From positions 3,038,001 through 3,102,000 of the forward strand of contig NZ_CP044523.1 in assembly GCF_008831545.1 (NCBI RefSeq): 64,000 nucleotides of DNA, given 5' to 3'. Below the pieces are notes generated by a model. The model saw only the letters and a program-made list of their open reading frames with translations. It did no database searches and had not been told where the DNA came from. This DNA is from Halorussus halophilus (lineage in GTDB: Archaea; Halobacteriota; Halobacteria; Halobacteriales; Haladaptataceae). Position 1 is the first letter of the stretch; every line of letters begins with the position of its first letter. Positions 1 through 64,000 of this stretch are shown in pieces. Position numbers and translations under genes: made by a program.

Positions 1-555
1 GCCTACTGCTCCGAGCGCGGTGGCGTCTCGGTAGAGCAGTACCGTCCCAGCGACGCAGAGGAGGAAGAACGGGACGAGCAGGGCGAACGCGAGAAGTCCC
101 GCCGGAGTGGTTCCCGTCTGGAGCGCGCCGGGCGCGAGTAGGGCGACCGGCACGAGCGCGAGGGCGGCAGCGAGCGGAGCGACGAGGAGCCACCACGCGT
201 CGAGCGTCGGCGGGCCGTCGCTGACGACGAGGCCAGCGCGTTCGACCATCGTTTCATCGACGGCACCGTTCGCTGCGACCACGAACCGAACGTGGTCTGG
301 GTCGTCGAGGTCTATCTCTATTCGTCCGTCCAGTGCAGTAGAGGCGTGTTCCTCTACGTCGAATCCGTTCTGTATCGTTATCGAGCCCATGGGTTGGTCC
401 TGTGAGGTGCGGCGTGGCTGTCCGAACTCCCAGTTGGAACCGTCCGAAGTCCAGTCGCGGTCGCGTTCGGCGTCCGGTCGAACGCGTCTCGGTACGAAAT
501 CCGGGGGACAGCGTCGCCACTCTGGGAAAGGCTTATACCGTCGGACGGAGAACAT
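1..555 (-). CDS. Membrane-anchored hypothetical protein, C-terminus beyond window
   Basis: Incomplete at the left edge. The frame is open from an ATG at 555 and contains a second ATG at 390. From 390 it encodes an acidic domain of about 70 residues followed by two hydrophobic stretches (about residues 75-95 and 107-127 from that start) separated by a short polar loop, so an outside or cytoplasmic domain anchored by a hairpin of two membrane segments is likely. The stretch between the two ATGs is acidic with normal haloarchaeal GC3 (DAERDRDW, WEFGQ), which favours the longer start, but the first 20 residues are basic and unusual, so the start is uncertain. I do not recognise a family. Confidence 0.55.
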   Translation of the reverse strand, partial: MFSVRRYKPFPEWRRCPPDFVPRRVRPDAERDRDWTSDGSNWEFGQPRRTSQDQPMGSITIQNGFDVEEHASTALDGRIEIDLDDPDHVRFVVAANGAVDETMVERAGLVVSDGPPTLDAWWLLVAPLAAALALVPVALLAPGALQTGTTPAGLLAFALLVPFFLLCVAGTVLLYRDATALGAVG

Positions 556-775
556 AACGACGTTCCACCATCGCGGTTCTCCAGTGAGTCTTTCGCCTAG
601 GGAGTACTACGTCTCGCTCGGACGACTTTAATCTTATCCGCTCCCTTATACTTGTCTGACAAACATAAAATTCCAGTCATTGTCGCAGTCATGCGCTTTT
701 CGCGCCTATCCCGGTGACGACCCCGAACGTTGTCTTTCACACGACCACTCCGATGCGCGAAGTTGGACCCGTACG

Positions 776-785
776 TTTTTATATC
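776..785 (+). promoter_or_regulatory. TATA box for the MinD-like gene at 808
   Basis: A TTTTTATATC run lies 23-32 bases before the ATG at 808. This spacing places transcription initiation almost exactly at the start codon, as expected of a leaderless haloarchaeal mRNA, and supports 808 over any upstream start. Confidence 0.6.
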
Positions 786-807
786 AACTCGAAACAAGCT
801 CGAATCA

Positions 808-1584
808 ATGACCGACTCGACTACCGCGCTCGTCGGTGCGACCGGCGGGGCCGGAACAACCCGACTGGCCGTCGAACTGGGGGCGACGCTCGCCCGCGAC
901 GGCAGGACCGTCGCCGTCGTAGACGCCGCCTTCGCCACGGAAGGACTCGCACGCCACGTCTCCGGTCGCATCGACACCGACCTGACGACCTTGCTCACGG
1001 ACGAGACCGATAGTCCGCTGGACGCAGGTCTCTACGAGCAGCAAGTGAGCGACGACGTAACGGGCGAACTCGCGCTCTGTCCGGCCCGCGCGGCGTTCGA
1101 ACGGATGGCTCGCGCCAAGACCGCGGGCGCGGCCGAGCGATTCGTGACGCTCCTCGCAGACGCCAACGAGCGGTTCGACCACGTTCTCGTGGACACGCCG
1201 CCAGTCGCCGCGAATCAAGCTGTCGCGGCGATCACGAGTGCAGACCGCGTTGCAGTCGTCGCGCCCGCCAGTGAGCGTGGCGTTGACGCCCTCCAGCGAA
1301 CGCGTGGTCGGATTACCGACGTGGGCGCAGCAGTCGATAGCGTCGTCGCCAACCAGGCCGAGGGCGACAGTCCAATGCGAAGTGCCGACGCCGTCGTTCC
1401 CGAAAGCGAAACGACGACCGTCGAGAACGTGCCTGCGAGCGTCACCGACACCGACTCGGCGTTCGCGCCAGCGATAGCCAACGCCGCTGAGGTCGTCTGT
1501 GAGGTAGAATTGACACTGGAGTTCGAAGAACCGGGGATGCTCGACCTCGATACCGAGGAGTATCTACCGGACGCGCTACGCTGA
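808..1584 (+). CDS. MinD/ParA-like protein with degenerate P-loop
   Basis: 258 residues with the SIMIBI-class fold signature: beta strand, glycine-rich loop GATGGAGTT at 10-18, VVDA at 37-40, and LVDTPP at about 127-132 as the switch/Walker B region. Canonical MinD proteins carry KGGxGK(S/T); here both lysines are absent, so nucleotide hydrolysis is doubtful. The start at 808 is chosen from the TATA box spacing. The C-terminal tail is acidic and has no clear amphipathic membrane-targeting helix. It stands alone, convergent with the hydrolase gene 5 bp away. The family assignment is good; the role (spatial regulator or simple binding protein) is unknown. Confidence 0.75.
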   Translation: MTDSTTALVGATGGAGTTRLAVELGATLARDGRTVAVVDAAFATEGLARHVSGRIDTDLTTLLTDETDSPLDAGLYEQQVSDDVTGELALCPARAAFERMARAKTAGAAERFVTLLADANERFDHVLVDTPPVAANQAVAAITSADRVAVVAPASERGVDALQRTRGRITDVGAAVDSVVANQAEGDSPMRSADAVVPESETTTVENVPASVTDTDSAFAPAIANAAEVVCEVELTLEFEEPGMLDLDTEEYLPDALR

Positions 1585-1589
1585 ACTGT

Positions 1590-2348
1590 TCAGTCTTCGT
1601 CGGCGAACGCTCGGAATTCCTGTGCGACCTGTTCGGGTGCCGTCGAAATGCCGACGTGACCTGCCTCGGATAGTTCGACCAGTCGGCTCTGGGCCAGTCG
1701 TTCGTGAAGTGTACGAACTCCATCGCGGAGATGTTCCGGGCCGTTCTCGCCCGTGAGAAGGAGCGTCGGAACCGAAATTTCGAGGTCGGCGTCGAGTTCG
1801 TACCGTTCGACCACGCGGTTCTCGCGGACGATGGTCTCGGCGATTTCGGCGACGCGACCGACCGGCAACGGTTCGAGGTTCTCGATTCCGGCGGCCTCGC
1901 GGAAGAACAGTTCGACGGCTTCGCGCCGTTCACCGGCGTCGAGGCGCTCCTGCATCCGGTCGGCGAGGACTGCACCCTCTCGATGAGAACCAGTTAACAA
2001 CGCGGGTTCGTACAGCACCAATCGCTCGACTGTGGTCGTTCGCGCAACTTCGAGCGCGACCAGCGCGCCGAACGAGTGGCCGAACAGAATGGGGTCGTCG
2101 TCGAGTGCGTCGATAACTGCGCGAACGTCGGCCACCTCACGTTCGAGGCTGTACTCTTCCCCATCACCGCTGTCGCCGCGCCCGCGTCGGTCGAGGGCGA
2201 CCAGTTCGTAGTCGTCGGCGAGGGGCGGGGTCAGTGCGTCCCAACTGTGGCGAGTCGCAGAGCCACCGTGGACGAGGACGACCGGCGGCCCGTCTCCATC
2301 TCGTCCGTAGGCAATTTCTGTATTATCTTGCGAGGATACTAACTGCAT
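1590..2348 (-). CDS. Alpha/beta-fold hydrolase
   Basis: 252 residues of the alpha/beta hydrolase superfamily. The oxyanion motif HGGS is at 27-30, the nucleophile elbow GHSFG at 90-94 (Ser92), and the catalytic histidine in AGHVG near residue 231. The acid is probably in the TGENGPE strand-loop near 205. The length fits the small esterase/haloperoxidase-like group. No signal peptide, so cytoplasmic. The substrate cannot be read from sequence. The gene is convergent with the MinD-like gene and has its own upstream AT-rich region. Confidence 0.85.
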   Translation of the reverse strand: MQLVSSQDNTEIAYGRDGDGPPVVLVHGGSATRHSWDALTPPLADDYELVALDRRGRGDSGDGEEYSLEREVADVRAVIDALDDDPILFGHSFGALVALEVARTTTVERLVLYEPALLTGSHREGAVLADRMQERLDAGERREAVELFFREAAGIENLEPLPVGRVAEIAETIVRENRVVERYELDADLEISVPTLLLTGENGPEHLRDGVRTLHERLAQSRLVELSEAGHVGISTAPEQVAQEFRAFADED

Positions 2349-2423
2349 AGATGGATACGCCGCTTCGGGAGCGATTCGGATAAATGCTTCAGTTGACAGA
2401 TTAGCTGGGGGCTTCGAAGGACC

Positions 2424-3716
2424 TCACCACGTCAACCCTTCGTAGACGATGCCGTCGCGCCGGTCGATCGCGTTTCGGCCGTCTATCACGACAGGAGTGG
2501 CCATCCGGTCGAGTTCGTCGTCGAGTCGCTCGATTTCGGCCCAGTCGGTCACGACGAGTGCCGCTACCGCACCCTCTACGGCTGACTGCGCGCTGTCTGC
2601 GTACTCGATGTCCGGGAAGTGTTCGCGCATGTTCTCGGTCGCGGCGGGGTCGTACGCGACGACGTTCGCCCCTCGTTCTTGCAAGCCGTCGATGACTGGA
2701 ATGGCCCGAGAGCCTCGCGTATCGTCCGTGTCCGGCTTGAACGACAACCCCAGAACGGCGACAGGTTTCCCCTCGACGCGGACGTGACGGTCCATCAGCG
2801 ACAACAGACGCCGAGGCTGGCGGTCGTTCACTTCGACCGCCGCTTCGAGCATCGCTGGCTGATAGCCTCGTTCCGTGGCGGCGTGGGTAATCGCGGCGAC
2901 GTCCTTCGGGAAGCAGGACCCGCCCCACCCGAGTCCGCTCCGGAGGAAACGCTCGGAAATCCGGTCGTCTAGCTTGAGCGCGTCGGCCACTTCGTAGGTG
3001 TCGATGCCGAACTCCTTGCAGACGTTGCCGATGTCGTTTATCAGCGACACTTTCGAGGCGAGGAAGGAGTTGTTCGTATACTTTATCATCGCCGCAGTGG
3101 AGACATCGGTCTCGAACAGTTTCTCGCCCGGCACTCCGTCGAGCGGCGAGTAGACCTCCCGCAGTTGGTCGCGGATGCGGTCGTCGCTGGTGCCGACGAC
3201 GACTCGGTCTGGGTCCAAGAAGTCCGAGACGGCACTCCCCTCTCGCAAGAACTCGGGATTCGTGGCGACGTGGAGTTCGTCGCCGACGACGCCCCCCGAG
3301 GTCCGTTCCAGAATTGGAATCAGTTGCTCTCGCGTCGTGCCCGGAACGACCGTACTCTTGACCACGACGGAGTGGTGGCCGTCCTTCGCCGCCAGCGTTT
3401 CCCCGAGTTGCTCGGTCGCAGCGTCGATGATAGACGTGTCGAGACTTCCATCGGGGTTGCTGGGGGTCGTCAGCGTGAGAAACGTGAGTTCCGTGTCGAG
3501 GATGGCGTCGTAGTCGGTCGTCGCCCGAAGACGCTCACCGCTGTGCTCGTCGATGAGTCCGTCTAGTTGCGGTTCGTCGATGGGCGAATCTCCCGCGTTG
3601 ATGGTTTCGACGATATCCGCGTCGATATCGACGTTGGTAACGTCGTGACCGAGGTCCGCCAAGCACGCGGCCACGGTGGTGCCGACGTATCCCGACCCGA
3701 TGATGCTGATGTTCAT
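2424..3716 (-). CDS. aglM: UDP-glucose 6-dehydrogenase (AglM type)
   Basis: 430 residues, full length for the UDP-glucose/GDP-mannose dehydrogenase family. The NAD-binding GSGYVG is at 7-12, STVVPGT at 121-127, ATNPEFLREG at 151-160, and the catalytic cysteine is Cys268 in GGSCFPKD; the C-terminal UDP-binding domain is complete. The enzyme oxidises UDP-glucose twice with NAD+ to UDP-glucuronate. In haloarchaea the AglM protein supplies hexuronic acids for S-layer N-glycans, so this gene may feed cell-surface glycosylation. The specific symbol is inferred from family and lineage; the enzymatic class is secure. No other agl gene is adjacent here. Confidence 0.85.
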   Translation of the reverse strand: MNISIIGSGYVGTTVAACLADLGHDVTNVDIDADIVETINAGDSPIDEPQLDGLIDEHSGERLRATTDYDAILDTELTFLTLTTPSNPDGSLDTSIIDAATEQLGETLAAKDGHHSVVVKSTVVPGTTREQLIPILERTSGGVVGDELHVATNPEFLREGSAVSDFLDPDRVVVGTSDDRIRDQLREVYSPLDGVPGEKLFETDVSTAAMIKYTNNSFLASKVSLINDIGNVCKEFGIDTYEVADALKLDDRISERFLRSGLGWGGSCFPKDVAAITHAATERGYQPAMLEAAVEVNDRQPRRLLSLMDRHVRVEGKPVAVLGLSFKPDTDDTRGSRAIPVIDGLQERGANVVAYDPAATENMREHFPDIEYADSAQSAVEGAVAALVVTDWAEIERLDDELDRMATPVVIDGRNAIDRRDGIVYEGLTW

Positions 3717-3739
3717 TGGAAGTCACTATCGAAGGCTAG

Positions 3740-3749
3740 CATAAAATAC
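3740..3749 (-). promoter_or_regulatory. TATA box for UDP-glucose dehydrogenase
   Basis: On the minus strand the sequence reads CGTATTTTAT, centred about 28 bases upstream of the ATG at 3716. The predicted start site falls within a few bases of the start codon. Confidence 0.5.
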
Positions 3750-3785
3750 GAGCGGTACGCTGAATCCGGGTCCTTCACTCGAACC

Positions 3786-4301
3786 TTACAGCAAGTCGCC
3801 GGGCGAACTCATCGTCCCGCTCAGAACCTCCTGCTTCCGAACGGCGGCGTCGCCCTCGGGCGCGAGCGCGCCTTCCAGCGCGTCGCTCGCGCCGGGAATC
3901 GGGTCGTGAGTCTCGACGAACGTCGCCAACGCGAACTCCGTCTCGGACGCGTCGGTGAGCGCGAGGGCGTCCGAGCGCGAGAGGTCCGCCGACAGCCAGT
4001 CGCGCAGAATCTCGCGGGCGCGCGGCGTCAGCGGCGAGATGCCCTCACAGCCGAGCAGGTGAAGCACTTTGGCGGCCGTTATCGGTGCGACACCCGCCGC
4101 TCGTGCTCCGTCGCCGATAGCCCGGCCGGACGTGTGGGCGTCCACGATTGTCGCGGCCGCGTCCACGTCGCAGGGCAACTCCGCCTCGAAGGAATCGAGT
4201 CGCTCCCGGAGGTCGCTCCCCGTGTCGTCCACAGTGGCGACGCCGCGGTCGCACTGCTCAGTCGTCACCTCCAACCCGTCGGCGATGTCCGAGAGCGTCA
4301 T
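3786..4301 (-). CDS. Conserved haloarchaeal hypothetical protein
   Basis: 171 residues from the ATG at 4301. An upstream ATG at 4322 is rejected because a TTTAAG box sits at 4326-4331, too close to it but 25-30 bp before 4301, which would be leaderless. The N-terminus (MTLSDIADGLEVTTEQ) resembles a helix-turn-helix-like segment, and a second helical unit (ARAAGVAPITAAKVLHLLG) could also bind DNA, but I see no clear family motif. It is acidic, soluble and predicted to be helical. It is divergent from the TFB gene, sharing the 4302-4472 promoter region. Confidence 0.7.
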   Translation of the reverse strand: MTLSDIADGLEVTTEQCDRGVATVDDTGSDLRERLDSFEAELPCDVDAAATIVDAHTSGRAIGDGARAAGVAPITAAKVLHLLGCEGISPLTPRAREILRDWLSADLSRSDALALTDASETEFALATFVETHDPIPGASDALEGALAPEGDAAVRKQEVLSGTMSSPGDLL

Positions 4302-4325
4302 ACGCGAAACTGGTCGCGTCATCTA

Positions 4326-4331
4326 CTTAAA
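4326..4331 (-). promoter_or_regulatory. TATA box for the gene starting at 4301
   Basis: TTTAAG on the minus strand, preceded by A-rich sequence. It lies 25-30 bp before the ATG at 4301 and was used to decide that start. Confidence 0.5.
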
Positions 4332-4438
4332 TTTTTCCAACAAATTTGAGGATAAATAGTTTCCGCGGCGAGGAACGTACCGATTACCGGTACGCTCTTC
4401 CCGCCGATTTCGGCCGATTCGAGCAGTTTCGTCGTTCG

Positions 4439-4446
4439 TTTAAATA
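4439..4446 (+). promoter_or_regulatory. TATA box for TFB gene
   Basis: TTTAAATA lies 27-34 bases before the ATG at 4473, consistent with leaderless transcription of the transcription factor gene. Confidence 0.65.
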
Positions 4447-4472
4447 CTATTCCGAGCGAAGTTTCGATTGTG

Positions 4473-5345
4473 ATGAGCAAAGCACACACGACGCCGACCT
4501 GTCCGGAATGTGACGGCCGACTGACTCCCGACCGCCAAGAGACCGTCTGCACCGACTGCGGCCTCGTCGTCGCCGAGGACCGTATCGACCGCGGGCCGGA
4601 GTGGCGGTCGTTCGCCGAGGACGAAGGCGAGAGCGAGCGTACTGGCGCACCGTTGACGCGCTCGCGCCACGACCGCGGCCTGACGACCGAAATCGGCCAC
4701 GGCAACGACCGCAGACTGACTGGGCGCAAGCGTCGACGCGTGGCACGGATGCGCCGCGAACACGACCGCGCGCGGATCTCCTCGAAGAAAGAGCGCAATC
4801 AGGTGTACGCGTTCACCGAGATTCGGCGCCTCGTCGGTGCGCTCGACCTGCCGCGGAACATCCGGGACCGCGCCTGCGTCCTCTTCGAATCGGCCCAAGA
4901 CGAAGACCTGCTCCGTGGGCGCTCGCTGGAAGGATTCTCGGCGGCCGTCGTCTACGCCACTTGTCGTACTGACTCCGTCTCGCGCACGCTCGAAGAGGTG
5001 CTGGAAGTCGCTCGCTCCGACCGGAGCGAGTTGAAGACCGCCTACGACGCGCTGAATCGTGAGTTGGGACTGCCGACCGGTCCCATCGACCCACGGGAGT
5101 ATCTGCCCCGGTTCGCCACGCAACTCGACCTGCCGGTCGAAGTCGAGAACGAAGCGAGCGAGTTGGTCGAAAGAGGACGGGAACAGAACCTGGTCGGCGG
5201 CCGCGACCCGAGCGGGTTCGCCGCCGCCTGTCTGTACGCCGCTGCGTGCGAGACTGCCCACCAAGTCACTCAAAAGGCTGCCGCCGACGTGGCCGACGTG
5301 ACGCCCGTGACGCTCCGCTCGACGTACTACGACCTCGAAGGGTAA
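4473..5345 (+). CDS. tfb: Transcription initiation factor IIB (TFB)
   Basis: 290 residues. The N-terminal zinc ribbon has Cys10, Cys13, Cys26 and Cys29 (CPEC...CTDC), followed by the B-finger/B-linker region (GPEWRSF, then a basic DRRLTGRKRRR segment), and two cyclin-like repeats at about 95-185 and 190-285. TFB binds the BRE and TBP and recruits RNA polymerase. Haloarchaea carry several TFB paralogues that partition the regulon; which one this is cannot be told here. The ATG at 4473 is chosen over the GTG at 4470 because of the TATA box distance. Confidence 0.95.
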   Translation: MSKAHTTPTCPECDGRLTPDRQETVCTDCGLVVAEDRIDRGPEWRSFAEDEGESERTGAPLTRSRHDRGLTTEIGHGNDRRLTGRKRRRVARMRREHDRARISSKKERNQVYAFTEIRRLVGALDLPRNIRDRACVLFESAQDEDLLRGRSLEGFSAAVVYATCRTDSVSRTLEEVLEVARSDRSELKTAYDALNRELGLPTGPIDPREYLPRFATQLDLPVEVENEASELVERGREQNLVGGRDPSGFAAACLYAAACETAHQVTQKAAADVADVTPVTLRSTYYDLEG

Positions 5346-5357
5346 TTTCGGAGCGAG

Positions 5358-6020
5358 TTAGCGACAGCACCGAACTTCTTCTGCAACTGTAGCGAACTGC
5401 GCAGGGAGACCGTCTTTCTCGCCGACGAGCGACCGCACCGGTCGCCCGTGTCGCTGAGCGCGCGCTACTCGGTCGTCGTCAGGTATCGAAACGACCGGGG
5501 CACCGAGCGCACGCCGGACTCGTTCTGTGGGCGGGTCGCCGACGACACGGTTCAGCACCGCGGCGACGAGACCGCAGTCGAGTTCGCGGGCCAACTCGCG
5601 CGTTCGGACGGCGTCTGCGAGCGCGAACGGCCGCGGCGTCGTCACGAGGACACACGCCTCGGCGACGAGCAACGGGACGCCGACGTCTGCGGCCATCCCT
5701 GCCGGGCAATCGACGACGACGGTGCCGTACTCCGCCGCTACTGCTTCGACTGCACTTGCGAGGTCAGTCACGTCGCTGGCGCGCGCTCCGGCGAGCGTGC
5801 GACCGCAAGGAAGTAGGTGAACTCCGCCGACCCCCTGAACCGCTTCGACCGGGTCCGCGCGCCCGGCGAGTACGTCGTGCAAGTCGGGGGCTCTGGCGTT
5901 CGGCAAGTCGGCCATCCCGAGGTCGGCGTCCACGACCACGGCGTCCAATTCCGCGCCGAGGTTCAGTGCGACCGTCGATTTGCCGACGCCACCCTTCCCG
6001 CCCACGACGGCGAGAATCAC
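5358..6020 (-). CDS. MinD/ParA-family ATPase (canonical P-loop)
   Basis: 220 residues starting with GTG at 6020. The deviant Walker A KGGVGKS is at 9-15, followed by VVDADLGMADL and VVDCPAG, all features of active MinD/ParA ATPases. The start codon overlaps the stop of the upstream gene as GTGA, so translation is coupled. It is the last gene of a minus-strand series (7855 to 5358) with a coiled-coil protein and two hypothetical proteins. MinD homologues are often multiple in haloarchaea and position surface or chemotaxis machines rather than the division ring; the partner here is unknown. The gene is convergent with tfb. Confidence 0.85.
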   Translation of the reverse strand: MILAVVGGKGGVGKSTVALNLGAELDAVVVDADLGMADLPNARAPDLHDVLAGRADPVEAVQGVGGVHLLPCGRTLAGARASDVTDLASAVEAVAAEYGTVVVDCPAGMAADVGVPLLVAEACVLVTTPRPFALADAVRTRELARELDCGLVAAVLNRVVGDPPTERVRRALGAPVVSIPDDDRVARAQRHGRPVRSLVGEKDGLPAQFATVAEEVRCCR

Positions 6021-6688
6021 TGCGTCCTCCGGTCGTCGCCCCGAGTGTTTGGCGTGCTGGCGACACGCGTCGCCAACTGTTCGGCGCGACGTGCGACCGC
6101 GAGCAGTTGCTGGCGGTCGGTTTCGAGGCGACCGACTTCGGGAGTCCCATTCGCGAGCGACGCGGCGCGCTCCGCGCGCCGCTCGACTGCGGCGAACCAC
6201 GACTCGACGGGGCCGGGGAGTGCTGGTTCGGATGCTGTTTCTTCGGAAGAGACGGACACAGGCACGGCGTCGGCTGGCGGGCGACCGTCTCCCAGCGCGC
6301 GGACGACGCCGGACGGCGTCGTCGCGGCGCTCACGCTCGTCACTCTCTTCGTATGCGAGTCGTCAGGAGAGCGCGCCTCCTGCGCGCGCTCTCCTGCTCG
6401 GCCCTCGCTCGCTGCACGCTCGCTCCAGACGACTTCTGCGGGGGGTTCGGCTGCTGGCGCAGGACTCGCGTAGCCGAGTGCGAGTCGCTCGCCAGCAGGG
6501 ACGACGCCCTCGAAACCGCCGTCGTCCCACCCGGCCTCGGAGACGCCCTCGTGTCTGGGCGGCCACACCGGGCCGTCGAGACGGTTGCCGATTCGGACGC
6601 GTCGAGCGACACTCGCGGAGTTTCGAACCAGCAGTTCGGCGAGCGTCACTCCTTCGGAGGTTTCGACTCGCCAGTCGAGGTTCACCAT
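6017..6688 (-). CDS. Conserved haloarchaeal hypothetical protein in MinD-like cluster
   Basis: 223 residues from the ATG at 6688. The first half is a beta-rich domain (MVNLDWRVETSEGVTLAELLVRNS, RRVRIGNRLDGPVWPPR), followed by an acidic linker and a C-terminal helical region (VESWFAAVERRAERAASLAN...LLAVARRAEQLATRV). There is no membrane segment. It overlaps the MinD-like gene by 4 bp and follows the coiled-coil gene after 34 bp, so it is probably a partner of the ATPase. I do not recognise a described family with a function. Confidence 0.75.
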   Translation of the reverse strand: MVNLDWRVETSEGVTLAELLVRNSASVARRVRIGNRLDGPVWPPRHEGVSEAGWDDGGFEGVVPAGERLALGYASPAPAAEPPAEVVWSERAASEGRAGERAQEARSPDDSHTKRVTSVSAATTPSGVVRALGDGRPPADAVPVSVSSEETASEPALPGPVESWFAAVERRAERAASLANGTPEVGRLETDRQQLLAVARRAEQLATRVASTPNTRGDDRRTQ

Positions 6689-6722
6689 GCACCCTGTTCG
6701 TCCCGTTTTCGGTGTTAAACGT

Positions 6723-7520
6723 TCAGACCCGAACGACGGGCGCGTCCAGCCAGTCGGCAGCGGATTCGACGCTCTCGAAGCGAGTCTCGCAAGCCACCAC
6801 GACGGGCGCTCGTACGTCGGCGACGTGAAGTACTGCGAGGGCTTGTGCGGTCGAATCTTCGTCTGAAAATCGGTCGAGCGCGGCGTCGAACTCCGAGCGC
6901 AACTGCTCGGCGAGGTGAGCGCGAGCCTCACGTCTGAGGTTGCGTTCGCGGTCCTGCAAGCGGAGTCGTTCCCGCCGGTTCTCGCGGCTCTCGCGGGCCT
7001 GTTCGCGGGCGGTCGCCAACGCTTGCTCTGCGGCGATGCGTTCGGTTTCGGCTTCTGCGAGTTCTCCCGTCGCCGTTGCCAGTTCCGCTTCGGCGGTTGT
7101 CGGGTCGCCGCCGGTGTCCCGCAGTGCGCGGACCCTCCCCTGAAGCGAGGCCACGCGCTCGCGGAGTTCTGACTCCGCACCGCTGGCGTCAGCGACACGG
7201 CGTCGGGCACTTCGGAGGTTGATAGACGCAGGAGACAGGGCTTCGAGTCGCTCGCGGACGGCCCGCAGTTCGTCGTCCACTGGCGCGTGGGAGCCACGTG
7301 AGCGAGCGGCGGCCGAGAGCGCGTCGGTGCGGTCGAACTCGATATCGGGCACGACGAGACCCACGTGACCGTGGATTGGCCGCGGTTCCGGGCAGGTCAC
7401 CCGCTCGTCCTCGCCGTCTCGAATCGCCTCGAAGACGGTTTCTGGAGAGACCGTTGTTTCTGCGCCACGAAAGTCGATGGCACTGCCCGCCCACGTCCGT
7501 CCTTCGAATCGCAGTTTCAT
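6723..7520 (-). CDS. Coiled-coil protein in MinD-like cluster
   Basis: 265 residues. An N-terminal domain of about 90 residues (MKLRFEGRTWAG...) precedes a long Arg/Glu/Ala-rich coiled coil at about 85-200 and a C-terminal alpha/beta domain of about 60 residues containing VVVACETRFESVESAADWLDAP. It overlaps the following gene product in the cluster by ATGA (with 7517) and is probably co-translated. The architecture suggests a scaffold that could work with the MinD-like ATPase; that is an inference from context only. Confidence 0.75.
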   Translation of the reverse strand: MKLRFEGRTWAGSAIDFRGAETTVSPETVFEAIRDGEDERVTCPEPRPIHGHVGLVVPDIEFDRTDALSAAARSRGSHAPVDDELRAVRERLEALSPASINLRSARRRVADASGAESELRERVASLQGRVRALRDTGGDPTTAEAELATATGELAEAETERIAAEQALATAREQARESRENRRERLRLQDRERNLRREARAHLAEQLRSEFDAALDRFSDEDSTAQALAVLHVADVRAPVVVACETRFESVESAADWLDAPVVRV

Positions 7521-7855
7521 AGCTCTCGGTCGGCCATCGCCTCGGGGTCGGGGCAGTCGGTTCCGGCCGCGAACTTCGCGTAGGACGTACTCGGCTGGTC
7601 GCGGCTCTCGTACTCGCGGGCGGCCGTTCGAACGTCGTCCCCGACCGTCTCGAACTCGTTGAACGGGACGGTGCGCTCTATCTGCACGTCGGCGTCGTGC
7701 TTCTCGCGCAGTCGAAGCGCGAGGAACGCGCCGAGTTCGGTCGCCTCGAACAGCGCCGCGCGACCGAATCGCTGAACGACCGACTCCTCGTGGGTGTTAC
7801 AGACGTTTCGAAGCGTCTGGCGCGCTTCCCGAGAGTACGTAACGACCAGCAGCAC
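7517..7855 (-). CDS. Small hypothetical protein, first gene of MinD-like cluster
   Basis: 112 residues, alpha/beta with a conserved-looking N-terminus (MLLVVTYSREARQTLRNVCNTHEESVVQR written in part: VVTYSREARQ). Its stop overlaps the next start as ATGA. Four genes from here to 5358 share spacing or overlaps compatible with one transcript. No recognised domain. Confidence 0.7.
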   Translation of the reverse strand: MLLVVTYSREARQTLRNVCNTHEESVVQRFGRAALFEATELGAFLALRLREKHDADVQIERTVPFNEFETVGDDVRTAAREYESRDQPSTSYAKFAAGTDCPDPEAMADREL

Positions 7856-7891
7856 AAGCCAACTTGCAGCGGTTTCCGATTTAAAATTACC

Positions 7892-8527
7892 TCATCGGGA
7901 CCGAACGACCCAGTCCCCGTCGTCGAACTCGACGACCGTGTCGAACAGCGACGTGAGCGTGCTGACCGTCTGGGTGTCGCAGGCGTCGGGGTCGAGGTGG
8001 AAGTGCGCCGTTACTTCCGTCGCTTCGAAGCGACCGGTCAACACGTGGAGGAACTTGTAGACCGTCTGGAGGTCGGCGTACTGCAACAGCGCGGTCAACG
8101 AGTGGAAACAACAGACCGTGTGGTTGTCGTTCGCGCTCCACTCTTTGAGGATCTCGCTCAGTTTGATACCGAGACCGGTGAGGTCGCCGGGACTCGACAG
8201 CGTCTCGACGAGGTCGCCGCCGGGCGGCGACGCGCCACCGCTACCGGAGACGGCCGACGCAGAACGCGTCGTCTCGCCGACACTGACGAAGCGCATGTTG
8301 TCTGGGCGTTCGCCCGCGTGGCCGAGCCAATCTTGGACGCAGGAGTCGGGCGAACGCGTGTACGTCACCCAGAGCAGATTCTCCTCGTCCGGGTCGTCGA
8401 GAGAAAGCAGGTCGAGGCAGGCGCTATCGGTAGACTCGTGGAGCGATGGAGCGAGCAGCAGAACAGAAGCCCCGCGCTCTACGTCGTCTCGAAACGAACC
8501 GCCTCCGTTGTGACCCTTCGTTTGCAT
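7892..8527 (-). CDS. Degenerate RecA/KaiC-like signalling protein
   Basis: 211 residues. It begins with a segment where a P-loop would be expected (GASVLLLAPSLHES) but lacks GxxxxGK(T/S). The order of strands, the LLWVTYTRSPDSCVQDWL region and the later NHTVCCFHSLTALLQYADLQTVYKFLHVL region match haloarchaeal proteins I know only as KaiC/RecA-like domains of unknown function. A Ser/Gly-rich linker is in the middle. Likely a non-hydrolysing regulator. Single gene with an AT-rich leader from 8528 to 8658. Confidence 0.6.
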   Translation of the reverse strand: MQTKGHNGGGSFRDDVERGASVLLLAPSLHESTDSACLDLLSLDDPDEENLLWVTYTRSPDSCVQDWLGHAGERPDNMRFVSVGETTRSASAVSGSGGASPPGGDLVETLSSPGDLTGLGIKLSEILKEWSANDNHTVCCFHSLTALLQYADLQTVYKFLHVLTGRFEATEVTAHFHLDPDACDTQTVSTLTSLFDTVVEFDDGDWVVRSR

Positions 8528-8658
8528 CCGTGCGTTCTCTCAGATTGTCTCGCGGCCGTAGCTGACTCGAACTTGGTGGGAAACCAAGCTATTCGTATTC
8601 ATCTTATACGACCTAGTTTATTTATTTTCCCCTCTGGCTGGTGTCATCATCTCATCGG

Positions 8659-8937
8659 CTATCCTAGCTGTTCGAGGTCGAATTCGACGTTTTCGGCGTC
8701 GAGAAGGTTCTTCACTCTACTTCTGGCCTGCGAGTGCGAGGACGCGACGACCACCAGTCCGTTGGCACTTTCCTCCCCAACCGCGCGGTAGGCCGCCAAC
8801 TGGTCGTCCTCGAATTCCGTCGCGTAGGTCTGCAAGACGTTCGAGACGCGCTGTCGGGTCGTCTGGAGGTCAACCTCGCCGGACTCGAATTCGGCGAGTG
8901 CGTCCTCGATGTTCCGGAGGGCGGAGATTCGGTCCAT
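8659..8937 (-). CDS. Small conserved protein downstream of MCM
   Basis: 92 residues, helical N-terminal half (ISALRNIEDALAEFESGEVDLQTT) and an alpha/beta C-terminal half. The ATG follows directly on the MCM stop codon (TAGATG), so it is co-transcribed and translationally coupled with the helicase gene. The conserved neighbourhood suggests, but does not prove, a replication or repair link. No recognised domain. Confidence 0.75.
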   Translation of the reverse strand: MDRISALRNIEDALAEFESGEVDLQTTRQRVSNVLQTYATEFEDDQLAAYRAVGEESANGLVVVASSHSQARSRVKNLLDAENVEFDLEQLG

Positions 8938-11034
8938 CTACGTCGTCCGTAGGTGGTCTGTCGAGGGTTCGTACACCTCGCCCTTCTGTTTCAGTTTGTC
9001 AATCTCGTGTTCGGCCTTCGAGTGGTCCATGCCGATTTCGTCCGCGCGCTCAAGCACGACATCGACGGGTGCGCCGTCGTCGTACTCCTCTTCGATGTCG
9101 GCGATGAGTTGCTTGATATTCTTGATGCGGTCGCGCTGACTCTTCGAAGTCCCAGTCTCGACCACGTCGGCGTCGAACTGCCCCGTCTCGGGGTCCACAC
9201 CGATGTCTTGCAGACAGGAGCGCGTGATTTCGACGGCACGCTCGGCGTCGGATATTTCCACGGTGTCGGAGAGTCGAACGCGCGCACTCGCCTCCGAGAG
9301 GCGGACGAGCGCTTCCAACTTACGCGCCGTCACTGGAACGGGGGCATCCTCGTCTGCGCCCTTCGTCCGCAGGTCCACGTAGAAGTCCCGAATCGTCTCC
9401 ATCGCCTCGTCGGTCATCGTCGGGTAGCAGTTGCGTTTCGCGTAGGCGATGTACTTCCGCAGGAGGTCGGCGTCGATGGCTGGCGCGACTTCCTCGGTCT
9501 GGCTTTCGACCTCCTCGGCGGAGATGTTCGGCGCACTCATCTCCGTGCGCTGGGTGTTCAACTCGCCCGCGTAGTTGGTCTGGATGATGTGTTCGGCGAG
9601 TCGGCGGTCGTGTTCCTCGTCGGGTTGGTCCGTGACCGTGAAGATGAGGTCGAAACGAGAGATGAGTGCGGGTTCGAGGTCTATCTGCTCGCCGATTGGC
9701 TCGTACTGGTCGAATCGGCCGTACTTGGGGTTCGCCGCACCGAGGAGCGAACAGCGAGACTTCAGCGTGGCGTTGATACCGGCCTTCGAGACGGAGATTT
9801 TCTGCTGTTCGAGGCCCTCGTGCATCGCCGAGCGGTCCGACGCCTCCATCTTGTCTAGCTCGTCCACTGCCGCGATACCTTTGTCCGCGAGGACGAGCGC
9901 ACCGGCTTCGAGAGTCCACTGTTGACCGTCGCCGAAGTCGTCCCTAACAGCCGCTGCGGTTAAACCGGCCGAACTGCTGCCTTTACCGGACGTATAGACA
10001 GACCGTGGCGCAATGTTCTGGACGTACGAAATCATCTGGGACTTACCCGTACCGGGGTCACCGATGAGAAGCATGTGCAGGTCGCCGCGAATCCGGGATT
10101 CGTCCGGCAGATGCTTCGTGACGCCGGAGAACAACTGGAGAATCATCGCCAGTTTCTCTTGGTCGTAGCCGTAGATTGCCGGGGCCATCGAGGCGACCAT
10201 CTGCTCGTAGATGCCGTCCTGCTGGGAGAGTTCGACGATCTCCTTCTTGTCCTCGTCGGTGATGTCCATGTCCTCGAACTCTTCGTCCTCGATGGTCACC
10301 GAGACGCCGTCCATGTACACTTCGAAGACGGCGGACTTGTCCTGACCGCTTCCCTGCTGTTCGAGGTGCAGAATGCCGGTCACGGTGACGTGGTCGCCGG
10401 GCGTCACGTTGCCGGTGATGTCATCTTCGATGTGTACGTCGAGACTCTGTGGCGTCTCGCCGCCGCGCAATCCTTCGGGACTCTCCTGAACCCGAATTTT
10501 CTGGGAGTCGATGAATTCAGACTGGTCGAAGTTGATTTGGAAGGGGCCTTGACGTTCACAGCCCTGGCACTCGTGGGGTTCCTGAAAGTCGCCGCCGCTC
10601 TGTGGGATGTACGTGAGGGTGCCACAGCGCTGGCACTCGAAGGCGGCGTCCTGAATCTTCGGGCGAACGTCGGTGGCTTTGCGGACGATGCCCTGCGCGC
10701 TGATGAGCGTCTTGACGTGTCGCGCGCGGATTTCACGGATGTCGGTCGGGTCGGGGAGGTTGTGGATGCGGACGTGGGCCTGTCCGAGGCTCACGTCTAC
10801 CGGCAGGTCGTACAGACGTAGCGCCTCTTCGGCGTACTCCTGCATCTGGTCGGGTTGGGCGAGGTAGTCGTCTGCGAGGTCGGCGTCGTATCTGTAGAGG
10901 TCCTGCCAATCGACGTAGAGCGACCGTTCTTCGTTGGGGTACTTCTGTGCGAGGTCGCCGATTTCGTCGCTGTAGTACCGCCGATAGAACTGCTCGAAGT
11001 TGTCGATGAGCTCCGTGTTTTCCGCGCGAGCCAT
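8938..11034 (-). CDS. mcm: Minichromosome maintenance (MCM) replicative helicase
   Basis: 698 residues, the usual archaeal length. The N-terminal domain carries a C4 zinc site (Cys134, Cys137, Cys156, Cys159) and OB fold; the AAA+ domain has Walker A GDPGTGKS at 325-332, Walker B VDELDKM near 397, and the arginine-finger segment SRFDLIF near 465. A C-terminal winged-helix follows (about 630-698). The hexamer unwinds DNA 3' to 5' at the replication fork with GINS and Cdc45/RecJ. No intein is present, which is notable only because haloarchaeal MCMs often contain one. Confidence 0.97.
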   Translation of the reverse strand: MARAENTELIDNFEQFYRRYYSDEIGDLAQKYPNEERSLYVDWQDLYRYDADLADDYLAQPDQMQEYAEEALRLYDLPVDVSLGQAHVRIHNLPDPTDIREIRARHVKTLISAQGIVRKATDVRPKIQDAAFECQRCGTLTYIPQSGGDFQEPHECQGCERQGPFQINFDQSEFIDSQKIRVQESPEGLRGGETPQSLDVHIEDDITGNVTPGDHVTVTGILHLEQQGSGQDKSAVFEVYMDGVSVTIEDEEFEDMDITDEDKKEIVELSQQDGIYEQMVASMAPAIYGYDQEKLAMILQLFSGVTKHLPDESRIRGDLHMLLIGDPGTGKSQMISYVQNIAPRSVYTSGKGSSSAGLTAAAVRDDFGDGQQWTLEAGALVLADKGIAAVDELDKMEASDRSAMHEGLEQQKISVSKAGINATLKSRCSLLGAANPKYGRFDQYEPIGEQIDLEPALISRFDLIFTVTDQPDEEHDRRLAEHIIQTNYAGELNTQRTEMSAPNISAEEVESQTEEVAPAIDADLLRKYIAYAKRNCYPTMTDEAMETIRDFYVDLRTKGADEDAPVPVTARKLEALVRLSEASARVRLSDTVEISDAERAVEITRSCLQDIGVDPETGQFDADVVETGTSKSQRDRIKNIKQLIADIEEEYDDGAPVDVVLERADEIGMDHSKAEHEIDKLKQKGEVYEPSTDHLRTT

Positions 11035-11166
11035 TCACCAACTGGTTACTCCCTCATCTGCTAAGAACCTTCGCAAAGTACGCCGGAAGTGAAAGTGAGT
11101 CGGCGACGTGTCGAGGCGACGCCTCCGGTCGCTTCGCATTTCTACTCCGGTGAAACAGACAGAAAG

Positions 11167-11174
11167 TATATAAT
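11167..11174 (+). promoter_or_regulatory. TATA box for small zinc protein gene
   Basis: TATATAAT is 23-30 bp upstream of the ATG at 11197 and decides that start against a longer in-frame reading. Confidence 0.6.
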
Positions 11175-11196
11175 TGACGACTGTGACTCGATACGT

Positions 11197-11352
11197 ATGC
11201 CGAACTGTCAAAACTGTGGTTCATTCGTCACTGCCCAGTACGCCCGCGTCTTTACTCCCTCCGACCTCGACGAACCGCGCGTCTGCCCGGACTGCGAGGA
11301 CATCGTCCGCGACGGTGCCGACGTTCGAACGGCGCGCTCGCCGCGACAGTAA
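11197..11352 (+). CDS. Small zinc-finger protein
   Basis: 51 residues with two CxxC pairs (CQNC near residues 4-7 and CPDC near 31-34), a typical four-cysteine zinc ribbon of the many haloarchaeal micro-zinc-proteins. The leaderless start is supported by the TATA box at 11167. The remainder is acidic with a short Arg-containing tail. Function unknown; comparable small proteins in the group have regulatory roles. Confidence 0.8.
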   Translation: MPNCQNCGSFVTAQYARVFTPSDLDEPRVCPDCEDIVRDGADVRTARSPRQ

Positions 11353-11414
11353 TCTTCTGAAGTTCCCAGAGAGGGACCAATTTATCTGACACTCCGAACA
11401 ACTGCCACGTAGCG

Positions 11415-12011
11415 ATGAGCGACGACGTGGGCGCGCCAATCGTCGAGGCACCGAAGAGTGGCAAGCACGTTCGGTACCTCGAAACTGCCGACGAGACGGA
11501 CGGCGAGTACGCCCGATTCGAGATGTGGCTCGACATCCCGCCGGAGTCGCACGGGCCGATGAAGCACGTCCATCCGGAACAGGACGAATACCTCGAAGTC
11601 CGGCGTGGCGTCCTCGGCGTCTGGCACGACGGGACGACTCGCCACCTCTCGGCGGGCGAGAGTACAGAGATTCCGGCGGGCGAGCCACACAAATTCTGGA
11701 ACGCTGGCGACGAAGAGTTGCACGTGGTCGGAGAAGTCCGACCGGCGCTCCGCACGGAGTCGTTCATGTATCTCACCTACGGCCTCACGCGTGACTTCGT
11801 AGCGACGCCGTCGGGGATGCCGCTGAATCCACTTCGACTCGCGCCAGTTCTCGACGAGTTCGACGACTTGCTCTACCTCGCTCTGTTCCCTATCTGGCTC
11901 CAGCGACTCGGCATCCAACTCCTGGCTCCAATCGGTCGGCTCTGTGGATACGGGACCGACTACCCCGAGTACGTGCCCGACGAACGCGTGGGGCGACTCA
12001 ATCGAGACTGA
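11415..12011 (+). CDS. Cupin-domain protein
   Basis: 198 residues. A cupin beta-barrel at about 30-115 contains HVHPEQDEYLEV (first cupin motif, metal ligands His, His, Glu) and PAGEPHKFWNAG (second motif with His). A C-terminal segment of about 80 residues is helical and hydrophobic in part (LLYLALFPIWLQRLGIQLLAPIG), which could lie on the membrane. A TTTATC box lies near 11380. The substrate is unknown. Confidence 0.8.
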   Translation: MSDDVGAPIVEAPKSGKHVRYLETADETDGEYARFEMWLDIPPESHGPMKHVHPEQDEYLEVRRGVLGVWHDGTTRHLSAGESTEIPAGEPHKFWNAGDEELHVVGEVRPALRTESFMYLTYGLTRDFVATPSGMPLNPLRLAPVLDEFDDLLYLALFPIWLQRLGIQLLAPIGRLCGYGTDYPEYVPDERVGRLNRD

Positions 12012-12101
12012 GGTAGCCGAGCGAACTGTTCCGCCGAAAAGACGAGTACCGTCGATAAGAGTCCGTTGGGTAGCAGAGCGCGTCTACTCCGGTTATGGCC
12101 T

Positions 12102-12109
12102 GTATAAGT
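12102..12109 (+). promoter_or_regulatory. TATA box for MscS-type channel
   Basis: GTATAAGT lies 29-36 bp before the ATG at 12138, giving a very short leader. Confidence 0.5.
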
Positions 12110-12137
12110 ATAGACCCTGACTAGGAAAGTACAGTCG

Positions 12138-13055
12138 ATGACGGGTTCCGTGATAGATCTGTTATTATTCGCACAGAACCAACAACTGCCAGCAGACAAT
12201 GTCGGCGATCTCCTCCTCGGGTTCGCGGTCACGCTGGCAGTCTTCGGAGTCTCGTTCGTACTCATCTACGGCATCGGGAAGCGAATCCTCGTTCGTCTCA
12301 CTCGACGAGTACTCGACACGCGAGGGTTCTCACCCGCGGTAGTGAGTCTCGGAAGTAGCATCGCGGGGGCGTTCGCCCTCGTTGGTGGCCTCGCTATGGC
12401 CGCGAGCGTCGCTGGCTTCGGCGTCGTTCTCGCGGCATTTGCGACAGTCGTCGCCGCGCTCTCGCTCGCGTTCGGATTCGCCGCTCAGGACCTCATCGCT
12501 AACTTCGTCGCGGGGGTGTTCATCCTCAAAGACGAACCGTTCCAGACCGGTGACTGGATAGAGTGGAATGGGAACGTCGGCGTCGTGCGAGAAATCGACC
12601 TTCGAGTGACGAAACTGAACACCTTCGACAACGAACTCGTGACGGTCCCGAACTCCGAGTTGACGAACAACGTAGTGACGAATCCGGTCGCCAACGACGA
12701 ACTACGAATCTCGTACGGGTTCGGTATCAGCTACGACGACGACATCGACCACGCCCAAGAGGCAATCACGAACGTTGGGGCGCAACTCGACGGCGTCCTC
12801 TCGGACCCGGAACCCGCCGCACCCGTCTCGGAACTCGGCGGGTCTGCAGTCGTTCTCGACGGCCGCGTTTGGATAGACCCCGAAGAGAGCAGCGCCGCAG
12901 GCGTCAAGGCGGCGTTCGTCAAGGCGGTGAAAGAGAAGTTCGACGCGGAGGGTATCGACATGCCGTATTCACACACCGAACTGACTGGCGGAATCACCGT
13001 GACGAGCGACGAAGCGTCCGGAATCTCGGACCCCGCCGCGTCCGCCGACGACTGA
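12138..13055 (+). CDS. MscS-family mechanosensitive channel
   Basis: 305 residues. Three membrane segments (about 25-50, 70-95, 100-125); the third is the Gly/Ala-rich pore helix followed by FAAQDLIANFVAGVFI, the MscS signature. The beta domain (KDEPFQTGDWIEWNGNVGVVREIDLRVTKL) and C-terminal alpha/beta domain complete the minimal MscS topology. It releases solutes on hypo-osmotic shock, which is relevant for a halophile. Monocistronic. Confidence 0.92.
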   Translation: MTGSVIDLLLFAQNQQLPADNVGDLLLGFAVTLAVFGVSFVLIYGIGKRILVRLTRRVLDTRGFSPAVVSLGSSIAGAFALVGGLAMAASVAGFGVVLAAFATVVAALSLAFGFAAQDLIANFVAGVFILKDEPFQTGDWIEWNGNVGVVREIDLRVTKLNTFDNELVTVPNSELTNNVVTNPVANDELRISYGFGISYDDDIDHAQEAITNVGAQLDGVLSDPEPAAPVSELGGSAVVLDGRVWIDPEESSAAGVKAAFVKAVKEKFDAEGIDMPYSHTELTGGITVTSDEASGISDPAASADD

Positions 13056-13174
13056 GAAACCTCCCGAACTCAGTTCGTGCCCGGCCGACGAGAGAGACGA
13101 ATCCAGCGACCGGAGTCGTCCGCGAGAAAGTACCGGGACTACACTTATCCAGAACGTCGTCGTAGCGACGAACG

Positions 13175-13489
13175 ATGGGGGAGAGATACGAAAGCGACCG
13201 AGTCAGTCGCACTACCTCGGAACACGATGCCGACCGATTCGGTCACGCCAGACTCGACGAGCGCGCCTTCGCGCTCGCGTGCGGACTACTCTGGTCGCTC
13301 GGCGTAGCTGGGATTGGGTTCATCGCTCGCTACGGGTGGGCCGAACGCTGGGAGAATCTTCTCGCAGACGCGTATCTGGGCTACGGAGAGAGCGCCACCG
13401 GCATCGCCATCGGAGCGGTTTGGGCGTTTTTGGACGGCGCGTCTGGCGGGTACGCCTTCGCGTGGCTGTACAACCGTCTCAGTCGGTAG
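13175..13489 (+). CDS. Small two-TM membrane protein of archaeal holin-like family
   Basis: 104 residues. A charged N-terminus of 30 residues, then two membrane helices (about 31-52 and 72-98) with the pattern ALACGLLWSLGV...IARYGW...LLADAYLGYGES...GAVWAFLDGASGGYAFAWLYNRL. This pattern is widespread in archaeal genomes as a protein annotated bacteriophage holin. The cellular role is unproven and the gene is 9 kb from the tail cluster, so no functional link is claimed. Confidence 0.75.
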   Translation: MGERYESDRVSRTTSEHDADRFGHARLDERAFALACGLLWSLGVAGIGFIARYGWAERWENLLADAYLGYGESATGIAIGAVWAFLDGASGGYAFAWLYNRLSR

Positions 13490-13493
13490 TGAG

Positions 13494-14357
13494 TTACTTG
13501 TCCAAGTAGTCGGTTAAGCTCCGAAGGTCGTCTTCCGACACCCCGAACGCCGTCACGTCGTTCGATGGGACCACGTTGTCTGCCGCGAAGACCCGAAACT
13601 GGTCGCGGCCGAACGGGACACCGGGAACGCGCTCGGCGACCGAGAATCCGACCGACGCGAGCGAGTTTGGTACCGAAACCACCGAGACGCCGTCGTTGAC
13701 CCGCTCGACGATTTCGGCGAACGTGAGTCGCTCCGGGCCGCCGAGTTCGTAGATTTCGCCGACGCGCCTTTCGTCCTCGACACCGTCGGCGAGCATCGGC
13801 ACGAGGTCCTCGACCCACATCGGTTGGAGTTCCATCGTGCCACCACCAGGTAGGGGCGCGAAGATGGGTGGAGTGACGCGCTCGACGAACGGCAGGAACG
13901 CACAGCCGTCGCCGAAGACGACAGAGGGGCGATAGACGACCCAATCGAGGTCGGAGTCTCGGACGATTCGCTCGGCTTGGCGCTTCGCTCGGAAGTACGC
14001 GGTGTCCACGTCGGACTCGACACCTAGTCCGCTCATCTGGACGAATCGCTCGACATCGGTCTCTTCGCTCGCCCTAACGAGGTTCCGGGTTCCGTCGCGG
14101 TGGACCGACTCGTGAGTTCGTCCGCGAGGGTCTCGGTGCGACGGCAACGCGACGAGATTGACCACGGCGTCGTGGCCGCTCACGGCCTCGGTCAAGTCGG
14201 GGTCGGTCACGTCGAGCGCGACCGTCTCGACCTGTGATGGCAGTTCGGCAGTGTCCGGCGTGCGCGAAGCCACGGTCACGTCGTGGCCGCGCTCGGCCAA
14301 GATTCGACAGGTGGGCAGACCGACGAACCCCGCTCCACCGGCGACGAGGACCTTCAT
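13494..14357 (-). CDS. NAD(P)-binding reductase, NDUFA9/complex I subunit-like
   Basis: 287 residues from the ATG at 14357 (MKVLVAGGAGFVG). The Rossmann motif GGAGFVG is at 7-13, and the segment DAVVNLVALPSHR plus VYRPSVVFGDG fit the atypical SDR group related to NDUFA9. The usual YxxxK active site is replaced by AYFRAKRQAE. In haloarchaea these proteins may act in lipid or quinone metabolism; the substrate is not evident. Its start lies 1 bp from the stop of the upstream minus-strand gene, so the two are probably co-transcribed. Confidence 0.82.
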   Translation of the reverse strand: MKVLVAGGAGFVGLPTCRILAERGHDVTVASRTPDTAELPSQVETVALDVTDPDLTEAVSGHDAVVNLVALPSHRDPRGRTHESVHRDGTRNLVRASEETDVERFVQMSGLGVESDVDTAYFRAKRQAERIVRDSDLDWVVYRPSVVFGDGCAFLPFVERVTPPIFAPLPGGGTMELQPMWVEDLVPMLADGVEDERRVGEIYELGGPERLTFAEIVERVNDGVSVVSVPNSLASVGFSVAERVPGVPFGRDQFRVFAADNVVPSNDVTAFGVSEDDLRSLTDYLDK

Positions 14358-14358
14358 G

Positions 14359-14907
14359 TTAGCGCTCTTCGTCGGCGTCCGAGTCGAGGACGATATCGAC
14401 CGCCGTCTTGTTCGCCGGGCCAATCGAACCGTCGCGGGCGAACCGAGCGATTCGCTGTTTCGCGTCCGTCACGGAACTCTCGCCGGAGTCTAGTTCGAGT
14501 AGTACGTCGTTGTAGAGGTCTAGCTCTGCGGTGACCGCGTCCAGTATCGCTTGTCGGGCCTCTCTGTAGGACTGCTCTTCGTCGAAGAAGACGGCGAGTT
14601 TCGTGCTGTACTCGCTCAGGTTCTCTCTCGTCTGTTCGCTCACCGCTGGATGGTCGAGCAACTCCGTCGCCGGAACGCTCTCTGCGTCGGCGTCGTCGTC
14701 CGCGGCCCGAATCTCGTTTCGGGCGAACGTCTTGGCCATCTCGTACTTCGAGGTCAACTCGGCCCGCGTCTCTTCGGTCGATTCAGTCCACTCTTCCAGA
14801 TACTCGACCGCCTCGGTGACGGCCTCGATTCGTTCGGCCAACCGCTGGTCGAACTGTTCGACGTTCCCATCTTCAACAGCTTGCACCTCCTCGACAAACG
14901 TTACCAT
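14359..14907 (-). CDS. Helical hypothetical protein upstream of NDUFA9-like reductase
   Basis: 182 acidic residues, predominantly helical with heptad-like spacing at about 10-60 and 95-150. No membrane segment, no cysteine motif. The stop is separated from the reductase start by one base, indicating coupling. Family not recognised. Confidence 0.7.
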   Translation of the reverse strand: MVTFVEEVQAVEDGNVEQFDQRLAERIEAVTEAVEYLEEWTESTEETRAELTSKYEMAKTFARNEIRAADDDADAESVPATELLDHPAVSEQTRENLSEYSTKLAVFFDEEQSYREARQAILDAVTAELDLYNDVLLELDSGESSVTDAKQRIARFARDGSIGPANKTAVDIVLDSDADEER

Positions 14908-15050
14908 CGGTTCTGTCTCCTACTTGGACGCCACTCCCTTTGGTCTCTCGGGTAGGCGGGCGACAGACGAGAGGCGACTGGAAAGAGACGACGAACGACG
15001 AACGGCGAACGACGAGTAAGGCACATCTGTACCGGGTACTTGCAATCAGT

Positions 15051-15341
15051 ATGGTCGAGACACTGCGAGGAGAGGTTCTGCACGTCGTGGGACCCGACGA
15101 GTTAGACGACCACGACCTCGACGGCGAGTTGCGCTCGCTCGCGGAGTCGCGGTACGTCCTCGTCTGCCGGAAAGGCGGCCACCCGTCTCCGTTCGAACGC
15201 ATCAAGTCGTTCCTCCTGCGCGACCCAATCGAACCGGTGACGATAGTCGCAGAGACGGAAGCGAACGACGGCGACGAAGTCATTGCCGAAGTCGAAGAGA
15301 CGGGAATCGCGGGGGTCTACGAGGCAGTGGAACTGCGATAG
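15051..15341 (+). CDS. Hypothetical alpha/beta protein
   Basis: 96 residues (MVETLRGEVLHVVGPDEL...). An alternation of strands and helices with GGHPSPFERIKSFLLRDP in the middle. The C-terminal half (VIAEVEETGIAGVYEAVELR) looks like a small ligand-binding or ferredoxin-like half. An imperfect direct repeat of ACGACGAACG units precedes it at about 14985-15015. Function unknown. Confidence 0.65.
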   Translation: MVETLRGEVLHVVGPDELDDHDLDGELRSLAESRYVLVCRKGGHPSPFERIKSFLLRDPIEPVTIVAETEANDGDEVIAEVEETGIAGVYEAVELR

Positions 15342-15396
15342 CTGAGAGACCGATATCGGCAGTAACGTGATAGGACTCCGACTCGTTTTAAAAGAT

Positions 15397-15633
15397 ATGA
15401 GTGCAGGTGACTCGGAAACGGGACAGTCGGAAGTCGGACAGTCGAACGACGACCGCTCGAAGGCCATCGGAGCGGGCATCGGTATCGGCGTCGGCATCGG
15501 TGCAGGGTGGGGACTCGTCATGGCGAATATGATGGGCGGCGACACTGGGACTGGCATCACGTTCGGCGCAGGTGCCGGACTCCTAATCGCGCTGGTTTCC
15601 GGGGCCGCGGTCTACAGCGTAGCGACCTCGTGA
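15397..15633 (+). CDS. Small glycine-rich membrane protein
   Basis: 78 residues. An acidic polar N-terminus of about 25 residues is followed by two glycine-zipper-like hydrophobic stretches (about 29-48 and 55-75), each likely membrane-spanning. The ATG at 15397 is preferred to a GTG at 15367, though the TTTTAAAA at 15386 is close to it and leaves the start open. Function unknown. Confidence 0.65.
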   Translation: MSAGDSETGQSEVGQSNDDRSKAIGAGIGIGVGIGAGWGLVMANMMGGDTGTGITFGAGAGLLIALVSGAAVYSVATS

Positions 15634-15657
15634 GAACAGTCGAATCCTCGCAGAGCG

Positions 15658-16368
15658 TCAACTCCCAAATTCGTCGAAGCCGACCTGCTCGCCCACGTCT
15701 ATCTCCTCGATAACGTCCGCCGAGTCGTTCGCGGGATTGTTCACCCGTTTCGAGACGGGATACGCCCGTAGCTCGTCTGCCGGATACGGGTCTAACACGC
15801 CCTGTAACTGTTTTTCGTCGGTCGCCGACAGCCACATCTGTTCGTCTTCTCGGTCGAGAATCACCGGCATCCGGTCGTGAACGTCGGCGACGGTTTCGTT
15901 CGCGTCGGTCGTGATAATCGTCACTGTCTCGCGGTGGCCGTTCTCACCATTCGGGTGGTCGTCTCCGCCGTCCCACGTCTCCCAGAGCCCCGCGAACGCG
16001 AACGGTTGGTCGTCGCGCCGGGTGATCCTGTAGGGTTGTTTCGACCCGCGCTGGCCCTGCCACTCGTAGAAGCCATCGGCGAGGACGAGACACCGGCGTT
16101 TCTCGAACGCATCTCGGAACATCGGTTTCTCGGCGACCGTCTCGGCGCGCGCGTTGATTGGTCTCGGCGAGTCGTCTGGGTCGTCCACCCACGAGGGAAC
16201 CAATCCCCATTCGAGTTGGTCGATTTCGTCGGTCGCGTCGTTCTGAATCGTCGCCAACCTGTCGCCGGGTGCGATGTTGTATCGTGGCGTAATCGGCTTC
16301 GTTGCAGTCGCGTCGAAGCGCTCTTCGAGGACGGACTGCGGGACGAAGAGCGAGGTTCGTCCACACAT
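15658..16368 (-). CDS. SRAP/HMCES-type abasic-site DNA-protein crosslinking protein
   Basis: 236 residues from the ATG at 16368, which places Cys2 directly after the initiator Met (MCGR), as required in this family: Met is removed and Cys2 crosslinks to abasic sites in single-stranded DNA. The conserved NARAET, GFYEW and MPVI motifs are visible, as is the active-site His within the MPVIL region context (HDRMPVIL). It protects abasic sites at forks and may act as a thiol autopeptidase. Upstream in-frame ATG codons are rejected because of the Cys2 requirement. Confidence 0.92.
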   Translation of the reverse strand: MCGRTSLFVPQSVLEERFDATATKPITPRYNIAPGDRLATIQNDATDEIDQLEWGLVPSWVDDPDDSPRPINARAETVAEKPMFRDAFEKRRCLVLADGFYEWQGQRGSKQPYRITRRDDQPFAFAGLWETWDGGDDHPNGENGHRETVTIITTDANETVADVHDRMPVILDREDEQMWLSATDEKQLQGVLDPYPADELRAYPVSKRVNNPANDSADVIEEIDVGEQVGFDEFGS

Positions 16369-16478
16369 GTGCGACAGTTCGACGCGGAGCGACATAGGTC
16401 GTGTCGTTAGTCACACCCTCCCGACAGAAAAGGGAGACCCGCGGCCGTTAGAAGAGAGACCGGCGACCGTTCGACTTG

Positions 16479-16970
16479 CTACGAACTCTGGCCGAGCAGA
16501 TGCACGTAATCGTCGAGTGCCAGCGCAAAGTCGCCAGACGCCGGGAGTTCGACCCACGAGTACTCGAAGTCCATCCCCACTTCTTCGCCTTCGCCAGTGA
16601 CGGTGTGAGTCCAGTGGTCGCGCGACTCGTCAACGTTCGCGTGGAAGAAGTGGCGAACGTACCGCTTCGGTGGTGAGTGACGACGAGTCCACACGTCAGT
16701 CGTCAGATACTGCGTCTCACCGACTGCGAGACCGCTCTCCTCCGTGATTTCTCGCAACACCGCGGTGTGCGGTTGTTCCCCCGACTCGATGGTTCCTTTC
16801 GGTATCTGCAACCCCTCGTGGCCTGGTCCTTCGAAGACCAGCAACTCGCGTCCGGTGGCCGACTCGGGGTCGTTTCGCGTGATGTATGCACACGCTTTCT
16901 GGACGTACGTCACGTCGTCTTCGACGTTCGTCACAACTTCGCAAACGTTCGTTCCGTCTTTTGCCGCCAT
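16479..16970 (-). CDS. Nudix hydrolase
   Basis: 163 residues. A Nudix box Gx5Ex7REUxEExGU is present: GTIESGE at its start and REITEESGL at its end (about 59-81). The Nudix fold hydrolyses nucleoside diphosphate linked to a moiety X. The N-terminal strand DDVTYVQKACAYITRND and C-terminal helices fit. Substrate unknown. It is monocistronic, with an AT-rich upstream region at 16975-17040 shared with no other gene. Confidence 0.9.
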   Translation of the reverse strand: MAAKDGTNVCEVVTNVEDDVTYVQKACAYITRNDPESATGRELLVFEGPGHEGLQIPKGTIESGEQPHTAVLREITEESGLAVGETQYLTTDVWTRRHSPPKRYVRHFFHANVDESRDHWTHTVTGEGEEVGMDFEYSWVELPASGDFALALDDYVHLLGQSS

Positions 16971-17087
16971 TTTGTAGCAGAGGACAACGAATTACGATAA
17001 AAGGATTTCGGCAAGGCATATTAAATCATTCTAGGAATATAATCGGCTCTCACGGGAGAGGAACGAGAGAGAAGACCTGGTCGAAGC

Positions 17088-19772
17088 CTACTCGGCGATG
17101 TCGATGGCAGGGCGGCCGGGAGCGGCCTTCCCTGCAAGATTCGAATCGGCGTCGGCGTCCTGAACGACCACGTCGGCACCGAACTCGCGTTCGAGGAGCC
17201 ACGCGGCACGTTCGAGGGCCTCGCGCTCGCGCTCCGGCGAAAGTTGCTCGTCCAGTGCTTCCGACTTGGCGGCCAAGTCCTTCGCGAAGTCGGCGGCATT
17301 GCTGCCGACCTCGCGCAGTTCTTCGTCGCCCATAATGGTGCCGACGACGTTGCCGTCCGCGTTCATCGCGATTTCGTGGGCGCGGTGCTTCCACTCCGGT
17401 GCGACGGCGAGCGTGATGGTTTGAGGGTCCTCGATGCCCACCGTATCCACGATATCGCGCACGTCTTCGCGGGTGTTCTCGACGAGTTGGCGCTCGGTGT
17501 CGTAGTCGTCGGGGGCGTCTGCGGCAGGCCAGTCGGCCTCCGCGACGAGGCCGTCTTCGCCCAGTCGGTTCCACGCTTCCTCGGCGACGTGGGGCGCGAC
17601 TGGTGAGAGTAGCTTGACGGCGATTCGGAGGCCGCGTTCGAAGGTGTCGGCGTCCGGCGTGGTGTACTCCCGGTAGCGGCGCAGCAGGGAAATCATCTCT
17701 CGCACCGCCTGTAGCGCGTGGTTGAACCGGAAGGCTTCGAATTCGTCCGTTGCCTTTGCGACCGTGGCGTCGAGTTCACGGGCGACGTACTCCGAGACTG
17801 CGTGGTCACTGGGTTCTGCGTCGGCCGAAACCTCGCCGTCTGCATACTCCTCGACCAGTTTGTAGACGTTCTGGAGGAAGCTGTGAGCCGACTGGACGCC
17901 CTCGGGACTCCACGCGAACTCCTTCTCCGGCTGGGCGGCCTCCATGATGAACAGGCGGGCCGTGTCGGCACCGTACTCGTCGATGATGCGCTGTGGCGAG
18001 ACGCCGTTGTCGCCGCTCTTGGACATCTTGTTGCCGTCTTCGCCCAGCACCATGCCCTGGTTGGTGAGGTTCCGGAACGGCTCTCGGGTCCCTTCGAGCA
18101 GGTCGATGTCGTCCAGCACTTTGGTGAACAGACGCGCGTACAGCAGGTGCATCACGGCGTGTTCGATGCCGCCGACGTACTGGTCCACCGGCATCCAGTC
18201 GCTGGCGCGCTCGCTATCGAACGGCGCACTGCCCAGGTCTGGCGAGACGAACCGCAGGAAGTACCACGAGGAGTCAACGAAGGTGTCCATCGTGTCCGTC
18301 TCGCGCACTGCATCGCCGCCACAGTCGGGACACTCGACGTGCTTCCAGTCCTCGGCGGCGTCCAGCGGATTCCCCGTGGTGTGGACGAACTCCGGCAGTT
18401 CGACGGGCAGGTCCTCGTCGGGGACCGGGACGTGGCCGCAGTCGTCGCAGTGAATCATCGGAATCGGGGTCCCCCAGTACCGCTGGCGGGAGACGCCCCA
18501 ATCGCGCAGTCGGTAGTCCGTGCGGTTCTCGCCGTCGAAGACTTTCACGAATTTGTCGCGGGCTTCCTCGCTTTCGAGGCCGTCGTACTCGCCGCTGTTG
18601 ACGAGGACGCCGTCTGGCGTGTAAGCGGCCTCCTGCACGTCAATTTCGTCGGGAGACACGTCGGCGTCAGGGTTCGGCTCTACGACCTGCTCGATTGGGA
18701 TGTCGTGGGCCTCCGCGAAGGCGTGGTCGCGGTCGTCGTGAGCGGGCACAGCATAGAGGGCACCCGTGCCAACGTCGTCCAGCACGTAGTCGGCGACGTA
18801 GACCGGGATTTCCTCACCCGTGGCCGGATTCGTGGCGTACTCGCCGGTGAAGACGCCCGAGGTTTCCTCGATTTCGTCTTCGTCGGCGGCTTCGACGCGT
18901 TCGACGTATTCTGCAACGTCGTCGTTCTCCTCGGCGAGGTCCTGTGCGATTGGGTGGCCGGGCGACAGCGAGAAGAACGTCGCGCCGTGAATCGTGTCGA
19001 GACGAGTCGTGAAGATTTCGGCAGTTCCGTAGCCTTCGATTTCGAACTCGACGCTCGCGCCCTCTTGGCGGCCGATCCAGTTGCGCTGCATCTCCTTGAC
19101 GTTGGCTGGCCAGCCGTCGAGGTCGTCTAATGCTTCGAGGAGTTCGTCGGCGTAGTCGGTGATGGTGATGAACCACTGGTCCATCTCGCGGTGTTCGATG
19201 GGCGTGTCACACCGCCAGCAGAGTTCGGCTTCGCCTTCGACCTGTTCGTCGGCGAGGACGGTCTCGCAAGAGGGACACCAGTTGAGTTCCGCGCTCTGGC
19301 GTTCGACCAGTCCCTCTTCGTGGAACTTGTTGAACAGCCACTGGTTCCACTGGTAGTACTCCGGTTCGCAGGTCGTAATCTCGCGCTCCCAGTCGTAGCC
19401 GAAGCCCATCGACTCGAACTGCTCGGTCATCGAGTCGATGCACTGCATCGTCCAGTCGCGCGGGTTCGTGTCGCGCTCCTCGGCGGCGTTCTCGGCGGGC
19501 AGACCGAACGAGTCCCAGCCCATCGGGTGCAAGACCGCTTCGCCGCGCAGTCGCTCGAATCGGGCGTACGCGTCGGTGATGGTGTAGTTCCGGACGTGGC
19601 CCATGTGGAGGCTCCCGGACGTGTAGGGGAACATCGCGAGGACGTACTTGGGGTCCTCGGCGCTGTCCTCGATGCGGAACACGTCGGCATCGTCCCACGC
19701 CTCCTGCCACTTGGGTTCGACTGCGGCGTGGTCGAACCCCCGCTCGCGCTGCTCGCCAGTTCCGTCGGTCAT
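17088..19772 (-). CDS. leuS: Leucyl-tRNA synthetase
   Basis: 894 residues from the ATG at 19772. The class I motif HMGH is at 56-59 and the KMSKS motif near residue 625; the CP1 editing domain lies between, and a zinc-binding CPSC...CWRC region and a second C4 unit (CDDCGH...CPDCGG) are visible. The layout follows the bacterial-type LeuRS arrangement that haloarchaea carry. It charges tRNA-Leu with leucine and hydrolyses mischarged products. Monocistronic. Confidence 0.96.
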   Translation of the reverse strand: MTDGTGEQRERGFDHAAVEPKWQEAWDDADVFRIEDSAEDPKYVLAMFPYTSGSLHMGHVRNYTITDAYARFERLRGEAVLHPMGWDSFGLPAENAAEERDTNPRDWTMQCIDSMTEQFESMGFGYDWEREITTCEPEYYQWNQWLFNKFHEEGLVERQSAELNWCPSCETVLADEQVEGEAELCWRCDTPIEHREMDQWFITITDYADELLEALDDLDGWPANVKEMQRNWIGRQEGASVEFEIEGYGTAEIFTTRLDTIHGATFFSLSPGHPIAQDLAEENDDVAEYVERVEAADEDEIEETSGVFTGEYATNPATGEEIPVYVADYVLDDVGTGALYAVPAHDDRDHAFAEAHDIPIEQVVEPNPDADVSPDEIDVQEAAYTPDGVLVNSGEYDGLESEEARDKFVKVFDGENRTDYRLRDWGVSRQRYWGTPIPMIHCDDCGHVPVPDEDLPVELPEFVHTTGNPLDAAEDWKHVECPDCGGDAVRETDTMDTFVDSSWYFLRFVSPDLGSAPFDSERASDWMPVDQYVGGIEHAVMHLLYARLFTKVLDDIDLLEGTREPFRNLTNQGMVLGEDGNKMSKSGDNGVSPQRIIDEYGADTARLFIMEAAQPEKEFAWSPEGVQSAHSFLQNVYKLVEEYADGEVSADAEPSDHAVSEYVARELDATVAKATDEFEAFRFNHALQAVREMISLLRRYREYTTPDADTFERGLRIAVKLLSPVAPHVAEEAWNRLGEDGLVAEADWPAADAPDDYDTERQLVENTREDVRDIVDTVGIEDPQTITLAVAPEWKHRAHEIAMNADGNVVGTIMGDEELREVGSNAADFAKDLAAKSEALDEQLSPEREREALERAAWLLEREFGADVVVQDADADSNLAGKAAPGRPAIDIAE

Positions 19773-19964
19773 TATGCTCGAATTTCGGGCTACGACGGTA
19801 CTATAGCTTTTCCTTCTGCCACAGAAGCGTACGTGGGGTGATTCGGGTGGTGGCGAGGGGTAGTATCGACTGTGACACTTTCCACGAGGAACGCGCAGTG
19901 ACACCTTCAACTGGAAGCGACCGGTGACGCAAACTACCGGGTGGGACTGAAAGGGGCCGGGTGC

Positions 19965-19985
19965 GAGGCGCGCATCGCGCGCCTC
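19965..19985. repeat. Perfect 9-bp hairpin
   Basis: GAGGCGCGC and GCGCGCCTC are separated by ATC. It follows the motif GTGGGACTGAAAGGGGC at about 19942-19958. Confidence 0.7.
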
Positions 19986-20013
19986 GATGCGGAGCGCCGG
20001 AGGCGCGGAGCGC

Positions 20014-20094
20014 GCTCGCGTTTACGTGGTCGTCTCGGTGGCCTCTATTCGGCGCGCTGTTTGCGCCGAATATGTCGCCGAGACGACCGCGAGC
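20014..20094. repeat. Nested inverted repeat with three stacked stems
   Basis: Outer stem GCTCGCG (20014-20020) with CGCGAGC (20088-20094); middle stem GTCGTCTCGG (20029-20038) with CCGAGACGAC (20078-20087); inner stem TATTCGGCGC (20046-20055) with GCGCCGAATA (20063-20072). All 27 pairs are perfect, with bulges of 5-8 nt on the two sides and a 7-nt loop. As RNA it would form one long imperfect hairpin. Confidence 0.8.
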
Positions 20095-20419
20095 GGCCGG
20101 GGGCTTTCTACGAGGAAGTTGTGGTTATGCAGGTTGCTACGTAGAGATAGCCGAACAGAGGAAGCTAGCTACTCCCGGTACCAAGGAGAAACCGCACAGC
20201 ACCGCAACCGCCTCAGCCACACACCTCCCCAACCGACTGCGGTCCTCGGTCTCCGCTACGCTCCGACCTACGGTCCTCGTCCCTCGCACGAGTTCGGCGT
20301 GACCACGAGGGTCACGCCAGCGCGCGCCGACTGGATGCTGAACGATAGTCACAGTCAGAAAAACGGTCTACGGATTTCGGAACCAACGATTAATTAGTCG
20401 CACGTGGTACGCCGTCAGG

Positions 20420-20674
20420 ATGCACTGGGAACGGAGGCGGGACCTCGAAGGGGGCAAAGAACTGGGCGTGTGGCTCCTCGTGGACGACGAAACCGTCGAG
20501 ACCGAACTCTACGTCGAGTCTCACGAGTATCGTGGCGGCAAGTTCGACGTGTATACCACGAGCGCCAAGGACGACGAGTGGGCACACCACGGCGAGTTCG
20601 AGACGCCACACGAGGCGTTCGAGCAGGCGCGCTCGATGCTAGAAGCGAGTCCGCACGAGGTGCGGGAACTGTAG
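20420..20674 (+). CDS. Small hypothetical protein
   Basis: 84 residues, beta-rich in the first two thirds (WLLVDDETVETELYVESHEY, KFDVYTTSAKDDEWAHHGEF), helical at the end (PHEAFEQARSMLEASP). The composition is typical of the host. No family recognised. Confidence 0.65.
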   Translation: MHWERRRDLEGGKELGVWLLVDDETVETELYVESHEYRGGKFDVYTTSAKDDEWAHHGEFETPHEAFEQARSMLEASPHEVREL

Positions 20675-20900
20675 ACGAGCGCCGACTATCTTCCGAGTGA
20701 TAGTTTACCGTGTTATCCAGTATATAGCACTCGTTACCGGGTCGTTAGAGCAATTTTTGGGAGCGTAAAATCGCAAGACTGCGCCGGAATCGTCTCGTCA
20801 GTTGTCTCTCGACGTAGTATATCTGCGAAGCGAGCGGAACGGTCGAAAACGGAATGGAGCGTTACTGGGGCTTAGGAGCCTCGCTAGTGTACTTTCTCGT

Positions 20901-21269
20901 ATGTCCAAAAGTAGTTCTCCGTCCAGCGGCCACCGACCGGGGACTGGCTCCACGGTCGATTTCGAGACCCGGTTCGACGTGCGCAGCAACTCGCTCCGTC
21001 GGACAGTCATCTCCGTGCTTCACGAGGCGCAGGTGTTGACTCGCGGGGAACTGACCGAAGCAGTTGCCGAGACCGTAGACGAGACCACGGAGGGCTCCGA
21101 CCGCCAGACCCGGCGACGAGTGCGCTTCTCGCTCGCGCACAACCACCTTCCGCGCATGGAGGAAGCGGGCATCGTCGAGTTCGACAGGAAGACCGTCGCC
21201 GCGACGCCTCGACTCGACGAACTCGCCAGCCCCCGTATCGACGAGTTTCAGCTGACCCAACACGCCTGA
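20901..21269 (+). CDS. Winged-helix regulator of haloarchaeal type
   Basis: 122 residues from the ATG at 20901. The helical segment NSLRRTVISVLHEAQVLTRGELTEAV, the RRRVRFSLAHNHLPRMEEAGIVEFD recognition/wing region and the strand pair at the end match the small haloarchaeal wHTH proteins. Likely a DNA-binding transcriptional regulator. It lies in the short run of small genes before the tail cluster and could regulate it, but nothing shows that directly. Confidence 0.7.
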   Translation: MSKSSSPSSGHRPGTGSTVDFETRFDVRSNSLRRTVISVLHEAQVLTRGELTEAVAETVDETTEGSDRQTRRRVRFSLAHNHLPRMEEAGIVEFDRKTVAATPRLDELASPRIDEFQLTQHA

Positions 21270-21275
21270 CAAACC

Positions 21276-21467
21276 ATGGTCTTTCACACGATTCGCTGTT
21301 CGAACTGTACCGAGACGCGCGTCGGACGAGATACGCCGACGGGCGTCCGTCCCGTACAGGACGAGTGCCCGAGTTGCGGCAGCACGAGCTACGGAATTCT
21401 CTCAACGTCTTCGCGGAGTTACGCCGAGTCGGCGGCGACTGGCCAACCGGAACGCGAACACTCCTAA
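21276..21467 (+). CDS. Small zinc-ribbon protein
   Basis: 63 residues with two CxxC knuckles (CSNC at residues 8-11 and CPSC near 31-34) in the first 40 residues and a Ser-rich tail. It starts 6 bp after the wHTH gene and is likely co-transcribed. Confidence 0.7.
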   Translation: MVFHTIRCSNCTETRVGRDTPTGVRPVQDECPSCGSTSYGILSTSSRSYAESAATGQPEREHS

Positions 21468-21481
21468 ATCGAGGACAGAAC

Positions 21482-21688
21482 TCAGCGGTCGTCGGTCTCT
21501 TTCAACGTCGCAATTTTTCCGGCCATGTCTTCGGTCGCTCGCGCCGCGGAGTCGCCGGTCCCCACCACGTCGATGCCGTCTTGGGTCGCCTCCCACGAGC
21601 CATCCGGTCGCTTGGTGAGGTCCACGACAGTCGAGCCGACGTACTTGCCAGTCGGTTCACGCTCGGGTCGGTCCGCTGGACGAGACAT
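21482..21688 (-). CDS. Small hypothetical protein
   Basis: 68 residues from the ATG at 21688 (MSRPADRPEREP...). The pattern GSWEATQDGIDVVGTGDSAARATEDMAGKIA resembles short HicB-like antitoxin folds (single strand-strand-helix unit), but no partner toxin is adjacent, so I only describe it. It is convergent with the zinc-ribbon gene and divergent from 21780. Confidence 0.6.
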   Translation of the reverse strand: MSRPADRPEREPTGKYVGSTVVDLTKRPDGSWEATQDGIDVVGTGDSAARATEDMAGKIATLKETDDR

Positions 21689-21750
21689 ATCGACGTGTGT
21701 GAACCCACCCCACAAATAGATTACTGGTCTCGGCGGCCTGCTGAAAACGA

Positions 21751-21758
21751 GTATAAAA
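21751..21758 (+). promoter_or_regulatory. TATA box for gene at 21780
   Basis: GTATAAAA lies 22-29 bp before the ATG at 21780, fixing a leaderless start. Confidence 0.6.
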
Positions 21759-21779
21759 GAACACTGACAATATGTGGGT

Positions 21780-22199
21780 ATGCCAGATGGGTGCATCGAG
21801 CAGATGGAACGCATCGCCGACCATCTGGGGGACGGGTGGGTCGTCGAAACGCTCGCCGTCGCCTCCGACGGAGTCGGCGCAACAGCGCGGTACGCGTGGA
21901 CTGAAGAGTGTCACGTCGCCATCGAGTGGGCGACCGGGGCGGACGGCCAGCAGGTCACACTCGAAACGTACCACGAGTCGCCACAGACGTGGTTGGACAC
22001 CGACGAAACGACGACTGGTCTCGCGGCCGACGCGATTCAGGACTGTGCGTGGTACGTCGAACAGGAACTGACCGCGCCGACGCAAGTTGGTCGATATGGA
22101 GGTTCAGAGACCGGGAGCGACCTCGGCACGTTCGACGACGACCCCATGTCGTTCGACGGTCGTTCCACGCCACGCTCCGCCCGGTTTTCGCGCGTCTGA
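21780..22199 (+). CDS. Hypothetical protein preceding tail cluster
   Basis: 139 residues. N-terminal helix (CIEQMERIADHLGDGWVVETLAVAS), then beta-rich region (ATARYAWTEECHVAIEWATG, QQVTLETYHES) and a disordered C-terminus rich in Gly, Ser and Asp. The GTG at 21774 is rejected on TATA spacing. Family unknown. Confidence 0.65.
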   Translation: MPDGCIEQMERIADHLGDGWVVETLAVASDGVGATARYAWTEECHVAIEWATGADGQQVTLETYHESPQTWLDTDETTTGLAADAIQDCAWYVEQELTAPTQVGRYGGSETGSDLGTFDDDPMSFDGRSTPRSARFSRV

Positions 22200-22229
22200 T
22201 AGCGTTTTCTTCAACTTGTTCGAAACCAT

Positions 22230-22258
22230 TTATTAGCACCAATAGTTTTAACTAATAA
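22230..22258. promoter_or_regulatory. AT-rich inverted repeat, possible operator/promoter
   Basis: TTATTAG at 22230-22236 and CTAATAA at 22252-22258 are perfect inverted copies 15 bp apart, within the only strongly AT-rich stretch before the gene at 22396. A TATA-like TTTTAA lies between the arms. Dyad symmetry around a promoter element suggests a regulator binding site. Confidence 0.4.
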
Positions 22259-22395
22259 CAGCCCGGTAAAAGTAATAACGGCGGTCTCGGACCCGCTGTG
22301 GTTCGAACGGGACCGCCACAGAATCGCACGACAACTATCGAAGGGCGTCTCGCGGCGCGCGAGACGCCTGCCGAGAATCCATCAGCCACCACACG

Positions 22396-22650
22396 ATGCC
22401 TAACAAACAGCTACGAGACTGGCAGAAAGTCGTAATCATGGCCTGTGCCCCGTTCTTCGGGAACCGAGCCATCTCGAAGAAGGCGAACTGCTCGGTCTGG
22501 GCCGTTCGGAAGTACCGCAAGAAGATGAAACAGCAGCGAGGAACCCTCGACATCGACGAGGACGACGACGCCGTGGTCACGCCACAGGGGATGTCGGTCC
22601 TCGACGACATCGTCGAGTCCGGTCTCGAAGAGGAACAGGGCCGTATTTAG
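22396..22650 (+). CDS. Small helix-turn-helix protein at head of tail cluster
   Basis: 84 residues. The basic helical first half (LRDWQKVVIMACAPFFGNRAISKKANCSVWAVRKYRKKMKQQ) has the spacing of a helix-turn-helix in which ISKKANCSVWAVRKYRK is the turn and recognition helix; the second half is very acidic. The pI contrast with the neighbouring genes and the position ahead of the tail genes suggest a regulator, though small terminase-like HTH subunits look similar. A T-rich tract follows. Confidence 0.6.
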   Translation: MPNKQLRDWQKVVIMACAPFFGNRAISKKANCSVWAVRKYRKKMKQQRGTLDIDEDDDAVVTPQGMSVLDDIVESGLEEEQGRI

Positions 22651-22684
22651 GGTCTGACGGTCCAATTCAGTGCCCGCATTGTAC

Positions 22685-22690
22685 TTTTTT
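22685..22690 (+). terminator. T-rich archaeal terminator candidate
   Basis: A run of six T residues 35 bp after the stop of the HTH gene and before the promoter at 22763, in an otherwise GC-rich region. Poly-T tracts are sufficient for archaeal intrinsic termination. Confidence 0.4.
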
Positions 22691-22762
22691 CGGGGATAGC
22701 GAGGTTCTGAGTCACGACTTTGTTCTGAATCAGTCTGAAATCACACCGACGCGGAAAACCAG

Positions 22763-22769
22763 TTTATAT
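22763..22769 (+). promoter_or_regulatory. TATA box for gene at 22792
   Basis: TTTATAT is 23-29 bp before the ATG at 22792; leaderless transcription predicted. It may be the first promoter of the tail operon. Confidence 0.6.
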
Positions 22770-22791
22770 CCTACTGTGTCTTGATTGAACC

Positions 22792-23154
22792 ATGTCGCTC
22801 AGCAACGACGAAGAGACCGACCGAACCTACGCGGTACAGTTCGTCCTCGAAGTAGACGATAGCGCGTTCGCCGACTTCGTCCTCGACGCAGTGCCCGGCC
22901 CGGAGACCCCCGGCGTCGATGCGGCCGGGCACAAGACGTACGTAGACGAGACGGGACTCGGAAACCCAGTCGTGGGCGCGTCCGTGCCGTTCGCCGACCG
23001 AGGCGACGCCGAATCGCTGTACGAGTCCGTCCGAGAACTGGACGGCATCGACGAGTGTACCGAATCCGGCAGTTTAGCGATCCGTGAACACGGCGGCCCC
23101 GCCGCGGAGCGGTTCGAACCACCCATCGTCGCTCGGACGGCGTGCCCTAACTGA
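22792..23154 (+). CDS. Hypothetical protein at start of tail cluster
   Basis: 120 acidic residues. Begins with a strand (TYAVQFVLEVDD), then PGPETPGVDAAGHKTYVDETGLGNPVVGASVPFADRGDAESLYESVREL. Predicted alpha/beta, no membrane segment. It lies directly upstream of tail genes and starts from its own promoter. No recognised domain. Confidence 0.65.
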   Translation: MSLSNDEETDRTYAVQFVLEVDDSAFADFVLDAVPGPETPGVDAAGHKTYVDETGLGNPVVGASVPFADRGDAESLYESVRELDGIDECTESGSLAIREHGGPAAERFEPPIVARTACPN

Positions 23155-23172
23155 CCAAACCGCATTTAGAAC

Positions 23173-23232
23173 ATGGCTAAAGTACAGTATGTGTATGTTC
23201 CACAATACGTTCCCGAGCCAGCACGGAAGTGA
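23173..23232 (+). CDS. Possible 19-residue micro-ORF
   Basis: ATG to TGA encoding MAKVQYVYVPQYVPEPARK. It lies 18 bp after one tail-cluster gene and stops 6 bp before the next ATG. The composition (Tyr, Val, Pro, Lys, Arg) is unlike the acidic host average. It may be a translated leader that delivers ribosomes to 23239, or a chance frame. Confidence 0.3.
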   Translation: MAKVQYVYVPQYVPEPARK

Positions 23233-23238
23233 CCGCGC

Positions 23239-23820
23239 ATGTTGACCCACCAAGAGCGAATCAGGTTGACGAACAGTCTTCCGACCTCCTACAGCGTCAC
23301 GTCCAACGGGACGACGTACACCTACGACTTCCAGACGTGGTGGGACGACGAGAGTCACACGAGAAGCTACCCCGAGGCAATTCTCGGGTGGAACGAACGA
23401 AGCGTCGAAAAGACCGACGAGCAGTCGATGGGCGGCGTGGCCGAAATCGACGAGCGAGAGGGCGAGAACGCGTACGAGTACACGTACGCGACGCGACTCT
23501 ACGACGAGTTGTCCGTCACGTGCCTCGTCGAAGACGCGACGAACGCCGACGACGTGCCGCCGAAGCAACGTGCCGAGTCGTTCGCACGGCGACTGCGTGA
23601 ACATTTCCAGTACGATTTCGACCAGAATAGCGCCGGTGCGAACGGTGAGCGTCCGGTCGTCGCGCGACTCTCGAAGTCGCCGGTTCACGACGCGCACGCG
23701 GACCCCTCGGGGACCGACGTGCAGGAGTACGAGTTCCGCGTTCGACTCCACTACACCGACGAACACACCGAGACGGTCGAGACAGTCGAGGACGTAGAGT
23801 ACAGCTTCGACGCGGACTGA
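23239..23820 (+). CDS. Putative tail terminator/tail completion protein
   Basis: 193 residues, alpha/beta: MLTHQERIRLTNSLPTSYSV, a strand-rich middle (TTYTYDFQTWWDDE), and a C-terminal segment of alternating strands (VQEYEFRVRLHYTDEH...VEDVEYSFDAD). It lies immediately before the sheath gene, the position of the tail terminator or completion protein in P2-, Mu- and PBSX-type loci. The size fits. In a headless particle such a protein would cap the tail instead of joining it to a head. The call rests on synteny. Confidence 0.5.
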   Translation: MLTHQERIRLTNSLPTSYSVTSNGTTYTYDFQTWWDDESHTRSYPEAILGWNERSVEKTDEQSMGGVAEIDEREGENAYEYTYATRLYDELSVTCLVEDATNADDVPPKQRAESFARRLREHFQYDFDQNSAGANGERPVVARLSKSPVHDAHADPSGTDVQEYEFRVRLHYTDEHTETVETVEDVEYSFDAD

Positions 23821-23970
23821 GCGGTCCGGTCGCAGTACCAGCCAGGTCGTCCTACCGAACTTCTTCTCGCGATTGCGCGATAGTTCAACGGGCAGATTCT
23901 CCCCGCCGAACTCGATTCCCGACTCCTCACACCCACCAAAAACCACCGTTCCAGGTGTTGTCGGAAAACT

Positions 23971-23980
23971 GATATATAAG
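23971..23980 (+). promoter_or_regulatory. TATA box before sheath gene
   Basis: GATATATAAG, the strongest TATA element in the left half of the cluster, 31-40 bp before the ATG at 24011. Probably drives the main structural operon. Confidence 0.65.
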
Positions 23981-24010
23981 CTCCCGGCAGTAGAGATAGT
24001 TGCCAGTCCC

Positions 24011-25363
24011 ATGCCAGTTTCAGTAGTCAACATCGACCTGTCGGCCTCGACCGGCGCGACGGCGAAGCCGACGTACAACGACATCGCACTGATCGGTCAT
24101 TCCACGACCGAACCATCTGTCGGGTACAACAACGCGAAGCGATACTCCAGTCCCGACGACGTGGCCAGCGACTTCGGCGACCAGAGCGACGTGTACACCG
24201 CGGCGCAGGCGCTCTCCGAAATGGGCGTCGAATCGTGGGTCGCGGCGTGTGCAGCAGAGAAGACTGCCTCCGGCGAACTGCTGGGCGGCGACGCGTCCAG
24301 TACGAGTACGGGCACGATTTCGAACGTCCCCGTCCACGACGACACGGACGCAGTCAGCATCGCAGTAGACGGCACCGACAAGACCGTCGTGCCGAAGACA
24401 GCCAGTCCGCCGGACGCGAACGAGTCGCCCGCGACCGACGAAGCGTACGTCAACTTCGAGACGGGCGAAGTCGTCACCGGCGAATCAACCAGTGGGAGTG
24501 CCTCCGGCATCGTCGCCGACTACCACTACCTCGACTGGTCGAGTCTGAAGCCCGAACTCGAACCGCTCGGCATCGACCTGTTCGTCCTCGCTGACACCCG
24601 CTGTGAGCGCGAGCACGTCGGTAACCTCGGCGAACTCGTCTCGTTCGCCGGGTCCATCGACGCCGCAGTCGTCGCCGCGCACATGAACGGTTCGCAAGCG
24701 GCCGACGACCAGACCGCACTCCAGACCGCACAGGATGTCGCGGGTGCGGTCCCGAGCGGCGACCTCATCATGGCCGCCCACAAGTCCAGCGACGACGTCG
24801 CGGCGTACATCGCTGGCCAACTCGGCGTCAACCCTGCGTGGTTCGACCCGTTCTGGGACGGCGACGGCTACCCCTTCGACACCGGTCTCTACCGCCGCTC
24901 GCTAGTCGGCGACCCCGGCACCACCGAGACGTTCGAAGGCGGCGACGAGAACGGCAACGGCCCGTCGAACGCCATCATCTCCGTGGACGGCACCCTCGTG
25001 CTGTCGAACTCGCTGACGACCGCCGGCGCGAGTTCGAACTACCGCTACTTCGACGTGGGCCGCACCGAGGCGTTCATCGCCAACGAAGCACAGGAGGCGC
25101 TCAAGAGCCTCCGACTCGGCAACGACCAGATTCCGTTCACGAAGGACGGCCGCTCCCAGATTCTCGGCGCGATTCGTGGCCGACTCCAGCAGTACGTCGG
25201 TTCCAACGGCGCGCCGCTCTCGGAACTCGAAGTGACCGCACCGACTATCGACCAACTCTCGGACACGGACAAGTCCAACCGCGTCTTCCCGGGTATCACC
25301 ATCCAGGGAACGCTCGCGAGCAACGTCCACGAGTTCGGCGTCGAGCTGAACGTCCGCGCCTAA
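24011..25363 (+). CDS. Contractile tail sheath protein
   Basis: 450 residues. N-terminal strand MPVSVVNIDLSAS followed by GATAKPTYNDIALIGHS, a central insertion domain (about 110-170, Thr/Ser rich), then an alpha/beta core with DLFVLADTR and YIAGQLGVNPAW, and a conserved C-terminal domain with YRYFDVGRTEAFIANEAQEALKS, NDQIPFTKDG and the terminal strand GTLASNVHEFGVELNVRA. This matches phage tail sheath proteins of the DUF2586-like group. The terminal strands would form the inter-subunit mesh. Its presence with a separate tube gene defines a contractile tail. It is followed after 13 bp by the tube gene. Confidence 0.85.
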   Translation: MPVSVVNIDLSASTGATAKPTYNDIALIGHSTTEPSVGYNNAKRYSSPDDVASDFGDQSDVYTAAQALSEMGVESWVAACAAEKTASGELLGGDASSTSTGTISNVPVHDDTDAVSIAVDGTDKTVVPKTASPPDANESPATDEAYVNFETGEVVTGESTSGSASGIVADYHYLDWSSLKPELEPLGIDLFVLADTRCEREHVGNLGELVSFAGSIDAAVVAAHMNGSQAADDQTALQTAQDVAGAVPSGDLIMAAHKSSDDVAAYIAGQLGVNPAWFDPFWDGDGYPFDTGLYRRSLVGDPGTTETFEGGDENGNGPSNAIISVDGTLVLSNSLTTAGASSNYRYFDVGRTEAFIANEAQEALKSLRLGNDQIPFTKDGRSQILGAIRGRLQQYVGSNGAPLSELEVTAPTIDQLSDTDKSNRVFPGITIQGTLASNVHEFGVELNVRA

Positions 25364-25376
25364 GGAGTGACTACAG

Positions 25377-25766
25377 ATGCCAAACAAAGAATACGACGCC
25401 CGTGAGATCTCCATCACGGTTGACGGCGAACAGATTGCTGACTTAGACAGCTTCGGCTACGACCAGTCGAAGGCCCACGAACTCGAACGCACCCTCGACG
25501 GCGGGAGCGTCTGGGTCAAGGGCACCGGCGAGTTCTCCGGTTCCTTCGCAGTGAAGGCGACTTCCGACAACGTACCGATGCTCGAAGACCTCTTCCAAGA
25601 GGGCACGGTCTTCGACATCACCATCTCCTACGCCGAGAGCGAACCGCGCTCGGAGAGTACGTTCGTGGACTGCATGCTGACGGACTACGGTCCCTCGGAC
25701 TACGAACTCGACGGCGTCCCGACGGTCGAGGGCTCGTGGGAAGCCGCCGAAGTCACTCACCGATAA
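25377..25766 (+). CDS. Tail tube protein
   Basis: 129 residues, nearly all beta strand (REISITVDGEQIADLDSF, GSVWVKGTGEFSGSFAVKATS, TVFDITISYAESE, GVPTVEGSWEAAEVTHR), the simple beta-barrel expected of a tube protein of the XkdM/FII kind. It lies directly after the sheath and before the assembly chaperone, the invariant order in contractile tails. It forms the inner conduit that is driven out on contraction. Confidence 0.8.
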   Translation: MPNKEYDAREISITVDGEQIADLDSFGYDQSKAHELERTLDGGSVWVKGTGEFSGSFAVKATSDNVPMLEDLFQEGTVFDITISYAESEPRSESTFVDCMLTDYGPSDYELDGVPTVEGSWEAAEVTHR

Positions 25767-25784
25767 CACGTACCATCAGCCACT

Positions 25785-26267
25785 ATGAACGACGATACCG
25801 TACTCGAACGACGCGACGCGAGCGACCTCGAAACGAACGACGAGGTCGAACAGACCGTAGACGAGATGCTCGACACGGACGACCTCGAAACTGGGAAGTC
25901 GGGCGACGAGGGGGCTGCCGAGGCATCTACCGGGGGTAACGAATCCTCGGCAGCCGACCCCGAGAACTTCGACTTCGAGAACCAAGAGTGGACGCTCGGC
26001 GGTAAGCGAGAACCCGAGGTCCACGAGATTCAGGGGATGAAGTTTCTGTTCGAGGAACCGGAGAACGACGACACCGTTCTCAACGAACTCGACCAGGTCG
26101 GCGACGACGACCGCAGCGCACAGATGAAGGCGCTAGTCCAACTCGTCGTCGCCAAGCCCGAGGTCACAGACGACCGCTGGGAACAGATGTCCTTCGCAGC
26201 CAAACTCGGTCTCGCCGGACAGGCCGCCGAGTTCCTCGGACTAGGCGAGGGATTTCTGAACGAGTAG
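25785..26267 (+). CDS. Tail assembly chaperone (G-type product)
   Basis: 160 residues. A long acidic disordered N-terminus (1-75) precedes a compact domain with HEIQGMKFLFEEPENDD and helices LNELDQVGDDDRSAQMKALVQLVVAKP...WEQMSFAAKLGLAGQAAEFLGL. Located between tube and tape measure, where phages encode the chaperone pair gpG/gpGT. The adjoining -1 frame is open and coding-like (next entry), so this is likely the short product of a frameshift pair. Such chaperones bind the tape measure and guide tube polymerisation. Confidence 0.75.
   Translation: MNDDTVLERRDASDLETNDEVEQTVDEMLDTDDLETGKSGDEGAAEASTGGNESSAADPENFDFENQEWTLGGKREPEVHEIQGMKFLFEEPENDDTVLNELDQVGDDDRSAQMKALVQLVVAKPEVTDDRWEQMSFAAKLGLAGQAAEFLGLGEGFLNE
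26249..26255 (+). promoter_or_regulatory. Candidate -1 frameshift site
   Basis: G GGA TTT in the reading frame of the chaperone, four codons before its stop. It resembles the lambda G GGA AAG site in its first half, but the A-site codon would mispair after slipping, so the exact site is uncertain. Downstream, CCGG(ATGGGC)CCGG at 26268-26281 could pair as a short hairpin. Confidence 0.35.
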
Positions 26268-26551
26268 CCGGATGGGCCCGGTCTGCCGCTGGCCGCATCA
26301 CCATCTCGCTCGCGCTCAGGCTGAACAAGCCAATCGAGGAGATTGCGGCGTGGCCGTGGCGTCGGCGATACGCCTACGCTATCGCCATCGGGGCTCATCA
26401 GGAGGAACAGCGGTCGAACAGACCTAATCCGAACACCGGAGACGTCGGGGGTTCGACGGGTTCGGCTCCCGCATCGCCGACAGCGGCCTCGAACGGGGTC
26501 CACCCGTCGGTGGCCAGACACGAACACGTCGTCCGCGTCAAGGACGACTGA
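26268..26551 (+). CDS. -1 frame extension of tail assembly chaperone (T domain)
   Basis: An open frame one base back relative to the chaperone, continuous across its last codons and stop and ending with TGA at 26549-26551. It has no ATG, GTG or TTG until near its end, so it cannot be initiated independently. It encodes about 94 residues after the chaperone stop: a helical part with ITISLALRLNKPIEEIAAWPWRR and YAYAIAIGAHQEEQ, typical of phage tail T domains, then a Pro/Ser/Gly-rich tail. The classical gpGT fusion made by -1 frameshifting explains all of this. The fusion would be about 250 residues. Alternative: a true mutation that split an ancestral gene. Confidence 0.65.
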
Positions 26552-26569
26552 GAAGCAATTTCTTGGAAA

Positions 26570-28732
26570 ATGGGAATTTCACAGTTCTTCAGCAGCATAG
26601 ACTCGGTGAACAAGTTCAACGAGCGGATGAAAGCGACGGAGACGAGAATCAACAACGTCAACAAAGCTACTGGAGACACCAGTAGCGCGATGGACCGGGC
26701 CAAAGCCAGCGTAGACGCGGCCGGGAAACAGGTGGGGCTCGCAACTGCGGCCTTCAAGCAACTCAGCACGATATGGGGTGCCGTTCTCGCAGAGGCAAAG
26801 AAGAACAGCGACGAGTTCAAGAGTAAGACGAAGACGCTCAACAGGAAACTCGGGAAGTTCGTTGACCTCGTGATGAAGGGGGTGATTCCGGTACTGATAG
26901 CACTGGTCAACGTCCTCACCTTCGTCGTCACCGAGCTGAACAAGTACCCCGGCTTGTTGGAGGCCGTCGGCGTCGGATTCGCTATCCTGTTGACGACGGT
27001 CACTGCACTCGCCGCCAGTCAGGCAGCCGTGGCTTCGGCGATGGCGGTCAGCGCCATGGCACTGCAGACCTATGCGGCTGCCGCATGGACAGCCGAGAAG
27101 GCGACGAACGGCCTAAGCTGGAGTAAACAGAAACTCTCGGGCGCCATCAAGTGGGTGAAAAACACCACGGTCGCCGAAACAGCGGCGAAGAAAGCCAGTG
27201 CCGCCTGGGACTGGGCAGCGACGAAAGCGACGAACGTGTACAGTGCGGCGAAGACTGCGCTCGGAACCGCAGTCACCGCGGTCACGTCAGTCATCAACCG
27301 TGAGAACGCGACGAAGGCTGTCGGCATCGTCCGCGACTACGCGTCTGCGGCGGCGAGTTACGCCTCAGCAGCGGCGAGTTGGACGTTAGCGAGCGCGAAG
27401 AACGCAGTCGCCGTCGTGACGGGAACGCTCGTGTCGCTCATCAGCGCGCAAGCCGCGGCGTCCTACGCGTCTGCGGCGGCGAGCTACGCGGTGTCCGGCG
27501 CGATGTGGGCGTTCAGCGCCGCTTCGTCGGCGGCCTCGACCGCAGTCGGCATCTTGACGACAGTGTGGACGACGTTCCTCGCGATGTCCGGTGTCGGTCT
27601 CATCCTCGTCCTCGTCGGTGCCATCGTGGCACTGGTAGGCGCACTGGAGATGACCGGTGCGGTCGATGTCTCCGGCATCTTCGGTGGCTTGCTCGACTCC
27701 GTGATGGCGCTCATTCCGTCCGTCTCGGAGATTACTGCACTGCTCGGGTCGCTCGCTGGCGTCGGCGGCAAGCCCCAGGGAATGATGGAGTGGGCACAGA
27801 CGCTCCTCAGCGTTCTGTTCCCCGTCATCCCTGTCGTGAGGGCAATCCTCAAACAGTTCGGCCTGCTGGACGACGTGGGCGCGATGCTCCAGAGCGCGGT
27901 CGGCAGCGTGATGGGCGTCGTGGACTCGCTACTCGGTGGTATCAAGCGACTCGTCTCGAACCCCAAGGAGACGCTCACCGCGTTCGCCAACGCGGGCATC
28001 GGCTTCGTGAAGGCGATGGCGAAGAAGCTCGTCACTGCGGGACCGAGAGTGCTGAAGAACGCGATTTCGACCGCCCTCTCGGCGGTCGTTCCGTTCCTGC
28101 CGTCGAGCGACGCCCAGCGAGGGCCGCTGTCGAACCTGACCGGTGCCGGTGCGTCGCTCGTCAAGACTATCGCCTCTGGAATCCTCGGCGCACCGGCGGC
28201 CATCGGCGGCGCGATACTGTCCGCACTGGGTGGTGCGCTCGGCGGTCTCGGAAAGGCCGCGCTCTCGCTCGGCAGTGAAATCGCCAACGGTATCGCCGAC
28301 GGCATCTCGGGTGCCGCGGGTGCTATCGGCGGCGCGGTGCAGGGCGCGATGGACGCCGCGAAAGGTGCCGCCGATGCGGTCGGCGGTGCCGTCTCCGGAG
28401 CGGCCTCGGTCGCCAGCGGCGCTGTCGGCGGCGCGGCCTCGATGGCGTCCGACGTGGGCAACGCCGTCGGTGCGGCCGGGCAGGCCGCCGGAAACGTCGC
28501 TGGCGGTATCGGCAACGCCGCGGGCGACCTCGCTGGCTCGATTATGGGCGGCGGTGGCGGCGGCAAGTCCCAGCAGAACAACACCCAGATTCACTTCCAC
28601 GGGGAGGTCCACGACGCACAGAAGATAGACAAGAAAGTCCGCGACGCCCAGCGACAGGCCGTCAAGCAAGCGCAAGGCGGCATCGAGGACGTCCTCGACA
28701 TGGGCAGCGACGCGGCAGGCTCCCTACTCTAA
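26570..28732 (+). CDS. Tail tape measure protein
   Basis: 720 residues. The N-terminus is helical and charged (MGISQFFSSIDSVNKFNERMKATETRINN), followed by long Ala-rich helices with hydrophobic stretches around 105-175 and 300-370, then the motif SSDAQRGPLSNLTGAGASLVKTIASGI near 512, which marks tape measure proteins of contractile phages, then a Gly/Ala repeat region (about 545-665) and an acidic C-terminus. A rough helix rise of 1.5 angstrom per residue predicts a tail of about 108 nm. The tape measure sets tail length and may exit first on contraction. Confidence 0.88.
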   Translation: MGISQFFSSIDSVNKFNERMKATETRINNVNKATGDTSSAMDRAKASVDAAGKQVGLATAAFKQLSTIWGAVLAEAKKNSDEFKSKTKTLNRKLGKFVDLVMKGVIPVLIALVNVLTFVVTELNKYPGLLEAVGVGFAILLTTVTALAASQAAVASAMAVSAMALQTYAAAAWTAEKATNGLSWSKQKLSGAIKWVKNTTVAETAAKKASAAWDWAATKATNVYSAAKTALGTAVTAVTSVINRENATKAVGIVRDYASAAASYASAAASWTLASAKNAVAVVTGTLVSLISAQAAASYASAAASYAVSGAMWAFSAASSAASTAVGILTTVWTTFLAMSGVGLILVLVGAIVALVGALEMTGAVDVSGIFGGLLDSVMALIPSVSEITALLGSLAGVGGKPQGMMEWAQTLLSVLFPVIPVVRAILKQFGLLDDVGAMLQSAVGSVMGVVDSLLGGIKRLVSNPKETLTAFANAGIGFVKAMAKKLVTAGPRVLKNAISTALSAVVPFLPSSDAQRGPLSNLTGAGASLVKTIASGILGAPAAIGGAILSALGGALGGLGKAALSLGSEIANGIADGISGAAGAIGGAVQGAMDAAKGAADAVGGAVSGAASVASGAVGGAASMASDVGNAVGAAGQAAGNVAGGIGNAAGDLAGSIMGGGGGGKSQQNNTQIHFHGEVHDAQKIDKKVRDAQRQAVKQAQGGIEDVLDMGSDAAGSLL

Positions 28733-28733
28733 C

Positions 28734-29309
28734 ATGAACGCAGCATTCGCACGACCGACGGCGGCGACGGGCGGCGAGACGACGATGCTCGTCGGCGACG
28801 TGACGCTGACAAACGTAACGAAGGTGAACGAACGAGGCGGCCAGCACGCGCCGACGAAGAAGACCGAGAAGGGCTTCGCGTACGGAACGTCGGTCGGCGC
28901 GGAACCGGTCTCGGTGAAGGTCGAGGCGGTGGTCGAACCGCGGACGTACTCGCGGCTCGCGGACATGCGCGACGCCGACGAGCCGTTTCCGGTGGCCGTG
29001 GGCTTCGTCTCGCTCGGCCGGAGCAAGCTGGACGACCTGCAGATCGACCAGCAGGCGTCCTCGACGAGTCACTACTCGGTTCGCATCTCGGTGACCCAGA
29101 TTCAGGAGGCCCGCACCGGGACCGCGACGTTGGTCGTCGATTCGACCGACGGCCGCGGGAACGGGTCGGTCTTCGCCGGAAGTTCCGACGCGGCCGACGT
29201 GACGCTGGCCCGTTCGCAGGAGAACTCCACGGGCGACGACGGCTCCTCGGGCGGCGGCTGGAGCCTCGACGACACCGTAAACGACCTCGCTGACGCGATT
29301 GGTTTCTGA
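28734..29309 (+). CDS. Baseplate-associated protein (XkdP position)
   Basis: 191 residues. The middle is beta-rich (MLVGDVTLTNVTKVN, EPVSVKVEAVVEPRTY, PFPVAVGFVSLG, HYSVRISVTQIQEA) with a Gly/Asp-rich linker and a C-terminal helix. In PBSX-like loci the gene after the tape measure is a LysM-linked baseplate protein; LysM is not visible here, which is sensible in an organism without peptidoglycan. Its stop overlaps the next start (TGATG). Function inferred from position. Confidence 0.55.
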   Translation: MNAAFARPTAATGGETTMLVGDVTLTNVTKVNERGGQHAPTKKTEKGFAYGTSVGAEPVSVKVEAVVEPRTYSRLADMRDADEPFPVAVGFVSLGRSKLDDLQIDQQASSTSHYSVRISVTQIQEARTGTATLVVDSTDGRGNGSVFAGSSDAADVTLARSQENSTGDDGSSGGGWSLDDTVNDLADAIGF

Positions 29310-29650
29310 TGACTGTCGAAACGATTCCCATTCCGACCGAGCAGGCGAAACGCAAGGAGCCGATTCGGCTCGAAACGACCGAACTCGACGCGTGGCCCGG
29401 CCATCGCTTCGAAATCCGATTCGACTGGAACAGCGAGCTACAGCGCTGGATACTCCGGGTGAGCCACGAGAACACCGACCGGGGGTTCGTCCGTGCCCCC
29501 GCGTGTCTCATGCGGGAGTACACACTGGACCCCTACGTCACGTTCGTCCTCTTCGACCCGGCGAACAAAGCCGAGCGGGTGACGCCACAGAACCTCGGGA
29601 GCGAAGTCGTTCTCGGGGTGTTCCCGCGCACGGCGGGTGGTCGAGAATGA
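29309..29650 (+). CDS. Baseplate plug protein (DUF6983-like)
   Basis: 113 residues. The pattern HRFEIRFDWNSELQRWILRV, RAPACLMREYTLDPYVTFVLFDP and GSEVVLGVFP matches the small all-beta phage baseplate plug family, in which an FxIxLxWN strand and a W-containing strand are diagnostic. It probably closes the tube/hub interface. It overlaps its upstream neighbour by 1 base and a micro-ORF by 4 bases. Confidence 0.7.
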   Translation: MTVETIPIPTEQAKRKEPIRLETTELDAWPGHRFEIRFDWNSELQRWILRVSHENTDRGFVRAPACLMREYTLDPYVTFVLFDPANKAERVTPQNLGSEVVLGVFPRTAGGRE

Positions 29651-29691
29651 CGAAAGAGGATAACCAGATGCTGGAGACCGGTGACCGCTGA
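29647..29691 (+). CDS. Linker micro-ORF (14 residues) between plug and hub
   Basis: ATG overlaps the plug gene stop (ATGA) and its TGA overlaps the hub ATG (TGATG). Encodes MTKEDNQMLETGDR. It fills the 40-base gap exactly and could relay ribosomes from one gene to the next. Confidence 0.4.
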   Translation: MTKEDNQMLETGDR

Positions 29692-30521
29692 TGGTCTGGA
29701 AGCAGTATCGCCGCGTAGACGTCGGCGAACTCAGCATCGAGGACCTCGACGTGGACATCGAGGTCGAGATGAGCGAAGACGGTGAGTTACTCTTCGACGT
29801 GACCATCTGGAACCTCACAGACGCCTCGTGGGAGCGAATCGGCAAGGGCGACGAGTGCCGCATCGTCCTCGGGTGGGAGAACGGTCCCTCCAAGAGCGTG
29901 GTTCACGGTGTCGTCCGCAAGAAGAAGAAGGAAGCCGACGGCAACGACGTGAAGTTCCGGTTGCAGGGGAAGGACCGGACCGACGAGCAGACGAGCCGTC
30001 GCTTCTCGAAGACGTGGTACGGCAAGGCACCGGACGGCGTGGCGGCCGACATCGCGAACCAAATCGGCCTGACTACGGGCGAGGTCGAGGCGGTCGGCCA
30101 GCAACTCGACAACAACTGGATGATCACGAAAGACAAGCCCGTCCGCCACTGGCTCGACAGACTCGTCGAGGAAGCCCAGAAGCGGACCGACACCGCGTGG
30201 GAGTGGTTCGTGGAGGCCGGAAAGCTGTACTTCGTGACCAAGGACGGTCGCAAGGAAGAGGCCGTCGAGTTGTCCTTCGACAACACGCTCGTCAGCATCG
30301 GCGAGGCAGAAGGCGACTCGAAGGCCGAAGAGAGCGGCTTGCAGTTCGAAGCGCTCTGCGAGCCACGGCTCCGACGTGGCGGTTCGGTCGTCGTGAACAC
30401 CGACCGCTACCAGGGGCCGTACTCGCTGACCAAGTATCGATACGTCTCGGACTCCGAGACGGGAGACCACTACGTCGAGGGGCGTCTCGCGCCGCTCGAC
30501 GTCGAATACACCGTACAATGA
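29691..30521 (+). CDS. Baseplate hub protein (gpD/XkdQ/gp27-like)
   Basis: 276 residues: an N-terminal beta-barrel-like region (LSIEDLDVDIEVEMSEDGELLFDVTIWNL...VVHGVVRKKKKEADGNDVKFRLQGKDR), helix-rich middle with ADIANQIGLTTGEVE and HWLDRLVEEAQKRTDTAWEWFVE, and C-terminal strands. This is the hub layout in which two barrels sit on the tube axis and hold the spike trimer. Located before the spike gene. Assignment by architecture and synteny. Confidence 0.65.
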   Translation: MVWKQYRRVDVGELSIEDLDVDIEVEMSEDGELLFDVTIWNLTDASWERIGKGDECRIVLGWENGPSKSVVHGVVRKKKKEADGNDVKFRLQGKDRTDEQTSRRFSKTWYGKAPDGVAADIANQIGLTTGEVEAVGQQLDNNWMITKDKPVRHWLDRLVEEAQKRTDTAWEWFVEAGKLYFVTKDGRKEEAVELSFDNTLVSIGEAEGDSKAEESGLQFEALCEPRLRRGGSVVVNTDRYQGPYSLTKYRYVSDSETGDHYVEGRLAPLDVEYTVQ

Positions 30522-30811
30522 ACGTTACGACACCACCGACGATACCCTGCCCGGCGTGCGACGGCGTGGCACACGCCATGCTGGACGACCAGTGGGGCCA
30601 GACAGAGGGCTGGCGCTGTCGCAGTTGTCTCGGCTACGTCGAACTCGACGGCGGCCGTCGAAGTTTCGACGTGACGACGATAGCGACCGGCACCGAGTTC
30701 GAGCTGTCGGCGCTCTCGAAGCAGGTGAGTCACGTCACGGGCATGGACTCCCCGCGCGTCGTTCGCGTGGGCGAAACAGACCAGCGGTACCGAGTGACCA
30801 CCGATGAGTAA
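30518..30811 (+). CDS. Zinc-ribbon protein within baseplate module
   Basis: 97 residues with CPAC (residues 10-13) and CRSC (near 34-37) forming a four-cysteine zinc ribbon, followed by a beta-rich domain (RRSFDVTTIATGTEFELSALS). It overlaps the hub stop by 4 bases (ATGA) and the spike start by 8 bases, so it is embedded in the translationally coupled baseplate series. I know no bacterial phage counterpart at this position. Confidence 0.7.
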   Translation: MNVTTPPTIPCPACDGVAHAMLDDQWGQTEGWRCRSCLGYVELDGGRRSFDVTTIATGTEFELSALSKQVSHVTGMDSPRVVRVGETDQRYRVTTDE

Positions 30812-31502
30812 GCTACCCTCGCTCCTCCGGGAGTACGTCGCCGACGAACTGCGTGGCGTCTACACCGTCTCGATGGTCGTCGTCGAGTCCGTAGACGACG
30901 AGCGGCGGCGATGCACGGTGAGCTTCAAGCGGGACGAGAACGTCCTCGTGGACGAAGTTCCCATCGCCGCGACGTTCGCGTCCGGCGACGGCTACGGCGA
31001 AATTGCCCCCATCCAGCAGGGCGACGAAGGGTTCGTCCTGCACACGAAGGAGCCACTGGACGAACTGCTCATCCAAAGCGGGCACCGCGAAATCAGCTAC
31101 GAGCAGCGGCAGTTCGCGCCGCAGGACGCCGTCTTCTTCCCCTGCGTCTGGAACGAGAAAGACACGATTCCGGACCACGAACCGGGCGAGTACCTCATCG
31201 CGCACGCAGACAGCGTGATTCGCGTCAAACCCGACGGCACGGTGTCACTAGCCGACGAAACCGGCCAGCAGTTGCGACTCGACCCCGAGACGAAGGAGAC
31301 GACGGTGTCGCATCCGAGCGGGCAGACGATTCGGCTCAAATCTGACGGCATCGAACTCGAAGGGACGGTCAGCATCGGCGACCCCGCGGCCGCTGAGTCG
31401 GTCGCCGTACAGGACCACACCCACGACGTGACGCTGAGCGACGGCGCTACGGCGACCACTCAGTCGCCGAACGAGGATGGCACAGACACGGAGCTATCGT
31501 GA
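30804..31502 (+). CDS. Central spike / baseplate assembly protein V-like
   Basis: 232 residues. An N-terminal OB-fold-like domain (MVVVESVDDERRRCTVSFKR, DGYGEIAPIQQGDEGFVLHT) is followed by a repetitive strand region of about 10-residue steps (SVIRVKPDGTVSLADETGQQ, LRLDPETKETTVSHPSGQT, IRLKSDGIELEGTVSIG) that reads as a trimeric beta-helix needle, and an HTH (His-x-His) sequence in VQDHTHDVTL near residue 205, similar to the iron-binding HxH site at the tip of P2 gpV-type spikes. It pierces the target envelope. The C-terminal 20 residues are polar and probably flexible. Confidence 0.75.
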   Translation: MSKLPSLLREYVADELRGVYTVSMVVVESVDDERRRCTVSFKRDENVLVDEVPIAATFASGDGYGEIAPIQQGDEGFVLHTKEPLDELLIQSGHREISYEQRQFAPQDAVFFPCVWNEKDTIPDHEPGEYLIAHADSVIRVKPDGTVSLADETGQQLRLDPETKETTVSHPSGQTIRLKSDGIELEGTVSIGDPAAAESVAVQDHTHDVTLSDGATATTQSPNEDGTDTELS

Positions 31503-31570
31503 TGGACGAAACTATGGTGACGGCGAACTGCCGTCGAAAACACATACATAAGGAGAGTGATAAAATTTGA
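31502..31570 (+). CDS. Linker micro-ORF (22 residues) between spike and gp25-like gene
   Basis: The ATG shares a base with the spike stop (TGATG) and the frame stops 5 bases before the ATG of the gp25-like gene. It encodes a basic peptide (MDETMVTANCRRKHIHKES). An AGGAG at about 31551-31555 lies within it. Either a ribosome relay or a chance frame. Confidence 0.3.
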   Translation: MDETMVTANCRRKHIHKESDKI

Positions 31571-31575
31571 ATCAG

Positions 31576-31935
31576 ATGACTCGCTTCGGGAAGACGCTGG
31601 CACTCGAATCGAGCGGTGACCTCGAAGTGAACGAGTTGAACACCATCCGATGGGTCCGCGGCCACGAGGCGGTCGTACAGGACCTGAAAGTGACGCTGGC
31701 GACGATACAGGGCGAGGACCCGTTCGACCCGGAACACGGCCTCGACATGTTCGCCGCCACGGGAACCAGCGAACCGAGACTGAAACTCGAAGTCGTACAG
31801 GCACTCGACCGCGACGACCGGGTGAAAAAGGTAGACGAAGTGGTCATCGACCGCGACGATAGCCGACGAGCGTCGGTGCAGGTGACGGTGACGCTCGTAG
31901 ACGACAGCCAACACACGTTCGAGGTGACACAATGA
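31576..31935 (+). CDS. Baseplate wedge protein gp25/W-like
   Basis: 119 residues. The signature of the family is visible: an N-terminal extended part, INTIRWVRGHEAVVQDLKVTLATIQGEDPFDPEHGLD (the conserved R-G-x8-L...T-x-x-GE-x-p-x-x-p-x-x-G motif), and a C-terminal strand pair ending in TLVDDSQHTFEV. It is the sheath-initiating element of the baseplate wedge. The ATG at 31576 is chosen over a TTG at 31567. It overlaps the gpJ-like gene by ATGA. Confidence 0.8.
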   Translation: MTRFGKTLALESSGDLEVNELNTIRWVRGHEAVVQDLKVTLATIQGEDPFDPEHGLDMFAATGTSEPRLKLEVVQALDRDDRVKKVDEVVIDRDDSRRASVQVTVTLVDDSQHTFEVTQ

Positions 31936-33206
31936 GTTACGGAGTTCAAGACGACGGAACGTTCGAGCGAAAGCACATCGACGACATCCAGGACAGCCTG
32001 ATGGACAAGATTCAGCAGGAGGCCGGGGAGGACATCGACTTGAAACAGTCCTCGCCGCTCAAGCAACTGCTGGACACGGTCGCAATCGAAGTCGCCGGTC
32101 TCTGGGAGGCCGCAGAAGAGAACTACTATGCGACCTACTACGAGGACGCGTTCGGCACGCAACTCGACAAACTCCTGTCGCTGGCGGGGATGTCCCGCAT
32201 CCCGCGCCGCTCGGCGACCGGCGAAGTGGAGTTCCGCACCGAGAACCCAAACGACACGGACAAGACCGTCTCGAAGGGCCGCGAGGTGACGACGCGCAAG
32301 ACCGACGAGAAGCCCGCCATCCCGTTCAAGACGGTCGAAGAAGCGGTGCTGCCCGCGGGCGAGACGAGCGTCACCGTGGCCGTCGAGGGCAAGAAACCCT
32401 GGGAGACGAACGTAGACGAGAAGTGGCTCGGCGAGGAGACGAACCTGGCGGCCAACACCCTCACCGAACTCAAAGAACCGCTCTCGGGCATCGATTCCGT
32501 GACGAACCCCCAACCGACTGGCGACACCGCTATCGGGTTCGTGGAGGGCCGCGACCGCGAGTCGGACGCCGAGTTCAAACTCCGGTACGAGAACACCTTC
32601 GCGAAGTCCGGCGACGCGACGATGGACGCGGTCCGGTCGGAGATATTCAACGCCTCCGCTGACATCGTGAACGTCTACATGGAGGAAAACGTCACGCTGA
32701 ACGACAACACGGGGTCGGGCGGTCTCCCCGCTAAGTCGTTCCGCGCGACAGTGCTGGGCGGGTCGCCCGACGAAATCGCGCAAGCGATTCTCGACTCCCG
32801 ACCCGCGGGCATCCAGTCGTACGGCGACGAGTCCGGCACTGCCGAGACGACTGACGGCATCACGAAGACCGAGAACTTCCAGCGGGCGACCCAGACGGAC
32901 GTCTACGCCGACATCGACGTGACGACGACGAACACCTTCCCCAGCGACGGCGCGACGAAAATCAAGGACAACGTCGTCCACTACGTCGGCGGCGAAGACA
33001 CCGCGGGACTGGAGTTCTCCGGCACGGAAATCGGCGAGAACGTCATCTACGACCAAGTGTTCGCGGCCGTGATGGACGTGACCGGCGTCCAAGAGGTAGA
33101 CATCGCGCTCGGCGAACAAGGCGACCTCGACGGCTCGAACGTCCAAGTCGGCGAGACGAGCGTCGCCCGAACCGACCTCGATTGGCTCGACGTGGTGGTG
33201 AACTAG
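31932..33206 (+). CDS. Baseplate J-like wedge protein
   Basis: 424 residues. N-terminal helices (HIDDIQDSLMDKIQQEAGEDIDLKQSSPLKQLLDTVAIEVAGLWEAAEENYYATYYEDAFGTQLDKLLSLAGM in outline) are typical of the baseplate J/gp6 family, followed by a beta domain, EFKLRYENTFAKSGDATMDAV, and alternating alpha/beta repeats to the C-terminus. The protein forms the wedge ring around the hub and transmits the contraction signal. Order gp25-gpJ-gpI is as in PBSX, P2 and tailocins. Confidence 0.85.
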   Translation: MSYGVQDDGTFERKHIDDIQDSLMDKIQQEAGEDIDLKQSSPLKQLLDTVAIEVAGLWEAAEENYYATYYEDAFGTQLDKLLSLAGMSRIPRRSATGEVEFRTENPNDTDKTVSKGREVTTRKTDEKPAIPFKTVEEAVLPAGETSVTVAVEGKKPWETNVDEKWLGEETNLAANTLTELKEPLSGIDSVTNPQPTGDTAIGFVEGRDRESDAEFKLRYENTFAKSGDATMDAVRSEIFNASADIVNVYMEENVTLNDNTGSGGLPAKSFRATVLGGSPDEIAQAILDSRPAGIQSYGDESGTAETTDGITKTENFQRATQTDVYADIDVTTTNTFPSDGATKIKDNVVHYVGGEDTAGLEFSGTEIGENVIYDQVFAAVMDVTGVQEVDIALGEQGDLDGSNVQVGETSVARTDLDWLDVVVN

Positions 33207-33207
33207 C

Positions 33208-33867
33208 GTGGCCGAGACGGAATCCGAGACGAACCCCGAACTACTGGGTGAGTTGGAGGACGAGTCGTTCGAGCGTCTCAGTCGGACGCTCAAGAGTCCG
33301 TACCCCGACGACGAGGGGACGTTCTGGCACGACCTACTCCAGACGATTGCGAGCGAAGTCGGCGAGTTGGGCGAGAAGAACCACGAGACACTCGACTCGA
33401 AGGTCATCGACGACGCGACCGGCGCGCAACTCGACAAACTCGGCGAATTAGTTCAGACGACGCGCCACAGCGGTGAGTCAGACGACCACTACCGCGGTCG
33501 GCTCAAGGTGCAACTTCGGCGCTTCCTGAGCGGGGCGACTATCGAACAGATACAGGAGACCGCCGCAATCCTGCTCAACGTCAACTCCGACCGAATCGCC
33601 ATCGAAGAGGAGTTCGACGTCGAACCCGGCCGGTTCACGGTCAAGTTTTGGCAGAGCGACCTCGAAGCGGCGGGCGTCACCGACTCGGAGTTCCGCTCGT
33701 TCGTGGACCAAGTGCGGAGCGCTGGCGTTCGGTCGGTCGTGCAGGTGCGCGGGACGTTCATCCACCGGACGGTAGACGACTACGAGAACGGTAGCAACGA
33801 CCCCGGGAAGGGGTACTACGACCCGGACGATGGGGTCGAGAACGGCACCTACGCCGGAATTCTGTAA
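33208..33867 (+). CDS. Tail protein I / XkdU-like
   Basis: 219 residues starting with GTG one base after the gpJ stop. N-terminal helical part (LLGELEDESFERLSRTLKSPYPDDEGTFWHDLLQTIASEVGELGEKNHETLD), the motif DATGAQLDKLGELVQTTRHSGESDDHYRGRLK shared with wedge proteins, then an alpha/beta domain. It is the usual last baseplate protein, linking wedges to fibres. Confidence 0.75.
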   Translation: MAETESETNPELLGELEDESFERLSRTLKSPYPDDEGTFWHDLLQTIASEVGELGEKNHETLDSKVIDDATGAQLDKLGELVQTTRHSGESDDHYRGRLKVQLRRFLSGATIEQIQETAAILLNVNSDRIAIEEEFDVEPGRFTVKFWQSDLEAAGVTDSEFRSFVDQVRSAGVRSVVQVRGTFIHRTVDDYENGSNDPGKGYYDPDDGVENGTYAGIL

Positions 33868-33869
33868 CC

Positions 33870-34499
33870 ATGCAAACCGAAGAACTCGAACACGCAGACA
33901 GCGACCGGACCGAACCAGACGAGCGAACGGAATCGAGCGACGGAATCGAGTCGAACGAGCGAATCGACTCGAACGAGCGAATCGAACCGACTGACGGCGA
34001 CGGGGGGTTTGCATCGCCCGAAGGTGACGAGTCGCCGACCGAACCCGGCGACTCGTTCGACCCCCAATCAGAGGGGAAAGCAGAGGCGAAACGAATCCTC
34101 ACTGCGGTCGAGGGCGACACCGAGGCCGCTCGCGCTGAGACGGCGCTCGCTCGCAAGCGCGAGTCCGTCGAGCAGTTGAACCAGCAGTTGGCCGAGACTC
34201 AACGACGGCGGCGCGAGACGAACGACCGAATCAACGCGCTCGAATACACCGCCGAGCGAATCGCGTCGGCCGACGACGACCAACTCGTCATGCAGCACCT
34301 CGAAGGCGGGATTTCGACGAGCGTCCCTGCCGACGAGCGAGAAGACGTTCGCGAGCAACTCGGCGAGCGCGTTCGGCGACTCGAACAGCGACTGGAAGGT
34401 ATCGACGGGCGCGTCGAAGGACTCGAACGCGCCATCGAGAAAGACCGCATCGCACTCGAACACCTGCGGAACCACCGTGACTTGGTGAGCGACCAATGA
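33870..34499 (+). CDS. Prefoldin-like coiled-coil protein
   Basis: 209 residues. An acidic disordered N-terminus (1-70) contains a short direct repeat (ESNERIDSNERI). From about 85 to 209 there is a helical hairpin: helix one ETALARKRESVEQLNQQLAE...EYTAERI, a beta-hairpin-like middle with DDDQLVMQHLEGGISTSVPADER, and helix two REQLGERVRRLEQRLEGIDGRVEGLE. This helix-hairpin-helix order is that of prefoldin beta subunits. It lies between gpI and the first fibre and overlaps the fibre start by ATGA, so it may be an assembly factor for fibres or a coiled-coil adaptor. Not a known phage family to me. Confidence 0.6.
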   Translation: MQTEELEHADSDRTEPDERTESSDGIESNERIDSNERIEPTDGDGGFASPEGDESPTEPGDSFDPQSEGKAEAKRILTAVEGDTEAARAETALARKRESVEQLNQQLAETQRRRRETNDRINALEYTAERIASADDDQLVMQHLEGGISTSVPADEREDVREQLGERVRRLEQRLEGIDGRVEGLERAIEKDRIALEHLRNHRDLVSDQ

Positions 34500-36061
34500 C
34501 GAACGCAATCACGACCAACTCCTACATCTGGACGGACAGTGGCACGAAACCGACGAAGGGCGACGAGACCTACGAGCGGGGCAAACAACCCGTCGCGGCC
34601 TACGACAACTGGTCGATGTGGGCTGTCACGAAGGACATCGACGCGCTCAACCAGACGCTCGGCGACCACGCCGAATTCCACGAGGCGGGCGGACAGGCCG
34701 AACTCGACCTCGACGGCCTCGGCGTCGGTCGCAACCCCGCCGACACGATAACCGAGTCATCGACGCCCCAGTCGTTCACGTTCACGGCGTCGTCCCAGCG
34801 CGACATCCACACGAAGACCGACGTGCTGGTGTCGAACGGCACCTCGTCCTCGGCGACCGAGGACGTGACCGTCGAGTTGTACCGCGGAAGCGACGCCAGC
34901 GGCACGCTCGTCATCGAAGAGACCAAGAGCGTGACCGTGGCCAGCGGCGGGTCGAAGACGCCGACGTTCCTCGACACGGACAAACAACTCGACGACGACA
35001 GCTACTACGTCGAAATCACGCAGTCGGGGAGCGCCCTCTCTATCGACCAGACCGACGAGTACACGCTCGGCGGCCGCTACGTCACGAAGGAGTCCTCGAC
35101 GGGCGACCTCCAGTTCGAAGACCACTACGGGGACGTGTACGCCGAGCGCCACGCGGTCGATGGTCACTGGACGACGTTCCCGGCGTTCGGCACGAACGTG
35201 GACCTCAAGTACAACTCGCTGGACAGAGTCGCCGACGTGAACGCCGACGACGTTCGCGCTCGCCACGACGACTTCCACGTCCGAACGAGCGGCAGCGGAA
35301 GCGGACAGGTCAAGTTGTACGACGAGTCCGCCGGACAGGACATCGCTCGCGCACACGAGGGCGGCGAACTCGAAGTACCGAACGGCGCGCTGTCGGTCGG
35401 CGACGACCTCCAGACGACCGGCGGAGCGACCATCTGGGACGCTTCGGCCGGACACGTCCCACAGGGTCGCCTCGAAAACGACGCCATCGACGTGAGCTAC
35501 GACGGCAACCTCTCCGGAGAAGCGTCGGTCGCACTCGGCGGCACCCTGAACCTCTCGGTGGACGACGACTTCGTGAAGAACTCCGGAGACACGATGGCAG
35601 GGAACCTCGACATGGGTGGCAACGACCTCGAAGACGGCGGCACCACGGTCTGGGACACCTCGGCCGGACACGTCCCACAGGGTCGCCTCGAAAACGATTC
35701 CCTCACCGTCTCCGCGGGCGACGGTCTCAAGGGCGGTGGCCAGACGGCACTCGGTGGTTCGACCACGCTGAACGTCGAACCGGCGAACTTCGCGGGCGCA
35801 GGTCTCACCGACGACGGGAGCGACAACCTCGCGCTGTCGAACGACAGCGTGACCATCTCCGCGGGGAACGGCCTCTCCGGAGGTGGGTCGGTGGCGCTCG
35901 GCGGCTCTGTCAACCTCTCGGTCGAGGCCGCCCACGTCGAGAAGTCGGGCGACTCGATGAGCGGCGACCTCGACATGGGGTCGAACGCCACGCAGTACGG
36001 CGACTTCGAAGTCCGAGCGAACAGTTCGACGAACGCACTCGAATTCAACTACACCGGGTAG
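34496..36061 (+). CDS. Tail fibre protein with internal repeats
   Basis: 521 residues. N-terminal part (1-90) is mixed, followed by a beta domain with TPQSFTFTASSQRDIHTKTDVLVSNG (about 85-195) and a C-terminal shaft of repeated units: ASAGHVPQGRLEND occurs twice (near 318 and 382), and SVALGGxxNLSV-type segments occur three or more times, ending with SGDLDMGSNATQYGDFEVRANSSTNALEFNYTG. This low-complexity beta repeat is typical of trimeric tail fibres. The start overlaps the prefoldin-like gene by 4 bases. Confidence 0.75.
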   Translation: MTNAITTNSYIWTDSGTKPTKGDETYERGKQPVAAYDNWSMWAVTKDIDALNQTLGDHAEFHEAGGQAELDLDGLGVGRNPADTITESSTPQSFTFTASSQRDIHTKTDVLVSNGTSSSATEDVTVELYRGSDASGTLVIEETKSVTVASGGSKTPTFLDTDKQLDDDSYYVEITQSGSALSIDQTDEYTLGGRYVTKESSTGDLQFEDHYGDVYAERHAVDGHWTTFPAFGTNVDLKYNSLDRVADVNADDVRARHDDFHVRTSGSGSGQVKLYDESAGQDIARAHEGGELEVPNGALSVGDDLQTTGGATIWDASAGHVPQGRLENDAIDVSYDGNLSGEASVALGGTLNLSVDDDFVKNSGDTMAGNLDMGGNDLEDGGTTVWDTSAGHVPQGRLENDSLTVSAGDGLKGGGQTALGGSTTLNVEPANFAGAGLTDDGSDNLALSNDSVTISAGNGLSGGGSVALGGSVNLSVEAAHVEKSGDSMSGDLDMGSNATQYGDFEVRANSSTNALEFNYTG

Positions 36062-38506
36062 ATGTCGCTCAGAGCAGCGTGGCCGTTCGACGGAACGTTG
36101 GCCGACGCCACCGGTAACGGCAACGACGGGGAGGGGGCTGTCAGTTACGCGAACGGCAAATGGGGCCGCGCGTTGGTCGGCGACGGTTCGACCGTCTCGG
36201 TTCCGGTGTCTTCGTCCATCGAAGACGTGTTCAGCGGCGAGGAGTTCACCGTCTCGGTCTGGTGGAAACAGACCAGTCACACCGACGGCGACGACTGGGC
36301 CGACATCCTCCGGTACTTCGATACCGACGGGAACAGGCGACGGCTCGAACGCGGCAACGCCGACAACAGCGCCACCGCGGACTTCTGGTGCAACTTCGCC
36401 GACGCGAGCAACCAGGTTTCGACGGACTCGTTCGGCGTCGGGAGCGACGAGTGGTTCCACCTCGTGATACGGCGCACGCCGACCGAACAGAGCGCGTGGG
36501 CGAACGGGTCGAAGATTCTCTCCGAGTCGGTGTCGGGGTCGGTCACGCCCATCGACGCGGGCACCGACCTCGCCATCAATCCGCACGACTGCGGCGGCGA
36601 CATCGGCGAGATACGACTCTACGACCGTGCGCTGTCGGAGGTGGAGATTCGACAGGTGAGTCGCGGCCTCGTGGGCCACTGGAAACTCAACGGCACGGCC
36701 ACGGACAGTTCGGTCTACGACAACGACGGCACCGCAAGCGGCGCGAAGACGACGGCCGACACCGCGCTCACGCGACGGTGCTACACGTTCGACGGGAACG
36801 ACGACCACGTCGAAGTCCCCTACGACGACTCGCTGGACGTCCGTGAAGCAGTGACGATTAGCGCGTGGGTCCGGTCGGACATCGACCCCGACCAGACCGC
36901 GGACAACGACTGGCGAGGAATCTGTAGTCGCTCGGGGTCGCCGTACCGACTCCTCTTGGAAGAGGGCGGCACGTTCTCTGGGAGCGTCTACGTCGGCGGC
37001 AACCGACTGAAGACCGACGCACCCGACAGCGAGTTCGCCGTCGGCGAGTGGCACCACGTCGCGTTCACTCACGTCGGAGCGACCGGCGAGGCGAAACTCT
37101 ACGTCGATGGCGAACTCGCCACCTCGAAGACGTTCTCCACGACGGGGAGTTTCGACACTAACGCGAGCGACTGGTACATTTCCGAGGACGGCACGCACTG
37201 GTCCGGCGAAATCAGCGACGTGCGACTGTACGCGACCGAACTCTCCGCCGAGGCGATAGGCCAACTGGCCGAAAATCGCGCGACGCTGGACGACCGGGGG
37301 AGCCTGCACGCCCACGAGTTCGTCGAGCATCCGATTCGACGTGGTGCCGACGGTGCGCGCTACGTCTCGGTCGGCGACACCGCCGAACTGGCCGCACTTC
37401 GAGACGGCACCGACGTCTACGTAGACGGCGCGAAGCAGACGACGCTGACCGCACAGGAGACCGTCTCACTGTCCGTCAGTGACGGCGACGTGATTTCGGC
37501 TGACGAACCGCTCTACTCGGGCGACTACAGAGCAGGCGTACCACTCGGCTGGCGCGGCACGCAGTTCGCGTGGCGAAACGACCGCCACGGGCCGATTACG
37601 CTTCACCTCTACGCGACGCACGCCGACGCGACCGTAGACGTGTACAAGGTGGCTTCGGACCCGTACGCGCCCGACGCGACGACGACCGTCCCGGCTCAGA
37701 CGCACGTGACCGTTTCGACCACCGACGACGACGACCAATGGATAATCGAGAGTGACGAACCCGTCGTCGCCTTCGCGGAACCGAGCGGCGACTACCGACC
37801 GCTCTATCCCGCGACGGCCGAACTCACGGGGGTTCCCGGTGGCGGGATGAACGTCGTGGCGCTCGAAGACGGCACGTTGGTGACGGCGTACGCGTCGGAC
37901 GGCACGTCGAGTTCGAACACGCTGAGTCGCGGCGACCACTGGTCGCCGTACTCGAACAGCCAGTACGACGGCGTCGCCGTGAATCTCGTCGCCGACGGGC
38001 CGATTACCTGCGACACGCAGGGTGACGGTGACGGCGGCGACATGACGACGTTCTTCGACCGGCGTGGGTTCGCCACCGAGTACGTCCTCCCGGTTCGCGC
38101 GGAGTTCGTCACGCTCGCCGGACTGGAAGCAGGCGCGACCGTCGAGGTGTACGACCCGTCGGGGTCGAGCATCGACACCCAGACGGTCAGCGGCGGGTCT
38201 GCCGCGAACGCGCCGACCTACTGCCAGATAGATGAGGGAGACGTTTCGTACACGCTCGCCGCGGGAACGAAGTTCGTCTGCTCGGCCCCCCAATGGGCGA
38301 TGTTCGAGAACTACAGCAACGACGACGAGACGACGTTCTTCGGGGCGTCGTCGGCCGACGGCTACGCTGGGCCGACACGACTGCCGACGGAGACGGGCGT
38401 CGTGGAAGCCGCGGCGTTCGACGAGACGAACCTCTCCCTCTCGACGGGGTTGGCCCGCGACGAGGGCGGCGTGTTCGGCCTCGGAGGTGAACTGAATGAG
38501 TACTGA
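36062..38506 (+). CDS. Large adhesin with two LamG-like domains
   Basis: 814 residues. Two concanavalin A/LamG-type jelly rolls at about 5-200 (AAWPFDGTLADATGNGNDG ... GEIRLYDRALSEVEIRQ) and 205-410 (GHWKLNGTATDSSVYDNDG ... SDVRLYATELSAEAIGQ), then a C-terminal beta-rich half of about 400 residues. LamG domains bind carbohydrate or protein ligands. The start codon follows the fibre stop directly (TAGATG). A tail-tip or side-fibre role in recognising host glycans is inferred. Confidence 0.75.
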   Translation: MSLRAAWPFDGTLADATGNGNDGEGAVSYANGKWGRALVGDGSTVSVPVSSSIEDVFSGEEFTVSVWWKQTSHTDGDDWADILRYFDTDGNRRRLERGNADNSATADFWCNFADASNQVSTDSFGVGSDEWFHLVIRRTPTEQSAWANGSKILSESVSGSVTPIDAGTDLAINPHDCGGDIGEIRLYDRALSEVEIRQVSRGLVGHWKLNGTATDSSVYDNDGTASGAKTTADTALTRRCYTFDGNDDHVEVPYDDSLDVREAVTISAWVRSDIDPDQTADNDWRGICSRSGSPYRLLLEEGGTFSGSVYVGGNRLKTDAPDSEFAVGEWHHVAFTHVGATGEAKLYVDGELATSKTFSTTGSFDTNASDWYISEDGTHWSGEISDVRLYATELSAEAIGQLAENRATLDDRGSLHAHEFVEHPIRRGADGARYVSVGDTAELAALRDGTDVYVDGAKQTTLTAQETVSLSVSDGDVISADEPLYSGDYRAGVPLGWRGTQFAWRNDRHGPITLHLYATHADATVDVYKVASDPYAPDATTTVPAQTHVTVSTTDDDDQWIIESDEPVVAFAEPSGDYRPLYPATAELTGVPGGGMNVVALEDGTLVTAYASDGTSSSNTLSRGDHWSPYSNSQYDGVAVNLVADGPITCDTQGDGDGGDMTTFFDRRGFATEYVLPVRAEFVTLAGLEAGATVEVYDPSGSSIDTQTVSGGSAANAPTYCQIDEGDVSYTLAAGTKFVCSAPQWAMFENYSNDDETTFFGASSADGYAGPTRLPTETGVVEAAAFDETNLSLSTGLARDEGGVFGLGGELNEY

Positions 38507-38534
38507 AATCGTAGCAAAGGAGGAGTTGGCGTGA
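38496..38534 (+). CDS. Linker micro-ORF (12 residues) carrying the RBS of the next gene
   Basis: ATG 10 bases before the previous stop and TGA overlapping the next GTG (GTGA). Encodes MSTEIVAKEELA. An AAAGGAGGAG Shine-Dalgarno-type tract inside it is spaced for the GTG at 38531. Confidence 0.4.
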   Translation: MSTEIVAKEELA

Positions 38535-40912
38535 CGCTCGTCGCACAGTGGACGTTCGACGGCGACTTGAAAGACCGGTCGGGGTCCGACCACGACCTCT
38601 CGGGGTCGGTTGCCTACACCGAGGGGAAGACAGGACAAGCACTGGTCAGTGCAGGCAACGCACTCGACGTGCCGCTCACGAGCGAGATGGAAGGTGTCTT
38701 CTCGGGCACCGAACTGACCGTCGCGGTTCGCATTCGCATCGACAGTTCGAGCAAGCAGTGGGCGGACATCCTCCGGTACGACGACCCGAAAGGATGGGAG
38801 CGCCGCCTCGAACGCGGTAACGCCGACTCGAATACTGGCCGTGCGGACTACTGGTGTAACTTCGGTCTCACGGACACGAACACGACGCTGTCGAACCACG
38901 ACATCGGCCCCGCCGACGAGTGGTACACGCTCGTAATCCGCCGCCAACCGGACAACGTCGGCGTCTGGGTCGATGGCACCGAAATCGACACTGCCAACGT
39001 CTCGAACCCGATTCCACAGATTTCCGGCGGCCTGCAGATCGACCAGAACGACAGCGACACGGCAATCGACGAGTTGCGACTGTACGACCACGCCGTCTCC
39101 GACGGCGAGATTCGGCGCTTCGCCCGTGACGAAGTGGGGCGCTGGAAGTGCAGCGACCTCGTCGAACCCATCGACAACATCTACGATTCAGAGAACCTCG
39201 GCCCGCAGTGGAACATGGTGACCCACGGTAACGGGAGCGGAACCATCAGCGTCACCGACGACCCCGCCGCGCCTAGCGCACCCGAGAGTACGACCAAACT
39301 CGTCATGGAGAAGACGACGACGGGGGACGACTCGGGGACGAGCGAGGACGACAAAATCTGGCACGGCGACCACAAGAACGGCGCGGACAGCGTCGTCGCC
39401 TCGGCGGGCGACACGTTCACGTTCTCGGGGTGGTACCGACTGACCGACTCGTCGGGAGACCCGCGAGGACTCTCCTGTCAGCTCTATGCGACTAACGAAT
39501 CGTGGAACGAGTACGGGGACGGGACCGGACTTTCGCTCGAAGCAGACGCCACGTGGCACCGATTCGAGACGACGGTCGAGTTGACGACCGACAAGGAAGT
39601 CACTCCGTCGTGGCAGTGGGGCTACGACTACGGTCCCCAGACGCTGGAGCTGTGCGGGTTGCAGGTCCAGTACGGCACCGCGCCGTCCGACGAGTTCGTG
39701 CAGGGCAAAGGCTCTCGGCCCGGACTCGCGCCGGATAGCACCGGTCACGGCTACGACGGTGACGCTTCCGGCGTCTCCCAAGCAGACGGGAGTATCCTCG
39801 GGACGACCTGTGCGTCGTTCGACGGCACGAACGACCGCATCACCCTGCCGAACCTCGGTCTCTCTGGCGACCGGTCGCTCACGCTCTCGGCGTGGCTCCG
39901 AGTCGATTCGGACGCCGACGATTCGAACAACGTCTTCGGCTTCGGCGGCAAGGACGGGAGCGACACGTTCTCGCTACGGACGAACGGCGACGGTGGGTTC
40001 AAGTTCTACTTCTGGGGCGACGACCTGAACGTGAGTACGTCGAACTACTACGGGTCGTGGCACCACGTCGTCGCGCGATACGACGCCGACACCGGCGAGC
40101 GAACGGTGTTCCTGGACGACCAGCAGGTGGGTACGGACTCGCCTGCAACCCCTTCGTTCGCGGACGCGGACTACCGAATCGGTGGGTTCAACGACGAGTA
40201 CTTCGCGGGAGAACTCGCCGACGTTCGCCTGTACGCCAGCGCGCTCTCGGCGAGTGAAATCGAGCATCTCTACCGGAACCGCGCCAGCCTCGACCACAAC
40301 GGGACGCTCCACGCCCACGAGTTCGTGGAGTACGACGAGCGACTGATGATAGACGACGAGACGTTCGCCTGCAGCCAGCAGGAGTACGGGTCGCTCGCAA
40401 CAGTCACCCCACTCGACACCGACCTGAGCGACTGGGCCGAGAGTGACGACACGCTCGGCAGTATCGCAGTGGTCGGCGAAGCCGAAGTGACCGACACGAC
40501 GTACGTGCCGAAAACCTTCGAGTTCACCAAAGACAACAACGATAGAGGCTTCAAAGTGGCGTGGTCGGCAGGCGTCGTCTCGCCCGACGGCTGGCAGACC
40601 GGGTGGAACGAGTTCTACGTCCCCGTCGATAGCGACGAGTACGTCAGCGCGTCGAGCACGCCATGGGACGACATGGACCGACTGCAACTGTACCGGACGG
40701 GACCGACTACGGGCGACACGAACCAGACGATTCGGCTCCGCGACCTCCGACTCGTGAAGACGCCCGACGCCGCCGACTCCGGAGCGTTCGACGTAGGGGA
40801 AGACGGCGTCATTTCGGCCGTCGAGTTCGACGAGGAGACGGCACTCGACGGAGCGACGGTCGCGGAAGACGCGCCGACGCGGCTGTCTGTCGGCCGATTG
40901 GACGAGCGATAA
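38531..40912 (+). CDS. Large adhesin with two LamG-like domains and a CBM-like domain
   Basis: 793 residues from the GTG at 38531, supported by the strong AAAGGAGGAG upstream. LamG-like domain at about 1-205 (LVAQWTFDGDLKDRSG ... DELRLYDHAVSDGEIRRFA), a carbohydrate-binding-module-like beta sandwich at about 215-390 (ENLGPQWNMVTHGNG ... YGPQTLELCGLQVQYG), a second LamG at about 395-595 (ADVRLYASALSASEIEHLY), and a C-terminal beta region. Its first LamG is homologous to that of the gene before it, so the pair arose by duplication. Confidence 0.75.
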   Translation: MTLVAQWTFDGDLKDRSGSDHDLSGSVAYTEGKTGQALVSAGNALDVPLTSEMEGVFSGTELTVAVRIRIDSSSKQWADILRYDDPKGWERRLERGNADSNTGRADYWCNFGLTDTNTTLSNHDIGPADEWYTLVIRRQPDNVGVWVDGTEIDTANVSNPIPQISGGLQIDQNDSDTAIDELRLYDHAVSDGEIRRFARDEVGRWKCSDLVEPIDNIYDSENLGPQWNMVTHGNGSGTISVTDDPAAPSAPESTTKLVMEKTTTGDDSGTSEDDKIWHGDHKNGADSVVASAGDTFTFSGWYRLTDSSGDPRGLSCQLYATNESWNEYGDGTGLSLEADATWHRFETTVELTTDKEVTPSWQWGYDYGPQTLELCGLQVQYGTAPSDEFVQGKGSRPGLAPDSTGHGYDGDASGVSQADGSILGTTCASFDGTNDRITLPNLGLSGDRSLTLSAWLRVDSDADDSNNVFGFGGKDGSDTFSLRTNGDGGFKFYFWGDDLNVSTSNYYGSWHHVVARYDADTGERTVFLDDQQVGTDSPATPSFADADYRIGGFNDEYFAGELADVRLYASALSASEIEHLYRNRASLDHNGTLHAHEFVEYDERLMIDDETFACSQQEYGSLATVTPLDTDLSDWAESDDTLGSIAVVGEAEVTDTTYVPKTFEFTKDNNDRGFKVAWSAGVVSPDGWQTGWNEFYVPVDSDEYVSASSTPWDDMDRLQLYRTGPTTGDTNQTIRLRDLRLVKTPDAADSGAFDVGEDGVISAVEFDEETALDGATVAEDAPTRLSVGRLDER

Positions 40913-41064
40913 CACTACTTCCTGCCGACGTTCGCTCCGACGGCGTTCGCTTCGGCTTCGCCTCTCACGACCACTGCCGTATCGCCACCGAATCAACGCA
41001 TGCAGCCAGTAGCACCGAATTCGAACGACGCGACCAACCACGACATCACAACGACGAACTACAC

Positions 41065-42888
41065 ATGCCCGACGCAACGCTCAGAAAGCGAGGCTACCTT
41101 CGCTGTCCGACCACGGACGGCGCGTCAACGCCCTCGACCGCGACGCTGACTCCATCGACGTTCACCGTGATGGTTCGGTGTCGAATCACCGGCGGTCAGG
41201 GGAACTGGCGCGGCGTCGTCCAGAAACGAAACGGCTCGAACCAAACCGGCTGGAACCTCTACGCATCGGAGAACGACACGTGGTCGTTCTGGCTCGGTTC
41301 CGATAGCGGGTGGCTCACCGCTGGCGGCGGAAACGTCGTCGTCAACCAATGGGTGACCGTCACCGGCATCTGGGACGGGACCGAGCAACGACTGTACGTC
41401 GATGGCGACGAACTGGTGGGTCGCGCCGAGAGCGGCGTTCAACCGACCTGTTCGACGGATTTCGGCGTCTGGAACCACGGAGGTGCCGGTTCGACTCCAA
41501 GCGGCGACGTGGCGTGGGTCGCGTTCTGGAACCGCGGCCTCTCCCAGCAGGAAGTTCGGCACACCCAGTACGGCCCCGGCGGCGGCGAAGCCGACCTCGC
41601 GGGCTACTGGCAGTTCAACGGCCCCGGCGACACCTCGGTATCCGACCTCAGCGGAAACGGACACGAGATGACGGTTCGGGGCGACGCTTCGGTGAAAGAG
41701 CGTCCCGGGAGCGACCTCCTACTGACCGGCGAGTTGCAAGAAGTCGAGACTGACGCGACGGGGTTCGCCGTCGCGCCCGGTACGAAGAACTGGGTGGAAA
41801 ACGCCTCGTTCGAAGACGACTCGGCAGTGTGGTCGTGGAACGCGACGACTGGAACCGGCCCCGAGGTCGCAAGCGGCGGTGTCTACGGCGACCAGTGTTT
41901 GCTGATGCACGACGACGACGGCGAGTGGGTCGGCGCGTCCCAGACGCTCGGCTACGTCGGCGGCGAGTTCGCAGTCGGCGACGAACTGACGCTGAGCTAC
42001 TGGTGCAAATCTCCGGACGGGAAGCGCGCCGTCTGTGGAATCTACAACCCGACGGACCAGACGTGGGTCGGCAAGGACAGCGTCGATGCGAACGCGGACG
42101 GGTCGTGGACGCGTGGCCAGTACACCTACACCGTCTCGTCGGACGACAGCGGCGACGAACTCAAGGTATATCTCTACGGTCACTACGGCGGGACCGGCGA
42201 CATCTACTACGACGCGGTGCAGGTCGAGAAGCGAGCGAGCGCCACGCCGTTCGCGGACGGCGACGTGGCGGGTATTCGCGGCATCGCAAACGGTTTCACG
42301 GAATTTTGCGCGACGGAGATGCAGGTCTCGCCCAGAACCGAGAGCTACCTCTCGAACGGTCTGATGGCCGACGGCGACCGGCCGCAACCCGAAGGTGGGC
42401 ACACCAACCCGTCGTACTTCGAGGTAATCGAGGAACCCACGGCGGGCAACCCGCTTAAGACGGACTACGTTCTGCACTTCGGTCCGACCTCCGGAGAAAC
42501 GTGCGAGTACGAATTTGACGTGGATCCGAGCGAGGACCAGCCTGCGGGCACCTACACCCTCGGTGCGTGGGTCTACGCAACCGGCGACTGGGACGGCGAC
42601 GAACAACTGTTCCACAGTCGGTGGTACGACCCCAGCGGCACCGAACTCGGGACCACAAACGGCGGGTTTCCGAGCGAACGCGACACGTGGCAGTACGTGA
42701 CCAAGTCGTTCGACACCGGGACGAGCGCGGTCAGCAAGTTCCGGTGGTACTGCGGCTATCCCCAGCAGTCCACGACCGGCGACGTGTACGTGACTGGGTT
42801 CCAACTGTACGAAGGCGACCAGCGAGTGCCGTACGGCGACGGAGCGCTCGCTCTCGGTGGCCGATTGCTAGAAGACGTGACTCTCTGA
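41065..42888 (+). CDS. Adhesin with LamG and two CBM-like domains
   Basis: 607 residues from the ATG at 41065. LamG-like domain at about 1-215 (PSTFTVMVRCRITGGQGNWRGVVQKRNG ... VAFWNRGLSQQEVRH), then two carbohydrate-binding-like beta sandwiches at about 240-400 (NWVENASFEDDSAVWSWNA ... IYYDAVQVEKR) and 440-590 (ADGDRPQPEGGHTNPSYFEVIEE ... VYVTGFQLYEGDQ). A 152-base gap before it contains no clear gene. Together with its two neighbours it gives the particle at least nine putative ligand-binding modules. Confidence 0.7.
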   Translation: MPDATLRKRGYLRCPTTDGASTPSTATLTPSTFTVMVRCRITGGQGNWRGVVQKRNGSNQTGWNLYASENDTWSFWLGSDSGWLTAGGGNVVVNQWVTVTGIWDGTEQRLYVDGDELVGRAESGVQPTCSTDFGVWNHGGAGSTPSGDVAWVAFWNRGLSQQEVRHTQYGPGGGEADLAGYWQFNGPGDTSVSDLSGNGHEMTVRGDASVKERPGSDLLLTGELQEVETDATGFAVAPGTKNWVENASFEDDSAVWSWNATTGTGPEVASGGVYGDQCLLMHDDDGEWVGASQTLGYVGGEFAVGDELTLSYWCKSPDGKRAVCGIYNPTDQTWVGKDSVDANADGSWTRGQYTYTVSSDDSGDELKVYLYGHYGGTGDIYYDAVQVEKRASATPFADGDVAGIRGIANGFTEFCATEMQVSPRTESYLSNGLMADGDRPQPEGGHTNPSYFEVIEEPTAGNPLKTDYVLHFGPTSGETCEYEFDVDPSEDQPAGTYTLGAWVYATGDWDGDEQLFHSRWYDPSGTELGTTNGGFPSERDTWQYVTKSFDTGTSAVSKFRWYCGYPQQSTTGDVYVTGFQLYEGDQRVPYGDGALALGGRLLEDVTL

Positions 42889-42893
42889 GAGCC

Positions 42894-44213
42894 ATGGTAC
42901 GATTCAGTACGGACACACAGGAGACGACGATGCATAGTGACCCGAACGCGACCCAGCCAACGCCTCGCGCCACGGCCGAGTTCTTCCACGACCGGCAGGG
43001 ACGACTGTTCGCGCGCAACCGAGCGATTCGGTCGCTCTCGGGACGATTCGGCGTGGACGCGACGACCGCGAGCGACCTGCTCGCGGGACTGACCGGCGAC
43101 CGGGTAGACCCCGTCGTCGCGGTACAGACGCCCGACGAGACGTTCGTCGGGGTTCTCGACTACTGGGAAGGCAACGGCTGGTACGGTTACACCGATTACC
43201 ACGACCTGCGTGGGCCGAGCAAACGCGGCGTCTGCGCACAGTGCGTCCACGAGGCGACGACTGACGAGGAAGTGTACACCACGACGGTCGAACCCGATGA
43301 GTCGTGGACGGCACTCGAAGCAGGCCTCCGGCGGCACTTCGAGCGAGCGCATCCGACCGTCGATTCGGGAGCAGTGACCGTCGAAACGGGCGCAATCCTG
43401 CGCTCGCGGACGACTGTCGGCGGCAACCGCGTCTGGCACACCGGCAACGACGGCGCAGGGAGCGGTTTCGACGCACCGACCGTCGATAGTCTCGACGGCG
43501 CGACGCTGAACCGACGGCAGGACAGCGGCGTGGACCGCCACCTCGACCTGAATCGACTCGGACTCAAACTCTGGTACCGGTTCGACCTCGGGTCCGGCGG
43601 AAGCCTGAGCGACCACTCACAACACGGCGCGACCGGCGACATCATCGGCCCGTCGTGGACCAGTGGTCGCATCCGAAACGCGCTCTCGTTCGACGGGGGT
43701 AGCGACCGCGTGGCCGTCAACGACGGACTGGTCTACACCCAGAGCGGGGAACTCGACGAGTTCACAGTCATGTGCTGGATGCAGACGACCAGCACGGCCG
43801 AGATGTCGCTCGTCTCGTGGGACCGAAGCGAGTACTACCGCTTCGGGATGGACAATGGCGGACCGATGCTAAAGTTGACGCGAGAGGGTGACTCGACGTA
43901 CGACCACACTCCCGGCGGGTCTATCGCGGACGGGTCGTGGCACCACGTCGCCGCGCGGTACGACCACGAGACCGGCAACTCCACGCTGTACGTCGATGGC
44001 TCGCAGTTCGCACAGACGGCAGCGTTCGGTGACGGGAACTCCATCGGGACAGGGACCAACCGGTACGGGTTCGTCGGTTGTGGCTCCGAGGCCACCTACC
44101 AAGACGACGATAAGACGAGCAACTACTTCGACGGCAAGATAGACGAAGTGCGAGTCTACCACCGGGCGCTCTCGCAGGGCGACATACAGGACATCTACGA
44201 CGGGGTGGCCTGA
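42894..44213 (+). CDS. Fibre paralogue 1: shared N-terminal module plus LamG tip
   Basis: 439 residues. The N-terminal module (about 25-205) has AEFFHDRQGRLFARNRAI, TASDLLAGLTGDRVDPVV, WYGYTDYHDLRG, a CAQC...HFERAH pattern (possible C2H2 zinc site) and the tail-fibre motif RTTVGGNRVWHTGNDGAG. A LamG domain follows (about 225-439: KLWYRFDLGSG ... IDEVRVYHRALSQGDIQDIY). VWHTGND-type motifs are common in phage fibre proteins just before the receptor-binding tip. First of four paralogues in a row. Its stop overlaps the next start (TGATG). Confidence 0.75.
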   Translation: MVRFSTDTQETTMHSDPNATQPTPRATAEFFHDRQGRLFARNRAIRSLSGRFGVDATTASDLLAGLTGDRVDPVVAVQTPDETFVGVLDYWEGNGWYGYTDYHDLRGPSKRGVCAQCVHEATTDEEVYTTTVEPDESWTALEAGLRRHFERAHPTVDSGAVTVETGAILRSRTTVGGNRVWHTGNDGAGSGFDAPTVDSLDGATLNRRQDSGVDRHLDLNRLGLKLWYRFDLGSGGSLSDHSQHGATGDIIGPSWTSGRIRNALSFDGGSDRVAVNDGLVYTQSGELDEFTVMCWMQTTSTAEMSLVSWDRSEYYRFGMDNGGPMLKLTREGDSTYDHTPGGSIADGSWHHVAARYDHETGNSTLYVDGSQFAQTAAFGDGNSIGTGTNRYGFVGCGSEATYQDDDKTSNYFDGKIDEVRVYHRALSQGDIQDIYDGVA

Positions 44214-45436
44214 TGGACGAGACGCACCTGCGAAGCGCCGCCGAGTTCTTCCACGACAGGGAAGGGACGTTCTTCCCGCGAGACGACGCAATCGGGCGAC
44301 TCACGAAGCACCTCGACGTGGACGCGACGACTGCCAGTGCGCTCCTCGCCGGCCTGACCGGCGACCGAGTGGACCCGGTGGTCGCACTGCGGGCACCCCG
44401 TAATACCTACGTCGGCGTCATCGACTACGTGGAAGGCGACGATTGGTACGGTTACACCGACTACCACGACCTGCGCGGCCGACACCGCGTCGGCGTCTGC
44501 GCCCAGTGCGTTCACGAGGCGACGGCAGACGGCGACGTGTTCCGAACGACGACCAACGAAGACAGTTGGAACAGCCTTCGAACGGACCTCCAAAAACATC
44601 GCCAGCAGGCCCATCCCGAAATCGACCCGACTGCAGTCGCCGTCGAGACGGGCGCAGTGCTGCGCTCGCGGACGACCGTCGGCGGCAACCGCGTCTGGCA
44701 CACCGGCAACGACGGCGCAGGCAGTTGCTTCGACGCGAACGAACTCGACGGCGTGTCTGGTGGAACGCTGAATCGCCGCGCGGACAGCGGCGTAGAGCGC
44801 CATCTCGACGTGAACCGACTGGGACTCGAACTGTGGTATCCGTTCGAGCGAGGAACCGGCAACACGGCCGCCGACTACGACACCGTTGGCGGAACGAACT
44901 CCGGGACTATTTCGGGCGCGTCGTGGACGAGCGACGCCAAGACCAGCGAGTACGCGCTCTCGTTCGACGGCGCAGACGACAGCGTCGCGTTAAGCCAGAG
45001 CTTCCCGAACCTCGAACAGTACACGCTCACGGCGTGGATTCGGACGACGGACGCGGCGAACGGGACGTTCCAGACCATCTTCACGCTCCAGACGAACAAC
45101 GGAATTCACCCCGGCGTCGATGGACGGAACAACAGCGACCAAGGGAAACTCCGGTACTATCACGACGGGTCCGAACACAACGAACCGGTCTCGTCGGGAA
45201 CGTGGCATCACTTCGCCCAAGCGTGGGACAGCACCACAGTCTATTGCTATCTCGACGGGGTGGAAGTGGCGACGTTCGCTACCTCCGGTAATTCTGCCGA
45301 CAGTCAGAACACCGACGCTATCGGCGGGCGGGCCGACGGTGACTTTCCGTTCTATGGCGAAATCGACGACGCTCGAATCTACCGACGGAAACTCACTCGA
45401 AGCGAGATACAGGACATCTACGCCGGAGTATCCTGA
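44213..45436 (+). CDS. Fibre paralogue 2: shared N-terminal module plus LamG tip
   Basis: 407 residues. The same N-terminal module (AAEFFHDREGTFFPRDDAI, ASALLAGLTGDRVDPVV, CAQCVHEATADG, HRQQAH, VGGNRVWHTGNDGAG) at about 5-185 is followed by a divergent LamG-like domain (about 200-407). Identity with paralogue 1 is high in the module and low in the tip, which indicates duplication followed by tip diversification. It overlaps the previous gene by one base. Confidence 0.75.
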   Translation: MDETHLRSAAEFFHDREGTFFPRDDAIGRLTKHLDVDATTASALLAGLTGDRVDPVVALRAPRNTYVGVIDYVEGDDWYGYTDYHDLRGRHRVGVCAQCVHEATADGDVFRTTTNEDSWNSLRTDLQKHRQQAHPEIDPTAVAVETGAVLRSRTTVGGNRVWHTGNDGAGSCFDANELDGVSGGTLNRRADSGVERHLDVNRLGLELWYPFERGTGNTAADYDTVGGTNSGTISGASWTSDAKTSEYALSFDGADDSVALSQSFPNLEQYTLTAWIRTTDAANGTFQTIFTLQTNNGIHPGVDGRNNSDQGKLRYYHDGSEHNEPVSSGTWHHFAQAWDSTTVYCYLDGVEVATFATSGNSADSQNTDAIGGRADGDFPFYGEIDDARIYRRKLTRSEIQDIYAGVS

Positions 45437-45452
45437 TTCGACCACGAAAACT

Positions 45453-45487
45453 GGTATTATACCGACAACTCCTATCGGTGTAATACG
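45453..45487. repeat. Imperfect inverted repeat between fibre genes
   Basis: GGTATTATACCGA (45453-45465) and TCGGTGTAATACG (45475-45487) pair at 11 of 13 positions across a 9-base loop. It sits in one of the two longer gaps of the fibre region. TATTATAC also resembles a TATA element, so it may be an internal promoter with dyad operator, or a hairpin that modulates read-through. Confidence 0.55.
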
Positions 45488-45562
45488 GTGATACGTGGGC
45501 GCGATTGCGCCTTCGACTCTAGCGACGAGTCCACCGACTTCACGAACGAAAGAGTGGCAAAG

Positions 45563-46642
45563 ATGAACAAGACCCTACTCCGAGACGCGGCCGAGTACTT
45601 TCACGACCGGGAGGGCCGACTGCTCCAGCGCGAAGACGCGGTAGCGGCCCTCGCGCAAGCAATCGACGTGGACGGACCCACGGCAGGCCACCTCGTCGCC
45701 GGACTGACCGGCGACCGAGTGGACCCCGTCGTCGCAGTGCGAACCGTCCGCGAGACGTTCGTGGGCGTCCTCGACTTCGTGGAAGGCGACGGCTGGTACG
45801 GGTTCCTCGACTACCACGACTATCACGGTCGCCATCGCGTCGGCGTCTGCGCCCAGTGCGTCCACGAGGTGACTACCGACGACGACGTGTTCCGAACGAC
45901 GACCGCCGAGGAGTCGTGGATGCCCGTCTCCGAAGACATCGAACGACACTACGAACAGACACACTCGACCGTGAACCCGGACTCCGTCGCCGTCGAGACC
46001 GGCGCGATTCTGCGCTCGCGGACGACCGCGGGCGGCAAGCGCGTCTGGCACACCGGCAACGACGGCACGGCCAGTGGTTTCGACGCCAGAACCGTGGACG
46101 GGAAGACGCGGACCGACCTCGCCCGTGGCCAGTTGCTCTACCAGTGGTACGACACCAGCAGTCGCCACAGTAGCAACAGTCATCCGACGACGAAGTCGGG
46201 ACTGGACGCGTACTTCGACCTCGACTCGTCGGGCGTCTCTGCAGGTGGCCTCGGCACGCATCCGGGGTCGCTCAACTGGGCTACGAGTAGCGACTACCCC
46301 GACAGAAAACCGCCGTACTTGCCGGGCGACGGCTACGCGTGGGAAGCCTTCGGCGAGATTTGGATTCCCGAAGCGGGCGACTACACGTTCGGCCTAGACG
46401 CAGACGACGCGACTGACCTCTCGATAGACGGGTCGGTCGTCGTCGGTTGGTACGACGGCCACGGTACCGATGGCAACTACGGGCACAACGGAACGGTCAC
46501 GCTCTCGCGAGGGTGGCACTCGTTCCGCGCCCGCTACGAGGAAGGCACCGGCGGCGACGGCATCTCCGTCGCGTGGAAACAACCGGGTGACAGTTCCTAT
46601 TCGGTCATCCCCGGCACGCAGTTCAGAATCGAACCAACGTAA
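45563..46642 (+). CDS. Fibre paralogue 3: shared N-terminal module plus PA14-like tip
   Basis: 359 residues from the ATG at 45563 (MNKTLLRDAAEYFHDREG), which matches the beginning of the module in the other paralogues; earlier in-frame starts are not needed. The module (about 5-185) includes CAQCVHEVTTDD and HYEQTH, and VWHTGNDGTA. The tip (about 205-359) reads as a PA14 domain: EIWIPEAGDYTFGLDADDATDLSIDGSVVV and GWHSFRARYEEGTGGDGISVAWKQPG. PA14 domains bind glycans. A different tip on the same module is direct evidence of modular exchange. Confidence 0.78.
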   Translation: MNKTLLRDAAEYFHDREGRLLQREDAVAALAQAIDVDGPTAGHLVAGLTGDRVDPVVAVRTVRETFVGVLDFVEGDGWYGFLDYHDYHGRHRVGVCAQCVHEVTTDDDVFRTTTAEESWMPVSEDIERHYEQTHSTVNPDSVAVETGAILRSRTTAGGKRVWHTGNDGTASGFDARTVDGKTRTDLARGQLLYQWYDTSSRHSSNSHPTTKSGLDAYFDLDSSGVSAGGLGTHPGSLNWATSSDYPDRKPPYLPGDGYAWEAFGEIWIPEAGDYTFGLDADDATDLSIDGSVVVGWYDGHGTDGNYGHNGTVTLSRGWHSFRARYEEGTGGDGISVAWKQPGDSSYSVIPGTQFRIEPT

Positions 46643-46643
46643 C

Positions 46644-47681
46644 ATGACCCAACTCGACGCAGCAGCAGTACTCGAACGAGCAGAATCGGAACGCAAACAC
46701 GTCCGGTCGTTGCTACGAGACGCGGCGACCGTGTTTCACGAACGAGAAGGCGACCTGTTCCCTCGGCCGGAGGCCGTCGCGCTACTGGCCGAGGAACTCG
46801 ACAGTTCGCGCGAGACCGCCGACCGCGTGTTGAGCGGTCTCGTCGGCGACGCCGTAGACCCGGTCGTCCAACTGTCGGCCGACGGCGAGCGGAACGTCGG
46901 CGTCATCGACTACCACGAACACGAGTTCTGGTACGGCTACACCGACTACCACGACATCGACGGCCAGCGAAAGAAGGGCGTCTGTGCCCAGTGTGTCGCC
47001 GAAGCGTCCACCGACGACGAGGTGGTCTACGTCGCGGAAGGCGAAGGCGAGTTCACCGAAGGAGCGACCTGGGACGCCATCGAAGCGCGGTTGCAGACCC
47101 ACTTCGAGCGGGCACACCCGACTGTCGAGGCGGTGGACGTCCAGACGGGCGCGACGCTAGCGTCCGGGTCCACCATCGCGGGCAACGCCATCATCCACAC
47201 CGGCAACGCCTCCGCGAAGGCAGACGCCGACATGGTCGATGGGATGCACGCGAGCGACCTCGCACCGGTCTACGACGACGGCTCGACGAAGTGCCACATC
47301 GTGGCGACCGAACGGTTCGGCGCGGAAGGCTCCTCGACCTCTTCGACGGGGTACAACACGATTGCGAACTCCGACATCACGTTCAATCCCGACGACTACA
47401 AGGACAGCGACGGGAACCTCTACTGTCGGCTCTACGGCCACCTCAAACACTGGGACAACTCCGGCACGACGTACGCCCGGATGTACCGGCAGAACGCGGC
47501 CTCGTCGGTCAATGGCACCGAAATCTCGGTCAGCGCCAACGACGGATGGGGCGTCGGAGACAGCGGGTGGACGAGTCTGAACGATAGCGGTTACGACTCG
47601 TATCACCTCCAGTTGAAGACCAACGACGGCTACGCCGGGGAGTACAACAGCGTCCTGCTCATGCTGGGGGTGCCAGCATGA
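46644..47681 (+). CDS. Fibre paralogue 4: shared N-terminal module plus unclassified tip
   Basis: 345 residues. The most divergent copy of the module (about 20-200): DAATVFHEREGDLFPRPEAV, DRVLSGLVGDAVDPVV, CAQCVAEASTDDE, HFERAH, and IIHTGNASAKADADMVDGMHASDL, the last part being the VDGxHASDL motif found before many phage fibre tips. The tip (about 220-345) is beta-rich with TSSTGYNTIANSDITFNPDDY and no family I recognise. The stop overlaps the next start by ATGA. Confidence 0.75.
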   Translation: MTQLDAAAVLERAESERKHVRSLLRDAATVFHEREGDLFPRPEAVALLAEELDSSRETADRVLSGLVGDAVDPVVQLSADGERNVGVIDYHEHEFWYGYTDYHDIDGQRKKGVCAQCVAEASTDDEVVYVAEGEGEFTEGATWDAIEARLQTHFERAHPTVEAVDVQTGATLASGSTIAGNAIIHTGNASAKADADMVDGMHASDLAPVYDDGSTKCHIVATERFGAEGSSTSSTGYNTIANSDITFNPDDYKDSDGNLYCRLYGHLKHWDNSGTTYARMYRQNAASSVNGTEISVSANDGWGVGDSGWTSLNDSGYDSYHLQLKTNDGYAGEYNSVLLMLGVPA

Positions 47682-48193
47682 TTGGCGACGTAGACCCCGA
47701 CGACTTCGAAGCGTTGACCGACGACGGCGACTGGTTCCTCTCGGTCGCGGTCCCCGACGAGACCCAAGCCGTCGCCGAGACGCTCCACGAGGACGGCGAG
47801 TCGTACCGCAACGTCGGGAAACTCCTCAATCACCACCTGTCGGACCTCGACGAAGGAGCAGACGGCCTGCGACTCTACCGAGTCCGACACGCGTCGAAAC
47901 CCGAACACCAAGGCGTGGTCGCGGTCGTTCCCAACAGTCACTGGTACGAACCTATCACCGACATCGAGTCGAGCGTCGGGTCGTATCAAGCGATGGTCCG
48001 ATTCTACGGCGTGCCGGACGACTCGACGGTCCTCGATTTGGTCAAGCAAGAAGTCACCAAGCGCGGGTGGGCCGATTCGAGAATCGTCACCAACCACGAG
48101 TACGCGACGGCCGTCGAATCGAGTCTCGACGCGGACGCCGAGTTCCAAGCCGCGTCCGACGAACGAACAGCAGGATACTACGTCTGGGAGTGA
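47678..48193 (+). CDS. Hypothetical protein following fibre genes
   Basis: 171 residues, alpha/beta. Regions: DWFLSVAVPDETQAVAETLHEDGESYRNVGKLLNHHL, LYRVRHASKPEHQGVVAVVPNS, YQAMVRFYGVPDDSTVLDLVKQEVTKRGW. It overlaps fibre 4 by 4 bases. Fibre genes are often followed by their assembly chaperones, which makes that a reasonable guess, but no motif supports it. Confidence 0.65.
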   Translation: MIGDVDPDDFEALTDDGDWFLSVAVPDETQAVAETLHEDGESYRNVGKLLNHHLSDLDEGADGLRLYRVRHASKPEHQGVVAVVPNSHWYEPITDIESSVGSYQAMVRFYGVPDDSTVLDLVKQEVTKRGWADSRIVTNHEYATAVESSLDADAEFQAASDERTAGYYVWE

Positions 48194-48198
48194 CCACG

Positions 48199-48618
48199 AT
48201 GGAGTTCTACGAAATTAGATTCACCACGAGAGACGACAACGCGAAAGACGCGACCGTCAGAGCGCGGGGCGCGGCAGAGGCAATCGACCGTTCGATGAAG
48301 ATTCTCGGTGCGACGGTCCATCGCCGACCAGCCGACCACCGCGACGCGACGGCCGTGATGGCAATCGTCTACGACGCCGACGACGCCGACGCGACCATCG
48401 AGGAGTTCGCTGGCGCGATGGCTGTCAACTACGGCTACCCGCTGGACGAGTATCGCGCGTTCGGCGACAGCACGCTCTCGCTGAAGAACGACGCCGACGC
48501 CATCGAAGAGTTCGTCGGCGACGCACTCGACGACTCGGAGTTCAGCATTGACCTCCCGTCGGACGACGGAGCGAACGACGACGAAGAGACGTTCACCATC
48601 GGTGAGGACAATGAGTGA
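48199..48618 (+). CDS. Hypothetical acidic protein following fibre genes
   Basis: 139 residues, ferredoxin-like alpha/beta pattern (MEFYEIRFTTRDDNAKDATVRARGAAEAIDRSMKIL ... ATAVMAIVYDADDADATIEEFAG) and a very acidic C-terminus. It overlaps the glycosyltransferase start by 8 bases. Function unknown. Confidence 0.65.
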   Translation: MEFYEIRFTTRDDNAKDATVRARGAAEAIDRSMKILGATVHRRPADHRDATAVMAIVYDADDADATIEEFAGAMAVNYGYPLDEYRAFGDSTLSLKNDADAIEEFVGDALDDSEFSIDLPSDDGANDDEETFTIGEDNE

Positions 48619-49834
48619 GTTCAAAGACCCCTTCTCGGAATCCAGCGTCGGTATCGTCTGTGGCAGTCTGATGATTCAGGGGGGTGCCGAAGAGATCGTC
48701 CGCGCGCTCGCGGTCGATTTCAACGCACCGGTGTACACCCTCTCGTACGACCCCCAGCGGTTCGACAAGCAGTTCAACGCGGACATGGGCCACCGAATCC
48801 GCAAGGTCGCCAAGGACAACGAAGACGAGGACCTGGACGACGAAGTAAACACGGACCAATTCTTCGCTCAGTCGCCGATTCCAGCCGTCTTGATAGAGGA
48901 CTTGGAGAAGGTGGACGTCGAGAAGTTCTCCACGGACGCGCTGGTCGCCACCGACATGCACGGCACCATCCTCGCGGAGATGACCGGGCTCCCGTACGTC
49001 ACCTACATGCACCACGCCGGGAAGATGTGGAACGACTACTTCTGGGAGATGTTCGACAACACGGAGGGACTCCGAGAGAAGTTCAGTTTCCTACGAGAAC
49101 GGTGGGGCAACGCACGTCGAATGAAGCGTGCGACGAAGAAGGCCGAACACATCGTCACGAACAGCGAGCGGACGAAACACCACACGAACGAGACGTGGAA
49201 CGTCTCTCGTGGTCGGATGAACGTGGTGTATCCGGCCATCGACACCGGCCTGTTCACGCCGGGCGAACCCGAACGAGACGTTCTCGAACTCGACAGCTAC
49301 TTCCTCGCTCCCCAGCGACTGGAAGCCTACAAAAACGTCCACGTGCTGGTCGAGGCGGCCAAGATGGCCGAAGAACACCTCGTCATCGTCGGCACCGGTA
49401 CGCTGGAAGACTACGCTCGCCGCGAGGCACAGTACTCGCCGTACGTTCACACCCTCGGTTACGTCGAGGAAGAGACGCTCCGCGACCTCTATCGAGGCGC
49501 GAAGGCGACCTTGCAGGGAACCATGCGCGAGGACTTCGGCATGGTCCCCGTCGAGTCGATGGCCTGCGGGACGCCGTGTCTGCTCCCGGCCTCCGGTGGC
49601 TTCCTCGAATCGGTCGGCGAAGGGTTCGAGGCTGACCCGAAACCACCCATAGAGACCGAGCGCGGGAAACTGTTCGACCCGAAAGGGTTCGACCACTACC
49701 AACTCGCGGGCGACTTGCAGAAGTTCGACTCCGAGGAGTACGACCCCGACGCCATCAGCGAACACGCCCAGCAGTTCGCCCGCGAACGCTTCATCGAACA
49801 GATGACCAAAATCGTCGAGCGACACCTGCTATGA
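48611..49834 (+). CDS. GT4-family glycosyltransferase
   Basis: 407 residues with the GT-B fold: N-terminal GGAEEIVRALAVDF glycine-rich loop, MHHAGKMWNDYFWEMF acceptor-side region, and C-terminal donor domain with FLAPQRLEAYKNVHVLVEA and the E-x7-E motif REDFGMVPVESMACGTPCLLP. It transfers a sugar from an activated donor, cytoplasmic. Inside a tail operon and overlapping its neighbours, it may glycosylate fibres or remodel host glycans to avoid self-targeting. Acceptor unknown. Confidence 0.85.
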   Translation: MSEFKDPFSESSVGIVCGSLMIQGGAEEIVRALAVDFNAPVYTLSYDPQRFDKQFNADMGHRIRKVAKDNEDEDLDDEVNTDQFFAQSPIPAVLIEDLEKVDVEKFSTDALVATDMHGTILAEMTGLPYVTYMHHAGKMWNDYFWEMFDNTEGLREKFSFLRERWGNARRMKRATKKAEHIVTNSERTKHHTNETWNVSRGRMNVVYPAIDTGLFTPGEPERDVLELDSYFLAPQRLEAYKNVHVLVEAAKMAEEHLVIVGTGTLEDYARREAQYSPYVHTLGYVEEETLRDLYRGAKATLQGTMREDFGMVPVESMACGTPCLLPASGGFLESVGEGFEADPKPPIETERGKLFDPKGFDHYQLAGDLQKFDSEEYDPDAISEHAQQFARERFIEQMTKIVERHLL

Positions 49835-49881
49835 TCCCCGACGACTCCGTCGGTCACCGCCTGCCCACAGAGTACGCATAG
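49831..49881 (+). CDS. Linker micro-ORF (16 residues) before phosphatase-superfamily gene
   Basis: ATG overlaps the glycosyltransferase stop (ATGA) and TAG abuts the next ATG (TAGATG). Encodes MIPDDSVGHRLPTEYA, spanning the 47-base gap exactly. Confidence 0.4.
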   Translation: MIPDDSVGHRLPTEYA

Positions 49882-51027
49882 ATGACGACGAACGTCCCGC
49901 TCGCCGAACCGATAGAGCGCGTCTTCGTCGTCACCGTGGACTGTCTGCGGTGGGACTACCACGACGAGTACCGGGAGTTGTATCCCAACGGCGTCTGGTA
50001 CCGCGGGACGCCGCAGGCGACCTACACCCCGACGTCACACGCCAGCCTGTTCACCGGACTTAACCCGCCACGACACGGCGTCTTCGACTTCGGTCACGAG
50101 TACGTCGGCGACGAGAGCCTCTTCACCGTGACCGACGCAGCGAGTCGCTCTCGCATCACGCGGGACGGCGACGTAATCGCAGGGTTGAACGCCACCAACG
50201 AACCGATAGTCGAGTTCCGGAAGTGGTTCGCGCCGCGACTCGACAACGCCAAGCACGACGACGAGTTCCGCGAACCCGAGGACGCAGACGCACTGCTCGA
50301 CAGTCTGGACGACCACGACGTGACGTTTCTCCACGATTGGGTCGTCCACGGGGCCGACCGCGGCCATCCCGGCGCGTGGACTTACACCATCTCGGAGACC
50401 GACCCCGCCGAGAATCACCGGCGCTACCGCAAGAGCCAGCAGATGAGTCTGTCCGCCCACGAGAACCTCTTGTCGGCCCTTCGAAATCGTGGCCTATTCG
50501 AAAACACGCTGTTCGTCGTCTGGGGCGACCACGGCGAGTGCCTGAACGAACAGCCAGACTGCGACCTCGGGCACGCTCACGACGCACACGAACCGTGCTG
50601 TCGCGTCCCGATTGGGTTCTGTTCGCCACTGTTCGAAGCGACGACAGTAGACCACGAGACGAATCCCCGGTCGGTGGACGTGCTACCGACGCTCCGGTCG
50701 GTGATGCGCCACGCTGGCCTCAGATTCGACGACCCCGACCACGAGATGGAGGGCATCGACCTCACCACGTTCGAGGGGCGACTGGCGGGCTACACGATGA
50801 GTCCGACGACGCCGAAGTCCGGGACCGGCGACGCCGTTCGCGGCCCCAAGTGGTGCCTCTACAACGGCGACGTCCGACAGCTCTACCGCACCCGTCACCG
50901 ACCGGACGGCGACGCTGGGTACGCACTCGCCGAACCGACCGACGACGAAGCCGTTCGAAGACGGTACCAGTCACTCCTCGACCGCGTTCGAGGCGACGCA
51001 GACACCCTCGTCCTCAACCGAGAGTAA
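49882..51027 (+). CDS. Alkaline-phosphatase-superfamily enzyme A (sulfatase-like fold, Thr nucleophile)
   Basis: 381 residues. The metal-binding VTVDCLRWDY is at about 17-26 (Asp20), and the active-site segment TPTSHASLFTGLNPPRHG at 49-66 aligns with the sulfatase motif CxPSRxxxxTG, but position 49 is Thr, not Cys/Ser, so a formylglycine sulfatase is unlikely and a phosphatase or phosphoglycerol transferase type reaction fits better. WGDHGE near 213 supplies the second metal site. No signal peptide or membrane segment, unusual for an enzyme acting on surface polymers. It has a close paralogue at 52027. Confidence 0.78.
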   Translation: MTTNVPLAEPIERVFVVTVDCLRWDYHDEYRELYPNGVWYRGTPQATYTPTSHASLFTGLNPPRHGVFDFGHEYVGDESLFTVTDAASRSRITRDGDVIAGLNATNEPIVEFRKWFAPRLDNAKHDDEFREPEDADALLDSLDDHDVTFLHDWVVHGADRGHPGAWTYTISETDPAENHRRYRKSQQMSLSAHENLLSALRNRGLFENTLFVVWGDHGECLNEQPDCDLGHAHDAHEPCCRVPIGFCSPLFEATTVDHETNPRSVDVLPTLRSVMRHAGLRFDDPDHEMEGIDLTTFEGRLAGYTMSPTTPKSGTGDAVRGPKWCLYNGDVRQLYRTRHRPDGDAGYALAEPTDDEAVRRRYQSLLDRVRGDADTLVLNRE

Positions 51028-51032
51028 GACGC

Positions 51033-51968
51033 ATGCAAACGAACATCACTGCCTGTATCCTGACACTGAACGAAGCATCGCACATCGAAGACACGCTGGA
51101 CTCCGCGTGGCCCATCTTCGACGAACTAGTTATCCTCGACGGCGACAGCGACGACGACACCGTCGCAGTCTGCGAAGCGTGGTGTGACGAACACGGAATC
51201 CCGTTCACGTGTATCGAATCGAGCGAGTGGGAGTACCTCGTCGAGGGACCGGCGACCCAACGCCGCCGTATGGAAGAGCAAGCCAGTTGCGATTACACGC
51301 TCTCTATCGGCGCAGACGTGGAAGTCGAAGTCCTCGACGAGGAGTGGTTCGGCCGGGAGTTCGACCACTACGCCTACGTCCACACCCGTCGGAAGGCGAG
51401 TGGGCGAATCGGCCGCGACTATCGGCTCTACTGTCCGAATCCCGACGAAATCGACGCGGACAAGAAGCGGCCGCGCTGGCGCGGCATCATCCACGAAGAG
51501 ATACTCGACCAACGAGGCCGACACGTCAGCGAAGTGTATCAGGTCGCAGAGGCTCCGATGGTCCACCACCAGCGTCGATTCGGTGCGATGGACGTTCACT
51601 CGACGGCCCCGCACCATCAGCGGCGACACGACACGCGAGTCGGCGGGAACGCTGGTGAGGCGCTGAAGAAACAGCACTACCTGCTCCAGCGGGCACTCGC
51701 CTCTGACCGCCAACGCGCGTGGGTTAGTTCCGTCTACAAGGACTACTACGCGGAGAACCGGGCGATAATCAACCAGCACTGGCAGGAAGTACGCGACCGA
51801 TACGAACTGCCACAGGAAGCGTGGAACCACGACGACGTGGAGGACGTGTCGGAAGTCGGTGGCTGGGACCTCAGTTCCGGCGAACCCATCATGGACTACA
51901 AGTACAACACCGCGGGGTCGTACCTGAGGGACAAGGCGACCAACGCACTCGGAAGTGTCTTCTCGTGA
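51033..51968 (+). CDS. GT2-family glycosyltransferase
   Basis: 311 residues. GT-A fold with N-terminal ITACILTLNEASHIEDTLDSAWPIFDELVILDGDSDD, the classical GT2 start, then a DxD-like IGADVEVEVLDEE, and a long C-terminal helical region (LKKQHYLLQRALASDRQRAWVSSVYKDYY). Related to polypeptide- or lipid-linked-sugar transferases; no membrane segments. The operon of two glycosyltransferases and two phosphatase-superfamily genes suggests a single glycan pathway. Confidence 0.85.
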   Translation: MQTNITACILTLNEASHIEDTLDSAWPIFDELVILDGDSDDDTVAVCEAWCDEHGIPFTCIESSEWEYLVEGPATQRRRMEEQASCDYTLSIGADVEVEVLDEEWFGREFDHYAYVHTRRKASGRIGRDYRLYCPNPDEIDADKKRPRWRGIIHEEILDQRGRHVSEVYQVAEAPMVHHQRRFGAMDVHSTAPHHQRRHDTRVGGNAGEALKKQHYLLQRALASDRQRAWVSSVYKDYYAENRAIINQHWQEVRDRYELPQEAWNHDDVEDVSEVGGWDLSSGEPIMDYKYNTAGSYLRDKATNALGSVFS

Positions 51969-52030
51969 CGACCCCGTCAATCGAGGACGCCGACATCGCG
52001 GAGTTCGGGACTGACCGTTCACCACCATGA
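51965..52030 (+). CDS. Linker micro-ORF (21 residues) between GT2 and second phosphatase-superfamily gene
   Basis: GTG overlaps the GT2 stop (GTGA) and the TGA overlaps the next ATG (ATGA). Encodes an acidic peptide (TTPSIEDADIAEFGTDRSPP after the initiator). Both ends show the canonical 4-base coupling. Confidence 0.45.
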   Translation: MTTPSIEDADIAEFGTDRSPP

Positions 52031-53223
52031 CCACGACCGTTCCTGTAGACGACCGGATCGAGCGCATCGTCGTGATCACCGTCGATTGTCTGCGGTGGGA
52101 GTACCACGAACCGTACAGAGACCTCTATCCGAACGGCGTCTGGTATCGCGGGACCACGCAAGCGACGTACACCCCGACGGCTCACGCCAGCCTGTTCACC
52201 GGGCTGAACCCACCCCGACACGGCGTGTACGCCTTCGGCGACGAATATCAGGGCGAAGAGACGTTACTGAGTGCGACAGAGAGCGCGAGCGCCTCCGCCA
52301 TCACCGACGACGGCGCGGGTCTCGTCAACGGACTGGAACCGGGCGAGAACGTCGAGTTCGACTTCTCGCGATGGTTCCCGGCACGATTAGACGACAGCGA
52401 CGGCGATTCGACGGCCGTTCCCGGTCCAGAAGAGTACCGAGAGAACGTCAGGCAGTTCGGGGACTACGACCTCGTCTTCCTGCACGATTGGCTCCTCCAC
52501 AAGACTGAAGCAAGCGATAGCAGCGACTGGAGTTTCACCGCCGACCAGTCGGGGGACCCCGAGTTCAATCATCGACAGTACCGAAGACAGTTGGCGCTGT
52601 CCGGTGCCGCCCACGAGCAGTTGCTAGCGACGATTCAGGAGATGGGACTGTACGAGAACACGCTGTTCGTCCTCTGGGGCGACCACGGGCAGGCGCTGAC
52701 GAGCGACCCGTTCGGCGAACTCGCACACAGTCACTTCCCCGAAGAGTGCGTCGCACGTGTTCCTATCGCGTTCTGTTCGCCACTGTTCGAGAACGACTCA
52801 GTAGACGTATCGACCAACGCGCGAGCTATCGACGTGCTGCCGACTATCGAGACGATAGCGTCTGGTGCCGACGTACCGATGGATCAGATACCTCACGAGT
52901 ACGAAGGCGTAGACCTCACCGAGTTCGAAGGCGAACTCGCAGGCTACACGATGGGAGGGAGAACCGCGGGAAGCGGTTTCGGCGACGGGGTTCGAACGAG
53001 CGAACAGGCGTACCTCTCTCTCGACACCGACGAAACGCTCCTCCTCGAAACCCGAACGAGTCCCGACCCAGAGGACGGGTATCGACTCCAGCGACGGATA
53101 GACAATCCGGTTCAGAAAGCGAAGTTAGCGAAGTTGTACGAAGAAGTCAGGCGAGAAGAATCAGAACTCGTGCATCGCCGCGAACCGGACACCGAGTGGC
53201 TCGAAGCGATGGGCTACCTCTAA
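52027..53223 (+). CDS. Alkaline-phosphatase-superfamily enzyme B
   Basis: 398 residues, paralogue of the enzyme at 49882 with the same motifs: ITVDCLRWEY (Asp20), TPTAHASLFTGLNPPRHG (Thr49 at the nucleophile position) and WGDHGQ. The middle third and C-terminal (ending in EWLEAMGYL) have diverged. Two copies around a glycosyltransferase suggest different substrates or a heteromeric step. Last gene of the continuous structural series; 250 bp without a gene follow. Confidence 0.78.
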   Translation: MTTTVPVDDRIERIVVITVDCLRWEYHEPYRDLYPNGVWYRGTTQATYTPTAHASLFTGLNPPRHGVYAFGDEYQGEETLLSATESASASAITDDGAGLVNGLEPGENVEFDFSRWFPARLDDSDGDSTAVPGPEEYRENVRQFGDYDLVFLHDWLLHKTEASDSSDWSFTADQSGDPEFNHRQYRRQLALSGAAHEQLLATIQEMGLYENTLFVLWGDHGQALTSDPFGELAHSHFPEECVARVPIAFCSPLFENDSVDVSTNARAIDVLPTIETIASGADVPMDQIPHEYEGVDLTEFEGELAGYTMGGRTAGSGFGDGVRTSEQAYLSLDTDETLLLETRTSPDPEDGYRLQRRIDNPVQKAKLAKLYEEVRREESELVHRREPDTEWLEAMGYL

Positions 53224-53397
53224 CTCGTAACAACGCGAACGTTTCTGCCGCCCAGAATTCGATTTCGGCCCGGAGTGGACGTTTCCGACTAGGGTCGTCA
53301 ACTCGATTTCGAGTATCGGACGTAGCGGTTCGAGGCGGCAATCGTGGCGATTCTCACGGAGTCCGTTCGTCATTTCGAGCCGCACCGTGGAAAACCA

Positions 53398-53406
53398 ATA
53401 TATAAA
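53398..53406 (+). promoter_or_regulatory. TATA box before protease gene
   Basis: ATATATAAA in an AT-rich tract (53391-53420), about 70 bp before the ATG at 53473, which has a Shine-Dalgarno-like AGGAG at 53463-53467. A leadered promoter separates the protease from the preceding operon. Confidence 0.55.
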
Positions 53407-53472
53407 AATTAAGACATAATTGTAGGGGAGGTCGCGTGGACGCGGTGCGGACGCGATTCTTCAGGAGAGTAT

Positions 53473-54717
53473 ATGACACACACGCGAGATTTCGAGGTCC
53501 TCCTCGAACTGGAAAACGTCGTCGGCGTAGAGTACGACGAACGCGACGACCGCGTCGTCGCGTTCGTGACGAAGAAAGTGCCAGAGTCGGAGCTAGACCC
53601 AGACCACGTCGTACAGCGAAACGTCGAGAAGGACAGTGCAGTCGAAGAACTCGGTGAGTTGACCCCGCTGACGGCCGAGAGCGAAGACGAACTACCGGCG
53701 GCCCACGGGATGCGCCAAGACCGCCACCGGCCCGTCGAAGGCGGCGTCAGCGAAGCCAACGCGAACATAACCGCCGGAACGGCCGGACTGTATCCCGCGA
53801 AAGTCGTCGATATCACCGCGGCCGACTGGGACAACAGTGTTTCCGAGGGCGAGCGCGTCAGACTTAGCAACAATCACGTCTACGCGCGAGCGAACGAAGC
53901 AGCCCTCGGCGAGTCGATTCTCCAACCGTCGCCGTACGACGGTGGCGACGAGTCCGATAGCGTCGGGAAGTTAGCTGGCTACGTCCCCATCGAGAACGGC
54001 ACGAGCGTGGACGTCGCCGCGCGGTCGGTCGAAACCGAGCAGGAGGCCACGACGTACCACGACCTCGACGACACCTACCCGACCGGCGTCTACCGAAAGA
54101 ACGCCGGAGACCTCCTCGGCGAAGCAGTCGTCAAGACCGGTCGAACCACCGGTGTCACGGCCGGTGAGGTGAAAGCGACTTCCGCGACCGTCACCGTGCA
54201 GTACGGCGGCGACTTGGGCGCGGTGACGTTGCGCGACCAACTCATCACGTCCCGGATTTCGGAGGGTGGCGACAGCGGGTCGCCGGTGTTCCTCGAATCG
54301 AGTGGCGAACTGCTCGCGGAACTGTTCGCCGGGTCCGCGAAGGCCTCGGTGCTGTGCAAGGCGACGAACATCGAAGCAGAACTCGGAGTGAAACTGATGG
54401 CAGACGACCAAGACGAATCGACCTACGTGGAATCGTTCGACGAAACTGTGAGCATCGAGATGGAAGGACAGGACCTCGAACTGGACGGACTGCGCGGCGA
54501 CAAGCCGAAGGCTGGCGAAGCTATCGAGGCGACCGCCACGGTGTCGGGAAACTACGGCGGTGAGTGCTGGCTCGCCGTCCAAGGCGAGCGGTACACGTTC
54601 ACCTTGGATGACGAGGAGAACGGGTCGCACACCGCGGACGTTCCCGTGACTGTGACTTCACCGGACCGACACCAGCAGTCGTTCGAGGTCGGTATTTCGG
54701 GAGGATACGTCGAATAA
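53473..54717 (+). CDS. Trypsin-like serine protease with C-terminal domain
   Basis: 414 residues. The catalytic triad is His135 (LSNNHVYA), Asp180 (TSVDVAAR) and Ser268 (GGDSGSP). VVKTGRTTGVTAGEV is typical of the NAL1/trypsin-like group. An N-terminal domain of about 85 residues (LELENVVGVEYDERDDRVVAFVTKKV) precedes it, and a C-terminal beta sandwich from about 320 (MEGQDLELDGLRGDKPKAGEAIEATATVSGNYGGECWLAVQGERYTF, in outline) could bind the particle or a surface. No signal peptide. Roles could be maturation of fibres, cargo, or cell release; none is proven. Confidence 0.8.
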   Translation: MTHTRDFEVLLELENVVGVEYDERDDRVVAFVTKKVPESELDPDHVVQRNVEKDSAVEELGELTPLTAESEDELPAAHGMRQDRHRPVEGGVSEANANITAGTAGLYPAKVVDITAADWDNSVSEGERVRLSNNHVYARANEAALGESILQPSPYDGGDESDSVGKLAGYVPIENGTSVDVAARSVETEQEATTYHDLDDTYPTGVYRKNAGDLLGEAVVKTGRTTGVTAGEVKATSATVTVQYGGDLGAVTLRDQLITSRISEGGDSGSPVFLESSGELLAELFAGSAKASVLCKATNIEAELGVKLMADDQDESTYVESFDETVSIEMEGQDLELDGLRGDKPKAGEAIEATATVSGNYGGECWLAVQGERYTFTLDDEENGSHTADVPVTVTSPDRHQQSFEVGISGGYVE

Positions 54718-54785
54718 CTCCGTCTCCGTTTCGTCGGACCGTGGTGGGGGCGGCAAAACGAGTGACAGGACACGAATACTGTATA

Positions 54786-55184
54786 ATGGAAAACATAGGA
54801 GCGATGAAATTCGTAGAACTCGTCGGCATCGGCGTGACGATCTGCAGCACGCTCGGCGGGTTCCTCTACTGGTTCGCGCGCAGTTCCGCTGGGTTGGCGA
54901 CGAAGTCGTACGTCCGAGAGCAAGTCGAGGACGAACTGGACCCGATGGAGACTCGCGTCGAGACAGCGCTGGAACACGCGCGCACGAACGAGACAGAGTT
55001 ACAGGAGCTAAAGGCACTCATCGAGGGGGGAAACAGCCAGTTCGACCAGGGGATGATAGACTTCCTGGAAGAGAACATCGACCGGACGAACGAGATACGG
55101 GACGAACTCGACGAGGTACGCGAGCGCATCACGACACTCAAGTACGACGACAAAATCCGCGAAAAACGACGGGAGAACCGCTGA
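54786..55184 (+). CDS. Membrane-anchored coiled-coil protein (holin-like candidate)
   Basis: 132 residues. One hydrophobic segment near the N-terminus (VELVGIGVTICSTLGGFLYWF, about 10-30) followed by KSYVREQVEDELDPMETRVETALEHAR and further heptad helices to residue 115 and a basic end. The TM-coiled coil arrangement recalls XhlA-type or other phage lysis accessory proteins, in reversed order. A release function would fit its position after the tail operon. Confidence 0.6.
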   Translation: MENIGAMKFVELVGIGVTICSTLGGFLYWFARSSAGLATKSYVREQVEDELDPMETRVETALEHARTNETELQELKALIEGGNSQFDQGMIDFLEENIDRTNEIRDELDEVRERITTLKYDDKIREKRRENR

Positions 55185-55318
55185 GATTCACTGTCGGCTG
55201 TGGACGGCAACTGTCGGACGCTGCGTCGCAGACGGAAGTAGCTAGGTCGAGACGTACCCCAAATCGGTAGCAGAGTCGGGGAAGAGTTTACAACCCCCTG
55301 CGAAATGAACTAAATACG

Positions 55319-55534
55319 ATGCGGGAGCGAACTCCACTACCGCCGAGCGAACAACGTGCCCTCGCGCTACTCGACGCGGCGTTCGAGTCCGAGGAGGGCC
55401 GAACGTGGGAGGACGCCCAAGCCGTCCTCGCAGAAGACGGGTACACCGAAGTCAGCGCAGACGAACTCCTCCAGAGTCTGGAGAATCGCGGCTACATCTA
55501 CACGGTAGAAGGCGACGTGTGGATTACCGAGTAG
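55319..55534 (+). CDS. Small winged-helix-like protein
   Basis: 71 residues: LPPSEQRALALLDAAFESEEGRTWEDAQAVLAEDGYTEVSADELLQSLENRGYIYTVEGDVWITE in outline, a helix-helix-wing pattern with a terminal strand pair (YIYTVEGDVWITE). Likely DNA-binding or a partner-binding wHTH. The stop is immediately followed by the stop of the convergent MATE gene. It may mark the right boundary of the tail cluster. Confidence 0.65.
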   Translation: MRERTPLPPSEQRALALLDAAFESEEGRTWEDAQAVLAEDGYTEVSADELLQSLENRGYIYTVEGDVWITE

Positions 55535-56965
55535 CTAGTCGCTCGGCGTCGTCTCGACTCGTTCTGCGGCACGGGCGTACATCCCGTCGTTCGTCGTATA
55601 GACGTAGTAGCTACCGAGACAGGCCGCCATCACCGTCGTCGCCAGCGGCCGCGCCCAGAAGACGGCTTCGACGCCGAGACTGAGAGCGATTCCGGCCACT
55701 GCGGCAATCGGCAGTTGGAGGATCCACGTCTGGGCGAGCGACGCGACCATGGTCGCCTTCGTTCGGCGCGCACCGTTGAAACCCGCTTTGACCAGCGAGA
55801 GAACGCCCTTCGCGGGATAACCGACCGCAACGATTTGGAGGTACGCGACTGCGAGGACGAACGAGCGACCCTCCATCTCAGGGACGAACAGGTGCGTGAT
55901 GAATCCGGGGAGTAGCCACTGGACGGCCCCGACTGTGGCGAGGAGTGCGGTTCCTATTTTGACGCCCGTCCACGTCGTCCGGGTGGCACGGTCGAGGTTG
56001 CCAGCACCGAGGTTCTGGCCGACGATGCTCTGGGCGGCGTTGCTCAGCGCCGAAATCGACCGGAACGAGAGCGACCCGACGCGACTCCCGACGGTGTACG
56101 CCGCCAACCCGGGCGCACCGGCCACCGCGAAGACGATGAGGACCATGACGATGCCGCCGCTACTTCCGGCGGCCCCCTGCACGGCCTTCGGGAGACCGAC
56201 GTCGAGCAGTTCGCGGAACTCGTCGATATCGACCCGTGCAGTCGCCCACGAGAAGATGCCGCCAGCGCGCCCCCGTGCGACGAACGCCAGCCCGAGGAGG
56301 AAACCAGCGGCGTAGCCTGCGACGGTGGCGAGCGCGGCACCACGGATTCCCATCCCCGGAATCGGTCCCGCGCCGAAGATGAACAGCGGGTCGAGACTCA
56401 CGTTGACGACGACAGCGAAGACGTTCATGTAGAGGGCGGCCCGAGATTCGCCCCAACCGAGGAACGCCGCCTCGATAACGTCGCTCAGGCCCGCGAAGAC
56501 GATGCCGAGCGCGATGACTTCGAGGTAGCGCGTCGCGAGGCGGGTGAGTTCCGCACTGCCGGTGGCGTCGGGTCGCGTACTCGTGACCAATTCGAGGAGC
56601 GTCTCGACGTTGAGGAACATCAGCACGCCGACGCCGACTGCCAAGACGATAGTTAGGAGGATGCCGGTGAACGCTGCACTGCGCGCACCGCTGTGATTCT
56701 CCGCGCCGACGCGCTGGGAGACCAGTACCTGCGTCCCGACGAACGTCGCGGAGATGGTACTGGCCAGCAGAAACCAGACGACGGGCGAGGCGAGACCGAT
56801 TGCGGCGACGGCGTCGCTGCTGTACCGGCCGACCCAGAAGAGGTCGATGACCTGCTGGGCGACCCGCACCATGTTCTGAACGAACAGCGGTGCGGCGAGG
56901 ACCACCAGCGCACGAGGGATGGACCCCTCGGTTATCTCCGTCGGCGAGAGGTCGAACCGACCCAT
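55535..56965 (-). CDS. MATE-family efflux transporter
   Basis: 476 residues with about 12 membrane segments and the MATE two-lobe repeat (each lobe beginning with PRALVVLAAPLFVQNMVR or LDVGLPKAVQGAAGSSGG). Exports cationic drugs or metabolites against Na+ or H+. The first gene on the minus strand after the cluster. Substrate unknown. Confidence 0.92.
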   Translation of the reverse strand: MGRFDLSPTEITEGSIPRALVVLAAPLFVQNMVRVAQQVIDLFWVGRYSSDAVAAIGLASPVVWFLLASTISATFVGTQVLVSQRVGAENHSGARSAAFTGILLTIVLAVGVGVLMFLNVETLLELVTSTRPDATGSAELTRLATRYLEVIALGIVFAGLSDVIEAAFLGWGESRAALYMNVFAVVVNVSLDPLFIFGAGPIPGMGIRGAALATVAGYAAGFLLGLAFVARGRAGGIFSWATARVDIDEFRELLDVGLPKAVQGAAGSSGGIVMVLIVFAVAGAPGLAAYTVGSRVGSLSFRSISALSNAAQSIVGQNLGAGNLDRATRTTWTGVKIGTALLATVGAVQWLLPGFITHLFVPEMEGRSFVLAVAYLQIVAVGYPAKGVLSLVKAGFNGARRTKATMVASLAQTWILQLPIAAVAGIALSLGVEAVFWARPLATTVMAACLGSYYVYTTNDGMYARAAERVETTPSD

Positions 56966-57073
56966 CTACGCACCACTCCAGTTCGAGGTGAGACCAAAGA
57001 AACACCGAGTCATAGTCGAGTTACGCCGAACTACTAGCGACTGTCACTAAAGCGCTCGCAGAACGGCATTTAA

Positions 57074-57086
57074 GTAATATATATTT
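57074..57086 (+). promoter_or_regulatory. TATA box before RNA-ligase-like gene
   Basis: An AT-rich GTAATATATATTT stretch about 50-60 bp before the ATG at 57135; the predicted leader is about 25-30 nt. Confidence 0.45.
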
Positions 57087-57134
57087 CATTTTCGTGGGGA
57101 AGAGTTACCGACCGCCACGAACTACGGACACGCG

Positions 57135-57962
57135 ATGAACCACCTCCCGGCGATTCCGCAGGTCGAGGACGCACCGTCAGGCCTGCTCGACGGCGGCCAC
57201 CTCTGGATTCAGGAGTACGTAGACGGTGCGCAGTTTCAGTTTCGACTCCTCGAATCGGGACTGCTGAAGTTCGGTGACGGCGAGCGCACCTTCGACGCCG
57301 AGGACGTGCCAGCGCCGTATCGCCACGCGGTGCGCCACGTCCGCGAACGCCTCGACAGGCAGGCGCTTCGAGACGCCACAGCGGAAGTCGAGTCTGTAGT
57401 GTTCGGCGGCGTCGCAACGCATCGCCATAGCATCGACTACGACTGGGACGCACTCCCGTCGGTTCTCGGCTACGAGGTCTGGTCCGACGAGAAGGGAGGG
57501 TTCTTCCCGCCGGACGTCGCCGAACAGATTTACGCGCGTCTCGGCCTCGATTCGGTCAACACGTTCGAAAAGGAAGTGCGGGCGACCGATTTCGACCCGG
57601 ACTCGTACGAACTCCCGCAGTCGAACTGGTACGACGGACCCGCGGCGGGCGTCGTCCTCCGGAGCAAGACCGGCGAACGGGCGAAACTCCTCGGAGCGAC
57701 TGCGACCGGAAGCGACCCGACTCCGCTCGACGGGTCGCCGGAGGAAATCGCCCGCGAGTTCGTCACCGAACAGCGAGTCGAAGCCGTGTCTCGCAAACTC
57801 GAATCCGAGGGGCGTCCGGCGACGTTCGACTCGGTGTTCGAGCGACTGTTCGAAGCCATCGTCCGGGAGGAGCATCGGCGACTCTTCCATCGCGAGACAA
57901 ACCTCGACGTGCAGGCGTTCCGGTCGGCAGTCGCAGAACGAACTCGAACGCTCGTCGGCTAG
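57135..57962 (+). CDS. RNA-ligase-like nucleotidyltransferase lacking the nucleophilic lysine
   Basis: 275 residues. The fold markers of the RNA ligase family are present: the motif I region is QEYVDGA (about 27-33), the motif III-like VFGGVAT and GYEVW, and motif IV GVVLRSKTGERAKLL. In active enzymes motif I is KxDG with the adenylated Lys; here the residue is Tyr (TAC), so covalent AMP transfer is not expected. The C-terminal helices (about 205-275) are intact. The gene seems under selection (complete frame), so it may be a binding protein. See findings. Confidence 0.75.
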   Translation: MNHLPAIPQVEDAPSGLLDGGHLWIQEYVDGAQFQFRLLESGLLKFGDGERTFDAEDVPAPYRHAVRHVRERLDRQALRDATAEVESVVFGGVATHRHSIDYDWDALPSVLGYEVWSDEKGGFFPPDVAEQIYARLGLDSVNTFEKEVRATDFDPDSYELPQSNWYDGPAAGVVLRSKTGERAKLLGATATGSDPTPLDGSPEEIAREFVTEQRVEAVSRKLESEGRPATFDSVFERLFEAIVREEHRRLFHRETNLDVQAFRSAVAERTRTLVG

Positions 57963-57966
57963 ACGT

Positions 57967-58191
57967 TCAGGGTTTCTCTTCGGTTCCCGACTGAGCGAGT
58001 CTGTCGAGTCCGAGCGTGGCGAGGAAGAAGATGCCGCCAGCGTAGAGGAACGAGTGAGGGTCGGTGAACAGTCGCGTCGCGTAGGAACCGCCGACGCCGA
58101 CGACGGTGGTCAGATATCCGAGCATCGAAGTCGTCCACCCGAGTCCCGTGATGCCGCCGAGTCGGTGGAGGTTGTCCGGACTGAAGTTCAT
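57967..58191 (-). CDS. Small two-TM membrane protein
   Basis: 74 residues with two hydrophobic stretches (about 18-36 and 46-64), convergent with the RNA-ligase-like gene (4 bp apart). No family recognised. Confidence 0.65.
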   Translation of the reverse strand: MNFSPDNLHRLGGITGLGWTTSMLGYLTTVVGVGGSYATRLFTDPHSFLYAGGIFFLATLGLDRLAQSGTEEKP

Positions 58192-58437
58192 TTTCCGTCA
58201 CCTGCGCGCGGCGTGCGCCCGCCGCTCGCCGGGTGCGAGAGCGGGCTGACACGGTCGTTCTGTGACGTTTCGGAAGAGCGGCGCGACGGAGCAGGAGGGA
58301 CTCGCTGAGGGTGGGCCATACTCAGTCCCAAATACTGCCCCTATGAAAATCTTGTGGGCACAAATTCAGAAATAAACACGACAAGGTACAGATACAACAG
58401 AAAGGAGAGACGACAGTGAGCGGAGAGGAACCCGGAT
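58192..58437. other. Intergenic region, no gene seen
   Basis: Upstream part GC-rich, downstream part (58320-58400) AT-rich with no clear coding frame. It contains the promoter side of the small membrane protein on the minus strand and the end of the MFS gene. Confidence 0.5.
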
Positions 58438-59673
58438 TCAATCCGTCTCGGCCACCCCCGTCGCACCGACTCCGGTCGCCGTCGCGTCGGAGCGAACGGG
58501 CGAAGTTGCTAACCAGAGGACACCGCCGACTCCCGCGACGGTGAGCCCTGCCCACGGCAGGAACTGCACGGGACCCATCGTCTCGGCTATCCAACCACCG
58601 AGGAGATTCGCGGCTCCGCTGGCCAGCGAGAGGACGAGCGACGCACCGGAGAGGACCGTCGCCCGCCCGACGTTGCCGAGTCTGTCGTTGAGATACTGGT
58701 TCTGAATCGGTCGCACGACTACCCGCGTAGTCCGGTAGAGAACCAGCACCGGCACCAACAGCAGCGGCGAGAGCGCGAGACTGGCGTACGCGACGCCGAA
58801 GACGGGCGCGAGCAGTGCGAAGACGCCGTACACTCCGAGTCGCTCTTCGAGCCATCCAACGGTCGAGGCCGCACCAGCGGAGACGAGTTTGAACGCGGCG
58901 TAGAGTAGTCCCAACCCGACGACGGGGACGCCAGCGGCGTCGAGGGCTGGTTGTTCGAACGTCCGGGTCAGGCCGAACAGGCCGTTGAACAGCGCAGCGT
59001 ACGCGACGAACCACCGAATCGCTGGTCGGTTAGCTTGGAGTCGGAGCATTCGAACTGCTTCGCGGGCGGTGAACACGTCGTCGGTAGCGTCCGCTTCTGC
59101 GTCGTCTTGGTCGCTATCTTCGAGTCGGGGGAACGTGAACAGTAGTGGAACCCCCACAGCGGCGAGGCAGGCGTTGACGACGAACGGGAGCGCAGGGTCG
59201 AAACTGTAGAGGACGCCACCGGCGACGGCGGTCACTGCCGAGGTGGCGAGGAGGGCAGTGCTTCCGCGGCCGTCGATGCGTGCGAACGCCGATTCGTCGA
59301 AGTGAGCTTCGAGCAGTTCGTAGAGCCACGCGTCTTGGGTTCCCGAACGGAACGCCCACCCGACGGCCCAGAGGACTTTCACCCCGAGGTACGCGAGCGG
59401 TGTGTCGGCGAGGACGAGCGCAACCATCGCAGTCGCGCGACAGCCGTTTCCGAGGGCGAGACTCGCGCGCCGTCCGAGTCGGTCGCCGAGGTAGCCGGAG
59501 GGAATCTCGGCGGCGACCATCGCAAAGAGGAACGCGGCCTGTGCGAGTCCGATGAAGGCGAGGCCGAACCCTTGGTGTTTCAGATAGAGGATACTGACCG
59601 GGAGGTAGAACCCGGTCGCGCCCGTGATTCGGTAGACGTAGTATCTCCAAAGCAGGCTCCGAGCGTTCGCCAT
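58438..59673 (-). CDS. MFS transporter
   Basis: 411 residues with about 12 membrane segments. The loop between TM2 and TM3 contains GYLGDRLGRRASL, the MFS signature. The sequence of the central loop is acidic. Probably a drug or sugar exporter; substrate unknown. Confidence 0.9.
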   Translation of the reverse strand: MANARSLLWRYYVYRITGATGFYLPVSILYLKHQGFGLAFIGLAQAAFLFAMVAAEIPSGYLGDRLGRRASLALGNGCRATAMVALVLADTPLAYLGVKVLWAVGWAFRSGTQDAWLYELLEAHFDESAFARIDGRGSTALLATSAVTAVAGGVLYSFDPALPFVVNACLAAVGVPLLFTFPRLEDSDQDDAEADATDDVFTAREAVRMLRLQANRPAIRWFVAYAALFNGLFGLTRTFEQPALDAAGVPVVGLGLLYAAFKLVSAGAASTVGWLEERLGVYGVFALLAPVFGVAYASLALSPLLLVPVLVLYRTTRVVVRPIQNQYLNDRLGNVGRATVLSGASLVLSLASGAANLLGGWIAETMGPVQFLPWAGLTVAGVGGVLWLATSPVRSDATATGVGATGVAETD

Positions 59674-59731
59674 CGAATAGGTCGTCTCGCGGCACCCTCA
59701 AGGGCGTTCCCGAAAGCGCGTTTTTGTAGAA

Positions 59732-60625
59732 TTATTTATATTTCGTCGCGACGACCGAGAGGTCGCCGTCCACGACCAGTTCCAGTCGGTCGCCGTCGAG
59801 CGAAAGCGTCAGCGCGACTTCCCAGGGGTCCCGGGAGCGGACGGTCACGGAGCGGTCGGTAGACGCGAATTCGAGGTCCCAAATCGGTGTCGTCGCCACG
59901 TCGAGGCCGCGTTCGTGGCAGAACGTCACCAGTTCCGGGTGGTCGAGGAGTGCGACGCCGAGCGACATGAAGTGAGTCTCGCCGCAGTGGTCACACGACC
60001 GCCTGGCCAACACGTCCAGTTGGTCGCCAGCGTGATGTGGCGACTCGCCAGCGGGGATGAACTCCGTCCCCACTCCGTTCAGACACGTCGGGCAGACGCC
60101 ACCCGCGACGGCCAGCGTCTCGTAGCGAGTGTAGTTGGCGACTCGGGTGAGCAGTTCTTGCTGGTCGTCCACGACGCTCGGTGGCACCATCGTGTGACAG
60201 TAGCGATGGCCGCAGTCGGAACACCGGATCAAGAATTGACCGTCGTCGTACGTCGCTTCGACCGGCGCGTCACAGAAGTAACAGTCGAGTCCGACTTCGA
60301 ACGGGGCGAGCGACGCTTCGCGGGTGAACGAACCGGCGGCGATAGTGCGATAGAGACTCAGTCCCTCGGGCCGTAGTTTGTACCCCTCCTCGGTCTTGGT
60401 GACGAACTGGCCGACGAGTTCCTGAAGGTGGTAGTTGAACTTGCTACTGTTCACGTCGGTGGCGACCCGCGAACGCAACTCGGAGAAAGGGAGGACGACG
60501 TGACCGCTCTGCTCAGCGCCGAGTGCGCGGACAATTTCGGCACGGACTTCGTTGCCGATAAGCGCGAACGCCTCCTGTGGAGCGGCGTCCGTCGTCTCCG
60601 GTTGGGTCGTCTCCTCGTCCGACAT
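59732..60625 (-). CDS. Winged-helix transcriptional regulator with zinc-binding domains
   Basis: 297 residues from the ATG at 60625. An ArsR-like wHTH at about 15-105 (AFALIGNEVRAEIVRALG ... NSSKFNYHLQELVGQFVTKTEEGYKLRPEG), then a zinc-ribbon domain with CYFCDAP...CSDCGHRYCH and a further unit CPTC...CDHCGE, and a C-terminal beta domain. This is a common haloarchaeal regulator architecture. It diverges from the TIGR00300-type gene and may control it. Confidence 0.85.
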   Translation of the reverse strand: MSDEETTQPETTDAAPQEAFALIGNEVRAEIVRALGAEQSGHVVLPFSELRSRVATDVNSSKFNYHLQELVGQFVTKTEEGYKLRPEGLSLYRTIAAGSFTREASLAPFEVGLDCYFCDAPVEATYDDGQFLIRCSDCGHRYCHTMVPPSVVDDQQELLTRVANYTRYETLAVAGGVCPTCLNGVGTEFIPAGESPHHAGDQLDVLARRSCDHCGETHFMSLGVALLDHPELVTFCHERGLDVATTPIWDLEFASTDRSVTVRSRDPWEVALTLSLDGDRLELVVDGDLSVVATKYK

Positions 60626-60731
60626 GGGGCCGCGTTCGAGCGTCAACGAGTAATCAGTTTGGTTCGAGAAATCCAGTAGATTCGTTGCCGCCGTGGCAAC
60701 CTTGATACCGCCAACCGCCTTCTGCATGCGT

Positions 60732-61970
60732 ATGACAGCAGCACGCACAGTCGAGTTGGAGGGCCACATCATCGATTCGGGGATGATGGAACGATGCTTC
60801 GGCGTGGTGATGGAACTCGACGGCGACTTCGACGTGGAGGTGTTCGACGTCGGGAAGCACAAAGACGCCGAGTCGTACTGCCGGATGACGGTCTCGGCCG
60901 ACGACGAGGAGACGCTGAAGTCGATTCTGCACGAACTCAACCAGAACGGTGCCCACCTCACGAACCCGCCGAACGTCACCCTGAAACGGGCACCCGCAGA
61001 CCAGGTCGTCCCGCAAGGGTTCTACTCCACGACGAACCACCCGACCCAGATTCGCTACGACGACGAGTGGGTCGAGGTCGAGAATATCGAGATGGACTGC
61101 GCCATCGTCGTGGAACCGGAGGGAGGAAAAGGGAGAGACGCCCCGCGAGCCTACACCAAAGTCCTAAACGCCATCGAAGAAGACGACCTCGTCGTGACCG
61201 ACGAGGCGGGCGTGCGCGTAGACCCGCCGGAGCGACCCCGTGGGTCCAGTGGCCCGTTCGGGTTCATGCAGGGCGGCGTGTCGAGCGAGCGCCCGTCCGA
61301 ATCGACGATTCGGGAGATTGCCGACTCGATTGTCGAGACGAAAGAGGAAGGGGGCAAGATTCTCGCCGTGACGGGGCCTGCGCTCATTCACTCGGGCGCT
61401 GGCGACGCTCTCGCACGACTCGTTCGCGAGGGGTACGTAGACATGCTCAGCACGGGCAACGGTTTCGCCGTCCACGACATCGAACGCGGCCTGTACGGCA
61501 CCTCTCTCGGGATGGACGTGGAGACGATGGAACACCCGCGGAAAGGCCACAAGCACCACATCTACACCATCAGCGAGGTGATTCGCGCAGGCGGCATCGA
61601 GGAAGCAGTCGAAGCGGGCCACATCGAGGAGGGTGTGATGTACGAGTGCGTCGCGAACGACGTGCCGTACGTCGTCGCAGGGTCAATACGAGACGACGGG
61701 CCGCTTCCAGACACCATCACGGACGCGGTGGAAGCCCAGAACGCCATCCGCGAACAGGCCCACGAGGCAGACATGGTGCTGATGCTCTCGACGCTGTTGC
61801 ACTCGGTCGCCGTCGGCAACTGTCTCCCTTCGACGACGCGAGTCGTCTGCGTCGATATCAACCCCGCGACCGTGACCCAACTGCTCGACCGCGGCAGCGC
61901 CCAAGCTATCGGAATGGTGACAGACGTGGGGACGTTCGTGCCGACGCTCGCGGACGAAATTCTTGGGTGA
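60732..61970 (+). CDS. LOR/SDH bifunctional-type protein (TIGR00300 family)
   Basis: 412 residues. The N-terminal domain (TVELEGHIIDSGMMERCFGVVMELDGDFDVEVFDVGKHKDAES) is that of the archaeal LOR/SDH family, followed by a Rossmann-type domain with ILAVTGPALIHSGAGDALARLVREGYVDMLSTGNGFAVHDIE in outline. Related proteins have been described as ornithine cyclodeaminase-like or argininosuccinate-related; the haloarchaeal activity is not settled. The ATG at 60726 is an equally possible start. Divergent from the wHTH regulator. Confidence 0.8.
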   Translation: MTAARTVELEGHIIDSGMMERCFGVVMELDGDFDVEVFDVGKHKDAESYCRMTVSADDEETLKSILHELNQNGAHLTNPPNVTLKRAPADQVVPQGFYSTTNHPTQIRYDDEWVEVENIEMDCAIVVEPEGGKGRDAPRAYTKVLNAIEEDDLVVTDEAGVRVDPPERPRGSSGPFGFMQGGVSSERPSESTIREIADSIVETKEEGGKILAVTGPALIHSGAGDALARLVREGYVDMLSTGNGFAVHDIERGLYGTSLGMDVETMEHPRKGHKHHIYTISEVIRAGGIEEAVEAGHIEEGVMYECVANDVPYVVAGSIRDDGPLPDTITDAVEAQNAIREQAHEADMVLMLSTLLHSVAVGNCLPSTTRVVCVDINPATVTQLLDRGSAQAIGMVTDVGTFVPTLADEILG

Positions 61971-62058
61971 GTGGCCGAGACTATCTACGATTGGTCACGA
62001 ATAATCCGACACGAATGCAAGCTTATTTAGGTAACATGTATCAATGTGAGTTTGTGAC

Positions 62059-63588
62059 ATGGATCGGGGGAGTAGCGTGACCGAGTATCGGGTACTGTAC
62101 GTAGACGACAGGCCGGAGTTAGTCGAGTTGGCGCAGTTGTATCTCGAACGAGAGGACCCTCGCCTCACGGTCGATACCGCCGAGACAGTCGAAGACGGAC
62201 TCGAACTACTCGAAGAGCGTTCGTACGACGTGGTCGTCTCGGACTACCAGATGCCCGAGATGGACGGTCTGGAGTTTCTAGAGACGCTCCGCGGTGAGCG
62301 AAACTGTGAAATCCCGTTCATCGTGTTCACCGGCAGAGGACGCGAAGAGGTCGCTATCGAGGCGCTCAACCTCGGCGCGAACCGCTACCTCCAGAAAGGT
62401 GGCGACCCCTCCTCCCAGTACGGGGTGTTGGCCCAAGCTATCGAACAAGAGGTCGAGCATCACCGGTCGGAACTCGCTCGACGGGAGTCCGAACGGCGAT
62501 ACGAATCGCTGTTCGAGAACAATCCCATCGTCTTCTGGGTCGAAGACTTCTCGGAGATGAAGGCGTACGCGGACCAACTCGCGGACGACACCGAGGACTT
62601 GGAGTCGTACTTCGAGGAGCACCCAGACGAGGTGAAGGTTCTGCTCGACAAAGTGGATATCCTCGACGTCAACGAGAACGCGCTGGACTACTACGGGGCC
62701 GAGACGAAGCAGGAACTGATGGAGAACATCGAGCAGATGTTCACCGAAGAGTCCTACGAGGCGAACAAGTCGCTGATGCTCAACGTCGCCAACGGAGAGA
62801 CCCACTTCAGAACCGAGTCGGTGTCGAAGACGCTCGACGGCGAGCGGAAACACGAGATTCTCGAAGTGAACGTGCCGGACGCGTACGCCGACGACTATTC
62901 GCGGGTGTATCTCACGGCGATGGAGATTACCGACCGGAAGGCCACCGAAGACCGCGAGGCGTTCCTCCACTCGCTGTTGCGCCACGACCTCCGAAACAAA
63001 CAGCAACTCGTGGCGGGCTACCTCGAAGAGATAGCCGAGCAGGACCTCGATACGGAGACGACCAAACGACTCCAGATGGCCAGAAGAGAACTCGACCAGT
63101 GTAACTCCATCATCGACAACGTCGATACGCTGTTGCGTGCCGACGACTTCGACCCGTGCGTCGAGGACGGCCACGAGCGCGACAGACTCCTCGAAACCGT
63201 CGTCGAGCGACACCGCGAACTCGCGGCGAAGAACGGCATCGAAATCGACCGTATCGACGGGCCGTCGGTCTCCGGCGGACCGCTCCTCGAAGAACTCTTC
63301 TCGAACTTGGTCGCCAACGCCATCACGCACTCCGAGGGGACGACAGTCGAAATCTCTAGTCGCACTCAGAACGGCAACGTTGTCGTTACCGTCGAAGACG
63401 ACGGCGTCGGCATCCCTGCCGAGCGGCGAGAACGAGTGTTAGAACGCGGGGAGAAGATGGGTCGAAACGCCGGGTCGGGACTCGGCCTCCACCTCGTCGA
63501 GGAAATCGCTCGCCAACACGGTGGGCACGTCGAAGTCGGCGAGTCGGACCTCGGCGGTGCCAGATTCGACGTGCACGTTCCGCAGTGA
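62059..63588 (+). CDS. Hybrid receiver-PAS histidine kinase
   Basis: 509 residues. Receiver domain at about 9-130 with the acidic pair DD (16-17), phosphoacceptor Asp62 (SDYQMPEMDG) and LQKGGD at 111-116; PAS-like sensor domain at about 145-295 (YESLFENNPIVFWVEDFSEMKAY ... YLTAMEITDRK); histidine phosphotransfer helix with His309 (LLRHDLRNKQ); HATPase domain with LFSNLVANAITHSEG, DDGVGIP and GSGLGLHLVEEIA. No membrane segment, so a cytoplasmic sensor, in the typical haloarchaeal form with REC ahead of PAS. A TTATTTAG element lies 30-38 bp upstream of the ATG. Confidence 0.93.
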   Translation: MDRGSSVTEYRVLYVDDRPELVELAQLYLEREDPRLTVDTAETVEDGLELLEERSYDVVVSDYQMPEMDGLEFLETLRGERNCEIPFIVFTGRGREEVAIEALNLGANRYLQKGGDPSSQYGVLAQAIEQEVEHHRSELARRESERRYESLFENNPIVFWVEDFSEMKAYADQLADDTEDLESYFEEHPDEVKVLLDKVDILDVNENALDYYGAETKQELMENIEQMFTEESYEANKSLMLNVANGETHFRTESVSKTLDGERKHEILEVNVPDAYADDYSRVYLTAMEITDRKATEDREAFLHSLLRHDLRNKQQLVAGYLEEIAEQDLDTETTKRLQMARRELDQCNSIIDNVDTLLRADDFDPCVEDGHERDRLLETVVERHRELAAKNGIEIDRIDGPSVSGGPLLEELFSNLVANAITHSEGTTVEISSRTQNGNVVVTVEDDGVGIPAERRERVLERGEKMGRNAGSGLGLHLVEEIARQHGGHVEVGESDLGGARFDVHVPQ

Positions 63589-63939
63589 CGGGGAAAAGGA
63601 GTCTCAGCGACTGTGAGGAGACTGTCCGCCATCTCCGAGAGTGACCTGCTCCTGCGGAGCGGTGTTTCGTGGTCCTGCATCGACCTGTCGCCTCCACCTA
63701 TCGACCAGCGACCCGTTGAGCTGAGACTCTCCAGAAGGTAGTGGCATATGGAGTCGCCCTCCCTATCACCACAAATACCTTTCGCTCAAAATACAATTTC
63801 CAATGATAGATAATTTATCCAGTACACCTTGATATCTAAGCAGAGAGCCTGTATCGTCCCGAACTGATCTGACGAGCGACGTGAACGACCACCATACATA
63901 TTTAGTCTCTGGTGAGAACGTCTCCGCCAGAACGTAGCG
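63589..63939. other. Intergenic region, 350 bp without a gene
   Basis: Left part GC-rich with a long inverted repeat (63599-63608 with 63720-63729) and a small internal hairpin GCTCC-TGC-GGAGC near 63648-63660. Right part AT-rich, with an ACATATTTAG element about 40 bp before the ATG at 63940. No coding frame of host composition. Confidence 0.55.
63599..63729. repeat. 10-bp perfect inverted repeat bracketing 111 bases
   Basis: GAGTCTCAGC at 63599-63608 and GCTGAGACTC at 63720-63729. Downstream of the kinase stop; could close a structured 3' RNA or a small element. Confidence 0.5.
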
Positions 63940-64000
63940 ATGGGCACACACGTCAACTACTGGGGACTCGTCGTCGCGGGAATCGGGTTCTTCCTCACGC
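63940..64000 (+). CDS. Membrane protein, N-terminus only
   Basis: Cut by the right edge. Visible residues MGTHVNYWGLVVAGIGFFLT begin with a short polar start then a membrane segment. The ATG is supported by the AT-rich TATTTAG upstream. Family not determinable. Confidence 0.55.
   Translation, partial: MGTHVNYWGLVVAGIGFFLT

Follow-up and report, generated by a model that had tools for sequence, protein, structure and literature searches.

Among the weapons of bacteria, tailocins form a major class. The R-type tailocins, such as the R-pyocins and diffocins, are headless contractile tails of the phage type, encoded by chromosomal or plasmid units with an intact core and variable or multiple receptor-binding genes, features shared by the locus described here. 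In Archaea, the contractile weapon already shown has a bacterial-type ancestry, being a T6SS-like CIS, and such a haloarchaeal system, that of Halogeometricum borinquense, is thought to be aimed at other haloarchaea (Zachs 2024, PMC11566945). An archaeal tailocin of the present kind, derived from an archaeal virus, was not found in the open-access literature searched.

The unit reported here occupies positions 21780–55184 of the window, i.e., the whole 64-kb stretch of DNA analysed. It comprises a complete tail set with no detectable head, its headless state recurs in three genomes of two genera, and it shows purifying selection and a common promoter box. It is best read as a domesticated headless halovirus tail that serves as an archaeal R-type tailocin (probability about 0.72), because a complete and well-preserved tail set without a head has also been maintained by selection in two related archaea. 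That such particles kill and are released is an inference.

Comparison with described systems

Compared with the bacterial R-type tailocins, the unit has an archaeal host, a halovirus-tail origin, its own promoter box and candidate regulator, a cargo of glycan enzymes and no recognised lysis cassette, and its killing is only inferred. Its nearest relative overall is the 149-kb Halobaculum halophilum element NZ_CP058532.1, which, like the IMG/VR sequence L048, has tail proteins 44–73% identical to those of the unit, in the same order over most of the core, along with the same promoter box and homologues of ORF B and of the right-edge TM protein. Unlike the unit, the Halobaculum element has terminase, capsid, connectors, DNA polymerase, RNR and thyX, and ORF C was not found in the parts of it and of L048 that were searched. 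The nearest named relatives are the tails of the myohaloviruses phiH, phiCh1 and ChaoS9 (Vertoviridae), homologous to the unit and collinear with it between Tco and gpI; these viruses, however, are complete, with heads as well as an invertible fibre region, show about 33–53% identity to the unit, and have no promoter box in that part of their DNA which was scanned. HF2 and phiCh1 had been named in the original prediction as haloviruses with contractile tails; phiCh1, with phiH and ChaoS9, is among the nearest, but an HF2-like origin was rejected, since no HF2 sheath match was obtained at 1e-5.

The H. borinquense CIS belongs to a bacterial-type CIS lineage with an ATPase and a membrane anchor, and tape measure and plug were not found there, whereas the present unit has a phage-type tail, a tape measure, a plug, many tips and no ATPase found. 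Its sheath profile matches Pam3 and other phage structural proteins in PDB, not the haloarchaeal Cis2. No ATPase family was detected among the locus proteins scanned, so the reported absence of the AAA+ ATPase of eCIS held to that extent, and an eCIS was rejected on this ground. A TM scan of part of the locus genes revealed only the one-TM protein, and no six-TM anchor of the Hbor_38620 type was seen there (Hbor_38620 itself was not a query).

Results

Gene order and identities were checked with the PHROG and Pfam families and also directly against ChaoS9 (Table 1). The unit encodes a full contractile tail: terminator, sheath, tube, chaperone with a -1 extension, tape measure, plug, hub, spike, gp25, gpJ, gpI and fibres. 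This set, in canonical order and with baseplate, tape measure and tail terminator, satisfies one criterion for an R-type tailocin, and the original claim of a headless contractile-tail locus in canonical order was thereby strengthened. Its extent, first given as 22396–55534, had to be corrected, the unit being slightly longer and starting earlier, with ORFs A, B and C. The statement that no head-tail connector is present held for Hco and Nep, both absent in the comparison with ChaoS9, while the tail terminator Tco is the one head-proximal gene kept. The start of the sheath gene was corrected to the ATG at 24011, instead of the TTG at 23873.

Table 1. Features of the contractile-tail unit (positions in the window)
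Feature	Position	Strand	Evidence
Near-match of promoter box, upstream of ORF A	21743–21757		
ORF A, left-edge gene, function unknown	21780–22199	+	49–55% across 95 aa in each of the other headless loci
ORF B, small HTH-like protein	22396–22650	+	79–80% identity in headless loci
Promoter box GAAAACCAGTTTATA, preceding ORF C	22754–22768	+	
ORF C	22792–23154	+	60–63% in two other headless loci
Tail terminator/completion protein Tco	23239–23820	+	phrog_27147 E 2e-15; ChaoS9 Tco 33%, E 9e-27
Promoter box GAAAACTGATATATA, preceding sheath	23964–23978	+	Conserved in headless loci and headed sister lineage
Tail sheath	24011–25363	+	PHROG tail sheath; 35–41% to phiCh1, phiH, ChaoS9 sheaths
Tail tube	25377–25766	+	53% to ChaoS9 tube; 90–91% in headless loci
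Tail assembly chaperone	25785–26267	+	phrog_27001; ChaoS9_090 homologue
Chaperone -1 frame extension (predicted programmed frameshift)	26268–26551	+	Homology at 26318–26533
Tape measure protein, 720 aa	26570–28732	+	
Baseplate/tail protein, weakly Dit-like	28734–29309	+	phrog_26818 E 9e-23; PF21821 weak
Baseplate plug, Pam3 gp18-like	29309–29650	+	PF22479 E 2e-6
Baseplate hub	29691–30521	+	phrog_196 E 7e-28
Spike	30804–31502	+	48% to ChaoS9_125; weak PF18352
gp25-like baseplate wedge	31567–31935	+	phrog_120 E 2e-19
gpJ baseplate wedge	31932–33206	+	phrog_6 E 7e-50
gpI baseplate protein	33208–33867	+	phrog_1160 E 1e-33
Coiled-coil, prefoldin-like tail protein	33870–34499	+	PF01920 weak; homologues in headless loci and Halobaculum virus
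Main tail fibre	34496–36061	+	phrog_20556; 53–57% in other headless loci
Three LamG-domain tip proteins	36062–38506, 38531–40912, 41062–42888	+	PF13385 in 3/3
Four tandem tip genes	42885–47681	+	Common ~190-aa N-terminal domain; C-termini LamG, LamG, PA14, unknown
Two small fast-evolving genes, function unknown	47678–48618	+	35–41% in G015 only
Glycan cargo: GT4, alkaline-phosphatase-superfamily, GT2, alkaline-phosphatase-superfamily	48605–53223	+	PF00534, PF01663, PF00535, PF00884
Promoter box GAAAACCAATATATA, preceding protease and membrane-protein genes	53390–53404	+	
Protease-like protein	53473–54717	+	phrog_20754 E 3e-32; 67% in G015
Right-edge protein, one TM helix and coiled coil	54786–55184	+	60–67% in headless loci

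The -1 extension of the chaperone, also part of the original prediction, is supported as a predicted frameshift by homology, an open frame and a conserved layout: a homologue of ChaoS9_095 is read in the -1 frame with respect to the chaperone, this frame stays open over 26006–26551, and 6/6 loci examined share the arrangement; a perfect G_GGT_TTT heptamer was seen only in the congener G015 and the Halobaculum virus. For the locus with its 720-aa tape measure, a tail of about 100 nm is predicted from sequence alone.

The promoter box GAAAACYRRTWTATA occurs as three exact copies and one near-match in the 64 kb, all within the unit (four matches observed vs 0.12 expected). It was likely inherited from the headed 149-kb halovirus lineage and retained in the headless units, an inference that rests on sequence only. 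ORF B, 57% identical to a gene adjoining the terminase in the Halobaculum virus, may be the activator of the unit, a possibility that remains inferred. ORF C is restricted to headless units and absent from the viruses searched; its AF2 model has a modest pLDDT of 66.9, and since all hits of this model to ferredoxin-like folds have E above 0.004, such a fold is merely possible. None of the Pfam and PHROG families searched matched ORF A. IMG/VR scans with ORF B and ORF C were empty, which left no further loci in which to relate ORF B to the promoter box.

Receptor-binding or tip genes and cargo differ between units and the core is conserved, as has been reported for tailocin loci whose fibre genes are several or evolve rapidly (PMC10598620); with its variable receptor-binding proteins the unit satisfies another criterion for an R-type tailocin. 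The glycan cargo is kept in G015 and absent from Halomicrococcus gelatinilyticus, whose unit has a different cargo, including a radical-SAM gene; PADLOC found nothing in the cargo. AF2 gave no usable fold for the N-domain common to the tip genes (pLDDT 48.9). The right-edge TM protein has a 46% identical counterpart in the Halobaculum virus, likewise preceded by a promoter box, and is possibly a release factor or an anchor, as can so far only be inferred. The promoter box, ORF B and this protein are the candidates for regulation and lysis in the unit, and no more than candidates; some loci of the tailocin type also lack a lysis cassette and dedicated regulation (PMC10598620).

No head, packaging, integration or replication genes were detected, satisfying a further criterion for an R-type tailocin. 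The window and the 40 kb to each side of it contain no recognised terminase, portal, capsid or integrase and no match to head genes of the ChaoS9 type or of the Halobaculum virus; a head module or integrase nearby would have refuted the original prediction. Genome-wide, TerL, portal and MCP profiles were silent in the window genome, which was searched by profile, while the controls rang, and the two other host genomes likewise gave no match for these three. Where the Halobaculum lineage is concerned, this genome-wide head test relies on PF03237 and that lineage's MCP, because the ChaoS9-type TerL and portal profiles are silent in the Halobaculum genome. The window contains no tRNA, and direct repeats flanking the unit did not exceed chance. 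A provirus was rejected, as terminase, portal, capsid, integrase and attachment repeats were all not found; a gene transfer agent was rejected for want of a head.

The headless unit is also present in G015 and on a plasmid of H. gelatinilyticus, which belongs to the same family-level group as the window host. Core proteins are 60–91% identical among these units, and core-gene dN/dS of about 0.07–0.36 indicates purifying selection, values that are rough because synonymous sites are partly saturated. No core gene is broken, the tape measure gene of G015 being split by a contig end; the claim that all core genes are intact thus held, and extends to the relatives. A headless state kept with an intact core in these three genomes also satisfies an R-type criterion, and the original prediction thereby passed its own refutation tests on headed close relatives and on frameshifted core genes. 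The three headless loci form one clade (support 100), sister to the headed 149-kb halovirus lineage, so the closest relatives are headless and the headed ones form a separate, more distant clade. IMG/VR scans found no relatives with the sheath, and headed or partial ones with gpJ and tube. A common chromosomal site was not found: the three units have their left and right edge genes in common and unrelated flanks. The insertion site remains undefined because, in the search for an empty site, the leucyl-tRNA synthetase neighbourhoods of 10 congeners matched only up to position 19821.

Discussion

We envisage that the tail module of a large haloviral myovirus, of the lineage now represented by the 149-kb H. 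halophilum element, was acquired by an ancestor together with promoter box, tail terminator and late membrane protein, and that head, packaging and replication genes were lost. Upon induction, with ORF B as candidate activator, the cell would assemble capped contractile tails of about 100 nm, which would exit perhaps through lysis aided by the membrane protein encoded at 54786. LamG, PA14 and fibre tips would bind glycans or S-layer glycoproteins of related haloarchaea, and contraction would push the empty tube through the envelope, depolarising the target cell. In the weakest step of this scheme, the glycosyltransferase and phosphatase cargo may alter the surface glycans of the producer, preventing self-binding. 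The weapon originally proposed is supported, with killing, release and glycan targeting still inferred.

Several points weigh against this reading. Killing and particle data are absent, and so is a recognisable lysis cassette in the unit; haloarchaeal virus release is poorly understood. Only three instances are known (3/28 genomes of the family), sporadically distributed and without a common site, and an empty site could not be shown.

Among the rival explanations, the one to be taken most seriously, though unlikely, is a membrane-anchored, T6SS-like use, in which the tail stays in the producer, held by the 54786 protein, and fires on contact. The TM helix and long coiled coil of that protein, its promoter box and the contact-dependent CIS killing known in haloarchaea (PMC11566945) speak for it. 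However, the gene also belongs to a lineage for which an anchor would be senseless, that of the headed Halobaculum virus; fibre and tip genes are abundant in the unit, as expected of free particles; and neither a six-TM anchor like Hbor_38620, among the proteins scanned, nor an AAA+ ATPase was found. A decaying provirus remnant without function would agree with viral descent, loss of head genes and sporadic distribution, but is very hard to reconcile with three headless genomes with intact core, the dN/dS range given above and conserved promoter boxes.

Delivery of effectors in the manner of eCIS, with the cargo as payloads in or on the tail that are injected into the target, finds some support in a variable cargo at the 3' end, as in eCIS loci, which differs in H. 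gelatinilyticus. It is nevertheless very improbable: the eCIS ATPase was not found, there is no recognisable toxin domain, the cargo resembles enzymes of glycan synthesis, and a phage-type tape measure fills the tube. Least can be said for the idea that the unit is one half of a provirus that has been split, or that it donates tails to be completed by heads of a helper virus. The tail terminator makes head docking possible in principle, but Hco and Nep are missing and TerL, portal and MCP are silent in all three host genomes.

The archaeal R-type tailocin remains the preferred reading. A bolder version, less likely than not, would see an undescribed archaeal tailocin family of origin independent of bacterial tailocins and CIS/T6SS, with an ancestral halovirus promoter box driven by the retained viral regulator ORF B, exchangeable glycan-binding tips, and glycan-editing genes giving self-immunity. 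If the tailocin were confirmed, Archaea would have independently turned a virus tail into a weapon. Late transcription and release genes of archaeal viruses are both poorly understood, and the unit would then offer a handle on them, through a compact conserved promoter box with its candidate activator and through its release genes.

Tail genes and the absent head

The window covers positions 3038001-3102000 of contig C1. The tail genes lie on the + strand in canonical order, as judged from PHROG, Pfam and comparison with the myohalovirus ChaoS9: tail terminator, sheath, tube, chaperone with -1 extension and tape measure, followed by a weakly Dit-like protein, plug, hub, spike, gp25, gpJ, gpI, a coiled coil and a fibre. 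The sheath start of the original prediction had to be corrected to 24011, because every relative starts MP(V/T)SVV at that point. The tape measure protein has 720 aa here, 630 aa in Halomicrococcus gelatinilyticus and 914 aa in ChaoS9, whose tail measures 128 nm (PMC6471424); scaling alone predicts tails of about 100 nm for this unit and about 88 nm for that of H. gelatinilyticus. The sole head-proximal gene retained is the tail terminator, a gene that a headless tail would need for capping its end.

The original claim that the locus is headless held in the window, in 40 kb on each side and in whole-genome profile searches. ChaoS9 terminase, portal, SPP1-gp7, protease, capsid, head-closure and neck queries had no match in the window or its 40-kb flanks, and identical queries do detect these genes in headed relatives; the head genes of the closest headed virus, from Halobaculum, were also without match there. 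The whole genomes of Halorussus halophilus (4.45 Mb, 4 contigs, estimated completeness 99.98%), its congener G015 and H. gelatinilyticus gave no match to TerL, MCP or portal profiles, Terminase_6N (PF03237) or the Halobaculum-virus MCP. The TerL profile matched five of six virus-bearing control genomes and the portal profile three; PF03237 matched in 6/14 standard control genomes, and the Halobaculum-virus MCP query recovered the MCP in its own genome. These controls are partly non-independent, some of the genomes having contributed profile rows, and no control was run separately for the ChaoS9-type MCP search. In the Halobaculum genome, TerL and portal profiles of the ChaoS9 type were silent, yet PF03237 recognises its terminase; for that lineage, therefore, the absence of a head rests on PF03237 and the MCP.

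Coordinates of features in and beside the headless units (window positions unless a handle is given)
Feature	Position	Remark
ORF A	21780-22199	Left edge
ORF B	22396-22650	Left edge
ORF C	22792-23154	Left edge; no Pfam or PHROG family; structure model ferredoxin-like, low confidence
Tip-like genes	42966-47681; L035:13304-16860 (a relative's DNA)	Seven genes in two genomes
TM/coiled-coil gene	54786-55184	Right edge
RNA-ligase-domain protein (PF09414)	57135-57962	Just beyond the unit, with a MATE transporter gene beside it; not evidently connected to the unit
Large insert in the G015 unit	L036:4037-11710	Between glycan and protease genes; GH99/WbsX-like and related secreted-looking proteins

Headless relatives and their headed sister

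The unit is present in 3/28 genomes of the family, a family-level group that unites the window's genome with Halomicrococcus: it also lies on a 359-kb H. gelatinilyticus plasmid and in G015, where a contig break in the repetitive tape measure gene leaves its two parts at the ends of two contigs. ORFs A, B and C and the right-edge gene are common to all three units, and the flanks beyond them are unrelated. ORF C is so far restricted to these units; in a set of 391 genomes sampled evenly across the class, it occurred only in that of the window. Core tail proteins are 60-91% identical among the headless loci, with dN/dS of about 0.07-0.36 by simple Nei-Gojobori counting under partial saturation of synonymous sites; divergence is greater in the tape measure protein and fibre, and no core gene is broken in these loci. 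A tree built from seven concatenated tail proteins, with some rows partial, unites the three loci in one clade (support 100), whose sister is a headed lineage comprising a 149-kb circular Halobaculum halophilum element and one IMG/VR contig.

The Halobaculum element (NZ_CP058532.1, 148,857 bp, labelled 'plasmid') encodes terminase, DNA polymerase, RNR and thyX and resembles a complete large halovirus genome with full head and tail. The phage collection contains no match to its capsid protein, and known phage terminases share only 25-30% identity with its own; the element may represent an undescribed virus family. Distant sheath homologues adjoin terminase genes in two other haloarchaeal genomes (G041, L019-L020; G196, L021-L022), apparently headed proviruses of other lineages.

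Promoter box and candidate activator

ORF C and the sheath are each preceded by a TATA-type box, GAAAACYRRTWTATA, that ends about 23-32 bases ahead of the ATG. The 64-kb window holds three exact copies and one with two mismatches, all on the + strand within the unit (before ORF A, ORF C, the sheath and the protease/TM genes), against a chance expectation of 0.12 matches. This count is not fully independent, since the motif was derived from two of the promoters counted, those of ORF C and the sheath. Stronger evidence comes from other loci: both other headless units carry exact copies, and so does the headed sister lineage, where they precede the head operon and the sheath, tape measure and gp25 genes (a copy with one mismatch precedes the TM gene). 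Neither the scanned DNA of ChaoS9-type viruses nor 80 kb of chromosome on the flanks of the window contains the box. From sequence alone, this speaks for a late promoter inherited from a virus. ORF B is a putative activator, possibly originating from a terminase-small-subunit-like protein; its identity is 79-80% between headless loci and 57% to a gene adjoining the terminase in the Halobaculum element.

Tips, cargo and assignment

Downstream of the main fibre, three LamG proteins are followed by four genes that share an N-terminal domain of about 190 aa but differ in their C-termini (LamG, LamG, PA14 and unknown); GT4, GT2 and alkaline-phosphatase-superfamily genes come next on the 3' side. 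The tip set is different in G015, and none of these tips occurs in H. gelatinilyticus; the cargo is extended by GH99/WbsX-like genes in the former and includes a radical-SAM gene in the latter. The N-terminal domain shared by the tip-like genes, which vary in their C-terminal binding domains, has HTH-like and CxxC...H...H zinc-finger-like features and had no match in phage or plasmid collections. Tips and cargo are consistent with a surface-glycan theme; a role of the cargo in self-protection is a guess.

Two known systems were considered for the unit, the haloarchaeal T6SS-like CIS (PMC11566945) and the eCIS. The unit is assigned to neither, because the sheath profile matches the phage Pam3 sheath in PDB and not haloarchaeal Cis2, and the locus proteins that were scanned included no ATPase. 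In the open-access full-text literature searched, which excluded subscription papers and preprints, no comparable archaeal tailocin was found. The unit fulfils the sequence-level criteria for an R-type tailocin apart from a lysis/regulatory cassette, for which it offers candidate genes only; we infer from sequence alone that the unit of Halorussus halophilus is probably an R-type tailocin, its killing activity being inferred as well.
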